Source of the DNA: Deltaproteobacteria bacterium
GTDB lineage: Bacteria > Desulfobacterota > Desulfobaccia > Desulfobaccales > 0-14-0-80-60-11
NCBI GenBank assembly: GCA_030018495.1
Contig: JASEFS010000030.1
Location: 1-42,760 of the forward strand
Direction: 5' to 3'
Length of the DNA stretch: 42,760 nucleotides
The notes beneath the pieces are model-generated. The model was not told where the DNA came from. It was given only the letters and a program-made list of their open reading frames with translations, and made no database searches. This document shows positions 1-42,760 of the stretch, piece after piece; the first letter of the stretch is position 1; every line of letters starts with the position of its first letter. The translations under genes were made by a program, and so were the position numbers.

Positions 1-829
<829 letters not shown>

Positions 830-1221
830 AATTCGGAGCTCTTTCCCGCACTCGGGCTCACTATTTAGTTTTCAAAGAGCAAGTTCTTCCAATTAAAATT
901 ATAAGCATTAAACCGCCGCTGTCAAGAGGTATTTTTTCTCGTCTCAGTCTCCCTCTCCGCAGCGGCAAATGTCTTTATAACCGAAGCCCCCACCCCTGTC
1001 AAGCACCCCCCCTAAAAAAAGTTTTCAGTTTTCGGTTTCCAGTTTTCTGTATCCATTTTCCCCTTGCCGACAGCCCTTCCCTACCCTCAGATCAGGCCCC
1101 CCCACTGTTGATGACACCCCCTCTTCTCGAGGCCGGATAACCCCAGTCGCAATTACCCCTTCAAACTTAAAGGCCCTCTCCCCGGAATATTTTTTTCTGT
1201 TTCCTCTTGACATAGCAGCAT
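830..1221 (-). other. 16S rRNA leader region
   Basis: About 390 nt between the 16S 5' end and the candidate rRNA promoter. The part next to the 16S gene is AT-rich, as usual for rRNA leaders. I see no protein gene. Positions 1021-1062 hold six units of a 7-nt periodic array, listed separately. Pyrimidine-rich tracts occur on the plus strand. Confidence 0.5.
1021..1062. repeat. Heptamer-periodic array 1 (GTTTTCN)
   Basis: Six consecutive 7-nt units: GTTTTCA, GTTTTCG, GTTTCCA, GTTTTCT, GTATCCA, TTTTCCC. The units diverge but stay in register. It belongs to a set of seven such arrays in the window and lies within the presumed 16S leader. Confidence 0.7.
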
Positions 1222-1233
1222 TATCTATATAAC
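1207..1233 (+). promoter_or_regulatory. Candidate divergent promoter for the 52-aa protein gene
   Basis: A perfect -35 TTGACA (1207-1212) precedes TATAAC (1228-1233) with a short 15-nt spacer, or TAACTT (1230-1235) with a 17-nt spacer. It would drive the structured leader and the small gene at 1390. The sequence is physically shared with the minus-strand rRNA promoter. Confidence 0.35.
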
Positions 1234-1250
1234 TTTGCTATATATGGCAA
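1222..1250 (-). promoter_or_regulatory. Candidate 16S rRNA promoter
   Basis: On the minus strand a -35 TTGCCA (complement of 1245-1250) is followed after exactly 17 nt by a -10 TAGATA (complement of 1222-1227). Transcription would start near 1214 and give a leader of about 385 nt, a plausible length for an rRNA operon. It overlaps an oppositely directed promoter-like pair. Prediction from consensus only. Confidence 0.5.
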
Positions 1251-1269
1251 ACTCCTTTAGGTAAACGCG

Positions 1270-1389
1270 ATGCACCAATGCCCCGGGGTTGATGCGGCTG
1301 TCGCCGCGGCCCCCCTCAACCCCGGGCTTCAAGGCGTTAGGCGATTAACTCACCCGGTTTTTTCGGGAAAATTAAAGAAGGAGGACGCC
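1270..1389 (+). promoter_or_regulatory. Structured 5' leader, class unknown
   Basis: The leader folds into a nested structure. An outer stem of about 12 bp pairs 1280-1292 with 1316-1327 (one bulged C). Inside it is a 5-bp hairpin (GCGGC 1294-1298 with GCCGC 1303-1307, loop TGTC). A small hairpin follows (CCCG 1353-1356 with CGGG 1364-1367, T-rich loop), and then the ribosome binding site of the small gene. I could not match it to any riboswitch family I know, including c-di-GMP-I, fluoride, TPP and cobalamin. It may be a cis-regulator or simply a stable leader. Confidence 0.4.
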
Positions 1390-1548
1390 ATGTCCAGCCC
1401 CGGCTGCCTTGACGCCCCTGTTTCGGTGCCGGCCCAACGGCCGGCCTGGCCGCCCGCGGTCAAGCTGTTCCTGGCCTTCGTCGCGGCCCTGGCCCTGCTG
1501 TCGCCCGCCATCTTGGGCCTTTACTGGGAGATACTGCTGCCAAAGTAA
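1390..1548 (+). CDS. Small single-pass membrane protein, unknown function
   Basis: A 52-residue protein with a Pro-rich N-terminal ~20 residues and one hydrophobic helix at about 24-47 (KLFLAFVAALALLSPAILGL core). The ATG at 1390 is chosen because AAGGAGG lies at ideal distance just upstream. A longer in-frame version from 1270 would run through the structured leader and lacks a ribosome binding site. The strong ribosome binding site, promoter-like element and folded leader argue that it is real despite its size. I do not recognise the family. Confidence 0.6.
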   Translation: MSSPGCLDAPVSVPAQRPAWPPAVKLFLAFVAALALLSPAILGLYWEILLPK

Positions 1549-1663
1549 TGACCTGCCCTACCCCAACCCCGGCCCACTAACCCGCCGCCGGCCCCCGCCG
1601 ACGGTCAATCGAGTTGCGTCCTTTCTTTATCCTTATTACTCTGAGCGGCAACCATCCCTCTGC

Positions 1664-1694
1664 CAGCAGTCAGCAGTCAGCGGTCAGCAGCCAG
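1664..1694. repeat. Heptamer-periodic array 2 (CAGCAGT)
   Basis: Units CAGCAGT, CAGCAGT, CAGCGGT, CAGCAGC, then CAG. The 7-nt period is exact and the variation is confined to two positions. Confidence 0.8.
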
Positions 1695-1878
1695 AAAATA
1701 TCAGGGCGAGGCTTCCCCGCCAAACTTCCCGGCCAATAATCATAACCACATATAAGGCGAGCCTATAAGTGTCATCTGATGGGGGACAGTGGTCACAAGC
1801 AAGGAGCCAAGTCCCAAAACCCCCCTCTCCCTCGAGTGAGAAGGCCAAGCGGGAGCTTGGGAACGAGGTTTTTTGTAG

Positions 1879-1901
1879 GGGCGGGGTCGCCCCGCCCTTT
1901 T
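1879..1901. repeat. GC-rich palindromic hairpin, REP-like or terminator-like
   Basis: A perfect 8-bp stem (GGGCGGGG 1879-1886, CCCCGCCC 1890-1897), loop TCG, followed by TTTT. It could terminate plus-strand transcription. Its isolated position ~330 nt after the small gene and its composition also fit a dispersed REP-type element. Confidence 0.45.
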
Positions 1902-1987
1902 GCGGGCCGGGAAATCCGGACCCTATAAGGCCCGCGGCCTTCGTCAGACATTGACTCCAGCGTCAGGCGTCGGCGAACACCAAAACA

Positions 1988-2005
1988 CGCAGCCTAAAGG
2001 CTGCG
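1988..2005. repeat. Small perfect hairpin, REP-like
   Basis: CGCAGCCT (1988-1995) and AGGCTGCG (1998-2005) form a perfect 8-bp stem around a 2-nt centre. No U-tract follows, so a terminator is unlikely. Confidence 0.45.
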
Positions 2006-2253
2006 GCTACATTCAAATCCAGGTGCAACCATCGCCGCGATTCAACCCTTCTTGCGCGTTCTTCTCTGCGGCCCCTCCCATTTTCGCCCTTTCCCCTACT
2101 CCGTCCCCTTTAATCCCTGCTTCAGTCCATCCCCTTCCTTCCCCTTTCGCCTTTTCCCCCTTTCCCCTTTTCGCCCTCCCCCTCCTAAAGCATAATCCTC
2201 CTGTGATTGCAGATGCCTCCATTTAAACCCGGCTTGGCCTCTCTTCGCTTTTC

Positions 2254-2284
2254 ACCGAAAACCGAAAACTGAAAACCGAAAACC
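2254..2284. repeat. Heptamer-periodic array 3 (ACCGAAA)
   Basis: Units ACCGAAA, ACCGAAA, ACTGAAA, ACCGAAA, then ACC. It lies about 105 nt upstream of the acyl-CoA synthetase start. Confidence 0.8.
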
Positions 2285-2389
2285 TCTTTAAACCTCTTTC
2301 TCCTTTGGGGGCTTCCGCCCTTTGTGCTATGATTATAAGGATTTCGGTCTGTAATCACTCCAGGCCTTACCCCTTTGCGAGGAGGCGAC

Positions 2390-4420
2390 ATGGACACCCT
2401 GGCCAGCCTGGAACCCATCTTCCGGCCCAAGAGCGTGGCCGTGATCGGCGCATCCACCGCGCCCGGCAAACTCGGCCACGACATTTTGGCGAATCTCAAA
2501 AACGGCGGCTTCGCCGGCCCCATTTACCCCATCAACCCCAAGGCCGACGAAATTCTCGGGCTCAAGGTCTACAAGTCCATCGCCGAGACGCCGGCCCCGG
2601 CGGAGCTGGCCGTGGTGGTCATCCCCGCCAAGATCGTCACCCCGACCCTGGAGCAGTGCGCCGCGGCCGGGGTCAAGGCCGCCATCGTCATCACCGGCGG
2701 GTTCGCGGAAGCGGGCGAAGCCGGCGAGCGCCTCCAGGACGAAATGGCCCAGGTCATCAGGAAAACGGGCTTGAGGGTCGTGGGCCCCAACTGCCAGGGG
2801 GTCAACCACCCCCATCACCGCATGTGCGCGTCCTGGCCGCTCATCACCACCGCGGGCAAAATCGCCTTTGCATCGCAATCCGGCACGGTGGGCGCGGCGT
2901 TCATGGACCTGGCCGCGGCCGAAAAGCTGGGCGTGAGCTGCTTCGTCTCCCTGGGCAACCGGGTGGACGTGGACGAAGCCGAGGTTATCCAGTACTTCAA
3001 CGCGGACCCCGACACCAAGGTCATCGCCCTGTATCTGGAAGGCGTGAAGCGCCCCAGCTATTTTCTGGACGCGTTGTCCGACTGCCGAAAGCCCCTGGTG
3101 ATTCTCAAGGCGGGCCGCACCTTCCGGGGGAGCCTGGCGGCCACCTCCCACACCAAGTCCCTGGCCGGGGTGGACGCGGTGTACGAGGCGCTGTTCCGCA
3201 AGTACAAGGTCTACCGGGCCGATACTTTGGAGGAGCTTTTCGACTTTGCCAAGGCCCTGGCTTATCTCACGCCGCCCAAGGGCCGCAGCCTGATGATCAC
3301 CACCAGTTCCGGGGGCGCGGCCATTTTGGCCATTGATGAGGCGGAAAAAAACGGCCTGCTCACGCCGGAGCCCGGACCCAGCCTCAAGACGCGGCTCAGG
3401 GACATGCTCCCGGCCCACTGCGCGGTGGGCAACCCGGTGGACCTGACCGGCGATGTCATGAGCGACGCGGGCCTCTATAAAAAAGTGATGGACGAGACCC
3501 GGACGGAATTCGACTACCAGGTGGTGATCTTCGGCGACCCTATCCCCGGAGCCAGCGAGGTGGTCACGCCGGGCGCGGACGAATTGGTGATTTTCCTGGG
3601 GGGCGCCGAGGTGGAGCGGCAGGAGCGGGCCAAGCTTTATGACAAGGGCATCCCCGTTTTCCCCACGCCGGAGCGGGGCGTCAAGGCCCTGGCCCAGTTC
3701 TTCCGGCACAGCCCTGCCCCGGCGGGCCTGCGCCCGGAAGCGCCCATCCCGCCCGCGGCAGGCTTGAGGCTCCTGCCCGCGGCGGAGGCCGCAGAGATGA
3801 TCACCCGGGCCGGCATCCCGGCTGCGGCCGCGCCCCTGGCCGCCAATGCGGAGGAGGCCGTCCGCCTGGCGCAGGAATTCGGCTACCCCGTGGCCTTGAA
3901 AGTGGCCTCCCCGGATATCCCGCACAAAACCGACGTCGGCGGCGTACAACTTTATCTCATGGACGATGAAGAAGTGCGGCAGGCGTTTAAGGAGATCATG
4001 GCTTCGGTTCACCTGAGGGAGCGCATGGCCACGGTGGACGGCGTAACCGTTTCCCCCATGGCCAAGCCGGGCGGTCTGGAAGTCATCCTCGGCGTCATGA
4101 CTGATCCCCAGTACGGCCCTACGCTGATGTTCGGCCTGGGGGGCATTTATACGGAAATATACAAAGATGTGGGCTTTTGCATCCTGCCTGCCACTGACGA
4201 AGAGTTGGACCGGCTCATCAAAAGCATCAAGGGCTATCCGCTGCTCACCGGCTTCAGGGGCCAGCCCAAACGCGATGTCGAAGCATTAAAAGTGGCCATG
4301 AAAGCCCTGGCGACTTTTGCTCAAAAGCACCCGGAACTGGACCAGATAGAACTGAACCCTTTGCTGCTTTATGACAAGGGCCTGTTTGCCGTGGATGTCA
4401 GGATATTTTCGAGAATTTAA
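2390..4420 (+). CDS. ADP-forming acetyl/acyl-CoA synthetase, fused alpha-beta type
   Basis: A 676-aa member of the NDP-forming acyl-CoA synthetase family (acyl-CoA + ADP + Pi <-> acid + CoA + ATP). The N-terminal CoA-binding Rossmann domain has SVAVIGAS. A succinyl-CoA-synthetase-like domain follows with the SHT motif, and His254 fits the phospho-His position of the alpha half. The C-terminal ATP-grasp half carries IPHKTDVGGV (His512). Length is typical of the fused form. The ATG at 2390 is preferred over an upstream in-frame TTG (2375) because GAGGAGG (2379-2385) sits just before it. In anaerobes such enzymes conserve energy or activate acetate; the acid substrate cannot be read here. A long antisense open frame over it is a GC artefact. 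Confidence 0.9.
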   Translation: MDTLASLEPIFRPKSVAVIGASTAPGKLGHDILANLKNGGFAGPIYPINPKADEILGLKVYKSIAETPAPAELAVVVIPAKIVTPTLEQCAAAGVKAAIVITGGFAEAGEAGERLQDEMAQVIRKTGLRVVGPNCQGVNHPHHRMCASWPLITTAGKIAFASQSGTVGAAFMDLAAAEKLGVSCFVSLGNRVDVDEAEVIQYFNADPDTKVIALYLEGVKRPSYFLDALSDCRKPLVILKAGRTFRGSLAATSHTKSLAGVDAVYEALFRKYKVYRADTLEELFDFAKALAYLTPPKGRSLMITTSSGGAAILAIDEAEKNGLLTPEPGPSLKTRLRDMLPAHCAVGNPVDLTGDVMSDAGLYKKVMDETRTEFDYQVVIFGDPIPGASEVVTPGADELVIFLGGAEVERQERAKLYDKGIPVFPTPERGVKALAQFFRHSPAPAGLRPEAPIPPAAGLRLLPAAEAAEMITRAGIPAAAAPLAANAEEAVRLAQEFGYPVALKVASPDIPHKTDVGGVQLYLMDDEEVRQAFKEIMASVHLRERMATVDGVTVSPMAKPGGLEVILGVMTDPQYGPTLMFGLGGIYTEIYKDVGFCILPATDEELDRLIKSIKGYPLLTGFRGQPKRDVEALKVAMKALATFAQKHPELDQIELNPLLLYDKGLFAVDVRIFSRI

Positions 4421-4461
4421 GGGGCCGGGCCGATAAAGTCCCCCTAAAGCGGAGAAAGTCA

Positions 4462-5142
4462 ATGGCGTCTTTGCCCGAACATGCCGCGGAGAACGCTTTC
4501 TGGTTCCGGGATTGCTTTCTTATGACCATGCCCATCGGCCAGAAAGCCATCAACCTGCGCGAACTGCTTCATGCCATGTATGAGGTAAGTGATGCAGTGC
4601 TCTTTTATCATCTCTTTCAATACCGTCTGGCCATTATTGCGCCCGCAGTGGAGTATCCCAATGATTTCGCCCTGTGGGCCGCCAACGCCCTGCAGGACGC
4701 CAAGCTGGCGGAGAAGCTGAGTTCTTTCGACCCTTTTGATTACGAAAACCTGGCCCAAGTGCGGCAGGCGGTGATTGACCTGTTGGAGGAGTATCTCTGG
4801 GATTTACCTTATATTCCCTGGGCCCGGCCCGGCATGGAGTTCCATTTTTGCGAAGCCTCCACCGTGGTGTTTCGCTCGCAGATTTCCGCCGGCACCATGC
4901 TGGAATTTTATGAGGCCTTGAAAAAAGTCGGGTATGACTCCATTTACTATCACTTGTTCGAAGGCCGCTGGCGTCTGGGCGTCAGGGAAATGGATGATTT
5001 TTCCTATTGGATCGAAACCAATTTCGATATGCCGGAACTGGTGGCCGCGATCAGGAATATGGACATCTATTTTTATAGTTTAAGGGAGATTCACACTTCC
5101 CTGCTCAAGCTTTTGGAAGGCTGCCTGGAGGGGCCGCGGTGA
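4462..5142 (+). CDS. DUF5752 family protein
   Basis: A 226-aa cytosolic protein without signal or membrane segments, rich in aromatic and acidic residues. It opens with a FWFRDC motif followed by a helical region (ELLHAMYEVSDAVLFYHLFQ), which I recognise as the DUF5752 type. The biochemical role is unknown to me. Its last 4 nt overlap the start of the trehalose synthase gene, implying translational coupling and a role in the same pathway. GGAGA lies 5' of the ATG at 4462. Confidence 0.8.
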   Translation: MASLPEHAAENAFWFRDCFLMTMPIGQKAINLRELLHAMYEVSDAVLFYHLFQYRLAIIAPAVEYPNDFALWAANALQDAKLAEKLSSFDPFDYENLAQVRQAVIDLLEEYLWDLPYIPWARPGMEFHFCEASTVVFRSQISAGTMLEFYEALKKVGYDSIYYHLFEGRWRLGVREMDDFSYWIETNFDMPELVAAIRNMDIYFYSLREIHTSLLKLLEGCLEGPR

Positions 5143-6362
5143 TCACCCTGAGTGAATACGCGCCCATCGTGGGCCAGGAAGTTATCGACCAACTGGAGCG
5201 TCTGGCCGAAGGGCTGGGGCCGGCGCGGTTCGTGCATGTCAATTCCACCTATACCGGCGGCGGCGTGGCTGAAATATTACACCGGGCCGTACCTCTGCTG
5301 AACCAGTTGGGCCTGGAAACCGCCTGGCATGTTATCGAGGGCGATCCGTTCTTTTTTGAAACCACCAAGAGCATGCATAACGGTCTTCAGGGTTTCAAAG
5401 TCGAGCTGACCCGGAAGATGTGGGAGCACTATCTGGAGGTCAATCGCGCCAACGCCCGGAAGTTCGATTGGGAGGCCGACTTTGTGCTGATCCACGACCC
5501 CCAGCCTGCTTTTCTAATCAACGAACTGCGGCCGCGCGCCGCCCACTGGATCTGGCGCTGTCACATAGATGTTTCCCGGCCTCACTTGCCGGTATGGCGG
5601 CTATTGCGGGATATCGTGAATCAATATGACTCCTCGGTATTTTCCATGCCGCAATTTGCCCAAAATCTGCCTCATCCGCAATACATTATCCATCCTTCCA
5701 TCGACCCCTTGAGCGACAAAAACCGCGAATTGACCGATGCAGAAATTCAAGGGGTATTAAATCGATTGGGGATAGAGAAGGATAAGCCTATCATCATCCA
5801 GGTATCCCGGTTTGATTCCTTCAAGGATCCTCTGGGCGTGATTCAGGCCTTTCGCATGGTCCGGCGCCATACTCCCTGCCAGCTGATTCTGGCCGGTGGA
5901 AGAGCGACCGACGATCCGGAGGGGGACCGCATTTTGGCCGAAGTTCAGGAAGCGGCAGCAGGTGAACCGGATATTCACATTCTCATGTTGCCGCCGGATG
6001 CCCATTATGAAATCAACGCTTTGCAGCGGGCTTCGGACATCATTGTCCAAAAATCCACCCGGGAGGGTTTCGGGCTCACGGTCACTGAGGCAATGTGGAA
6101 GGGCAAGCCGGTCATCGGCGGCGCGGTGGGGGGGATTGTCATCCAGTTGCAAGATTACCAGACCGGTTTTTTGGTGCATTCTCCGGAAGGCTGCGCTTTC
6201 CGTATCCGCTATCTTCTCCACCGGCCGGAAATGGCCAGGCGTATGGGACAATTGGCCAAAGAATTTGTCCGTAACCACTTTCTTATTACCCGTCACCTGC
6301 GCGATTATCTCACCCTGCTGACCATAGTGAGAAGCCCTGAAGGCCGGGTTTTTGAATTTTAA
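5139..6362 (+). CDS. treT: Trehalose synthase TreT-like GT4 glycosyltransferase
   Basis: 407 aa, GT-B fold. TreT of Thermococcales forms trehalose from NDP-glucose plus glucose. The N-terminal domain has the TreT-type HVNSTYTGGGVAEILH motif, a WHVIEGD stretch and LIHDPQPA; the C-terminal domain has QVSRFDSFKDP and the GT4 E-x7-E signature in STREGFGLTVTEA. These match archaeal TreT closely from memory. The start is a GTG overlapping the previous stop by 4 nt, with a purine-rich GGAGG about 12 nt upstream. Likely product: trehalose as a compatible solute, though the specificity is inferred. Pairing with DUF5752 is the notable context. Confidence 0.85.
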   Translation: MITLSEYAPIVGQEVIDQLERLAEGLGPARFVHVNSTYTGGGVAEILHRAVPLLNQLGLETAWHVIEGDPFFFETTKSMHNGLQGFKVELTRKMWEHYLEVNRANARKFDWEADFVLIHDPQPAFLINELRPRAAHWIWRCHIDVSRPHLPVWRLLRDIVNQYDSSVFSMPQFAQNLPHPQYIIHPSIDPLSDKNRELTDAEIQGVLNRLGIEKDKPIIIQVSRFDSFKDPLGVIQAFRMVRRHTPCQLILAGGRATDDPEGDRILAEVQEAAAGEPDIHILMLPPDAHYEINALQRASDIIVQKSTREGFGLTVTEAMWKGKPVIGGAVGGIVIQLQDYQTGFLVHSPEGCAFRIRYLLHRPEMARRMGQLAKEFVRNHFLITRHLRDYLTLLTIVRSPEGRVFEF

Positions 6363-6395
6363 GCGCCACCCGGCCAACTAGAGGATCGGTTCCGA

Positions 6396-7634
6396 GTGAA
6401 GCCTTTGACATTTTTTCGCTTGCAGACCAGGGAAGAAGTTCTGGCCCATTACCGGAAGTTTTCGCCCCTAGGGCAGGAGGAAGTGCATCTCCTGGCGGCG
6501 GCCGGCCGAATCACCGCGGTGCCGATAGTTGTTCCGGAGGACGTGCCTCCCTTCCCCCGAGCTGCCATGGACGGTTATGCCGTGCGAGCCCAGGATACCT
6601 TCGGAGCCTCTCCCGGTCTCCCCCAATACCTGGAAATCAAGGGCGACGTGGCGATGGGGAGGGCCCCTACTCAAGAAGTGGGCCCGGGCGAAGCCCTGCG
6701 TTTGCCCACCGGCGGCATGCTGCCGTCAGGTGCGGATGCCGTGGTCATGGTGGAGTACACTGCCGAGCATCCCAACCTGACTTTGGAGGTGCGCCGGGCG
6801 GTAGCCCCCGGTGAAAATATTCTCCAGCCGGGGGAAGATGTGCGTCAAGGGGAGACGCTGCTAGAGGCGGGGCATCGCTTGAGGCCTCAGGACATCGGCC
6901 TGTTGGCCGCTTTGGGAATAATCAGCATCGCCGTCCACCGGCAGCCGTCAGTAGCAATAATTTCCAGCGGCGATGAGATTGTCCCGGTAAGTCAAACCCC
7001 TGGCCCGGCCCAGGTCAGGGATAGCAATGCTCATCTGGCCGCGGCCCAGGTAAAAGAGAACGGTGGTACACCACTTGTTTGGGGCATCATCCCTGATGAT
7101 CACCAGGCCCTGAAAAATGCCTTGGCGGGAGCCCTGCAGGAAGCTGATCTGATTCTTGTTTCCGGAGGAAGCTCCGTGGGGGCCCGTGATCTGACCATTC
7201 AGGCCATCGAGGATTTGCCGGGGGCTGACGTCCTGGTGCACGGCGTAGCCATCCGTCCCGGCAAGCCCACTATCCTGGCCGAAGTGGGCGGCAAACCTCT
7301 TTTGGGACTGCCGGGACATCCCGCTTCCGCCGCGGTGGTGATGCATGTGCTCGGGAGGCCCCTTATGGCGCGCCTGACGGGCCTTGCCGACCCCGGCGGC
7401 TGGGGCGGCACGGTCACGGCCAAGCTGTCCCGCAATCTGTCCGGAGCCTCCGGCCGGGAGGATTTTGTCCGGGTGAGCCTCCGCCAGGAAGGCGATACCC
7501 TCTGGGCAGATCCGATTCTTGGACCGTCCGGGCTGCTTTCTCCTTTGGTAAAAAGCCACGGCTTGGTCATGATTCCATTGGGCGTGGAAGGCCTGAACCG
7601 GGATGAAACCGTAATGGTGCAACTCTTCGAATGA
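6396..7634 (+). CDS. moeA: Molybdopterin molybdenumtransferase MoeA
   Basis: 412 aa, the usual MoeA length. It inserts molybdate into adenylylated molybdopterin, the last common step of Mo cofactor synthesis. Motifs in order: PRAAMDGYAV near residue 50, RLPTGGMLPSGADAVVMVE near 105-120, ISSGDE, VSGGSSVGARD near 255, and GLPGHPASA near 305. GTG start at 6396. The C-terminal domain IV (LSRNLSGASGREDFVRV) is complete. It is 33 nt after TreT and its stop overlaps the next start, so it is probably part of the same transcript. Anaerobes need it for formate dehydrogenases and related enzymes. Confidence 0.94.
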   Translation: MKPLTFFRLQTREEVLAHYRKFSPLGQEEVHLLAAAGRITAVPIVVPEDVPPFPRAAMDGYAVRAQDTFGASPGLPQYLEIKGDVAMGRAPTQEVGPGEALRLPTGGMLPSGADAVVMVEYTAEHPNLTLEVRRAVAPGENILQPGEDVRQGETLLEAGHRLRPQDIGLLAALGIISIAVHRQPSVAIISSGDEIVPVSQTPGPAQVRDSNAHLAAAQVKENGGTPLVWGIIPDDHQALKNALAGALQEADLILVSGGSSVGARDLTIQAIEDLPGADVLVHGVAIRPGKPTILAEVGGKPLLGLPGHPASAAVVMHVLGRPLMARLTGLADPGGWGGTVTAKLSRNLSGASGREDFVRVSLRQEGDTLWADPILGPSGLLSPLVKSHGLVMIPLGVEGLNRDETVMVQLFE

Positions 7635-8251
7635 GTTTACAGGAAACCATGGCTGGATTCTTCAAGTCCTTGGCGACAGTGCTGTTTTTCCTGGTCTTCA
7701 CAGTTTCATCGGCGGCTGTTTTGCCTTTTTGGCAGGCGTTTGCTCAAGCTCCTGCCGGAACAATGCCGGCGCCGCTTCAAAAAGATTTTTCTGCCGACGT
7801 ACCTGAGGATTTTGCCGGTGCCCTTGATGTCCGCATTCACCCCGGGGAAGGCAAACTCCAGCCGCCTGCTGAACTTCTGCTCAAGGATCCCCGGGGAAGA
7901 AAAATCGGCCATGATCCCCGGGCCGGCAAAAGCTATCGGGAAATCCCCCTCGCGTCTTATGAATTCGAAGGCCTGGATGATGCCGTGAGCGGCGCGCCCG
8001 GCCCTCAATCGGGGGTCATTGAACTAAGAAATCCTTTGGCCGGCATTTATGTTTTGGAAATTATCGGGAAAGAACCGGGGCGTTTCTCCCTCGAAATCAC
8101 CGGCTATGACAAGGACCTGAATCCATCGAAAATTTTTCTGAAAGAAACGCCTATTGCGCCGAAAGGCTTGCGGCGGTTTACTTTCCGCTACACCCCTGGC
8201 CGCGGCGTTAGGCACGGGACCTTAATAGAACCTGGGAAGACTTCGGATTAA
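7631..8251 (+). CDS. Exported beta-rich protein, PPC-like, unknown function
   Basis: 206 aa. The first ~40 residues form a signal peptide (KSLATVLFFLVFTVSSAAVLPFW) with likely cleavage after AFAQA. The rest alternates hydrophobic and polar residues as in a beta-sandwich; GIYVLEIIGKEPGRFSLEI resembles pre-peptidase C-terminal (PPC) domains, but this is a resemblance only. The ATG overlaps the moeA stop (ATGA), so translation is probably coupled. No catalytic motif is visible. Confidence 0.75.
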   Translation: MSLQETMAGFFKSLATVLFFLVFTVSSAAVLPFWQAFAQAPAGTMPAPLQKDFSADVPEDFAGALDVRIHPGEGKLQPPAELLLKDPRGRKIGHDPRAGKSYREIPLASYEFEGLDDAVSGAPGPQSGVIELRNPLAGIYVLEIIGKEPGRFSLEITGYDKDLNPSKIFLKETPIAPKGLRRFTFRYTPGRGVRHGTLIEPGKTSD

Positions 8252-8302
8252 GGATGAGAAACAGAACGGCTTATGAGATGGCGGAGGAAAGTGCAGGGGG
8301 GG

Positions 8303-8572
8303 TTACCGCAATACTATTAGATAAGGGGACGTCAGATGATGGACGTCGGCCAGAGTCGCCTCCCGGGTTTGTCTCACGCAGGCGGAAATTCTCTCCAGTA
8401 CTTGCTTGGCCTCCTTAAGCGAGGCGGGATAGTGCTTCCAGGCCCGCCGGTTTTCCTGGGAAATCAGCGCAACCACACCTTCCTGGGAATGATTCGACCG
8501 GGCTTGTCCCTTCGGGGTAATTTCGGAAGTTTCTGATCCTTTGATCAAGGTGAGATGGGGATCGACTTTCAT
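8303..8572 (-). CDS. Small hypothetical protein, 89 aa
   Basis: It opens MKVDPHLTLIKG and is a polar, lysine/arginine-rich helical protein without signal or membrane segments. Codon use (mostly G/C at third positions) looks coding, and GGAAGG lies about 9 nt before the ATG. The N-terminus vaguely recalls FlgM anti-sigma factors, but the C-terminal helices do not match, so I leave it unnamed. It is convergent with the PPC-like gene and divergent from plsY. Confidence 0.5.
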   Translation of the reverse strand: MKVDPHLTLIKGSETSEITPKGQARSNHSQEGVVALISQENRRAWKHYPASLKEAKQVLERISACVRQTREATLADVHHLTSPYLIVLR

Positions 8573-8718
8573 TAACCCAGCCTTCCGGCTCTGCGGAGAA
8601 ACCTTTGACGCATAATTTTTATCGGCTTTTGAAGTGAATTTCTTTAAAATTCCCGGAGGCAGGGCTAGTGATTTTATTCCGGCTTCACGGATCTGACTTT
8701 TTATTTTAAGGTAATATT

Positions 8719-9315
8719 ATGGTATATTTTTTGGCCTTGGTCCTGCTGGCGTATCTTCTGGGCTCCATTCCCACCGGGCTCCTGGTGGCCCGCCTGATGG
8801 GAGGCCCGGACCCCCGAGGGACCGGCAGCGGCAATATCGGCACGGCCAACCTTTACCGCGTGTTGGGGCTCAAAGCCGCGGCTTTGACCTTGGCCGGCGA
8901 TATCCTAAAAGGGGCCATAGCCTTACTGCTGGCCCTTTTGTGGCTGCCGCCTCTGGGGACCTGGCAGGAATCAGCGCTGGCGGCAGTGGGGCTGGCCGCA
9001 GTGCTGGGCCATATGTTTTCCTTATACCTCAATTTCCGCGGGGGTAAAGGCGTGGCCACCACTTTCGGGGTTATTGCGGTGCTTTGCCCTTGGGCCGCAC
9101 TTAACCTAGCCCTAGCGTATGCGATAACCCTTGCCCAAACCAGGATTTTTTCCATAAGCGCGCTATTGTGCGCCTGGCTGCTGCCTGTGGCCGTCGGCTT
9201 GTTTTCCGGCTCCAAGGCCTATATATTTTTGTCCGGAATTCTTTCCGGTCTGATTCTGTTGAAGCATCGCGCTAATCTGGAACGTCTGTTTAAAGGAGAA
9301 GAACCGCGCCTTTAA
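8719..9315 (+). CDS. plsY: Glycerol-3-phosphate acyltransferase PlsY
   Basis: 198-aa integral membrane protein with about five hydrophobic helices. It acylates glycerol 3-phosphate from acyl phosphate, the first step of phospholipid synthesis. PlsY signatures are present: GSGNIGTANLYR near residue 35 and FRGGKGVATTFG near 105. Length is typical. The ribosome binding site is weak (TTAAGG). plsC lies 20 kb away, so the pathway genes are not clustered. Confidence 0.94.
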   Translation: MVYFLALVLLAYLLGSIPTGLLVARLMGGPDPRGTGSGNIGTANLYRVLGLKAAALTLAGDILKGAIALLLALLWLPPLGTWQESALAAVGLAAVLGHMFSLYLNFRGGKGVATTFGVIAVLCPWAALNLALAYAITLAQTRIFSISALLCAWLLPVAVGLFSGSKAYIFLSGILSGLILLKHRANLERLFKGEEPRL

Positions 9316-9354
9316 TCTCCGCCGGTGCTGCGCACAGCCCACTTGCGCGGAGAT
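9315..9354. repeat. Inverted repeat at the plsY 3' end
   Basis: ATCTCCGC (9315-9322) and GCGGAGAT (9347-9354) form an 8-bp stem with a 24-nt loop, overlapping the plsY stop and followed by an A-run then TTT. It may act as a weak terminator or RNA stabiliser. Confidence 0.3.
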
Positions 9355-9400
9355 AAAAAATTTCCCGGCAACTTGGCAAATTAAACGGATGGAGGCGGCA

Positions 9401-10057
9401 ATGCTGGTAAAGGATTGGATGACACGAGACCCGGTTACTGTTACTGATGAAACTTCAATGATGAAGGCAATTCATCTCATGAAGCAGAATCGCTTCCGGC
9501 GTCTGCCGGTGATGCATGAAAATCAGCTGGTGGGAATTATCACCGATAGGGATCTCAAAGAAGCTTCACCCTCCAAAGCTACCACCCTGGATGTACACGA
9601 ACTGTATTATTTGCTGGCCGAACTTCAAGTGAAAGACATCATGACCCGCAACCCCATCACCGTTTCTTCTCAGGACACGGTGGAGCACGCTGCGCAACTC
9701 ATGCTGGAAAACACCATTTCCGGGTTGCCGGTAGTGGATAAGGGTCAGTTGGTGGGTATCCTGACCCAATCCGATGTGTTCCGGGCATTTATGCACATCA
9801 CCGGGATTCAGCAGGCCGGAGTGCAATTCGCCCTGCGACTGGAAGACAAGCCGGGTCTTATTAAAGAGGTTGTTGACCTCCTCAGGGCGCGGGGCGCCCG
9901 TTTTGTCAGCCTGCTGACCTCCTACACTTCAAGCCGGGAGGGCTTCAGAGACATTTACATTCGCGTCAAGAATCTCTCGCCGGAGGGAGTCAAGGCCGCC
10001 AAGGAGGAGTTGGCCGGCCGCTATGAGGTGCTTTACGTGACCGAAGGGGAGAGCTGA
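9401..10057 (+). CDS. CBS-pair and ACT domain protein
   Basis: 218 aa. Two CBS motifs (about 1-55 and 70-125; MTRDPVTVTD and MTRNPITVSS) form a Bateman module, followed by an ACT-like domain from about 140 (FALRLEDKPGLIKEVVDLL). CBS pairs bind adenine nucleotides and ACT domains bind amino acids, so it is probably a ligand-sensing regulator with unknown target. The second ATG (9401) is chosen because GGAGG (9391-9395) fits it; the first ATG (9389) overlaps that site. A terminator follows. Confidence 0.88.
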   Translation: MLVKDWMTRDPVTVTDETSMMKAIHLMKQNRFRRLPVMHENQLVGIITDRDLKEASPSKATTLDVHELYYLLAELQVKDIMTRNPITVSSQDTVEHAAQLMLENTISGLPVVDKGQLVGILTQSDVFRAFMHITGIQQAGVQFALRLEDKPGLIKEVVDLLRARGARFVSLLTSYTSSREGFRDIYIRVKNLSPEGVKAAKEELAGRYEVLYVTEGES

Positions 10058-10093
10058 GGCTCGACCGATCGGCTGCCTTACCTTCTCATAAAG

Positions 10094-10133
10094 GGGCGGG
10101 AGGAAGGAAACTTTTTCTTCCATCCCGCCCTTT
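10094..10133. terminator. Bidirectional terminator between convergent genes
   Basis: GGGCGGGA (10094-10101) pairs with TCCCGCCC (10123-10130), and the stem is extended inward by GGAA/TTCC pairs. TTT follows on the plus side and AAA precedes it. It sits between the CBS-ACT gene and the oppositely oriented end of the exopolysaccharide operon, where a shared terminator is expected. Confidence 0.65.
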
Positions 10134-10191
10134 CCGCTTCACCCCCTTTTATCAAGGACCCTTTGTCCCGGAAACCTGCGGGTTGCCTTTA

Positions 10192-10956
10192 TCATTCTTT
10201 GGCAAACAAGACCCAGAGATTGGGAGAAAAGCGCTCGGTATCCACCGCCAGCTTGTCCAGACCCAAGGCCAGAAGATTGGTAAAGACACAAAGCGGCAGC
10301 ATGAGGGCCGTGGCCAGCCAGGCGATGCCGGCCGCGGCGCCCCCCTTCCTGGCCAAGCCCGCCATTGCTGAAAAAATCCAGTTGTGCAGCAATTGAACGA
10401 TGGCGGTGCCGATGCCCCCTTGATATCGGAGCGATTTTAAACTGAGGCCGGCTTGCGCCAATAATGCCTTGATCCCAAATGGGCTGAAGCGAAAAAAATC
10501 GTGCGGCCCCACGTGCACATTGTAAATGAAGGGCGCGGAAAGAATGCCCCAGCCGCCGGGCTTCAGGATGCGGGCGATTTCCCGCAGGACCTGGTCCGGC
10601 CGGTCCACGTGCTCCAGCATCTGGGCGCATAACACCGAATCAAAAACAGCCGCGGCAAAAGGAAGGCAGCGGGCGTCCCCGAAGACTTCCGGCCGCGCCT
10701 CAAAATCCTGGATGTTTTTAGTCACCGGATAGTCCAGACCGATATAATCCCTGACCTGCTTTAGATATGGGCGATACGGCTTATTGCCGCAGCCCACATC
10801 CAGCAGACGCCCTTCAAGCCGGCTGCCGTCAGCCTTGACATCCCGCCGGAAATAGTAGGACGGCAGAAACTGAAAATTAAGGAGATTGGCCCCTAATTCC
10901 TTCCCGCAGAGATAAAAATACGCCTCATATAAGAAACGGCTGATTTTTTGCCTCAC
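10192..10956 (-). CDS. Class I SAM-dependent methyltransferase, EPS operon
   Basis: 254 aa. Rossmann methyltransferase with SAM motif I LLDVGCGNKPYRPYL near residue 52, an acidic GLDYP after strand 2, and post-motif LCAQMLEHVDRPDQVLREIARILKPGG (methyltransferase type 11). The C-terminus has an unusually hydrophobic stretch (about 210-235), perhaps membrane-associated. It is the last gene of the operon; its ATG overlaps the amidotransferase stop by 4 nt. It probably methylates a sugar of the exported polysaccharide; substrate inferred. Confidence 0.85.
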   Translation of the reverse strand: MRQKISRFLYEAYFYLCGKELGANLLNFQFLPSYYFRRDVKADGSRLEGRLLDVGCGNKPYRPYLKQVRDYIGLDYPVTKNIQDFEARPEVFGDARCLPFAAAVFDSVLCAQMLEHVDRPDQVLREIARILKPGGWGILSAPFIYNVHVGPHDFFRFSPFGIKALLAQAGLSLKSLRYQGGIGTAIVQLLHNWIFSAMAGLARKGGAAAGIAWLATALMLPLCVFTNLLALGLDKLAVDTERFSPNLWVLFAKE

Positions 10957-12902
10957 GTCCCGCCCCTGTCATGCACTTTCCGCCGCCATTCGGCCAGAAC
11001 CAGCAAGCGCCACACATCTTCGCACAAATCGCTTTGGCCCGCGTAAAATCTTTGCACCAGACTTCGGACCCCGGTCTCATCGCACAATCCGGCCAAGGGG
11101 CTCGGGGCCGCTGACAGGCATTTCCTGACAAAATGGGAAAGATATCCCTGAAACCAGGACCGCAAGGGGCTCTGGAAACCGTTCTTTTTGCGGTAAACGA
11201 ATGCCGGACCCAGCTCCGGACGCAATATCCGCTTGATCAGGTACTTCTGATCGCCCCCGTGGTATTTCAGGTTCAGGGGCATGCGCGCCGCCAGCTCCAC
11301 CACCCTGTGGTCCAGGAAGGGGCAGCGCAGTTCCAGGGAAGCGGCCATGCTGGCGCGGTCCGCCTTAACCAGGATATCTTCCGACAGATAGGTGTTCAAA
11401 TCGGTAAACTGCATGCGGCTGATGGGGTGCTGAAAGTCTTGCCGCCAGCAATCATCAAAGAAAGCATGCACTTCCTGAGAATCTACCAGGGCGCGGCGAA
11501 TGTCCTGGTGGAGAAGCGCCAGGTTGGTCTCCCGGCTCACAATTGCCCGGTAAACATTGCCGTTCTGCAGCGCGGCGCGCTTCAAAAAGGCTTTGCCTCT
11601 GAGAGAATGCGGCCAGATTTTTGCCAACGCGGCCAACAGGCGGGGCTGCAGCGAGTGCGGCATTGCATTAAGCAACCGCTGTACCCTATAGGCATTATGA
11701 TAGCGCGGGTATCCGGCAAACAACTCATCGCCGCCGTCGCCGGTTAGAGCCACGGTTACATGGCGCCTGGCCGCCTCCGAGACCAGCCAGGTGGGAATGG
11801 CCGAGGAATCGCCGAACGGCTCGTCAAAATGGCTCACCAGGCGAGGAAGCAAAGTCAATGTATCGGGGCGGACGATTTCTTCGGTGTGCTCCGTGTGAAA
11901 CTGCCGCGATACCTGGCGGGCATAAGGAAGTTCGTTGACGCCCCCTTGGGCGAAGCCTATGGCGAAGGTCTTGACAGGCTTGCCGCTGACCCGCTGCATA
12001 TGGCGAACGACCAGAGTGGAATCAAGGCCGCCGGAGGCAAAGGCCCCCAGCGGCACGTCGCTGATCAGGCGGAGGCGGACGGCCTCGGCGAACTCAGCCT
12101 CGAATTCCTCAAACCAATCCTTCCCGCAGGAATCTGAAGCTGTCGGCATTTGCCAATAGCGCTGCATCCTGACCTCCCCCGGCCGGTTCAAATCGATGCT
12201 GGCGAAGTGCCCGGGAGGGAGTTTGCCTATTCCCCGGTAAATAGTCCGGGGTGACGGGATGTATCCATAAATCATGTACTGGCTCAAAGCCACGGGATCG
12301 ATTTCCCGAGGTGTGGCCGGGTCTGCGATTATGGCTTTAAGCTCGGAGGCGAATTGAAACTCTGTGTCAGTGGCCCGGTAGTACAACGGTTTTTTACCGA
12401 TTGGGTCCCTCGCCAGATAAAGGGTTCTTTCCTGCACATCCACCACCCCGAAGGCGAACATGCCCCGCAGCCGGGCCAGGCACTCGGGACCCCACTTGGC
12501 AAAAGCCATCAGCAGTACTTCCGAATCCGACCGGGTGTGAAATTTGACGCCCAGGCTCGCCAGTTCCCGCTTAAGTTCCAAAAAATTGTAGATTTCCCCG
12601 TTAAAGGTAAGCCAAAAGCGCCGTTGAGCATCGCCCATCGGCTGGCCGGCCTGGGGCGAGAGGTCCAGGATGGCCAGGCGCCGGTGGCCCAGGAAGACAT
12701 CCCAGCCGTGAGACAGGCAACCTTGGGCCGATTTAAATTCATGGGGCCGGGTAGCTGAAAAATGAGCGCCGGTGGACAAATTAATTCCCAGGTAGCCGGA
12801 ACCGTCGGGTCCCCGGTGTCTCATGGTGTCCGTCTGGCGGCAGGCCAAACCACCGTCGCGGAGAACCCCTTTTGCCTGCACTCGCCCAAAAATTCCGCAC
12901 AT
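10953..12902 (-). CDS. asnB: Asparagine synthase (glutamine-hydrolysing)-type amidotransferase
   Basis: 649 aa. Starts MCGIFG with catalytic Cys2 of an N-terminal glutaminase; the RHRGPDGSG and FNGEIYN motifs follow. The C-terminal ATP-pyrophosphatase domain has ASGGLDST and ALTGDGGDELFAGYPRY. AsnB makes asparagine, but paralogues in surface-polysaccharide loci may amidate sugar carboxyl groups. The position between flippase and methyltransferase genes favours the latter; this is inference. Coupled to the downstream methyltransferase by a 4-nt overlap. Confidence 0.9.
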   Translation of the reverse strand: MCGIFGRVQAKGVLRDGGLACRQTDTMRHRGPDGSGYLGINLSTGAHFSATRPHEFKSAQGCLSHGWDVFLGHRRLAILDLSPQAGQPMGDAQRRFWLTFNGEIYNFLELKRELASLGVKFHTRSDSEVLLMAFAKWGPECLARLRGMFAFGVVDVQERTLYLARDPIGKKPLYYRATDTEFQFASELKAIIADPATPREIDPVALSQYMIYGYIPSPRTIYRGIGKLPPGHFASIDLNRPGEVRMQRYWQMPTASDSCGKDWFEEFEAEFAEAVRLRLISDVPLGAFASGGLDSTLVVRHMQRVSGKPVKTFAIGFAQGGVNELPYARQVSRQFHTEHTEEIVRPDTLTLLPRLVSHFDEPFGDSSAIPTWLVSEAARRHVTVALTGDGGDELFAGYPRYHNAYRVQRLLNAMPHSLQPRLLAALAKIWPHSLRGKAFLKRAALQNGNVYRAIVSRETNLALLHQDIRRALVDSQEVHAFFDDCWRQDFQHPISRMQFTDLNTYLSEDILVKADRASMAASLELRCPFLDHRVVELAARMPLNLKYHGGDQKYLIKRILRPELGPAFVYRKKNGFQSPLRSWFQGYLSHFVRKCLSAAPSPLAGLCDETGVRSLVQRFYAGQSDLCEDVWRLLVLAEWRRKVHDRGGT

Positions 12903-12937
12903 CAGCTGATAAGTTCCATGGTATTGAGCAGGCGCTC

Positions 12938-14491
12938 CTAGGCCTGGTTTTTTGCCCCGCCCAAGTGAAGATTGCCGGGCGCGCCGCCCGGCGTCCCGGC
13001 CTCCGACGTCACCGGGGTGTCCCAGGGTATTTGACTGTTTAGGACCCCCATTTCGTGCTGCACGGACTTACAGGTGAGAAGGCCATATCCCAGGGCAAAA
13101 CCTGCCAGTGCCCCAATGATCCCCAGACGGCCTTTCAACAGATAAAAAAATCCCGTCCCCAGAATTCCACCCAGATTGGCATGCAGGACATGGGCGGCAA
13201 AAACCCGGATTTTGAGATGCCGCCATACAGCCGACGCCATGAGGATGCTCACGCCTGCCAACCAGAGAGCTTTGGCCGCGGCCATCCCGGTGAGCCCATA
13301 AAAAGCCGCGGCCGCAGACATCAGCGGCAGTCCGATCAGGCCGGCCAGGGCCTGTGCCAGCGTCAGGGTAAGTTGATGACCGGTCATGGCCAGAATTAAG
13401 ACCACCGAACCGCAGGATACATTGACCAGATGAGCTGCAGCCAAAACCCGCAGGGCGGTGTCAGCCTCAGCAAATCCCGGGCCGAAGAAGCCAAGTATCT
13501 CAGGAGCCGCGAGCATGCATACGCAGGCCAGCGGCAGGGCCACATAATACATCCACCTGGAGGTGGCTTGAGCGACCGTTTCCACACGCTGCATGTCGCC
13601 TTGCTGGCAAAACCTGGCAAACAGGTGCGGCACCGCGGCATTGACCGCAATGAGCGGCAGGTTGATAATCAACGCAGTCTTGGCCGCGGATTCATAGTAG
13701 GCGACGTTTTCCGGGGATTTGAAAAATCCCAGAATAAGGCTGTCAACCGACCAGAAGACCAACATGCAAAGCGAACTGAAAAATAGCGGCCAACTGTATT
13801 TCAGGAGATCTTTGATCGGCGCCGGGTTGGCCCAAGTCCAAAGCCTGCCTGGGAGGCGTGACTTCAGCACCGCAGCCAGGAAACCCAAGGCAATAATGGA
13901 ACTGGCCAGAAAAACGCACCCAAGGGCCTGGGGCGCTCCTATCAGGGATTGCCCGTAATACCCCATGACTATGGTCAGCGTGAATACCAGAACCGGGGTC
14001 AACAAATCCTGGGAAAAAACCACCCAGCGCACGCCCCCCAAAGCCCGCAGCCCTTCGCCGCATAGTGCGGCCACCACCAGTAGCGGCAGGGCCGGAGCCG
14101 CCCAAGCAAGCACTTGCGGGAGACTGGGAGCATGAAAATGCCCTGCCAGCCATTCTCCCGAACCGTACAAAGCCAGGGCCGCAGGGCCGCTGAGAAGCAG
14201 AATTAAGGCAACGGCAGGATAAAAAAAGTTCAGGAGCTCTCCATCTTTGCCTTCTGCCTGCAACGCGGCAAAAAACCGCAGCAGGCCGAGATCCAGCCCC
14301 AAGCGGCAAACCACGGAAAGGATGGTAATCAGGTAAATCACGATAGTGTAGGTGCCCATCTGCTCGGCGCCGAACAAGCGGGCGATGATGATCAGGGTGA
14401 GATAACCCAGCGGTATGGAGACGGTTTTAAAGGTTAACGCCAAGGCTGAATCCGCGGCAATATGACGCAACAGCCCTCCAAGGCAAGTCAT
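12938..14491 (-). CDS. Lipopolysaccharide/EPS flippase, Wzx/MATE-type
   Basis: 517 aa polytopic protein with about 12-14 hydrophobic helices and few charged residues. The N-terminal pattern (LTFKTVSIPLGYLTLIIIARLFG, then MGTYTIVIYL) is typical of polysaccharide biosynthesis/oligosaccharide flippases that move undecaprenyl-linked repeat units across the inner membrane. The cytosolic tail is Gly/Pro-rich. Start ATG at 14491 has only a weak TGGAAA upstream; a TTG a few codons later is possible. Confidence 0.88.
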   Translation of the reverse strand: MTCLGGLLRHIAADSALALTFKTVSIPLGYLTLIIIARLFGAEQMGTYTIVIYLITILSVVCRLGLDLGLLRFFAALQAEGKDGELLNFFYPAVALILLLSGPAALALYGSGEWLAGHFHAPSLPQVLAWAAPALPLLVVAALCGEGLRALGGVRWVVFSQDLLTPVLVFTLTIVMGYYGQSLIGAPQALGCVFLASSIIALGFLAAVLKSRLPGRLWTWANPAPIKDLLKYSWPLFFSSLCMLVFWSVDSLILGFFKSPENVAYYESAAKTALIINLPLIAVNAAVPHLFARFCQQGDMQRVETVAQATSRWMYYVALPLACVCMLAAPEILGFFGPGFAEADTALRVLAAAHLVNVSCGSVVLILAMTGHQLTLTLAQALAGLIGLPLMSAAAAFYGLTGMAAAKALWLAGVSILMASAVWRHLKIRVFAAHVLHANLGGILGTGFFYLLKGRLGIIGALAGFALGYGLLTCKSVQHEMGVLNSQIPWDTPVTSEAGTPGGAPGNLHLGGAKNQA

Positions 14492-14536
14492 CGAATTTCC
14501 ATCAGGTCCGCAGACTTTTCCTTTAATTTCCGACCT

Positions 14537-15715
14537 CTAATTCAGCGAAACGGCTCGACAATTATTATGCTGCCAGCGTACCCTGGGCAAGAAGTAAGCC
14601 GGGCGGAGGTTGTCCCGATATTTTTGAACCATGGATATCATTTCCAGCAAAACCCCGATGGTCAGATAATGAGGCTCCAACCCCAAGGAAAGAAGGCCCG
14701 AATGGCTTGGGTTGTAATAATGTTCCTCCTCTTCCCGGCGGGGATTGGGAATCTGTTTGATCTGCACCTCAAGTCCCAGTTCCCGGCCGGCTTCGCGGAC
14801 CTTTTCCGCCAGGTTACGGACACTGAAGGTCTCCACAAACTGGTTGAAGACCCGATAATGCCCAGGCTCCGGCGGGTTCCGCAGGGCCAATTCCACGCAG
14901 GCCAGGGTGTCCTTAATATTCAGGTATCCCCTTTTCTGGCCTCCCCTCCCATAAATCGTTAAAGGGTACCCTGCCGCAGCCTGAGCCACAAAGCGGTTCA
15001 ACACGGTGCCAAAAATATCGTCATAATTGAAGATGGGCGCCAGGCGGTCATCCGGCAGGGAGCCGTTAATGGCCAGGCCGTACACCGGACCCTGGTTCAG
15101 ATCGGTGATGCGTATATCCCACATGCGGCAATAGAAATAGAGCATATCGCCGTCCTGGGATTTGGTCAGGTGGTAAAGAGAGCCAGGGGTCTTTGGATAA
15201 AGAAAGGTGTGTTTCCGGCCTTTGTGCCGGACTTCAAGGTAGCCTTCTTCTATGTCTATATTGGGAGTGCCGTAAACCCCCATGGTGCCGAGTTTGACTA
15301 TGTGACAGGCAGAGTCTGTTTCCGCCACCGCATGGATTAAATTCAGGGTGGAAAGCAAGTTGTTTGTCAGGGTAAAGGCGGCGGTCTCCCGGTTCAGCAT
15401 GGAATAAGGGGCGGAAGGCTGTTCCGCGTAATGGACCACCCCCTCGGGAGCAAAATCTTTAAAAATTTGCAGCAGGAAAGGGTAATCGCAGACATCACCG
15501 ACCGCCACCCGGATCGAATATCCTGTCAGGGCCCGCCATAATTCGGCTCGCTGAGGCAGGTCGGGGACCGGCAGCAGGGGCAGGCAGTTCATTTCCACGC
15601 AGGCCCGGCGCCGGAAATAATTGTCAACCACCGCCACCTCATGTCCTTTTTGGGAAAGGTGCATGGCCGTGGGCCAACCGAGATAACCATCGCCTCCCAA
15701 AATCAAGACGCGCAT
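14537..15715 (-). CDS. sqdB: UDP-sulfoquinovose synthase, SQD1/SqdB family
   Basis: 392-aa extended SDR. SQD1/SqdB converts UDP-glucose and sulfite to UDP-sulfoquinovose. Family hallmarks: GGDGYLGW (NAD site, residues 7-14), HYAEQPSAPYSM, KLGTMGVYGTPNIDIEEGY, DLNQGPVYG, GQKRGYLNIKDT and EEHYYNPSH. Thr144, Tyr181 and Lys185 line up with Thr145, Tyr182 and Lys186 of Arabidopsis SQD1 at a constant offset of one. The plant GTMGEYG reads GTMGVYG here (Val147 for Glu). Ribosome binding site AAGGGGA. Sulfite would be available in a sulfate reducer. It sits in an exopolysaccharide operon, not with sulfolipid glycosyltransferases. Confidence 0.85.
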   Translation of the reverse strand: MRVLILGGDGYLGWPTAMHLSQKGHEVAVVDNYFRRRACVEMNCLPLLPVPDLPQRAELWRALTGYSIRVAVGDVCDYPFLLQIFKDFAPEGVVHYAEQPSAPYSMLNRETAAFTLTNNLLSTLNLIHAVAETDSACHIVKLGTMGVYGTPNIDIEEGYLEVRHKGRKHTFLYPKTPGSLYHLTKSQDGDMLYFYCRMWDIRITDLNQGPVYGLAINGSLPDDRLAPIFNYDDIFGTVLNRFVAQAAAGYPLTIYGRGGQKRGYLNIKDTLACVELALRNPPEPGHYRVFNQFVETFSVRNLAEKVREAGRELGLEVQIKQIPNPRREEEEHYYNPSHSGLLSLGLEPHYLTIGVLLEMISMVQKYRDNLRPAYFLPRVRWQHNNCRAVSLN

Positions 15716-15728
15716 ATCGGTCTTCCCC

Positions 15729-16865
15729 TTAGTGAGCTGCCGCCAATTGAGAAGGTTCTCCGGTTAAAAAATTTTCCGAAGTGAAGGCGGCATCCGGGAA
15801 AGAGGGCATAAATTCGCGCAAAACCTTGTGCCTGATGAGATAAGTCTTTATCTCCGCCACAGTCAGAGGCTCTTCCCGGGAAGAAATATAGCTGCGACGC
15901 GCCGGCCGGGCCCCGGCATCCCTATAAGCGTATTTAATCCTGGTATAGAAATTCCGAAGGGCCGGCAAAATGACGAACATTCTCTGCAGTTCGGTCGTAC
16001 GGTCAATTTCTTCATCACTGAGGAGTTCTTCGTAAAGCTTTTCGCCGGACCTGGCCCCGATGAATTCGATGGCGATGTCTTGCGGGTCAAAGCCATAAAT
16101 CGGCGCCAGCAAATCGATCATGGCCTGGGCCAGGTCCAGAATACGCATCACCGGCATCTTGGTGACGAACACTTCCCCTCCGCAAGCCAGAGTGCAGGCT
16201 TCGAGCACCAGATGCGCCGCTTCCTGCAAGGTCATAAAAAATCGGGTCATTTTGATATCCGTGATGGTCACTGAGGCGCCCCTTCTAATCTGATCGGCAA
16301 ATATGGGCACCACCGACCCCTGAGAGGCTATGACATTCCCGAATCGGACGCTGGAGAACACCTGCTGGCCGCCGGGGTTGACGATGTTGGCGGCGCTCAT
16401 CAGACGCTCCCCCATTAACTTGGAGGTCCCCATAACATTAGTGGGATTTACCGCCTTATCCGAACTGGTGAAGATAGTCCGCTTGACCTTCTGGCAAATG
16501 GCAGCCTGAATGATGTTCTTCACCCCCAGAATGTTGGTCTGCACCGCCTCGAAAGGGTTGTATTCCGAGAGCCCGACATGCTTTAAGGCCGCGGCATGAA
16601 AAATGATATCCACCCCGGCGCAAAGGTTTTCCATTTTGCGGGCGTCTCGCACATCGCCGAAAAAGAAGGTTAGGCCGTTGGTGTGCCGATAGCGCTCACC
16701 CAGGAGGAATAAAGCTGTTTCATTGTTGTCAACGGCCCGAATCTCACCCGGTGCGCAGGCCAGCAACAGCCTGATCAACTCCTGACCGACGGAACCCGCG
16801 GCTCCGGTAATCAAAATGATTTTATCTTTAAAAAAAGTGTTCAAAGGCTTATCCCTCAGCCGCAT
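15729..16865 (-). CDS. UDP-GlcNAc 4,6-dehydratase-type SDR, soluble CapD/PglF-like
   Basis: 378 aa. NAD-binding GAAGSVGQELIRLLL near residue 20, FHAAALKHVGLSEYNPFEA, SSDKAVNPTNVMGTSK, and IGARSGEKLYEELLS. The SDR tyrosine is replaced by Met in NVMGTSK, as in WbpM/PglF/CapD dehydratases that make UDP-4-keto-6-deoxy-GlcNAc. The N-terminal membrane domain of WbpM/CapD is absent. I use ATG 16865, which overlaps the kinase stop by 17 nt; an upstream ATG at 16922 adds 19 residues encoded within the kinase gene. Provides a deoxy-amino sugar precursor to the exopolysaccharide. Confidence 0.88.
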   Translation of the reverse strand: MRLRDKPLNTFFKDKIILITGAAGSVGQELIRLLLACAPGEIRAVDNNETALFLLGERYRHTNGLTFFFGDVRDARKMENLCAGVDIIFHAAALKHVGLSEYNPFEAVQTNILGVKNIIQAAICQKVKRTIFTSSDKAVNPTNVMGTSKLMGERLMSAANIVNPGGQQVFSSVRFGNVIASQGSVVPIFADQIRRGASVTITDIKMTRFFMTLQEAAHLVLEACTLACGGEVFVTKMPVMRILDLAQAMIDLLAPIYGFDPQDIAIEFIGARSGEKLYEELLSDEEIDRTTELQRMFVILPALRNFYTRIKYAYRDAGARPARRSYISSREEPLTVAEIKTYLIRHKVLREFMPSFPDAAFTSENFLTGEPSQLAAAH

Positions 16866-19131
16866 GGCGCTGCCCGCCGCGGTAATAGTCCCGGTAATAT
16901 TTGGGATGATAATAAAGTTCATATCTACTTGAAAAATGACCGTTGACCTGGTTAAGAATTATGCCCAGCAGGGGGGCCTGGATTTGGGAGAATAGCTGGC
17001 AGGTAAGGCGGCCTGCTTCCCGGGGGGTGGAATTCTGTTTCATTATCAATAATACGCCGTCCATGAGCTTGGAAATCACCCGGGCATCCGCAAACCCCAA
17101 GGCCGGAGGTGTATCGACGATGACGTGTTGGAATTCCCGGCGGAGTTCATCCATCAAAGCTTTAAAAGCTTCGGAATTCAGGAGTTCAAAGGGATTGGGC
17201 GGCACAGGCCCGGCCGGAACGAACCATAAGTTCGGGGCCTTGGTGGGCCTGATGATTTCTTCCCATTCATTGTTGCCGGTGAGAAAGGTGGACATGCCGG
17301 GTTGGGGCGGCATTTCAAAGACCCGATGCAGTCTTGGCTTTCGCAGGTCACAGTCCAACAAGACTACTTTCCGGCCATCCAGCGCCAGGGAAACGGCAAG
17401 ATTGGAGGCAATGGTGGATTTGCCTTCCTGAGGATTGGGACTGGTGACAATAATGCTTTGGGGCGGTCCGTTCACCGCGGAAAGCATAATAGAAGTGCGC
17501 ACCTGCCGAATGGCTTCGGAGATTATGGAGGTCGGCTCGTTTAACACTGCCAGGTCCACACCATCTCCGTTGCCTTCGGCAACTTGGCTTTGATTTCTCC
17601 CGAAAGGCAAGTAGGTCTGCAATTTATGGGCATACAGGTGCGAGCGGCCGTTCCTGGCGCCGGTTTCTTCAGAAAGCTGCGGCACCAGTCCGAGGGAGGG
17701 CAGCCGGCAAACCCGCTCCACCTCCTCAGTGGTCTTTAGGGAATCGTCGAGATATTCCGCCAGAAACGCGGCGCCAAGTCCCAAACACAAGCCGATGATC
17801 CCTGATAATCCCAGGAATAGACCTTTGCGGGGGAAATAAGGCTCCACGGGTACATCGGCCGGGTCGATAACCGCCACATTGCTGGCCACCATGGTGCTCG
17901 CCACTGTGGTCTCCTTCATTCTGGCCAACAGGGCCTGATAGAGTTGTTCAGTCGTCTGGGCGTCCCGCTTAAGAATTTTATATTCCACCAGATCCTTTTG
18001 AAGATTGGCCATCCGGTCCTTTTGTTCCTTGAAGGCCTCGCTGAGCAAAGCTTCCGTGCGCTTGGCGGCTTCATAATCCGCCTTGACCGCCTCCTGAATG
18101 CGTTTTACTTCATTGTTCAGGCGACCCTGCAATTCGTGAAGCTTGGCGGTTTCAGCCTGCATTTCAGGATGACCGGGAAGATAGATTCTCTTCAGGCTGG
18201 CGGTCTTGGCTGTTTGGGACACCAATTCCTGCCGCAGCGCCAAAATTAAGGGATTATTGGTAATGAGAGGGACCTCAGGACCTTTTTCCTCAATCTGGCG
18301 GTATTGTGCTTCCTTGGCCATGCGCTCTGATTGCGCCTTGGTCAACAGGCCGTTCAACTCAAGATATTTTTGAATAATGACGTTGTCTTTGTCCTCCAAG
18401 GCGAAGAAATCAGATTTTTGGCCGAATTCATACAGCTTCTGCTGGGAGTCTTGAACCCGTGCCGCCAGGCTGTGAAGCTGCTTTTCCAGCCACTCCTTAA
18501 CCAGGGAAAATGACTCGGTGCGTTTGTCAATGGCCAGCTGTACATACTCCCGGGCCAAGGCATTGATCACCCTTTGTGCCAGAGATTGGTCCGAGGATTT
18601 GAAGGAAGCTTCCACTAAATAAGAATCCTTGATCGGTCTGATGTCCAACTTTTGTTGAAACAGGTTCAGCAGATCATTCTTCACCTGTTGGGGAGAAAGG
18701 GGCGGCTCGGCTTCGCTCTGCACTTTGAATTCCGGATGGTTTTCCAGGTTTAAGCTCTCGATGAGGCGCCAAGCCAGAGAACGGCTCGTCAGGATTTTTA
18801 CCTGGGTCTCTTGAAACCTGGAAAGATCCTGTCCGACTTTCAAAGCCGCCAAGGGATCATGTTCACCGAACTGGGCCACATTATTGTCCGGGGTTATCTG
18901 GAGCAGGGCTGTGGCCAAGTAAATAGGGGTCACCAGCAGCACCACCGCCACGGTCAGGAGGATTGTTCCCAAAAATATGCCGATGACCAAACGCTTGCGT
19001 TTTTTCAAGATGTGCAGGTAGTCCTGTAAATGGATGGGCTCCTCCGGCAACAGCTCGTAAGTTCCGGGCGCTTGGGAGGGCATGGCCCTGGAAGAGGAAA
19101 TCATCATGGGGAGGTGATAATTTTTAGACAT
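16849..19131 (-). CDS. Wzz/Wzc-type chain-length determinant with BY-kinase domain
   Basis: 760 aa. Two transmembrane helices (about 50-75 and 435-455) flank a large periplasmic coiled-coil Wzz region. The cytosolic bacterial tyrosine kinase domain has Walker A SPNPQEGKST, Walker A' VVLLDCDLRKPRLH and Walker B HVIVDTPPA. A C-terminal tyrosine cluster (ELYYHPKYYRDYYRGG) is the autophosphorylation tail. Wzc controls polymer length and export by cycling phosphorylation. Second gene of the operon, partner of Wza. Confidence 0.93.
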   Translation of the reverse strand: MSKNYHLPMMISSSRAMPSQAPGTYELLPEEPIHLQDYLHILKKRKRLVIGIFLGTILLTVAVVLLVTPIYLATALLQITPDNNVAQFGEHDPLAALKVGQDLSRFQETQVKILTSRSLAWRLIESLNLENHPEFKVQSEAEPPLSPQQVKNDLLNLFQQKLDIRPIKDSYLVEASFKSSDQSLAQRVINALAREYVQLAIDKRTESFSLVKEWLEKQLHSLAARVQDSQQKLYEFGQKSDFFALEDKDNVIIQKYLELNGLLTKAQSERMAKEAQYRQIEEKGPEVPLITNNPLILALRQELVSQTAKTASLKRIYLPGHPEMQAETAKLHELQGRLNNEVKRIQEAVKADYEAAKRTEALLSEAFKEQKDRMANLQKDLVEYKILKRDAQTTEQLYQALLARMKETTVASTMVASNVAVIDPADVPVEPYFPRKGLFLGLSGIIGLCLGLGAAFLAEYLDDSLKTTEEVERVCRLPSLGLVPQLSEETGARNGRSHLYAHKLQTYLPFGRNQSQVAEGNGDGVDLAVLNEPTSIISEAIRQVRTSIMLSAVNGPPQSIIVTSPNPQEGKSTIASNLAVSLALDGRKVVLLDCDLRKPRLHRVFEMPPQPGMSTFLTGNNEWEEIIRPTKAPNLWFVPAGPVPPNPFELLNSEAFKALMDELRREFQHVIVDTPPALGFADARVISKLMDGVLLIMKQNSTPREAGRLTCQLFSQIQAPLLGIILNQVNGHFSSRYELYYHPKYYRDYYRGGQRHAAEG

Positions 19132-19184
19132 AGGTCAGGTCCTTGCAATGCCTGTTGGTCAGCCCTGCACCAAGGGTGCCGGGA

Positions 19185-20249
19185 TTAATTGCCGCCGAAA
19201 CGATAGGCTCCGCCCACACTTCCCGGCAACAGTTCTTTGAATACAAAAAGGGCTTTTCTAAAAGAGCTTTCATTTACCACCACTACATCATTTTCTTTTA
19301 AAGGAATATCCGGTTCACCCCTGGTCCTGATATTGGCCAGATCAGCGCTAAGGGTGATAGGATTGCCTTTTTCACCAAGGCGCAGGATATCCACCCGTTG
19401 GGTGGCCAAAACCGGATCGAGGCCGCCCGCCAAGGCCACAGCCTGGGTCAGCGTGAGGTTATCCCTGATCGTAACGCTGCCGGGGCGCCTGACGCCCCCC
19501 AAGACGTAGGCTTGGCCGGCAAAGGGCACATGAATAACGTCGCCATGCCTGATGGGGATATTAAGTTCCGTTTTCCCTTCCTGGAGGAGACCGCGCAAGT
19601 TGATTACCAAAGTCTCGGCCTGGGGCGAAAATGAGCCGCCATTGCCCGAGGGCTTCTTGCTTTCGGGTCCGGCTGAGGGTTGCCGGCGAATGATATGAAC
19701 CATGTCCCCGGCCTTGGCCCCCGGTTTGTCCTGGAGGCCGCCCGCCAAGGCCAGCATTTCAAGCAGGGTACGGGGGCCGATCATTTCATACTGCCCGGGT
19801 TTGTCTACGGCCCCGGTCACCGCCACCCGATTATGGCGGTATTCCGTTACTCTCACGCTGACCTGGGGATTTTTCAGGTATTCCGACCCGTATGCCTCCA
19901 TCAGCCGCTTTTCGATTTCCTGAGGCGTAAGGCCGCCAATCATAATCTCACCCACCAACGGCAGGGTGATAGCTCCCCGGCCGTTCACCCGCACCTGGCG
20001 GTTAAGATTATTGTGGCCGAATAATTGGATCTCCAGAAGATCTTCCGACCCCACCCGATAGTCATGATAATCATTCGGATTGACCTGACTGATCTGCGTC
20101 AGGAGGTGCTGCTGTATCTGGGGAGGTTTTCTCTGCTCTTCCAATTGGAGCAGCAATTGACTTTGCTGTTGGTAGGACGCGGCAGCCCCGCATCCTGCAA
20201 TTCCCAACCCCAGAAAAACCAATCCTATGGCAAGGCTTCTGCTTTTCAT
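19185..20249 (-). CDS. wza: Polysaccharide export outer-membrane lipoprotein, Wza-like
   Basis: 354 aa. Lipobox GIAGC with acylated Cys20 after a hydrophobic signal. Poly_export domain (YRVGSEDLLEIQLFGHNNL) followed by two SLBB segments (VAVTGAVDKPGQYEM and AYVLGGVRRPGSVTI). It forms the outer-membrane channel for capsule/EPS export. First gene of the operon; 53 nt separate it from the kinase gene. The long divergent intergenic region upstream probably contains its promoter. Confidence 0.93.
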   Translation of the reverse strand: MKSRSLAIGLVFLGLGIAGCGAAASYQQQSQLLLQLEEQRKPPQIQQHLLTQISQVNPNDYHDYRVGSEDLLEIQLFGHNNLNRQVRVNGRGAITLPLVGEIMIGGLTPQEIEKRLMEAYGSEYLKNPQVSVRVTEYRHNRVAVTGAVDKPGQYEMIGPRTLLEMLALAGGLQDKPGAKAGDMVHIIRRQPSAGPESKKPSGNGGSFSPQAETLVINLRGLLQEGKTELNIPIRHGDVIHVPFAGQAYVLGGVRRPGSVTIRDNLTLTQAVALAGGLDPVLATQRVDILRLGEKGNPITLSADLANIRTRGEPDIPLKENDVVVVNESSFRKALFVFKELLPGSVGGAYRFGGN

Positions 20250-20677
20250 ATCCCTGGACCCATTTTGTCAAAGCTTGAAAGAGTTTTTCTCGATTTGGCG
20301 GTAAGGAAGTCTCCATCCCTCCGGCTGAGAATTTTCCCTTAACATCCGAGGAAGCCGCTTTTCTAATTTTTTGATGCTCCTTCCACAGGAGACCCGCATG
20401 CCGTAGGCGGTAGCAGGTCGATCTTTCTTCCCGCTCCCGTGAAGCTGATCGGATTTTAGCTGAAGGAACTTTAAAAAATTTTCAAATGTCTGAAAATTTT
20501 CTGAATAAAATTAGGGGGTCTATGAGAAAAAAACAGATGAGAGAGCGGGAAATTAGCAGTATCATCAGGCCTGGTGCCGGTATTGATAGGTTCGTCCCCG
20601 CGGCTGGGGGGAAACATCTTTTTTTTAACCCGAAATTGTGTTAAACATCTAAGCAGATTGGCAATATAGAGCAACCT
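20250..20677. other. Divergent intergenic region upstream of the EPS operon
   Basis: 428 nt with lower GC than its flanks and no gene. It contains a perfect inverted repeat (20475-20500), an A/T-run at 20608-20628 and several short hairpins on the wza side (for example CTCCT/AGGAG on the minus strand near 20376-20392). I looked for a c-di-GMP-I riboswitch on the minus strand and did not see its conserved core. Confidence 0.5.
20475..20500. promoter_or_regulatory. Perfect 10-bp inverted repeat, operator candidate
   Basis: AAAATTTTCA (20475-20484) and TGAAAATTTT (20491-20500) are exact reverse complements separated by AATGTC. Each arm contains AAAATTTT. It lies 226 nt from the wza start and 178 nt from the zinc-ribbon gene start, so it could bind a dimeric regulator of one or both. 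No T-run follows that would make it a terminator. Confidence 0.5.
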
Positions 20678-21421
20678 ATGTCCTTTTGCAGTCAATGTGA
20701 ACTGATTCATGGTGAGGAGCACCGCTTCTGCCAGAAGTGCGGCCAGATTCTGAAGCGGGCGCCTTCTACAGGCCGGGCTTGTCCCAGGTGCGGTGCCTTG
20801 ACTTATCCCGGTCAGAAATTCTGCTTGGACTGCGGCCTGCCTTTGAGGACCATGCCTTTTGGCCGGGAAGAACCCGAGGCGCCAAGGCGGGCTCCGGTTT
20901 TTTACCCGCGGGGTCCCGAGCCGCAGCCCAACCGCTATCAGAGGCGGCCCGGCAGGGCCGTCGTCACTCTGGTGGTCATCGCCCTGGTGGCTCTAGCGGG
21001 CCTCTACGGCTGGCGCCAGTTGGCCAAGGCCCCCGCCCAGCCTTCTTATCCCCTGGCCGTCACGCCCCAAGAGAACCTGCACCGTGAAGTTGAAAGGGTG
21101 GCCGAGAAGATCCGCTCCGCCCATCTCACTAAGGACATCAACAAATTTCTCAGCTGCTATTCTTCCTCATATCCGGACCTTGGCGGCCTGGAGAGCCAGA
21201 TTTTGCAGTTGTGGAAAAACTATGACATTAAGGAAGTTTCCTATCGTATAAGCGACGTGGCCAGCCTCGGGGAGCGTGAGGCCAGCGCACTGCTGGTCTG
21301 GAACATCCAGGTGTATGACCACCGCACTCACGACTACATGCTCTTGAGGCCGGCGTACAAGATCAACCTAGAGAAAGCCGGAGACGGCTGGAAGATCCGG
21401 GAAAGCCGCGAAGAGGCATGA
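20678..21421 (+). CDS. Double zinc-ribbon, single-TM protein with NTF2-like domain
   Basis: 247 aa. Two zinc ribbons (CSQCELIHGEEHRFCQKCG near 4-22 and CPRCGALTYPGQKFCLDCG near 35-55), then a basic linker, one transmembrane helix (about 90-107, VVTLVVIALVALAGLYGW), and a C-terminal domain (about 130-247) resembling SnoaL/NTF2-like folds. The ribbons are probably cytosolic and the C-terminal domain outside. Function unknown. Followed after a 7-nt gap by the SH3 lipoprotein gene, suggesting a shared envelope role. Confidence 0.8.
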   Translation: MSFCSQCELIHGEEHRFCQKCGQILKRAPSTGRACPRCGALTYPGQKFCLDCGLPLRTMPFGREEPEAPRRAPVFYPRGPEPQPNRYQRRPGRAVVTLVVIALVALAGLYGWRQLAKAPAQPSYPLAVTPQENLHREVERVAEKIRSAHLTKDINKFLSCYSSSYPDLGGLESQILQLWKNYDIKEVSYRISDVASLGEREASALLVWNIQVYDHRTHDYMLLRPAYKINLEKAGDGWKIRESREEA

Positions 21422-21428
21422 CCTAAGT

Positions 21429-22079
21429 ATGATGATCTACCAGACCCGGCGAGTGCCGATTTGGTTGGGACTATTGGGATTTCTGCTGATTGTTACTGGC
21501 TGCCAAGGCCTGTTTCCGCCGTCCGCCTATCCCCCTCCTCCCGCACCGCCGCCTGTCGCGGCGCCGCCGCCTCCCAGCCGGCCGTTGTTATATGTGAACG
21601 CCTCCCGTCTTAACCTGCGCGCCTGCCCCGGCATGGACTGCCCCAAGGTCGCCACCCTGGAGCGCAATGAAGAAGTGGAGCAAGTCGCTCAAGCCGAAGA
21701 TTGGGTTCAGGTGAGAGTAAGGCGGGATGGCAGCATCGGCTGGGTGGCAAGTCGTTACCTGTCCGATCGACCGGCCCCCATGGAAATGGCTCCAGCCACC
21801 CCGGAGCCGGAGATGGAGCCGCAGGTTCCTGAACGGGCGAGGCCGGAGCAGCCTCCGGCCACCAGCAGGCCCGAACCACCGAAACCCGCGAAGACCTACC
21901 TTCCGAGACCTGCTCCCAAGCCGGCGGAAGCCGCAGAACCTGAACCAGAGCCGGTACCTGTCGAGCCCGGGCCGGTCCGGCAGAGTCCCGCGCCTGCGGA
22001 ACCCGCACCGGTGGAAAAGCCGGCCCCGGTGCAACCTGAGCCCCAGCCTGAGCCTCCCCGCAGGATTCGAATCATGTAA
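21429..22079 (+). CDS. SH3b-domain lipoprotein with Pro/Glu-rich tail
   Basis: 216 aa. N-terminal signal with lipobox IVTGC (Cys about 26), a Pro-rich linker, one bacterial SH3 domain (about 55-115; VNASRLNLRACPGMDCPKVATL), then about 100 residues of Pro-Glu-Ala repeats, likely an extended wall-spanning linker. SH3b domains often bind peptidoglycan. Likely co-transcribed with the zinc-ribbon gene. Confidence 0.82.
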   Translation: MMIYQTRRVPIWLGLLGFLLIVTGCQGLFPPSAYPPPPAPPPVAAPPPPSRPLLYVNASRLNLRACPGMDCPKVATLERNEEVEQVAQAEDWVQVRVRRDGSIGWVASRYLSDRPAPMEMAPATPEPEMEPQVPERARPEQPPATSRPEPPKPAKTYLPRPAPKPAEAAEPEPEPVPVEPGPVRQSPAPAEPAPVEKPAPVQPEPQPEPPRRIRIM

Positions 22080-22104
22080 CGGCCCTGGGCCACTTTCCTT
22101 TTCA

Positions 22105-22113
22105 TGGTATAAT
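22105..22113 (+). promoter_or_regulatory. Extended -10 promoter candidate for the kinase gene
   Basis: TGG followed by a perfect TATAAT (22108-22113) makes an extended -10 element. No good -35 is found 17 nt upstream, which extended -10 promoters tolerate. Transcription would start near 22120 and immediately enter the hairpin at 22126-22161. Confidence 0.45.
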
Positions 22114-22125
22114 AGTTGGCAATTT

Positions 22126-22161
22126 TTTGGGGAGGGGGTTAAACCCTTGCCCCTCCCCAAA
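22126..22161. repeat. Strong inverted repeat upstream of the kinase gene
   Basis: TTTGGGGAGGGG (22126-22137) pairs perfectly with CCCCTCCCCAAA (22150-22161) around a 12-nt loop. Ts precede it rather than follow it, and As follow on the minus reading, so it is not a classical terminator in either direction. It may be a REP-like element or a leader hairpin. Confidence 0.55.
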
Positions 22162-22271
22162 GCCCCACTCTTATCCCTTTATGGGGGTCAGGAGCGGAGC
22201 TCGTAAGCGCGGGGGGCGGCGGTTCGGCCCTTCCTGTTTAAGCTAGTTTCTTTTCTGATGATTGAAAACTC

Positions 22272-23888
22272 ATGCCGCGCCTTTTACTCACCGGCACAGA
22301 TAACAGTGTGATGGAGGAGCTTTCCGGAATTTTCGCCGGGCAAGCCTTTGAGGTGGACCGCTGTCCGCCGGAAGAAGTGTGGCAGCGCTGCCAGTTGGAG
22401 GCTCCTGATCTGGTCGTCCTAGTTGACGACTCATCGTTTGCCGGGGAGCTTATTCCCCGTTTGAAAAGCGCTCCGGCGACCGCGCAGATTCCCCTTCTCG
22501 TCGCCCTGACTGAATTCAGCGAAAGCGCCGCGGCCAAGGTCCTGGGGTGGGGCGCCGATGAGTTCCTGGTACCGCCGTTTCGCGCTCCAGAAGTTTTGGC
22601 CCGGGTGGCCGTGCTTCTCAAGCTGCATCGCGACCGCCAGATTCTCCTTGCGTCCAAGGATGAGTTCACCCGCCTTTTTCAGCAAAATCCCCAGCCCCTG
22701 TTTTATTGCGACCGTCAGGGGGTGCAGTGTCACATCAACCCCTCCCTCCAGCGTCTCCTGGGCTACCCTGAGCGCGGGGAGAGCGTGGTGCCGGCTGAAG
22801 CTCTTTTATATGGCGAGGAAGATCGGGCGCGCTTTAGACAGATTTTGACCGGGGCCGCGTCGGGCCGTCATGTCAAGATTAACCTGCGCCATCGGGCGGG
22901 CCAGCCGGTGACCGTTCTGTTGAACGACCTGGCGCTTAGTCAGGTCGCTGACCAGGCAAGTTTTCAGGTTCAGCAGGTGGGCACTGCCTCGCCCTTGAAA
23001 AAAGCCTTGAAAACCCTGGTGGAAAACTTCCTGCCCTCGGCCCGGGACTACCTGGCCCTCCTTTCCATGACGCCGCTGTTGGGAGGACGATATGAAAAAG
23101 TGAGAAAACTGGGGCAGGGGAGCTTCGGCGAGGTCTGGCTGGTCCTGGACACCGAAGCTTTGGGACCTGAGCGCCGATTTGTAGCCAAAATACCGTTTGT
23201 CAAGACCGCCAATGCCAAATTTCGCCAGGAAGCCGACATCTGCCGGCAACTGTCACCGCATCCCGGGATCGTGAATCTGGTGGATATCGTTGAGGAAGAC
23301 GGCAGGGTGGTCTTGATCCAGGAATATGTGGCAGGGCGGAACCTGGCGGATATGCTGGAAGAGGAATTGCCCCGCCCCCTGGTGGAGAGCATTATTCTCC
23401 AGCTTATCGACGTGGTGGCTCACGCCCATGCCCATCGCATCATGCATCGGGATATCAAGCCGACCAACATCATCATCCAGGCGGACGGCACTCTCAAACT
23501 CCTGGATTTCGGCGCCGCCAAGGTTCTCAAGGAGAAGGACATCAGCGCCACCATGGTGGGCTCCAGGCCCTTTATGGCGCCGGAGCAGCTTATGGGGGAA
23601 AGCGAGCGGCGCAGCGATATTTGGGCCATTGGGGTTATTATGTACCTGCTTTACACCGGTGAGCTTCCCTTTTACAGCGAAGTGGAAAAATATTTGATCG
23701 ACCAGATCCTGGAGCAGGAGCCGTTGCCTCCTCGGGAGCACAACTCGGAAATTCCGCCGGAACTTGAAGCCATTATTCTGAAATGCCTGAAGAAAAAGGT
23801 TGAAGAGCGCTACGAGAATGCTTTGGCGTTGAAGGCCGACCTGCTGTGCCACTTCCCCAATTACGGGGGTCGGCGCGATCACAAATAA
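22272..23888 (+). CDS. Degenerate receiver-PAS-Ser/Thr protein kinase fusion
   Basis: 538 aa, soluble. Residues 1-120 resemble a response-regulator receiver, but the usual phospho-Asp position is Val51 (Asp52-Asp53 adjacent), the early acidic pair is missing and the conserved KPF is PPF. Residues ~130-240 look like a PAS domain. Residues ~275-530 are a Hanks-type kinase with LGQGSFGEVW, Lys306 in FVAK, MHRDIKPTN (Asp394), LLDFG (Asp412) and MAPEQ, all catalytic residues present. No transmembrane or PASTA segments. Stop is directly adjacent to the next gene's GTG. Confidence 0.88.
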   Translation: MPRLLLTGTDNSVMEELSGIFAGQAFEVDRCPPEEVWQRCQLEAPDLVVLVDDSSFAGELIPRLKSAPATAQIPLLVALTEFSESAAAKVLGWGADEFLVPPFRAPEVLARVAVLLKLHRDRQILLASKDEFTRLFQQNPQPLFYCDRQGVQCHINPSLQRLLGYPERGESVVPAEALLYGEEDRARFRQILTGAASGRHVKINLRHRAGQPVTVLLNDLALSQVADQASFQVQQVGTASPLKKALKTLVENFLPSARDYLALLSMTPLLGGRYEKVRKLGQGSFGEVWLVLDTEALGPERRFVAKIPFVKTANAKFRQEADICRQLSPHPGIVNLVDIVEEDGRVVLIQEYVAGRNLADMLEEELPRPLVESIILQLIDVVAHAHAHRIMHRDIKPTNIIIQADGTLKLLDFGAAKVLKEKDISATMVGSRPFMAPEQLMGESERRSDIWAIGVIMYLLYTGELPFYSEVEKYLIDQILEQEPLPPREHNSEIPPELEAIILKCLKKKVEERYENALALKADLLCHFPNYGGRRDHK

Positions 23889-24935
23889 GTGGACGCGGTT
23901 ACTCACACGGTCGCCGGATTAGCCATTTCCCGGCTCATCCCTGCCCCTGTGCGGAAATGGGGGCTGGTGCTCGGAGCCGCGTTTGCCCTGCTCCCGGACA
24001 TCGACTTTCTCTGGCTCTTTTTTGACCGCCTGGCTTATATCCGCTACCACCGGGGTGTTACTCACTCCCTCTTGGCTTTAGGCGTATTTGCCGGGCTCGG
24101 GGCCCTGCTGGCCCGCCGTTGGGGCGGACCCCGCTGGTTCAAGCCGGTGCTGGCGCTCGGCCTCGCGGTGCTGGCCAGCCACATGCTCCTGGACCTGGCC
24201 ACCTCCTACGGCACCCAGATCCTCAGCCCCTTTTCCCGGCAGAAGTTTGCCCTGGACTGGATCTTTATCATTGACCCCTACCTTACCTTTCTTCTCCTGA
24301 TAGGCTCGGCCGGGGGTCTGGTATCACCTGCCAGAGGCCGCCTGCTGGCAGCCTTGTCCCTGAGCGCGGCCGCGGTCTATTTCCTCCTGTGCGGGTTCTA
24401 CCATAACCAGGCCATGATTTTGAGCCGGCAGGTTTTCAGCGATTCGCCAACTGCTGATTTGCAGGTGGCCGCCTTGCCCCAGCCCCTGTCCTGCCGCCGC
24501 TGGCATTTGCTGTGCTATGGCCCGGCTGAAGTGAAGCAAACTATGGTGCAGTTGCCGCGCCTTGGTATTAGGGGAGCTTCGCAAGAGGTAAAGGTCAGGG
24601 AAGACACTTGGGCTCCGGGGCTAAATCCGCATGCGCCGCCGTTGGCTTATCAGCCCCCCGAAAGCTTGGTGGTGCAGACCTGGCAGATAACCAGGCCGCC
24701 GCCTCTGGCTTACGCCTCTGACAGCGCCGCTGTCCTGAAAACCTTTCTGGAATTCGCCCGTTTTCCGCTGCTGTACCGTTGGGAACCGCGCGATAACGCG
24801 GTTTCCATGCAATTTCTGGATTTGCGGTTTACCATCCCTGGAAGGGCCTTCCCTTTTGTCCTGGAACTCTCGGTATCTAACGACGGCCGCTTGCAGAACT
24901 GGCGTTGGGGCCGGAGTTACCTGAACAAATTTTAG
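23889..24935 (+). CDS. YdjM-type membrane-bound metal-dependent hydrolase family protein
   Basis: 348 aa. N-terminal membrane domain with THTVAGLAISRL, a PDIDFLW motif and HRGVTHSLLALGVFAG, the conserved His/Asp signature of the YdjM/DUF457 family; four or five helices up to about residue 170. The C-terminal ~180 residues are a soluble, probably periplasmic extension. GTG start at 23889 immediately follows the kinase stop, implying coupling. Enzymatic activity of the family is unproven. Confidence 0.85.
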   Translation: MDAVTHTVAGLAISRLIPAPVRKWGLVLGAAFALLPDIDFLWLFFDRLAYIRYHRGVTHSLLALGVFAGLGALLARRWGGPRWFKPVLALGLAVLASHMLLDLATSYGTQILSPFSRQKFALDWIFIIDPYLTFLLLIGSAGGLVSPARGRLLAALSLSAAAVYFLLCGFYHNQAMILSRQVFSDSPTADLQVAALPQPLSCRRWHLLCYGPAEVKQTMVQLPRLGIRGASQEVKVREDTWAPGLNPHAPPLAYQPPESLVVQTWQITRPPPLAYASDSAAVLKTFLEFARFPLLYRWEPRDNAVSMQFLDLRFTIPGRAFPFVLELSVSNDGRLQNWRWGRSYLNKF

Positions 24936-25022
24936 GTCGAGCGCTTTATTGCCTTTGCATTCCGAAAATCAGGAATTATTATCATTTAGAACATGATCAG
25001 ACTGCTGCCTGAGGAGGAATAA

Positions 25023-25700
25023 ATGTCCGAAGATCTGTTGGAAAAAGGGGCGATTCTGCAAAGAGACAAGGAGACCTACGCCATTGCCCCGCACATACCC
25101 GGAGGCATCATCACCAATTTCGACTTGCTGAGAAAGCTTGCCGATGTTGCTGAAAAGTACGGTGCCAAGGCAATCAAGCTCACCTCGGCCGAGCGCTTCG
25201 CCATAGTTGGACTCCAGGCCGATGTTTTGGACGAAGTCTGGACGGAGTTGGGGTTGGTGCCCGGTGCGGCCATCGGCCTGTGTGTGCGCTCCATCAAAAT
25301 CTGCCCCGGCACCACCTTCTGCCGCATCGGCATGCAGGACGCGGTGGGCGTGGGGTTGAAGCTGGATGAAAAGTACCATGGCATGGAACTGCCCTTTAAA
25401 TTCAAAATCGGCGTTTCCGGCTGCCCCAACAACTGCTCCGAATCCTCTATCAAGGACCTGGGCCTGGTGGGCATGGCCAAAGGCTGGCGGGTTTTGGCGG
25501 GCGGTTTTGTCTCGGGCCTCAAACCGCGCCTGGCCGACGTCATCGCCACCGGCTTGAGCGACGAAGAGGCCCTGGCCCTGACGGACAAGGTCATCGACTG
25601 GTACCGGGATATGGGCAAGAAAAAGCGCCTGGGCCGGGTCATCGACGAGGTCACCCTGGCCAAGTTCATGGAGGATTTGGGCCTGCCGGTGCTTGAATAA
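25023..25700 (+). CDS. Small siroheme/4Fe-4S sulfite (nitrite) reductase-like protein
   Basis: 225 aa. The single-copy half of the nitrite/sulfite reductase fold with the siroheme-[4Fe-4S] ligand pattern C-x5-C (CPGTTFC) and C-x3-C (GCPNNCSESS). Length and motifs match the low-molecular-mass assimilatory-type sulfite reductase of sulfate reducers such as Desulfovibrio vulgaris. Strong AGGAGG ribosome binding site. No redox partner is adjacent, so physiological reaction and electron donor are unknown. Confidence 0.87.
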   Translation: MSEDLLEKGAILQRDKETYAIAPHIPGGIITNFDLLRKLADVAEKYGAKAIKLTSAERFAIVGLQADVLDEVWTELGLVPGAAIGLCVRSIKICPGTTFCRIGMQDAVGVGLKLDEKYHGMELPFKFKIGVSGCPNNCSESSIKDLGLVGMAKGWRVLAGGFVSGLKPRLADVIATGLSDEEALALTDKVIDWYRDMGKKKRLGRVIDEVTLAKFMEDLGLPVLE

Positions 25701-25701
25701 G

Positions 25702-26742
25702 ATGAGGTCGGGGGGGGAAGAGGCATGTACCTGCCTTTTCCTCTTACGACAGGTGGGAGCCTCAGACATTAACCGAAGCAGCCGCCACGGGTGCAGCATT
25801 AAACTTGTTTCACTTTTTATTGGCCTGATCTTTTTGAGTCCTCAAGGCGTGATGGCTTGCGGGAATTCAATGGACAAAGAGGAAATCCGCTCCAGGCTGA
25901 AAAATTATGTTGAGCATCTGAGCGTCACTTTGGGGGAGCGCTCCGTTTACCGTCCTCAAGGGCTTAAGGACGCAGAAGACTATGTTTACCGGTGCTTTGA
26001 GAATATTGGTTATCAGCCCCGGCGCCAGAAGCTGGTCTCCATGCGCCAGCAGGTGGCCAACATTATTGCCGGGGAACAGAGTCCTCAGGGCTATTACCTC
26101 CTGGGAGCACATTACGATACGGTAACCGGCAGTCCCGGCGCGGACGACAACGCCAGCGGCGTGGCCGTGCTCCTGGAGGCGGCCCGTCTCGCCCGGCAAG
26201 TGAACCTCGCGAAACCCTGGGTTTTTGTCGGTTTTACCACGGAGGAGCCGCCGGTTTTTGGCACCCCTTATATGGGCAGCAACGTTTACGCCCGTCAGGC
26301 GAAAAAGCAGGGCCACAAAATTTTGGGTATGCTGTGTCTGGAGAGCGTCGGCTATTACTCCCAGGAACCTGGCAGTCAGCATCTGCCCTTGCCCTTGAAG
26401 TACATGGGCTATCCCACCACCGGCAATTTCATCGGCCTGATCAGCGACCGCCGATCCAAGCCCCTTATGCAGTCATTGGCTAAGTCTCTGGAAAACGGCA
26501 GCCGCCTGCCGGTGGCCACTCTGGCCGTCCCCCTGGGAGGCTACCTGCTGCCGGAAGTGCGCTTAAGCGACCACGCCAATTTCTGGGACCAGGGCTATCC
26601 CGCGGTTATGCTCACCGACACCGCTTTCATGCGCAACCCCCACTATCACACCGGCAGTGACCGGCTGGAAACCCTGGACCTGGATGCCATGGCGGAGCTG
26701 ACCCTGGGGCTGGTCCATTTCATGCAAAACGCGGAGAAGTAG
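25702..26742 (+). CDS. Exported M28-family metallopeptidase
   Basis: 346 aa. Zn-peptidase fold with HYDTVTGSPGADDNASGV (metal-binding His/Asp), FTTEEPP (catalytic and metal Glu), and HYHTGSD near the end (last metal His). A hydrophobic signal-like segment (IKLVSLFIGLIFLSPQG) starts about 35 residues in, which is unusually late. The ATG at 25702 is the first in frame after the preceding gene; an in-frame TTG (25693) overlaps it. The true start could be a non-ATG codon nearer the hydrophobic segment. Likely a secreted or periplasmic aminopeptidase. Confidence 0.8.
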   Translation: MRSGGEEACTCLFLLRQVGASDINRSSRHGCSIKLVSLFIGLIFLSPQGVMACGNSMDKEEIRSRLKNYVEHLSVTLGERSVYRPQGLKDAEDYVYRCFENIGYQPRRQKLVSMRQQVANIIAGEQSPQGYYLLGAHYDTVTGSPGADDNASGVAVLLEAARLARQVNLAKPWVFVGFTTEEPPVFGTPYMGSNVYARQAKKQGHKILGMLCLESVGYYSQEPGSQHLPLPLKYMGYPTTGNFIGLISDRRSKPLMQSLAKSLENGSRLPVATLAVPLGGYLLPEVRLSDHANFWDQGYPAVMLTDTAFMRNPHYHTGSDRLETLDLDAMAELTLGLVHFMQNAEK

Positions 26743-26744
26743 GA

Positions 26745-26800
26745 TTTCGGTTTTCCGTTTTCCGTTTACTGCTCACTGCTAACTGTTTTTCTGTTTCCTG
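26745..26800. repeat. Heptamer-periodic array 4 (TTTCCGT / TNACTGC)
   Basis: Eight units in register: TTTCGGT, TTTCCGT, TTTCCGT, TTACTGC, TCACTGC, TAACTGT, TTTTCTG, TTTCCTG. It starts 3 nt after the M28 stop. It joins two unit types seen separately at other sites. Confidence 0.8.
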
Positions 26801-26893
26801 CTTTTGGCTTTTTTCATAAAATAAAAACTAGGGCGCGGCTTGTCCGTGCCTTTCATAATCTGGTGCAGATTAAACTACAAAGACATTGCTTCC

Positions 26894-27820
26894 ATGAAAA
26901 AAGCAAAATTTACCGGCAAAATCCGCACCGATCCATGGGAATCGCTGGCCCGGGGATCCCGGGAAGTCATGGCCTCCTTATGGGGCGAATATTTGGCCGA
27001 GATGTTAAAAGTTTCCAAAAAGAGTGCCCGCTTTCGCATTTTGCGCCAGCAAATAGAAGAAGCCGCAGGGTATAAGGAAATCTTTCGTAAATGGAATCCC
27101 CTCTCTCCGGAAGACAGGGGCGAAGCCTGGCGCCGCTTAGTGGAAACCGCCCGGGCCCAAGCCAAGGAAACCGAGGCCACCTGTGTCCGCTGCGGCGAAT
27201 GCTGCGAAAGTTCAAGTCCTGTTCTCCTGCTTCAGGACTTGCCTCTGTTTATGCAGGAGGTGCTTACCCCCAACGAAGTCTATGCCCTGCCCAAAGGGGC
27301 ATCATCCCCGGAGGGCCTGCGGCAGCCACTGGAGGAAGAGCGCCTTAAGATCAGGGAGGTGCCGGGCAGCCGCCAGTGCTGGTTTTATCAGGCGGCTCAG
27401 CAGAAGTGTCGCATTTATGATCAGCGCCCTGAGCAGTGCCGCCGACGCCAGTGCTGGGGGGAGCCGCCGCCGGAGCCTGACTCGGAAGAGTACTTAAACC
27501 GGTCCCATATCTTCAGGCAAATCCCGGAAATTTGGGATTTGATTACTGCGCATCAGGAGCGCTGCGACCGGGTGCAGGTGCGGGAGGCTCTCGAACGCCT
27601 GGCCCAGGGGGAGGAGGAGGCCGGGGATATCCTCTTTGAAGCCCTGCATTTCGACCATCACCTGCGCCAGATGTTGCTTTCGGAATGGGAGATGGGCGCC
27701 GCGGCCACCGAAATGCTTTTGGGCCGAAGCCTGACCGATTTCCTGCGGGATTTGGGCTTTAAGGCCACCCTCACACGCGAGGGCGTCTTCCGGGTGGAAC
27801 CCCGGCAATGCCGGGCCTAG
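26894..27820 (+). CDS. YkgJ-family cysteine-cluster protein
   Basis: 308 aa. A helical N-terminal ~95 residues is followed by cysteine clusters CVRCGECCESS and a CWFYQAAQQKCRIYDQRPEQC-type block ending in RRRQCW, the YkgJ/CxxCxxCC signature thought to bind metal (Zn or Fe-S). A charged helical C-terminal part follows. ATG 26894 is chosen; an in-frame TTG at 26840 adds 18 residues without clear coding character. Ribosome binding site weak. Function unknown. Confidence 0.8.
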   Translation: MKKAKFTGKIRTDPWESLARGSREVMASLWGEYLAEMLKVSKKSARFRILRQQIEEAAGYKEIFRKWNPLSPEDRGEAWRRLVETARAQAKETEATCVRCGECCESSSPVLLLQDLPLFMQEVLTPNEVYALPKGASSPEGLRQPLEEERLKIREVPGSRQCWFYQAAQQKCRIYDQRPEQCRRRQCWGEPPPEPDSEEYLNRSHIFRQIPEIWDLITAHQERCDRVQVREALERLAQGEEEAGDILFEALHFDHHLRQMLLSEWEMGAAATEMLLGRSLTDFLRDLGFKATLTREGVFRVEPRQCRA

Positions 27821-27891
27821 TACAATAAAGTTTAAATAAACATCCTGCTACTCCCAACATAAAATGTAGAACCGCCGCCCTCACCGGTTCA

Positions 27892-27914
27892 CGCGCCGCC
27901 GGGTCGGCGGCGCG
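27892..27914. repeat. GC-rich hairpin, REP-like or shared terminator
   Basis: CGCGCCGCC (27892-27900) and GGCGGCGCG (27906-27914) form a perfect 9-bp stem with a GGGTC loop between the convergent YkgJ and EngB genes. Neither side has a long T-run, so a REP-type element is as likely as a terminator. Confidence 0.45.
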
Positions 27915-28081
27915 ACATTTAACCTAAATTTTATTCTGAGCATTGCTCACAAGCCTTCGGCTCTCTCAGAACTAATGAAAAGGGTGGCACAGGTGTCCTC
28001 ACCTTTGCCATCTTAAGGACTACGTTGTTTAGCAGCCGAAAAATTTATGGCCTTCTTTAAACCGGCATGATGGTCACGCCG

Positions 28082-28684
28082 CTATTGTTCCAGATAATCC
28101 AGCAATCGCCGCCAGAGCTTGTCCCGGCCTTCATGCGTGAGGGCGGAAAACCAGATAACCTCCCCCGCGGCCACGCCGAATGACTGCAAGTCCGCCGCTA
28201 GCCGGCGGACCGCTTGGGCCCGCTCCCCCATCTTCAGCTTGTCCGCCTTGGTAAGCACCGGGATCACGGCCCGGCCTTTGGCGGTTAAAACTTTCCAGAG
28301 AAACAACTCCTCCTCTCCCGGCCGGCGGCGGCCGTCCTGGAGGAACACCACCCCCCGCAAGTTCTCCCTTTGTTCCAGATAGTCCATGAGCAGGCGGCCC
28401 CAGCCGGCCTGCATCTCCCGGGAGACCCGGGCATAGCCGAAACCCGGCAAGTCCACGAAATGCCACCGTTGATTGATCAAGTAAAAATTCAGACCCCGGG
28501 TGCAACCGGGCTTGGCGCTCACCCGCACCAGTTTCCGCCGGCCCAGGAGGGCATTGATAAGAGAGGATTTCCCTACATTGGAGCGCCCCAGGAAGGCGAT
28601 TTCGGGCAGAGCGCTCCGGGGCAACTGCTCGATGCGGTGCACGCTGAGCTCAAATTCGGCGGTCTTGATTTTGGGAATGGCCAT
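28082..28684 (-). CDS. engB: Ribosome biogenesis GTPase EngB (YsxC/YihA)
   Basis: 200 aa, normal length. G1 GRSNVGKSSLINALL near residue 32, G3 DLPGFGYARV, G4 TKADK and G5 FSALT are all present. Essential GTPase for 50S subunit maturation. Monocistronic, divergent from plsC with 82 nt between the start codons. No strong ribosome binding site seen. Confidence 0.94.
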   Translation of the reverse strand: MAIPKIKTAEFELSVHRIEQLPRSALPEIAFLGRSNVGKSSLINALLGRRKLVRVSAKPGCTRGLNFYLINQRWHFVDLPGFGYARVSREMQAGWGRLLMDYLEQRENLRGVVFLQDGRRRPGEEELFLWKVLTAKGRAVIPVLTKADKLKMGERAQAVRRLAADLQSFGVAAGEVIWFSALTHEGRDKLWRRLLDYLEQ

Positions 28685-28766
28685 ACTTTACATATATCAA
28701 AGATATCTCCCACTTACCTAACCATTCGGGTTGACGGGCCATTTTTTTCCAGGTAAATGATAGCGT

Positions 28767-29504
28767 ATGGCCGAGGAACATGAAGGGCTATGGATAGCCT
28801 GGGGCTTGTGGTTTCATTTCTGGCTGGGGCTCATAACCATCAGTTTGGGGACAATGGCGCTGCTCGTCAGCCTCTTTGACCCCCTCGGTCTTAAGGTGCA
28901 ACGCCTGGCAAAGTGGTGGGGCAGGTCACTGCTCTTTTTTTCCGGCGTCAAGGTGGAGGTCCGCGGCCTTGAGCACCTCAAACCCGGCGAAACCTACGTC
29001 TTTGCCGCCAACCACCGCAGTCAGTTCGATATCTTCGTGCTCCTGTCAATCCTGCCCGGAAACTTTCTGTTCGTCGCCAAAAAATCCCTGTTTCAGATTC
29101 CCATTTTTGGACAGGCCTTGACCCGCACAGGTTCCGTCCCTATTGACCGCAGCAACCGCCAGGAGGCCATCAAGAGTCTCAATCTGGCCGTGGCCAAAGT
29201 TAAACAAGGGTTTTCCATGATCGTCTTTCCTGAAGGCACCCGCGCCAACTCCAGGGAGCTTATCCCTTTTAAAAAAGGGGTTTTTGTCATGGCTATGAAA
29301 GCCGGGCAGCCGGTGGTGCCCGTGGCCATCAACGGCACCATGGCCATCCAGCCCCGGGGCGCGCTGCGCCTGCATCCCGGGCCTATCCAGGTGGTGCTTG
29401 CCCCCCCTGTAGACCCCTTGCGATTCCCGACCAAGGAAGCTCTCATGGCCGCGGTCCGCCGGGAGATCGCCGAGCGCTTTGATCCCGATTATCCCCGCCG
29501 CTGA
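28767..29504 (+). CDS. plsC: 1-acyl-sn-glycerol-3-phosphate acyltransferase PlsC
   Basis: 245 aa. N-terminal hydrophobic helix (about 8-38) and LPLAT domain with catalytic NHRSQFD (HX4D) near residue 78 and FPEGTR near 155. Makes phosphatidic acid, the step after PlsY. Stop at 29502-29504 overlaps the AAGGAGG ribosome binding site of the RNase J gene, so the two are probably translationally coupled. Confidence 0.93.
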   Translation: MAEEHEGLWIAWGLWFHFWLGLITISLGTMALLVSLFDPLGLKVQRLAKWWGRSLLFFSGVKVEVRGLEHLKPGETYVFAANHRSQFDIFVLLSILPGNFLFVAKKSLFQIPIFGQALTRTGSVPIDRSNRQEAIKSLNLAVAKVKQGFSMIVFPEGTRANSRELIPFKKGVFVMAMKAGQPVVPVAINGTMAIQPRGALRLHPGPIQVVLAPPVDPLRFPTKEALMAAVRREIAERFDPDYPRR

Positions 29505-29516
29505 AGGAGGCATCTC

Positions 29517-31175
29517 ACGGAAAACCGGGTTGATCTGACCTTTCTGGGAGGCCTGGGAGAGATCGGCCTCAACCTCATGACCTTGGAAACCAGCGACTAC
29601 CTGATGGTGGTGGACGCGGGCCTCATGTTTCCGGAAGACCACATGCTGGGGATCGACATCGTCATCCCCGATTTTGCCTATCTCCGGGAACGGCGGGATA
29701 AGATAGGCGCTGTGGTCCTCACCCACGGCCATGAAGACCACATAGGCGCCCTGCCCTTTTTGCTCCGGGAATTTTCCGTGCCGGTCTACGGCACCCCCCT
29801 GACTTTGGCCCTGGTCCGGGAAAAGCTCCGGGAACACCGGCTGAACGGCAGCGTGGACCTCATGGAAACCAGGCCGCGGGCCCCATTTGAGCTGGGGCCC
29901 TTCCAGGTCGAATTTATCAGCGTGTCCCACTCCATCGTGGACGGCGTGGGTCTGGCGATCAAGACCCCCCAGGGGATTATCCTCCACTCCGGCGACTTCA
30001 AAATCGACCAAACCCCGGTGATCGGGGCTGCCACGGACCTCAATCGCTTTGCGCATTACGGCGAACACGGGGTGCTGGCCCTGCTTTCCGATTCCACCAA
30101 TGCCGAGCGCCCGGGCTTCACCATGTCGGAGCGGCAAATCGGCCACACCCTGGAGGAATTGATCCGGGAGGCTCAGGGCCGGGTCATCGTCGCGGTGTTT
30201 GCCTCCCACATCGCCCGCATCCAGCAAATCGTCAACCTGGCCCAGAAATTCGACCGCAAGGTGCTTTTCAGCGGCAAGTCCATGGTGGTCAACACCCGGC
30301 TGGCCAGAGAATTGGGGCTCCTTGAGGTGCCCGCTGAGATGGAAATCAGGGTGAATGATTTGGAGCGCCTGCCCCCCAACCAGACCATCATCATCACCAC
30401 CGGCAGCCAGGGCGAGCCTTTGAGCGCTTTAGCCCGCATAGCTCTGGAGTCCCACAAGCAAATCCATATCCGCCAAGGCGATCTGGTCATCCTGTCGTCC
30501 AAGTTCATCCCCGGCAATGAGCGGGCCATCACCACGGTGATCAACAATCTTTACCGCCTGGGCGCGGAAGTGATTTACGAAGAGGTAGCCGATATCCACG
30601 TGTCGGGCCACGCCTGCCAGGAAGAGCTCAAACTTTTGCTGAACCTGGCCCGGCCTCGGTATTTTATACCAATTCACGGCGAAACCCGTCATTTGGTCAA
30701 GCATGCCCACTTGGCCCGGGCCCTAGGCATTAATGAGGACCGCCTCCTTCTGGCCAAAAACGGCGATCAGGTGCGGTTTGACGACAACGGCGGCAGGATT
30801 GCCGGGCAAGTGGAGGTGGGCCGGGTTTTTGTCGACGGCAAGGGAGTGGGGGACGTCTCCTTCATCGTACTGCGGGACCGCCGGGCCCTGGCCAGCGACG
30901 GCCTGGTCATCGCCACGGTGGCCGTAGACGCCACGGCCAGAAAAATGGTCACCGAACCCGACCTCATCACCCGAGGGTTCATCCTGGAGGAGGAGCATGA
31001 ACCCCTCCTGGCCGAGGCGCGTCATGTCTTTACGGCCATTGTGGCCCGCGCCCTTAACGACCCTACCCAGGATTGGCTGGAGATTCAGGCGGAAGTGGGC
31101 AAGGCCTTGCGCAAACTGTTCTTTAAGGCTTTGGAGCGCCGTCCTATGATTCTCCCGTTGATATTGTCGCTTTAG
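29517..31175 (+). CDS. rnj: Ribonuclease J, apparent ACG start
   Basis: 552 aa from the proposed start, normal for the family. Metallo-beta-lactamase fold with THGHEDHIG (His70, His72, Asp74, His75), beta-CASP domain and C-terminal domain; a 5'-3' exonuclease/endonuclease in RNA decay. The first in-frame ATG (29577) would cut off the conserved first strand VDLTFLGGLGEIGLN. In frame from the plsC stop to 29577 there is no ATG, GTG or TTG. AAGGAGG (29504-29510) is followed 6 nt later by ACG at 29517, giving TENRVDLTFLGG. ACG initiation, or an ATG-to-ACG sequence error, is the simplest reading. Confidence 0.9.
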   Translation, partial: TENRVDLTFLGGLGEIGLNLMTLETSDYLMVVDAGLMFPEDHMLGIDIVIPDFAYLRERRDKIGAVVLTHGHEDHIGALPFLLREFSVPVYGTPLTLALVREKLREHRLNGSVDLMETRPRAPFELGPFQVEFISVSHSIVDGVGLAIKTPQGIILHSGDFKIDQTPVIGAATDLNRFAHYGEHGVLALLSDSTNAERPGFTMSERQIGHTLEELIREAQGRVIVAVFASHIARIQQIVNLAQKFDRKVLFSGKSMVVNTRLARELGLLEVPAEMEIRVNDLERLPPNQTIIITTGSQGEPLSALARIALESHKQIHIRQGDLVILSSKFIPGNERAITTVINNLYRLGAEVIYEEVADIHVSGHACQEELKLLLNLARPRYFIPIHGETRHLVKHAHLARALGINEDRLLLAKNGDQVRFDDNGGRIAGQVEVGRVFVDGKGVGDVSFIVLRDRRALASDGLVIATVAVDATARKMVTEPDLITRGFILEEEHEPLLAEARHVFTAIVARALNDPTQDWLEIQAEVGKALRKLFFKALERRPMILPLILSL

Positions 31176-31279
31176 GCCGAGTCTGCCGGAGACCGCCACG
31201 AGATTCCTGTTTACTTGCACCCGATGTAGGATAAGCTATAGGTCATTCTTCCAAAAACTCACTGGGTAAGGAGTCCAAG

Positions 31280-31948
31280 ATGAAAAGATGGTTCTTTTTC
31301 ACGGGTCTTGTCGCCGTTCTGGCTTTGCTGGCGCCCCTCCAAGTCAGCCATGCGGCGGAAAAAAGTGCCAAGCATTACCTCGGCCTGGGCGCCGAGCACA
31401 TGCAGGCAGGCCGCTATCCCCAGGCGATAGAGGAACTTAGTCGGGCCATCCAGCTGGACCCTGATTATGATGAGGCTTATCGACAACGGGGCAATGTGTA
31501 CTTCCGGCAGGGAGACCACGACAAGGCCATTGCCGATTACAGCGAGGCTTTGCGCCTCGCCCCCAAAAATGCCAGCAATTATGCCAACCGGGCGCTGGTC
31601 TATTTGGAGCAAGGAAAACTGGATGAGGCTCTGACCGACTTCACGGCCGCCATAAACCTGGACCCCAAATATGCCAAAGGCTACAGCCGGCGGGGGCGCG
31701 TCTATTATCAAAAAGGCGAATACGATAAAGCCATTGCCGATTGCAATAAGGCTCTGGAACTGGACCCCAAGCTGGCCGAGGCCTATTTTTACAAAGCCCT
31801 GGCCTGCGAACAGACCGACCGCATCCCTGAAGCCCTGGAATCATTTAAACATTTCGTCGAATATGCTCCACCCGAATACGAAGCTCATACCAAAATCATA
31901 CGCGACAAACTGAAGCAGTACGGGGAAACGCCCCAAAAGACAAATTAA
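31280..31948 (+). CDS. Exported TPR-repeat protein
   Basis: 222 aa. Signal peptide (FFFTGLVAVLALLAPLQVSHAA) then about five tetratricopeptide repeats with the A-Y-x-x-R-G and A-I-x-D consensus (for example KAIADYSEALRLAPKNASNY). Periplasmic protein-interaction scaffold; partners unknown. GGTAAGGAG upstream of the ATG. Confidence 0.85.
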   Translation: MKRWFFFTGLVAVLALLAPLQVSHAAEKSAKHYLGLGAEHMQAGRYPQAIEELSRAIQLDPDYDEAYRQRGNVYFRQGDHDKAIADYSEALRLAPKNASNYANRALVYLEQGKLDEALTDFTAAINLDPKYAKGYSRRGRVYYQKGEYDKAIADCNKALELDPKLAEAYFYKALACEQTDRIPEALESFKHFVEYAPPEYEAHTKIIRDKLKQYGETPQKTN

Positions 31949-32140
31949 CCAGCCCAGGACAAAGCTCTGTTCCATTGCTTTAAAGCTTAAACTTTCCCTA
32001 CCATTTTTATATATAGACAATTAATCCTCCATGGCATAAAATTAAATGCAGCAAATTTGCCAGGTTAGGTTGCAGTCCCTTCCGGTAGAACCTAGATTTT
32101 ATGATTAAGGCTGTAGGAAATTCCTTCAGGGGAGTCAGGC

Positions 32141-33460
32141 ATGGACCCTCACCGTCGGCTGTTTTCTGCACTGCTGGTCTTCATCATCCTAAGTATTTTT
32201 TTCTGGAGTCGGCCTCTGCCGGTCTCAGGGGCCGAACCCGGCCTGCCCGCCGATCTTCAGGCTTTGATCCAGGAAGCTCTGAAGGCCAATCCCGAAATCA
32301 AGGAACGGGCCCAGATCAAGACTGCCTCCGAGGAAAGCGTCAAGCCCGCCGGGGCCCTGGACGATCCCATGTTCTCCTTTAATATTTTGAATCTCGCCGC
32401 CGATACCTTCGACTTCGCCCAGGAGGAAATGACCAATAAGCAAGTGGCCATTTCCCAGAAGTTTCCCTTTCCCGGCAAGCGCCGCCTGCGCTCAGAAGTG
32501 GCCGAGGAGCAGGCCCGAGCCGACAGCTTTGTGTTTGCAGACAAAAGGAATGAAATCAGGACCAAGGTGATCCAGGGCTACTGGGGCCTTTCGTTGGCTT
32601 ACGCCGGTGCCGATATCACCGAGAGAAACAAACAGTTCTGGGAACAGGTGGTGAAGGTGGCGGAAACCGTCTATGGGGTGGGGCGCGGCCAGCAGGCGGA
32701 CGTGCTCCAGGCTCAGGTGGAGCTCGGCAATTACCTGGACCGTCTGCTCCAGTGGCGCCAGCGCCAGGACTCCATCCGGGCGGATTTGAATGCTTTGCGC
32801 TCCAAACCCCAGAAAACCGATATTCCCAGGCCGGAACCTATGAAGCCCAGAGGCTTCGGCCTCAAGCTGGAAGATTTATTGGCCCAGGCCGAAGGCCAAC
32901 CCCGCCTCAAGGCCCTGCAAGCCCTGATAGCCAAGCAGAATACCGCGGTGGAGCTGGCCCGCAAGGATTATTATCCCGACTTCAATGTCGGTCTGGCCTA
33001 CGGCTTCCGGGAAAAAAGCCCCATCGGACGGGAGCGGGCCGATTTTTTCACCGCCCTGATGAGCGTCAACGTACCACTCTGGTGGGGTTCCAAGCTGAAC
33101 CCCAGGCTGCGGGAACAGCAGGCCAAAAAGGCTGCGGCCCAGGAGGCCTATCAGGCCCTTCTCGACCGCCTGGCCGCGGCGGTCAAAGACCGCTATGCCA
33201 AGCTGGAGCGCCTCTCTCAGCAAATAGCCCTGTACGATCAGGGCATCATTCCCCAGGCCCGCCAGGCCGCCGAGGCTTCGCTGGCCTCCTACCAGGTGGG
33301 CCTCCTGGATTTTTCCCGGTTGTATCAGAACCAGATCGCGGCGTACAATGCCGAGCTCCAGTTGCAGCAATATCTCAAGGAATTTGAAGAAAACTGGGCC
33401 GAACTGGAATGGCTGGTGGGCGCCGAGCTTCCTCGCCGGCCCGGAGGAAATCGCCGATGA
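32141..33460 (+). CDS. cusC: TolC-family outer-membrane efflux protein, CusC-like
   Basis: 439 aa. Signal peptide (to about residue 30), then two OEP domains with the alternating helix pattern of TolC trimers. KFPFPGKRRLRSEVAEEQA is typical of metal-efflux TolC homologues. First gene of the copper/silver efflux set; its stop overlaps the adaptor start (ATGA 33457-33460). AGGGGAG lies upstream of the ATG. Confidence 0.87.
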   Translation: MDPHRRLFSALLVFIILSIFFWSRPLPVSGAEPGLPADLQALIQEALKANPEIKERAQIKTASEESVKPAGALDDPMFSFNILNLAADTFDFAQEEMTNKQVAISQKFPFPGKRRLRSEVAEEQARADSFVFADKRNEIRTKVIQGYWGLSLAYAGADITERNKQFWEQVVKVAETVYGVGRGQQADVLQAQVELGNYLDRLLQWRQRQDSIRADLNALRSKPQKTDIPRPEPMKPRGFGLKLEDLLAQAEGQPRLKALQALIAKQNTAVELARKDYYPDFNVGLAYGFREKSPIGRERADFFTALMSVNVPLWWGSKLNPRLREQQAKKAAAQEAYQALLDRLAAAVKDRYAKLERLSQQIALYDQGIIPQARQAAEASLASYQVGLLDFSRLYQNQIAAYNAELQLQQYLKEFEENWAELEWLVGAELPRRPGGNRR

Positions 33461-35079
33461 GTCCTGCGCCCCGACGTTATCTCCTGACAGGCTTGGTCCT
33501 GGGTGTGCTTTTGGTCCTGGCAACCTATGGCGTCTTGTACCTGGCAGGCTACCATATCATGCGCCATGAGCCTTCGGCTCCGCCCCCGTCCGAAAAGGAG
33601 AAAGCGCCCCTGTGCTACGTCTCCCCCACCAATCCGGACTATATCCGCTTCGAGCCCGGCAAGGACCCCCAAGGCCAGCAACTGGTGCCGGTCTATCCTA
33701 CGCAACCGCCGTCTCCGGGGGCGCCGCCGCCTGAAAGAGCCATAAAATACTGGCAGTCTCCCATGGACCCCAAATATATCCGCGACAAGCCGGGAAAAGA
33801 CTACATGGGCCACGACCTGATACCGGTTTACGGCGAAGTGGGCCCGCCCACCCCCAAACCTGGAGTTCCTGTAAAAGAGAGGAAAATCAAGTACTGGGTC
33901 TCACCCATGGACCCCGGTTATGTGCGGGACAAACCCGGCAAGGCCCCCTGCGGCATGGACTTGGTGCCGGTATACGAAGAGGAGGGCGAGGCCAGGGCCG
34001 TGGAGGGCACCATTGCGGTGGACCCCAATATCCTCCAGTCCATGGGAGTGCGAACCGCCAAGGTGGAGCGGCGGTCTCTGGCCCACACCATTCGGGCCGT
34101 GGGCAAGGTGCTGTATGACGAACGCCAGTTCTCGGTGGTCAATACCAAAATCAACGGCTGGGTTGAACGCCTTTATGTAAAGGCCACGGGGGACCCCATC
34201 CGCAAAGGCCAGTCCCTCTTGAGCATCTACAGCCCGGAGCTGGTCGCCACCCAGCAGGAGTATCTCCTGGCTTTGAAAAACCGTCGGAATATGGAAAAAA
34301 GCCCCTTTCCTGAGCTGAAAGAAGGGGCCCAGCGGCTGGTGGAAGCCGCGCGCCAGCGCCTGATTTATTGGGACATTCCCGCCGCACAGGTGGCGGCCCT
34401 GGAAAATACCGGGACCATCAGCAAAACCCTCACCCTGGCGTCGCCGGTAAACGGCATCATCACCAAGCGCATGGTGACCGAAGGTCAGTATGTCAAAGCC
34501 GGCATGCCTTTGCTGGAAGTGGCCGACCTGTCCACCGTCTGGGTGGAGGCCGACATTTATGAATATGAGCTTCCCTGGGTGAAGGTGGGCCAGCACGCCC
34601 AAATGACCTTGCAATACCTGCCGGGAGAGACCTTTCACGGCAACATCCATTATATATACCCCTACCTGAGCGGCGCCACCCGCACCGCCAAGGTGCGTCT
34701 GGCCTTCGCCAATCCGAAGCTCAGGCTCAAACCGGACATGTTCGCGCAGGTGGAGATTGCCTCTCCTCAGGCAGAACCCGCGGTGGCCGTGCCCGCTGAA
34801 GCCATTCTGGATACCGGCGAAAAGCAGCACGTGTTCGTGGCCTTGGGGCAAGGCCGCTTCGAGCCCAGGGAGGTCAAAGTGGGGCGCTTCGGCGACGACC
34901 GCTATCGGGAAATTCTCGCAGGCCTTGAGCCCGGCGAGGAAGTGGTGACTTCAGCCCAATTCCTCCTGGATTCCGAATCCCGCTTCCGGGAGGCCATTTC
35001 GCTCATGTTGGAGGGCAAAGAAAAAGAAGGGGGAAAGCCCGAGGGCCCGCCCGCGGCCATGCCAGAGCATAAACATTAG
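33457..35079 (+). CDS. cusB: CusB-type periplasmic adaptor with three heavy-metal-binding domains
   Basis: 540 aa. One N-terminal membrane anchor, then three tandem HMBD-type repeats at about residues 50-80, 92-122 and 145-175 (each ending G-x-x-L-x-PVY). Only the third has the Cys-Gly-Met ligand trio (PCGMDLVPVY); all three read PMDP or PTNP instead of PMHP. Then barrel-sandwich hybrid and beta-barrel domains (GIITKRMVTEGQYVKAG, DLSTVWVEADIYEYELPWV). Start ATG 33457 with GGAGG upstream is preferred to an in-frame start at 33409. Confidence 0.9.
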   Translation: MSPAPRRYLLTGLVLGVLLVLATYGVLYLAGYHIMRHEPSAPPPSEKEKAPLCYVSPTNPDYIRFEPGKDPQGQQLVPVYPTQPPSPGAPPPERAIKYWQSPMDPKYIRDKPGKDYMGHDLIPVYGEVGPPTPKPGVPVKERKIKYWVSPMDPGYVRDKPGKAPCGMDLVPVYEEEGEARAVEGTIAVDPNILQSMGVRTAKVERRSLAHTIRAVGKVLYDERQFSVVNTKINGWVERLYVKATGDPIRKGQSLLSIYSPELVATQQEYLLALKNRRNMEKSPFPELKEGAQRLVEAARQRLIYWDIPAAQVAALENTGTISKTLTLASPVNGIITKRMVTEGQYVKAGMPLLEVADLSTVWVEADIYEYELPWVKVGQHAQMTLQYLPGETFHGNIHYIYPYLSGATRTAKVRLAFANPKLRLKPDMFAQVEIASPQAEPAVAVPAEAILDTGEKQHVFVALGQGRFEPREVKVGRFGDDRYREILAGLEPGEEVVTSAQFLLDSESRFREAISLMLEGKEKEGGKPEGPPAAMPEHKH

Positions 35080-35114
35080 TGGTCGGTGGCCTGTTGAAAC
35101 CTGGTCCAACGCTC

Positions 35115-35156
35115 ACTGCTTACTGCTCACTGGAAACTGATTACTGATTACTGACC
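35115..35156. repeat. Heptamer-periodic array 5 (ACTGNNN)
   Basis: Six units: ACTGCTT, ACTGCTC, ACTGGAA, ACTGATT, ACTGATT, ACTGACC. The array fills the end of the cusB-cusA gap and ends one base before the cusA ATG, replacing any Shine-Dalgarno sequence. Confidence 0.85.
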
Positions 35157-35157
35157 T

Positions 35158-38100
35158 ATGATCGCCCGATTCATCGAAGCCTGCGTCCGCCACCGCGTCC
35201 TGGTGCTCCTCATCTGGTCATTGATCACCGCGTGGGGCCTCTATGCCGCGTACAACCTGCCGGTGGACGCCATCCCCGACCTCTCTGACGTCCAGGTCAT
35301 CATCTCCACGGATTATGTGGGCCAGGCCCCCCAGGTGGTGGAGGACCAGGTCACTTACCCCCTGGCCACCGCCATGCTGGCCGTGCCCTACGCCAAAGTC
35401 GTGCGGGGCTATTCCATGTTCGGCCTGTCCCTGGTGTACATCATTTTTGAGGACGGCACCGACATCTATTGGGCCCGCTCCCGGGTGCTGGAGCAGCTCA
35501 ATTTTGTCCGGGGCAAGCTCCCTGCCGGGGTGAACCCGGCGCTGGGCCCCGATGCCACCGGGGTGGGCTGGGTCTTCCAGTACGTGGTGGAGGACCCCAC
35601 CGGCCGGCACGACCTGGCGCAACTGCGCAGCATCCAGGACTGGTACCTGCGCTATCAGCTGCAAACGGTCCCCGGCGTGTCGGAAGTGGCCTCTGTGGGC
35701 GGCTTTGTCAAGCAGTACCAGGTGGTAGTCGACCCCAACAAGCTGGCTTCCTACAACCTCCCCATCTCCCGGGTGAAGACGGCTATCCAGCGGTCCAACG
35801 CCGATGTGGGCGGGAGGGTCATCGAACGGGCCGAAACCGAATATATGGTGCGGGGCCTGGGCTATATCAAAAATCTGGATGACCTGGAAAATATCGTGGT
35901 GGGCACGGATGGCCGGGGCACTCCAATTCTCTTAAAGGATGTGGCCCTGGTGCGCCTGGGACCGGAACTCCGGCGGGGCCTGGCTGAAAGCAACGGCGAG
36001 GGCGAGGTGGTGGGCGGCATCGTGGTCATGCGCTTCGGCGAAAACGCCCGGGCCGTTATTAAAAAGGTGCAGCAGAAACTGGAGGAACTCAAGCCGGGTC
36101 TGCCGCCGGGAGTGCGCATTGTCACCGCGTATGACCGCTCCGGCCTGATCGAGAGGGCCATCAACACCCTGCAGACCGCCATCATCGAAGAAATCGCCAT
36201 CGTCGCCCTGATCACCATTCTTTTCCTCCTGCATGTGCGCAGCGCCTTTGTGGCCATCATCGGTCTGCCTCTGGGGGTGCTGGTTTCCTTTATTTTGCAA
36301 TATCAATTCAATATCACCGCCAACATTTTGAGTCTGGCCGGCATCGCCATCGCCATCGGCGACATGGTGGACGCCAGCGTGGTCATGGTGGAGGACGCCC
36401 ACAAGAAAATCGAGTCCGCCCCGCCGGATGCGGATCGCGCCCCGTATATCCTGGAGGCCGCCAAAGAAGTGGGGCCGTCTCTCTTTTTTGCCCTCCTGGT
36501 GATAACAGTGTCGTTTTTGCCCATCTTTGCCCTGACGGGCGAGAGCGGACGCTTGTTCAAGCCCCTGGCTTATACCAAGACCTTCGCCATGGCCGGCGCC
36601 TCCATCCTGGCTATTACCCTGATCCCCATTCTCATGCTCTTCTTCATCCGGGGGAGAATACCCAAAGAGGAAAGAAATCCTCTCTCCCGCTTCACCCATG
36701 CCCTCTACCACCCGGCCTTGAAGCTGGTGCTGCGCTTCCCGGTAATCACCATTCTGCTGGCCTTGATCCTGATGGCGGTTACGATATATCCCTTCATGAA
36801 GCTGGGTTCCGAATTCATGCCGCCTCTTGACGAGGGGGATCTCCTTTACATGCCCACCACCATGCCGGGTATTTCCGTCACCAAGGCCAAGGAGCTTCTC
36901 CAGCAGACGGACCGCATCATCCGCACCTTCCCGGAGGTGGACTACGTCTTCGGCAAGGTGGGCCGGGCTGAAACCGCCACCGATCCAGCGCCCTTGAGTA
37001 TGATCGAGACCACCATCCGCCTCAAGGACCGGTCCCAATGGCGGCCGGGCATGACCACGGAAAAGCTCATTCAGGAGCTGGACCGGGCCGTGCGCTTCCC
37101 GGGGCTGGCCAATTCCTGGGGCTACCCCATCAAAATCAGGATCGACATGCTCTCCACCGGGTTCAAGACTCCGGTGGGGCTCAAGTTCCTGGGTCCGGAC
37201 CTGGAGGTCCTCAACCGTCTGGCCACTGAGGCCGAAGCCATCCTGAAAGAAGTGCCCGGCACGGCCAGCGCCTTTGCCGAACGGGTCACGGGCGGCTATT
37301 ACCTGGACTTCGACATCAACCGCAAGGAAGCAGCCCGCTACGGCCTCACCGTTGGGGATGTCCAGGATGTCATCGCCACGGCCTTGGGCGGCATGACGGT
37401 CACCACCACGGTGGAAGGCCTGGCCCGCTATCCCGTCAATGTGCGGTATTTCCAGGATTACCGTCTGGATATCCCGGCCCTGAAGCGCATTCTCGTCCCC
37501 ACGCCCACGGGCGCCCAGATCCCTATGGAGCAGGTAGCCAGAATCAATATCAGCCAGGGGCCGCCCATGATCAAAAGCGAAGACGCCCGGCCCACCGCCT
37601 GGGTCTTCGTGGACCTGGACGACATCGACGTGGGCACTTACATCCAGCAGGCCAAGGAGGCCATCGCGGCCAAACTCAAGCTTCCCGCCGGCTACACCCT
37701 GCTGTGGAGCGGCCAGTACGAATACATGGAGAGGGCCCGGCAAAAGCTCCAGGTGGTCATCCCCATCACCCTTGTCCTGGTCTTTTTGCTCCTTTATCTC
37801 AGCACCGGCTCCATCACCAAGGTATTCATTATTTTGTTGGCCGTGCCCTTCTCCCTCATCGGCGCCATCTGGCTCTTGTATCTTCTGGATTACAACTTGA
37901 GCGTCGGGGTGATCGTGGGCATCATCGCGTTGGCGGGTCTGGACGCGGAGACCGGCGCGATCATGCTCCTATACCTCGATCTTTCTTATGATGAGCGCAA
38001 AGCCCAGGGGCGTCTCACCACCCGGCAGGAGTTGCAGGAAGCCGTCACCCACGGCGCAGTCATGCGCCTGCGCCCCAAGCTCATGACCATCCTGGCCAAC

Positions 38101-38271
38101 ATCTTCGGGCTGCTGCCGGTCATGTGGGCCACGGGCACCGGCGCTGAAGTGGCCAAACGCATCGCCGCCCCCATGGTGGGCGGCGTCACCACCTCATTTC
38201 TCTTGGAACTCCTGGTTTACCCTGCCATTTACTACCTGTGGAAGTGGCACCGGGAAGTGAAGAAGCTCTAA
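35158..38271 (+). CDS. cusA: CusA/CzcA-family RND transporter, Cu(I)/Ag(I) type
   Basis: 1037 aa, complete HME-RND pump with 12 helices. Met565, Met615 and Met664 (LLYMPTT, APLSMIETT, IRIDMLSTG) have the same spacing (50, 49) as the metal-binding M573/M623/M672 of E. coli CusA, arguing for monovalent copper/silver rather than Zn/Co/Cd. Proton-relay acids match (Asp405 in GDMVDASVVM; Glu931 in LAGLDAETG; Lys974 in RPKLM). The start abuts a heptamer array with no Shine-Dalgarno; the 3' end (AAG CTC TAA) runs into another array. Confidence 0.93.
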   Translation: MIARFIEACVRHRVLVLLIWSLITAWGLYAAYNLPVDAIPDLSDVQVIISTDYVGQAPQVVEDQVTYPLATAMLAVPYAKVVRGYSMFGLSLVYIIFEDGTDIYWARSRVLEQLNFVRGKLPAGVNPALGPDATGVGWVFQYVVEDPTGRHDLAQLRSIQDWYLRYQLQTVPGVSEVASVGGFVKQYQVVVDPNKLASYNLPISRVKTAIQRSNADVGGRVIERAETEYMVRGLGYIKNLDDLENIVVGTDGRGTPILLKDVALVRLGPELRRGLAESNGEGEVVGGIVVMRFGENARAVIKKVQQKLEELKPGLPPGVRIVTAYDRSGLIERAINTLQTAIIEEIAIVALITILFLLHVRSAFVAIIGLPLGVLVSFILQYQFNITANILSLAGIAIAIGDMVDASVVMVEDAHKKIESAPPDADRAPYILEAAKEVGPSLFFALLVITVSFLPIFALTGESGRLFKPLAYTKTFAMAGASILAITLIPILMLFFIRGRIPKEERNPLSRFTHALYHPALKLVLRFPVITILLALILMAVTIYPFMKLGSEFMPPLDEGDLLYMPTTMPGISVTKAKELLQQTDRIIRTFPEVDYVFGKVGRAETATDPAPLSMIETTIRLKDRSQWRPGMTTEKLIQELDRAVRFPGLANSWGYPIKIRIDMLSTGFKTPVGLKFLGPDLEVLNRLATEAEAILKEVPGTASAFAERVTGGYYLDFDINRKEAARYGLTVGDVQDVIATALGGMTVTTTVEGLARYPVNVRYFQDYRLDIPALKRILVPTPTGAQIPMEQVARINISQGPPMIKSEDARPTAWVFVDLDDIDVGTYIQQAKEAIAAKLKLPAGYTLLWSGQYEYMERARQKLQVVIPITLVLVFLLLYLSTGSITKVFIILLAVPFSLIGAIWLLYLLDYNLSVGVIVGIIALAGLDAETGAIMLLYLDLSYDERKAQGRLTTRQELQEAVTHGAVMRLRPKLMTILANIFGLLPVMWATGTGAEVAKRIAAPMVGGVTTSFLLELLVYPAIYYLWKWHREVKKL

Positions 38272-38287
38272 GCTTTAAGCTTTAAGC
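38263..38287. repeat. Heptamer-periodic array 6 (AAGCTTT)
   Basis: AAGCTCT, AAGCTTT, AAGCTTT, then AAGC. The first unit contains the last codons of cusA, and the stop codon lies across the unit boundary. Confidence 0.75.
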
Positions 38288-38357
38288 CGTTACGACAAGT
38301 TCTTTAGGCGGCCTCGAGGAGTCACCCTAAGGCAGACCCGGTTTTTGGAAGATTTGA

Positions 38358-38406
38358 AGCTTATAGCTTAAAGCCTACAGCCTAAGGCTTATAGCTTATA
38401 GCTTAA
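38358..38406. repeat. Heptamer-periodic array 7 (AGCTTAT)
   Basis: Seven units in register: AGCTTAT, AGCTTAA, AGCCTAC, AGCCTAA, GGCTTAT, AGCTTAT, AGCTTAA. It ends five bases before the ATG of the TauE-type gene, again with no Shine-Dalgarno sequence. Confidence 0.85.
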
Positions 38407-38411
38407 AAAAC

Positions 38412-39188
38412 ATGTTGCCTTATTTCATCGTCGCCCTGGCCGCCCTCTTGACCGCAGGCCTCACCCTGTTTTCCGGATTCGGCCTGGGGACGCTGTTCCT
38501 GCCGGTTTTCGCCCTGTTCTTTCCGCTTCGGGTCGCCATCGCCCTGACCGCGGTGGTGCATCTGGCCAACAATCTTCTCAAATTCGCGTTGCTGGGGAAA
38601 TATGCCAACCGGGCCGTAGTGCTGCGCTTCGGCCTGCCGGCCATCGCCGCCGCCTATTTGGGGGCCCAGGCCCTGCTGTGGCTGGGGGAGCTCGACCCTC
38701 TCTTTTCCTATCATCTCTGGGGCCGGACTTTTCATATAATGCCGGTAAAGCTGGTAATCGCCATCCTGATGATCAGCTTTGCCCTGCTGGAGACAGCCCA
38801 GGCTGCCCGCCGGTTCTCCCTGCCGCCTAGATATCTGCCCCTGGGCGGCCTGCTGAGCGGCTTTTTCGGCGGCTTGTCGGGACATCAGGGGGCTTTGCGC
38901 AGCATTTTCCTGCTCAGGTACGGCCTGGCCAAGGAGGGCTTTATCGGCACCGGCGTAATCATCGCCTGTCTGGTGGACTTCTCCCGGCTCATCGTCTACT
39001 TTGACCGCTTTTTCCTGGCCGACTTCACTCAAAATGCCGGCATCCTCCTGACCGCCATCGCAGCTGCGTTTGCCGGCACCTTTCTGGGCAGCCGCCTGTT
39101 GGGAAAAATCACCATGCGCGGCATCCAACTCATCGTGGCCCTGCTGCTAAGCGGCATCGCCCTGGGTCTGGCGGCCGGATTCATTTAA
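38412..39188 (+). CDS. TauE/SafE-family permease
   Basis: 258 aa with about seven or eight hydrophobic helices and TauE-like motifs near the start (LTAGLTLFSGFGLGTLFLPVF) and in the second half (LGGLLSGFFGGLSGHQGALRS). Family members export sulfite/sulfoacetate or move other anions; here, beside cusA, a role linked to metal stress is inferred. No ribosome binding site: a heptamer array immediately precedes the ATG. Confidence 0.82.
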   Translation: MLPYFIVALAALLTAGLTLFSGFGLGTLFLPVFALFFPLRVAIALTAVVHLANNLLKFALLGKYANRAVVLRFGLPAIAAAYLGAQALLWLGELDPLFSYHLWGRTFHIMPVKLVIAILMISFALLETAQAARRFSLPPRYLPLGGLLSGFFGGLSGHQGALRSIFLLRYGLAKEGFIGTGVIIACLVDFSRLIVYFDRFFLADFTQNAGILLTAIAAAFAGTFLGSRLLGKITMRGIQLIVALLLSGIALGLAAGFI

Positions 39189-39220
39189 TCATAAGTTAAA
39201 AAAAAAACTTACCGTTATCA

Positions 39221-39310
39221 ATGGCTTGGCAATTTGACAACAGTCAGGCAAGCCTTACATTAAAAATGGCTTGGCAATTTGACAGCAGTCAGGCAAGCCT
39301 TACATTAAAA
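39221..39310 (+). repeat. Tandem 45-bp duplication containing promoter-like elements
   Basis: Two copies (39221-39265, 39266-39310) differing at one base (A/G in GACAACAG vs GACAGCAG); a third copy begins (ATGGA) and breaks off. Each copy contains a perfect TTGACA (39234-39239 in copy 1) and TACATT 16 nt later (39256-39261). It lies immediately upstream of the histidine kinase gene and may double its promoter. Confidence 0.8.
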
Positions 39311-39339
39311 ATGGACCTCAATTGAATTCACGTAAAACC

Positions 39340-40407
39340 ATGGGAGCGAATCAAAATAAGGCAACCGTGCTCCAGATGCCCGTCGACCGGACCGGCATCC
39401 GGGGCTATCCCTGGTGGGGCCTCCTTGTCGGCGCGAGCCTTGGCATATTCCTGGGGCATCCCCTGTCCATGGTGGCCATGAATTTACATCGATACATTAG
39501 TGACCAGGCTCCCCTCCGGATAGGGCAGGCAATCCTCGACAGCTTCCACCAGCGCATGTGGCCTATGATTTTCTTTTACGCCGCCTCAGGTGGAATGTTC
39601 GGCGCGGTTATCGGGTTTATCCTCCAGAAGCTCAGGGAGCGACAGCAGCGGCTGGATGTGTTTCATGAGGAGTTCGAGCTCCAGGTGGCCACCCTCAGGC
39701 ATCATTACAAGAACCTGGCCTTGGGCATACATGGCTTCTCCAGCCGTATCAAGCGCAAGTTGGGCGACCTGGAGCAGAAAGCCGGCGCCTGCGCTCTCCA
39801 GGATCCGATCTTTCAAGAGTTTCAGCAGGATGTGCAGTCCCTGGTCAAAAGCCTGGGTGTGCTGGACGATGCGGCCCAGCGTCTGACGCACACCCTGGGA
39901 CAGGAACTGCTCTTTTTGCGGGCTATTACCAGCGAATCTCTTCAACCCCAGACCGGGGATTTCTTTCCTCTCCTGCAGCATTCCATTAATGACCTTAAGG
40001 CAATACGCTTTCGGGACAAGGACCTGGCGATCACCATCAACGGCCAACCTTATGAGTCCTGCCAGGATTCTCTGGCCTTTGCCTTTGAACCTTACTCCAT
40101 GGAAGTCATCCTGGACAACATTCTCAGCAACGCCATGAAGTTCGGCGACCGCATCGATATCGGCGTTGAGGGGAAAGGCAACTGGATCAAGGTGAAAATC
40201 CGGGACAACGGCCCCGGCCTTGAAATTGATGAACTCAAACAATATCTGGCCACCCCCGGCGACCGCCGGGAGGCCGAGAGCACGCATCTGGGCTTGAAAG
40301 TCACCCTGCACCTTCTGCAAAAAATCGGCGGCCAACTGGCTGTCCAGAGCCAACCCGGCGCCGGCGCCACCTTCATTCTGGAGATTCCCAAAACAATCGG
40401 TCCTTAA
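39340..40407 (+). CDS. Orphan membrane sensor histidine kinase
   Basis: 355 aa. Two N-terminal transmembrane helices with a short ~40-residue outside loop, a coiled-coil linker, an atypical histidine box (TLRHHYKNLALGIHGF), and a C-terminal HATPase domain with N box NILSNAMKF, G1 DNGPGLE and G2 HLGLKVT. No response regulator is adjacent. ATG 39340 chosen; an in-frame TTG at 39322 is possible; neither has a clear ribosome binding site. Located in the copper island, so metal sensing is plausible but unproven. Confidence 0.85.
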   Translation: MGANQNKATVLQMPVDRTGIRGYPWWGLLVGASLGIFLGHPLSMVAMNLHRYISDQAPLRIGQAILDSFHQRMWPMIFFYAASGGMFGAVIGFILQKLRERQQRLDVFHEEFELQVATLRHHYKNLALGIHGFSSRIKRKLGDLEQKAGACALQDPIFQEFQQDVQSLVKSLGVLDDAAQRLTHTLGQELLFLRAITSESLQPQTGDFFPLLQHSINDLKAIRFRDKDLAITINGQPYESCQDSLAFAFEPYSMEVILDNILSNAMKFGDRIDIGVEGKGNWIKVKIRDNGPGLEIDELKQYLATPGDRREAESTHLGLKVTLHLLQKIGGQLAVQSQPGAGATFILEIPKTIGP

Positions 40408-40498
40408 AAACGGCGTCGTCATTCAGGCTCGCGGGCACACGTAATTTGCGAAGCAGGATTCTTCCGGCGAACATTAAAGCCAAAATTAGGGAGGCTTT

Positions 40499-41338
40499 AT
40501 GGCATCGGAGAAGTCGACGCGTACGGCATCTGCATGGTGCGGCTGGGTCTGCCCCATGCATCCGGAGGTGGTGTGGGACGCCCAGGGCCGGTGCCCGAGA
40601 TGCGGCATGGCCCTGGAACCGGGGAGGCTTTCCCCCGACGCCGCGAAAAAACCCAGGCTGGACGCTATGCGGCGGCGGTTCATCGGTGTCGGCCTGGCCG
40701 TCATGTCGACTCTGGTGGCCTGGGCTTGCGGGGTACGTCGAGCATCTGAGACAAGAGATTACTCACCTGACTACGGTCCGGGCATGGGCTCCGCCATGAT
40801 GGGCGGCTCGGGCATGGAGGGCCACGGGATGATGGGCGGCGGCATGTGCCCCATGTGCGGCCAGCCCTGGAGAAGCATCCCCGGCGCCTTGCCGAAGCCC
40901 CAAAGTGAAGCCTGGCTGGCCGACTTGCGGGACATCCTGTCTCTGGAACGGCTCTCCCTGGTGCAATATCAGGCCGATGAGGACAAGTACAAGGTCCATA
41001 TGCCCTACCATATGATCATTCCCCAGGAAGAACTGCATATCCGCTGGATCAGCGACTTGTTTGCGGCTTACGGTCTCTCCGCCGCCGGCCCCACCCCGGC
41101 GGTCAGGCGATCCGGCACGGTGACCGAGGCCTTTGAAATCGCTTTGAAACTGGAAGCGGACCTGATTCCCCGGTACGAGCAGCTCATCGCCCAGGCCGGG
41201 GATCCTGAAAGCGGCCGGGTGCTTGGGCTCATTCTCCATCAAACCCGGATGCACTACATGATGTTCAGCCACGCTTTGCGGATGGGCGGCATGATGGGCC
41301 CGGGGAGGGAGCACCCCGGGATGATGCGAGGGCGGTAA
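40499..41338 (+). CDS. HMBD-TM-Met-rich-ferritin-like fusion protein
   Basis: 279 aa. Residues ~16-40 are a canonical heavy-metal-binding domain (WVCPMHPE and RCPRCGMALEP). One hydrophobic segment follows (about 62-80), then a Gly/Met/His-rich stretch with GMCPMCGQPW, then a helical domain (about 140-265) with EELHIRW, EADLIPRYEQL and HQTRMHYMMF, resembling a ferritin-like four-helix bundle. It ends in a Met-rich tail. Strong GGGAGG site before the ATG. Probably a copper-binding or oxidising envelope protein; function inferred from composition and locus. Confidence 0.8.
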   Translation: MASEKSTRTASAWCGWVCPMHPEVVWDAQGRCPRCGMALEPGRLSPDAAKKPRLDAMRRRFIGVGLAVMSTLVAWACGVRRASETRDYSPDYGPGMGSAMMGGSGMEGHGMMGGGMCPMCGQPWRSIPGALPKPQSEAWLADLRDILSLERLSLVQYQADEDKYKVHMPYHMIIPQEELHIRWISDLFAAYGLSAAGPTPAVRRSGTVTEAFEIALKLEADLIPRYEQLIAQAGDPESGRVLGLILHQTRMHYMMFSHALRMGGMMGPGREHPGMMRGR

Positions 41339-41426
41339 ATCTGGAAACAGCCTAATTTATCAGGGAAAGTCCGCTTCTCTGGCCCACAGGTGCGGGCCTG
41401 AATCCGGGGCAAAATAAGCCTTCATA

Positions 41427-41454
41427 TTGACTTTTTCATTTTAATGGTTATAAA
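41427..41454 (+). promoter_or_regulatory. Promoter consistent with a leaderless mRNA
   Basis: TTGACT (41427-41432), 16-nt spacer, TATAAA (41449-41454). The expected start point (~7 nt downstream) is about 41461, which is the A of the ATG of the next gene. No Shine-Dalgarno site is present. Confidence 0.5.
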
Positions 41455-41460
41455 CAAAAT

Positions 41461-41739
41461 ATGCTAGAAAACTGGCGAAAACATCCCTGCCTGCGATGGG
41501 GGTCCCTTCTGTTGCTGGGCCTCTTCGCGGTGATGGCGGTGGCGGACGCGGCGGTTTGCCAGATAAATACCGACCAAAACGGCAATTGCCTGCTGCCCTG
41601 CATTTGTTGCCACGTCGCCGGGGTGATCCACGCCAGCCCCATCATCCACATTGAACAGGTGACCGCCCATGTTCAGGCTCCGGTCACGACTGCACCGGCG
41701 CTCCTGGCCTCCACCATTTTCCATCCTCCCCGGGCCTGA
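41461..41739 (+). CDS. Small exported Cys/His-containing protein (CICC motif)
   Basis: 92 aa. Signal peptide (WGSLLLLGLFAVMAVADAA) followed by a Cys/His segment (CLLPCICCHVAGVIH) and a variable tail. It resembles unnamed small proteins found beside metal-efflux genes, and the Cys/His set could bind copper. No ribosome binding site; a near-consensus promoter places the transcript start at the ATG. I do not recognise a named family. Confidence 0.65.
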   Translation: MLENWRKHPCLRWGSLLLLGLFAVMAVADAAVCQINTDQNGNCLLPCICCHVAGVIHASPIIHIEQVTAHVQAPVTTAPALLASTIFHPPRA

Positions 41740-41920
41740 TCCTTCGCGTTCCAGCAATAAGGTTTTTTTAAGAAACTTTTGTTTGCCTTACTCCGATGAA
41801 GACCGTTCCAGGTTTCCGGAGCGAAGGTGGCACAAGGACCCTCAATACCTGCATCAACTTCGCATGCAAGTTTAAAGAGGGTTAATGGAAAACATCCACT
41901 TTAAGAGGGAGAGTACTGTC

Positions 41921-42256
41921 ATGAAGACACAGAACTGGTTGATTCTGGGCTTGGCTCTGGTGCTGGCCCTGGCGGTGTCCATGCCCGGCGGCGCCCAGGC
42001 CCAGCCTGGCGGGCCGGCGGGTTCATACGGCCCCGCCATGCAGGACTATGGCAGCGGCTACTACGGTTACAATGGTAGCGGCTATGTGGACCCTTACTGC
42101 CCGATGGGTTCCGGTTACGGGTATTACAGGCCGGCCAGGCAAGGCCACCGGAACTATGATTCCCGGTCCTGGGGCCGGGGTCATCGGGGCGCCCGGGGCC
42201 CCTGGAACACCGGCTATGCCAGCGGCTACCGGCGCAGCTGGGGCTCCTGCTGGTAA
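41921..42256 (+). CDS. Small exported Gly/Tyr-rich protein
   Basis: 111 aa. Clear signal peptide (NWLILGLALVLALAVSMPGG, cleavage near AQAQ), then Gly/Tyr/Ser-rich low-complexity sequence (GSGYYGYNGSGYVDPY) with one DPYCPMGSG motif and a basic Arg/Gly tail ending SCW. ATG 41921 with GAGGGAG upstream is preferred for the signal peptide; an earlier ATG at 41885 also has a purine-rich site. Possibly secreted and metal-binding; unnamed. Confidence 0.65.
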   Translation: MKTQNWLILGLALVLALAVSMPGGAQAQPGGPAGSYGPAMQDYGSGYYGYNGSGYVDPYCPMGSGYGYYRPARQGHRNYDSRSWGRGHRGARGPWNTGYASGYRRSWGSCW

Positions 42257-42426
42257 TCTAAACCAACAACCATAAATCGGCCTGGCCCTCTCCGGCCGGG
42301 CCGACTTTCATATTCTCGGCTTCGGCTTCCGGCCCATCGACGGCTTTTGGAAATAATTACGCCTAGATTGTCGGAGTGAAGCTGCATGCTTACGCTAAAA
42401 TTAATCAGGGAATAGGAGGAACGAAC

Positions 42427-42738
42427 ATGAAAAGACTGGCGATTGTGGGACTGCTTGTGTTTTTGGCCGCCACGTTGACCGTTGGAACCCCCCTGGCCCA
42501 GCCCATGGGCCCCGGCCAGGGCGGCGGCTGGTACTGCCCCTGGATGGGCGGAGGCGGCCCCGGCATGCGGGGCGGACCCGGCTGGTACTGCCCCTGGGGT
42601 GGTCCGGGCGGCAGGATGGGGCCTCCGGTGGCCCAACCCGGACAGCCTCTGAGCGCCGACCAGGCCAAGGCCCTGGTGGAACAGCATATCAGCGGGAATC
42701 CCAACTTGAGACCTCTGCGAAAGTCTCATGGAAAATAA
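42427..42738 (+). CDS. Exported WYCPW-repeat protein, probably truncated
   Basis: 103 aa. Signal peptide, then a Gly/Pro/Met-rich region with two GWYCPW-type motifs (GGGWYCPWMGGGG and PGWYCPWGGPGG), then a helix LSADQAKALVEQHISGNPNL that looks like the start of a PepSY-like domain. The protein stops ~10 residues later, where this domain would normally continue. AGGAGG precedes ATG 42427. Belongs to the copper island's set of small exported proteins. Confidence 0.65.
   Translation: MKRLAIVGLLVFLAATLTVGTPLAQPMGPGQGGGWYCPWMGGGGPGMRGGPGWYCPWGGPGGRMGPPVAQPGQPLSADQAKALVEQHISGNPNLRPLRKSHGK
42707..42727. mobile_element. Possible insertion-element end at window edge
   Basis: GAGACCTCTGCGAAAG resembles the terminal repeats of some IS families (GAGACCTTTGCAAAA-type), and GAGAC/GTCTC forms a small stem. 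It begins just where the PepSY-like domain of the last gene breaks off. Only ~50 nt remain in the window, so this is tentative. Confidence 0.25.
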
Positions 42739-42760
42739 TGGTAAATCAACCTCAAAAAAC

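Follow-up and report, generated by a model that had tools for sequence, protein, structure and literature searches.

Heptamer arrays between genes of a deltaproteobacterium as probable arms of small IVS/S23-type mobile elements with inverted repeats

The STRR repeats of heterocystous cyanobacteria are degenerate tandem heptamers, for which, to our knowledge, a mobile element has never been proposed. In REP systems, a small number of copies bear a gene and are accompanied by hundreds of hairpin derivatives that lack one, and RAYT is a transposase that acts on a fixed palindrome. Tandem heptamers have been reported as the commonest intergenic tandem repeats across prokaryotes, widespread and without an explanation (PMC6344855). 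In Xanthomonas and Nostoc, arrays of the intergenic heptamers GGGAATC and GGGGA(C/T)T have been described, with the G-rich strand pointing away from the nearest gene end and, in Xanthomonas, 70 and 75 cases of convergent inverted pairs; the accessible text of that report, which studied quadruplex formation, generally finds no association of heptamers with mobile elements (Rehm et al. 2015, PMC4692102). Direct repeats of a single unit, TAACTGA, have been described in Beggiatoaceae as a possible translational control site (MacGregor 2015, PMC4679880). The intervening sequence (IVS) of the Coxiella 23S rRNA is an element of 428 nt with one S23p gene and terminal inverted repeats that form an RNA stem; it is cut out of the RNA by RNase III, carries at its 5' end direct heptameric repeats, the number of which depends on the strain, and has been termed selfish (PMC4990558).

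The window analysed here is a stretch of 42,760 nt of a deltaproteobacterial genome, in which the initial annotation reported seven intergenic heptamer arrays, with cyanobacterial STRR repeats as a known likeness and no counterpart known to it in deltaproteobacteria; outside cyanobacteria, counterparts had been described by Mori et al., Rehm et al. 2015 (PMC4692102) and MacGregor 2015 (PMC4679880). The arrays share period 7, intergenic location and, as a tendency, the direction of the G-rich strand with those of Xanthomonas and Nostoc, and convergent pairing with those of Xanthomonas, whereas most of their units lack runs of at least three G (PMC4692102). As in Beggiatoaceae, heptamers are found just upstream of start codons, some of them before ribosomal protein genes, although the accessible description of TAACTGA does not include a paired element (PMC4679880). 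The Coxiella IVS resembles the elements described below in its S23p gene, its size of about 430 nt, its stem-forming inverted ends and its heptamers, but it resides inside rRNA genes (PMC4990558). The elements analysed here are located between genes for proteins, their heptamer arms are often longer, and numerous derivatives without the gene seem to exist. A few gene-bearing copies accompanied by what appear to be many gene-less hairpin derivatives are also reminiscent of REP/RAYT systems and REPINs, except that the arm sequence varies here and the S23/IVP protein matches no transposase family. The suggested likeness to cyanobacterial repeats was borne out, as heptamer arrays of matching architecture flank S23 genes on Nostocales plasmids. 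The new observation is that the S23/IVP gene (PF05635) is often located between inverted heptamer arrays; among the papers listed in searches of the open-access literature, none links the two.

All seven arrays of the window were recovered at their annotated positions, with a self-match of 0.69-0.94 at offset 7 compared to 0.04-0.52 at offsets 6 and 8, and Tandem Repeats Finder returned period 7 at 7/7 sites. Two lone arrays on the plus strand, identified by both methods, are GTTTTCA/GTTTTCG (1021..1062, G/T-rich strand on plus), located in a gene-poor stretch that extends from the 16S rRNA gene (1-829, minus strand) to a gene at 2390, and CAGCAGT (1664..1694), the unit of which also flanks one IVP gene of the source genome (contig C30). 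The array GGTTTTC (2254..2284, minus strand, G/T-rich strand on minus) precedes the gene at 2390 by 105 nt, and its unit likewise flanks one IVP gene of this genome (locus L077). The array annotated at 26745, with its onset 2 nt past a stop, is composed of a left-type arm GTTTTCC (26742..26767, plus strand), which directly follows the stop codon ending at 26742, and of an abutting ACTGCTC-type array with a different unit, a right-arm orientation and a drifting end (26768..26800, minus strand). A right-type arm ACTGCTT/ACTGATT (35115..35156, minus strand) ends 1 nt short of the ATG of a CusA-like gene at 35158. The left arm AAGCTTT (38263..38287, plus strand) overlaps the end of the CusA-like gene together with its stop codon, and its right counterpart (38358..38406, minus strand, AAGCTAT on that strand) reaches to about 6 nt from the next gene, which starts at 38412; the similarity of these two arms is 0.83 when inverted and 0.65 when direct. 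Thus, the count of seven holds for sites but not for independent arrays, since the last two are inverted arms of one 140-nt junction, the only such pair in the window. The arrays had been called gene-free, which fails for 38263-38287, as its beginning belongs to the final codons of the CusA-like gene, the stop of which is at 38271. Their register is perfect in the array cores but not in the last units of 1021-1062 and 26745-26800, which drift, and the strict period of 7 stands as a rule rather than a law, because periods of 8 and 9 are seen in related elements elsewhere. An IVP gene was not detected in the window, and among the 7 of 8 own-genome PF05635 matches listed none is on its contig (C38); all seven window arrays are of the gene-less kind. 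Hairpin folding of the window junctions was considered as proof of structure and found unsupported, as they fold no better than their shuffles (z -1.1, -0.6 and -0.7, including the fold of the 38263/38358 pair).

The survey of 442,760 bases of the source genome (the window and 20 stretches of 20 kb, L031-L050) revealed that 74 of 91 intergenic tandem arrays with periods of 4-16 have period 7, the others having periods 8 (5 arrays), 14 (7), 15 (2) and 16 (3), while one Markov-1 shuffle of the same bases contained 0 arrays of any period. The excess of period 7, the absence of which would have spoken against the initial proposal, is therefore real in this sample, and extrapolation gives about 600 period-7 arrays per 3.46-Mb genome. 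Degenerate tandem heptamers thus occur in intergenic DNA at many sites of the genome, as is characteristic of STRR-type repeats. A 15-mer of one unit family has 131 occurrences in the genome and 0 when read backwards. The offset self-match, the shuffle control and the survey of units together rule out period 7 as a product of chance or of a single repeat family. Within 10 nt of a gene end lie 41 of 65 arrays, compared to 9.8 expected (genes were called with a simple codon-bias caller, which leaves start codons uncertain). The suggestion that differing units with one period reflect a common process is therefore supported by one period combined with one placement; what had been overlooked are the placement at gene ends, the polarity, the inverted pairing and the element to which the arrays appear to belong. 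Among 26 pairs of neighbouring arrays in the source genome, 12 are convergent, 13 tandem, 1 undecided and 0 divergent. When inverted, the members of these pairs have a similarity of 0.565, which exceeds the mean of random sets (0.493) but not the largest value among 200 of them (0.589).

The analysis of 80 S23/IVP loci ('four helix bundle', PF05635) from many phyla revealed a period-7 array beside the gene in 45/80 cases and on both sides in 28/80, compared to 9/139 in shifted windows, which served as the control in place of matched small genes. Arrays of period 7-9 flank the gene on both sides in 34/80 loci; in 35/80, some of the 80 loci ending near a contig end, neither side has a period-7 array, although in six of them the gene is enclosed by arrays of period 8 or 9. 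Both arms have an equal period in 33 of the 34 loci (27 at period 7, 5 at 8 and 1 at 9), and the inverted similarity of their units is 0.72, whereas chance gives 0.50 and 200 shuffles reach at most 0.557. The arms are thus mostly inverted copies, i.e. terminal inverted repeats that close a stem, and in the predicted RNA of two whole IVP elements they form the closing stem (z -3.2 and -5.2). The source genome has 8 IVP matches, and of the 7 listed, 5 have arrays on both sides and 2 on one side; for 30 IVP loci of the source and other genomes, with the gene placed by match position and loci cut at contig ends included, period-7 arrays are present on both sides in 20 and on at least one side in 25. 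The complete elements of these genomes encode S23p/IVP (PF05635, TIGR02436). All elements examined are located between protein genes and never inside an rRNA gene, therefore they should be regarded as a variant of the IVS/S23p type rather than as strict members.

In comparisons of full and empty sites, arrays and gene were either both there or both missing. A plasmid junction of T. variabilis is 441 nt long, compared to 13 nt in four Nostocales plasmids of about 97% identity, and the 428 extra nucleotides comprise an array, the IVP gene and an inverted array, with GTAAT on both sides, i.e. a 5-bp duplication. The counterpart of this site contains a truncated element in the plasmid of Nostoc C052 (91% identity) and an ORF-less hairpin of about 80 nt in a Brasilonema plasmid (81% identity). 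The Nostoc C052 plasmid also carries two insertions (243 and 210 nt) without an annotated gene, which contain short arrays of the element's unit and are missing from five relatives. Similarly, the cas10|cmr3 junction is 428 nt long with an IVP gene in PCC 7003 and 12 nt long in PCC 7002. A constant target duplication was sought at five full/empty IVP sites and at both insertions in the Nostoc C052 plasmid and found once: one of the five IVP sites shows a clean duplication, while at the other four up to about 45 nt have been lost or the divergence is too great, and the two Nostoc C052 insertions show none. A conventional cut-and-paste transposon or MITE was rejected, as the ends vary in unit and even in period, IVP is the sole gene annotated between the arms of the plasmid elements examined and the duplication is not constant.

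The heptamer arrays are, in our view, probably arms of small IVS/S23-type mobile elements bounded by inverted repeats, or single arms left over from them. According to this model, a complete element of about 430 nt would consist of a left array that runs inward (more often as the G-richer strand), the IVP gene and, on the right, an inverted copy of the left array. It would insert at gene junctions, beside a stop codon or in the gap that separates a stop from the following ribosome-binding site, places at which the host genes survive; loss of the gene would give ORF-less forms of about 80-240 nt, and loss of one side would leave lone arrays. Units would drift, expand and be copied between the two arms, and therefore each genome would acquire its own set. 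The IVP protein may help the elements to move, slippage and copying within the hairpin may maintain the period, and, by analogy with the rRNA IVS, the RNA stem may be cut by RNase III. The arrays of the window would themselves derive from such elements; against this origin, which is inferred for most arrays, speaks that no IVP gene was found in the window and that the genome has only 8 IVP matches for about 600 (extrapolated) arrays. A bolder extension, which we regard as tentative and less likely than not, is that a separate class of prokaryotic mobile elements exists that has the S23/IVP four-helix bundle ring as its sole protein and spreads without a recognisable transposase; this class would be the source of the intergenic period 7 throughout prokaryotes. 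The ends would then not be a recognised sequence, but arrays that arise as the element inserts, for instance if the 3' ends of a break were extended again and again, hence each insertion could carry its own unit; in the clearer examples, the G-richer strand points, 5' to 3', away from the genes on either side, in a telomere-like manner. If the arrays are indeed element ends, a repeat pattern common to many bacteria acquires an origin, the puzzles of rRNA intervening sequences and of STRR-like repeats are joined, and the widespread annotation 'four helix bundle protein' gains a meaning. The link to one small gene family makes the heptamer question testable.

Or perhaps the element is real but moved wholly by an enzyme acting in trans, a transposase or a reverse transcriptase, with IVP as a passenger that has another job? 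We regard this variant of the preferred explanation, with which it is compatible, as rather unlikely. In its favour, IVP has no match among the transposase and recombinase families of NCBIfam, and a 5-bp target duplication, such as that at the T. variabilis site, is a typical product of many transposases. However, IVP is the only gene annotated between the arms at the nine plasmid loci examined, the ends have no constant sequence for one transposase to recognise, the duplications are not constant, and IVP is, judging from dN/dS in the informative pairs, kept as a protein under purifying selection (0.10 and 0.16 in two such pairs, 0.05 in a nearly saturated one; a further pair with only four differences gives 0.86, and three are saturated). 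A diversity-generating retroelement was also rejected, as the match of IVP to the Avd model is weak (E 0.0025, 18 bits, cut-off 80) and no reverse transcriptase is annotated within the plasmid elements examined.

Simple slippage during replication that favours steps of 7, e.g. due to a polymerase footprint, an idea cited by Rehm et al. (PMC4692102), would generate heptamers anywhere and need no mobile element, the IVP genes merely tolerating such places. The degeneracy of the arrays, their genome-specific units and the difference of 14 nt in array length between T. variabilis and Scytonema agree with this explanation, which is nevertheless improbable, as it does not account for the placement after stop codons, the inverted arms around IVP genes that agree in period and unit, the joint presence or absence of arrays and gene, and periods 8 and 9 with like architecture. 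Nor does it account for the scarcity of arrays where IVP is missing: two stretches per genome, many shorter than 20 kb, from other families of the phylum contained 1 period-7 array per 355.5 kb in IVP-free genomes (10 of 11, G050 being left out as fragmented) and 17 per 313.4 kb in all 10 genomes with at least 3 IVP matches (the IVP-free stretch L111, 1,900 bases, mostly N, was counted in bases and arrays of N were dropped). With kinship ignored, the IVP count correlates with the array count, taken for one unit family only, in 22 genomes of the source family (Spearman 0.75, p 6e-5); across all 59 genomes the IVP-array correlation is 0.39 (p 0.0025). The exception that favours slippage is the neighbouring family f2, in which there is no such correlation or an inverse one (Spearman -0.52, p 0.23, 7 genomes, kinship ignored): despite 5 and 20 IVP matches, respectively, G022 and G024 have 0 unit matches, while G023 has 3 unit matches without IVP. 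The IVP count thus fails there as a predictor of one given unit. G022 and G027 have IVP, yet no array in 27 ribosomal junctions each.

It is still less probable that the arrays are selected cis-elements (terminators, signals of translation initiation or RNA stability, or G-quadruplexes) kept where they function, as in the proposals of translational control by MacGregor (PMC4679880) and of quadruplexes by Rehm (PMC4692102). The placement in ribosomal-operon junctions of 21 genomes fits this view, since post-stop arrays (those within the first 40 nt) start 0-11 nt past the stop in 26/27 cases and pre-start arrays sit 4-22 nt before the start in 23/30. However, orthologous junctions of these essential operons lack arrays in sister species or have quite different units, the window junctions do not fold better than shuffles, and the published sets, in their accessible parts, show no preferred gene class (PMC4679880, PMC4692102). 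In line with insertion, several orthologous junctions measure 8-20 nt in array-free species and 73-156 nt in species with array pairs, e.g. rplV|rpsC with 9 vs 106 nt in two species of one genus; long junctions also occur in the array-free relative G001 (infA|rpmJ 82 nt, rpmJ|rpsM 163 nt), and a small ORF between the arms at rplF|rpsE in G008 has no NCBIfam match. The G-C polarity, which also holds for post-stop arms of the source genome, is followed in these ribosomal junctions by 21/27 post-stop arms and only 15/30 pre-start arms; around IVP genes it is a majority tendency (upstream G>C 36/51, downstream C>G 40/48), the sign of which varies between elements of the 30 loci from the source and other genomes, so that a strict polarity rule was abandoned.

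The least probable explanation, that IVP elements without arrays of their own insert preferentially into pre-existing inverted array pairs, would agree with arrays being far more numerous than IVP genes and with IVP-flanking units being among the common units of a genome, but the cleanest empty site, the 13-nt junction in the four related plasmids, is array-free, and the 12-nt cas10|cmr3 junction likewise argues against it. The IVP-flanking unit of G004 has 56 matches in G004 (its own flanks included), 4 in a congener and 0 in 16 others, and that of G056 has 43 in G056, 2 in one other genome and 0 in 16. The reversed-pattern control gave matches in G009 (74), G003 (12) and a few others, since the reversed string is itself a heptamer unit there. 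A weak test with the unit TTAGCTG gave 8 matches in G002 (three beside its IVP), 4 in G014 and 1 each in G009 and G016.

All seven heptamer arrays that the initial annotation had reported in the window are present as described, and the excess of period 7 over other periods that it implied is borne out in 442,760 bases of the source genome (the window together with twenty 20-kb stretches, picked by their position on contigs where one repeat was already known to occur, which introduces a slight bias): 74 of 91 intergenic arrays have this period, while no array of any period appears after a Markov-1 shuffle of the sample. The units in the source genome can be grouped into a few families (AAAACCG with variants, AAAAACC, AAAGCTT/AAGCTAT, ACTGCTG, ACCACTG, ACCCCTG and AACCTTG). 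Among the arrays with both neighbouring genes called, 41 of 65 are no more than 10 nt away from a start or stop, versus 9.8 expected under uniform placement. Of 35 arrays no farther than 15 nt from a stop, 31 read G/T-rich in the outward direction from the gene, the polarity that Rehm et al. (PMC4692102) described for GGGAATC repeats; at starts, 9 of 14 have this orientation. Where an intergenic space has an array at each end, the two can make up an inverted pair; 38263-38287 and 38358-38406 in the window are an example. The 26 neighbouring pairs of the source genome comprise 12 convergent, 13 tandem, 1 undecided and no divergent cases.

The ribosomal operons of the source genome are rich in arrays, and the operon was taken, whole or in part, from 20 relatives. 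An orthologous junction of 8-20 nt in one species can measure 73-156 nt in another, the long forms consisting of two arrays in inverted orientation with a spacer between them; at rpmC-rpsQ and rplW-rplB the units are quite different between two species of one genus (G007 and G012). Long junctions also occur in an array-free species (G001). Post-stop arrays, by rule those within 40 nt, start 0-11 nt past the stop in 26 of 27 cases, and pre-start arrays (within 60 nt) end 4-22 nt ahead of the start in 23 of 30, a gap that often leaves space for a ribosome-binding site. At rpsE-rpmD of G012 (locus L063) the hairpin arms, as judged by eye, have period 8 instead of 7 (TTTGCGTC / TTGGCGTC). Between both arms at rplF-rpsE of G008 (locus L059) lies a different small ORF of 81 aa, which had no match in NCBIfam, so that array-flanked elements may carry other cargo than the IVP gene.

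Two of the source genome's long spacers contain a gene for the S23/IVP four-helix bundle protein; both coincide with positions of PF05635 matches, and for one the identity was confirmed by additional checks. Such matches were found in 45 of the 59 genomes searched, including the source genome with 8, and in none of the 14 control genomes. In the 30 best-scoring IVP loci fetched, period-7 arrays flank the gene on both sides in 20 and on at least one side in 25; if periods 7-9 are counted, 29 have at least one flanking array. In a wider set (the best 80 of at least 585 relatives from a contig scan), a period-7 array lies upstream in 37, downstream in 36, on both sides in 28 and on either side in 45, versus 9 of 139 control windows shifted by 1500 nt; according to record titles, the both-sided loci of this best-80 set come from Chloroflexi, Acidobacteria, Proteobacteria, Bacteroidetes, Ignavibacteriae, Treponema, Clostridia and Planctomycetales. 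The two arms evolve together: their period is equal in 33 of 34 loci with arms of period 7-9 (27 at 7, 5 at 8 and 1 at 9), so that a step of 7 is usual, yet others occur, and their similarity as inverted copies is 0.72, far above both chance (0.50; none of 200 shuffles exceeded 0.557) and the 0.48 obtained as direct copies; four pairs (L139, L147, L182 and L191) fall under 0.5 inverted similarity. The IVP gene is under purifying selection, with dN/dS of 0.10 and 0.16 in two informative pairs and 0.05 in a nearly saturated one; a pair with only four differences gave 0.86, and three pairs are saturated. In the one-contig genome G024 (C1:3065483-3086641), at least seven IVP matches, four with equal score, lie within 21 kb, and most contain internal stop codons.

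Comparison of full and empty sites reveals that array, IVP gene and inverted array are either all present or all missing at one clean site, a T4SS operon junction of Nostocales conjugative plasmids. This junction is 13 nt long in Aulosira, N. carneum, N. linckia and Microchaete and 441 nt in T. variabilis (~97% identity to the short forms), where the insert is bordered on each side by GTAAT, whose left copy contains the upstream stop codon. The element is full in Scytonema, truncated in Nostoc C052 (91% identity) and represented in Brasilonema (81% identity) by an ORF-less hairpin with the unit of the T. variabilis element. Gene-less forms with the unit of an IVP element also occur as insertions: the Nostoc C052 plasmid has two further ones, short arrays of the same unit with no annotated gene, absent from five relatives. 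Empty counterparts exist also for a second Aulosira element, the cas10-cmr3 element of PCC 7003 (only one arm of which passes the array score) and elements in two Nostoc plasmids; no clear duplication was found at these sites, which exhibit target losses or diverged flanks. On cyanobacterial plasmids, IVP genes are found inside CRISPR operons: in PCC 7003 (L225, 1466-1893) the gene lies between cas10 and cmr3, and in Anabaena sp. 90 (L226, 1126-1901) between cas6 and cas4, where it is accompanied by a heptamer array of ~260 nt.

With relatedness ignored throughout, the number of IVP genes correlates with the count of one unit family in 22 genomes of the family (Spearman 0.75, p 6e-5), with unit counts in the 29 genomes of both families (0.56, p 0.0016) and in all 59 genomes (0.39, p 0.0025), and, in 20 genomes, with the proportion of ribosomal junctions that hold arrays (0.62, p 0.004). 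In stretches from other families of the phylum, 1 period-7 array was counted in 355.5 kb from ten IVP-free genomes, against 17 in 313.4 kb from all ten genomes with at least three IVP genes. Two tested units are genome-specific and common to the IVP flanks of the same genome; the test of a third was weak.

The arrays are best explained as arms or remnants of small mobile elements of the IVS/S23 type. Those in the window would be gene-less forms of IVP elements, the IVP protein would aid movement, and the likeness of the arms would be kept by copying or slippage inside the hairpin; the RNA stems may be cut by RNase III, as described for rRNA IVS (PMC4990558, a paper that further notes heptameric repeats of variable number at the 5' end of the IVS). 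Several observations speak against this reading: 35 of the 80 IVP loci are without period-7 arrays (though in six of them both flanks have period-8 or period-9 arrays), IVP and unit counts do not correlate in the neighbouring family f2 (Spearman -0.52, p 0.23; 7 genomes, relatedness ignored), target duplications are not constant between sites, the window junctions fold no better than shuffles (z -1.1, -0.6 and -0.7), the pre-start arms in the ribosomal-junction survey have no G-C polarity, array pairs of the source genome have a modest similarity of 0.565 (random sets average 0.493 and reach at most 0.589), and the hundreds of arrays are tied to the few IVP genes by likeness and not by site-by-site descent. 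Both heptamer arrays (PMC6344855, PMC4692102, PMC4679880) and IVS/S23p elements inside rRNA (PMC4990558) have been described before; among the papers listed by searches of the open-access literature, none joins the two.

The window edge holds a partial 16S rRNA gene (1-829, minus strand; Rfam RF00177, E 1e-253), and the 1.5 kb upstream of this gene, a stretch with few genes, contain three of the seven window arrays. At 39220-39314, between two genes, a 45-nt unit is repeated 2.1 times at 98%, which is not of the heptamer type. Short palindromic repeats beginning with GTAG, found by eye (window 1875-1897, L048 from 4096 and L039 from 5164), occupy intergenic spaces together with heptamer arrays; they resemble the GTAG-tagged REPs (PMC3733652) in name only.

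Follow-up and report, generated by a model that had tools for sequence, protein, structure and literature searches.

The window, i.e., the whole stretch of 42,760 nucleotides that was analyzed, comes from the genome of an uncultured Desulfobaccaceae bacterium and carries a plsC-like gene followed by rnj, the gene for RNase J (Table 1). The product of rnj, counted from an ACG codon, matched the RNase J profile of the MBL/beta-CASP proteins (TIGR00649) with 615 bits against a cut-off of 400, over residues 6-549 of 552, and scored 652 bits with NF047419, the exception model for RNase J1 RnjA, below its threshold of 820; the protein is a member of the RNase J family, to which NF047419 does not give the RnjA label. 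The HxHxDH metal motif and the beta-CASP motifs were present (H70, H72, E73, D74, H75, H361 and H387, invariant among 26 RNase J sequences), and the protein is full length, with all catalytic motifs and 77-78% identity to its nearest complete relatives. Besides RNase J, genes for RNase Y and for two proteins of the RNase E/G type are present in this genome. A partial 16S rRNA gene lies at the contig end, on the minus strand (window 7-821); the 16S 3' end, with the anti-Shine-Dalgarno sequence, was not among the partial 16S matches found.

Table 1. Features at the plsC/rnj junction, in window coordinates (SD, Shine-Dalgarno sequence; L002, locus of the genus-mate).
Feature	Position	Strand	Basis
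plsC-like gene, 1-acyl-glycerol-3-phosphate acyltransferase	28767..29504	+	TIGR00530 match; TGA 29502-29504 in the rnj frame
CTG where L002 has GTG (GTGA overlap), put out of the rnj frame by a 1-nt indel	29501..29503	+	L002 alignment, frame list
SD AAGGAGG, first A common to the plsC TGA stop	29504..29510	+	duplex -12.1 kcal/mol; identical in L002
6-nt spacer CATCTC (L002: 5 nt, AGTCT)	29511..29516	+	sequence comparison
Proposed rnj ACG start codon	29517..29519	+	sequence, SD, sister species L002
rnj, RNase J, 552 aa from ACG	29517..31175	+	TIGR00649 match; PDB RNase J1 3zq4, 6k6s
Codons of first beta strands (residues 5-11, 13-15), including invariant G11, G12, G14, E15	29529..29561	+	
ATG, residue 21, first canonical in-frame codon, rejected as main start	29577..29579	+	

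In the window rnj shares the frame of plsC and is open from 29505 to its stop codon at 31173-31175. The preliminary description of this DNA held that the frame lacks ATG, GTG and TTG codons from the plsC stop up to the ATG at 29577, that AAGGAGG ends 6 nt before an in-frame ACG and that the ORF from this ACG encodes 552 amino acids; the coordinates proved right, the sequence agreed and recomputation returned the same length. The assembled sequence at this site is CATCTCACG. Near-cognate codons in frame before 29577 are the ACG itself, CTG at 29535, 29544 and 29553, and ATC at 29562, while only ACG and GAA lie at a usable distance from the SD and, of the two, only ACG is a single mismatch away from ATG. 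The other frames offered nothing useful: frame +1 has a TTG at 29479 and closes at 29536-29538, and frame +2 has the CTG at 29501 alone and closes at 29531-29533. No match to a promoter of rnj's own was found in 28600-29700, and RNA structure near the rnj start was not unusually stable (z = +0.87 and +0.78).

The family was sampled with 22 Desulfobaccaceae genomes, two of them in the window's genus (g1), and the window rnj was the only one of the sample without any canonical in-frame start. The sole genus-mate (G001, locus L002; proteins 83% identical across 174 residues) reads TGAAGGAGG-AGTCT-ACGGAAAAC where the window reads TGAAGGAGG-CATCTC-ACGGAAAAC: alignment with a close relative, a check named in the preliminary description, returned an identical SD and ACG, and the spacer differs in its letters and by one base. 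The retention of TGAAGGAGG and ACGGAAAAC around a differing spacer is what would be expected if an SD and a start codon flank a spacer that is free to vary. The indel brings a GTG overlapping the plsC stop into the rnj frame in L002 only, where the plsC stop is in turn not in frame with rnj, so that strictly ACG is the only choice in the window, and the favoured one in L002. This GTG has no SD (duplex energy +0.4 kcal/mol, vs. -12.1 kcal/mol for the ACG in both genomes), and since the SD lies downstream of it, the latter would serve something further on; ACG and SD are kept in a genome that also offers an in-frame GTG. The two loci have diverged only moderately at synonymous sites (43 of the 147 codons whose residue is conserved) and the genus is represented by two genomes, which makes the conservation of a motif as short as the SD statistically weak.

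The best-supported reading, as the preliminary description had proposed, is that rnj of the window starts at the ACG at 29517, to which we assign a probability of roughly 0.7; it draws on the stability of the SD duplex, the ACG in a second species and the six invariant residues that a start at 29577 would lose. A sequencing error by which the C at 29518 is really a T (ATG) had been named as the main alternative; an error of assembly or base calling could also have inserted one spacer base that hides an upstream start. Such an error would be easier to accept in an assembly of 63 contigs, probably metagenomic, from a genus of two genomes, and in L002, one spacer base shorter, GTG indeed falls in frame; it is nonetheless unlikely, because L002 independently has C at the homologous base. 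Moreover, the two genomes match in their plsC end and SD, and the removal of one base in the window exposes a CTG, which is not canonical, so that two errors would be needed to yield an upstream canonical start.

Slightly less probable again is some other non-canonical event, namely initiation at CTG 29501 followed by a frameshift, initiation at CTG 29535, or readthrough of the TGA that ends plsC. In the window this TGA shares the rnj frame, the genome, with its selenocysteine-type hdrA genes, very likely uses TGA for selenocysteine, and as a near-cognate start CTG usually performs better than ACG. However, CTG 29501 is out of the rnj frame and its own frame closes at 29531-29533, whereas CTG 29535 lies 24 nt from the SD and its use would cost part of the first strand, and no unusually stable hairpin follows the plsC TGA (z = +0.87). 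A PlsC-RNase J readthrough fusion was rejected, the shared frame not being conserved in L002.

Improbable, too, is a scenario in which the functional start throughout the genus is the GTG that overlaps the stop codon of plsC in L002, and in which the window strain lost this codon and carries a decaying or barely expressed rnj. The GTG is in frame in L002, and RNase Y and the two RNase E/G-type proteins could compensate for RNase J; on the other hand, the window RNase J retains the length, identity and catalytic motifs given above, and the L002 GTG has its SD behind it rather than in front.

The start of the protein itself bears on the internal ATG. G11, G12, G14, E15, G17 and N19 were invariant in an alignment of 26 RNase J sequences spanning several phyla, strands were predicted at residues 5-11 and 13-15 in an AlphaFold model built on the 26-sequence alignment (mean pLDDT 83), and the solved RNase J1 chains 3zq4 and 6k6s aligned from residues 3-8 onward. 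Over residues 1-20 the window and L002 share 16 of 20 codons, with 3 synonymous changes and 1 nonsynonymous change, and this mostly synonymous divergence fits a translated stretch. Production of an RNase J shorter by 20 residues from ATG 29577, although this is the first in-frame canonical start, is therefore very improbable, as it would skip a stretch under coding constraint and delete the six invariant residues and both strands, a loss of part of the beta-lactamase fold that had been foreseen and is borne out here.

AAGGAGG was not enriched in the window (10 found vs. 8.9 expected, about 1.2e-4 per position and strand), so that the chance of finding one at start spacing is of the order of 1e-3. 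Genome-wide, 29 copies of AAGGAGG-N5-7-ACG were counted, compared with 58 of the reversed control pattern; among these 29 the rnj site alone precedes a long frame (>150 aa) without a canonical in-frame start upstream. A general use of ACG as a start in this genome was rejected on these counts, as no second convincing case was found among the 29. In a survey sample of 843 kb, made of 40 stretches of 20 kb and the window, rnj gave the clearest sense-strand coding signal upstream of a first canonical start, two selenocysteine hdrA genes aside. These two HdrA-like genes carry an in-frame TGA, a known selenocysteine position, between TNDCAM and IISPKLVEVGRH (L152, 9498-9500, plus strand; L168, minus strand); the genome thus very likely uses selenocysteine, and such genes would be annotated truncated. 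For infC in the same genome the apparent start is an ATA preceded by AGGAGG (L138, about 1495-1497; G000:C30, near 109905), as expected for this gene, which provides a positive control for near-cognate starts within the genome.

The history of the site was approached through 16 plsC/rnj junction loci of the family (L006-L015, L017, L019-L023). In 16 genomes plsC ends at -19 to the FLGG motif; in 15 of these the rnj start is an ATG lying within plsC, 39-45 nt before FLGG, with an rnj/plsC overlap of 23-29 nt and the SD nearly always absent. The plsC codon carrying the AT of this ATG varies (Tyr, His, Asp), yet it always ends in T, a third letter used by just 20% of such codons within these rnj genes (P of about 3e-10, treating the genomes as independent, which they are not fully); the constant T argues that the ATG within plsC is the usual and probably ancestral rnj start, and that the ACG of the window was formerly an internal Thr codon. 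Indeed, the codon homologous to it is ACG (Thr) in L006, L008, L010 and L012-L014; the ACG at 29517 does not, on this comparison, point to a mutated ATG, and it may be merely an inherited Thr codon. In g1 the ATG within plsC is lost, plsC is shortened (in g1 it ends in PDYPRR, as in the window, or PDYPHQ, vs. a longer PDYPYG end in the family) and the distance to the ACG is changed by one base in L002 and by two in the window. In g8, a neighbouring genus, L005 has an ATG start exactly at the ACG codon (CTAATGGATAAC) and L004 an ATG one codon later; a protein beginning at this codon therefore exists in the family. The tree placed the window and L002 together (90/86) and g8 in a separate clade with the backbone unresolved, and the order of the start-site events is consequently inferred.

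At another junction (L010/L033; G014, isolate DeMMO6_13) the family-conserved ATG reads ACG, 42 nt upstream of FLGG, owing to a silent TAT to TAC change in plsC. An ATG remains 18 nt further upstream, the ACG at -24 has a strong SD, and the locus is a possible second case of an ACG start.

The sequence of events that we propose begins with an rnj that started at an ATG inside the 3' end of plsC, the present ACG being then an internal Thr codon. In g1 the shortening of plsC and the altered spacing would have changed the frame and destroyed the overlapping start, after which a strong SD would have formed at the new stop codon of plsC and brought the former Thr codon into use as the start. In the window the plsC stop overlaps a near-perfect SD (TGAAGGAGG), the A of TGA being the first A of AAGGAGG; ribosomes terminating on plsC, or 30S subunits bound to the SD, could bring the ACG, six bases further on, into the P site, where the initiator tRNA would read it as a near-cognate start (fMet). 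Coupled re-initiation is the most likely route, with the strong SD and the coupling compensating for the poor codon; ACG is reportedly a very weak start in E. coli. Initiation at the ACG, its coupling, its efficiency and its sensitivity to IF3 are predictions from the DNA sequence. RNase Y and two RNase E/G-type proteins in the genome make a low level of RNase J plausible, and it may be speculated that the weak start was selected for such a level, perhaps under the control of IF3 as in sigR (PMC5472188). Autoregulation through a low-efficiency start, which the preliminary description thought conceivable, would likewise be hypothetical. The broader proposal, that the whole genus has a natural ACG start, a Thr codon turned by the new SD into the sole start of rnj and kept as ACG, although a single transition would make it ATG, since its weak, IF3-sensitive initiation sets the selected level, is in our view tentative and rather doubtful.

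If confirmed, natural initiation at ACG in a core gene of RNA decay would extend the range of bacterial starts beyond first- and third-position mismatches, and would offer a concrete, testable case of how a start site moves when overlapping genes separate, with the internal ACG (g6, g7), the ACG start (g1) and the ATG start at the same codon (g8) as stages of the relocation. Gene finders accept ATG, GTG and TTG (rarely CTG, ATT, ATC and ATA), so that genes like rnj would be annotated truncated. No documented natural bacterial ACG start was found in our literature search. Near-cognate starts are already a known kind of start, to which the ACG of rnj would belong.

Among known systems, infC (IF3), with its ATT, ATC or ATA starts, likewise keeps a near-cognate start in a well-conserved gene, but its mismatch is at the third position and it autoregulates through IF3, whereas that of rnj would be at the second position and belongs to no known regulatory loop. 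C-to-U editing of start codons is not known in bacteria. In plant organelles the DNA also shows ACG at the start position, which C-to-U editing of the RNA converts to AUG (mentioned in PMC9845219). Streptomyces sigR, whose GTC start is subject to repression by IF3 (PMC5472188), resembles rnj in having an extremely rare non-canonical start; that start is conserved in a genus, as the ACG is in the two genomes of g1. The sigR start was nonetheless proved by mutagenesis and Western blots, while that of rnj, an ACG in an RNase gene downstream of plsC, is predicted from sequence. In the frameshifted lambda cI gene, rescued by non-natural start codons (PMC6397469), the normal start is likewise lost through a change of frame, and initiation passes to a sub-optimal codon close to the ribosome-binding site; that case, however, was a laboratory event on a plasmid with the codon ACA, whereas rnj is a natural gene on a chromosome, and its matched SD is retained in two species.
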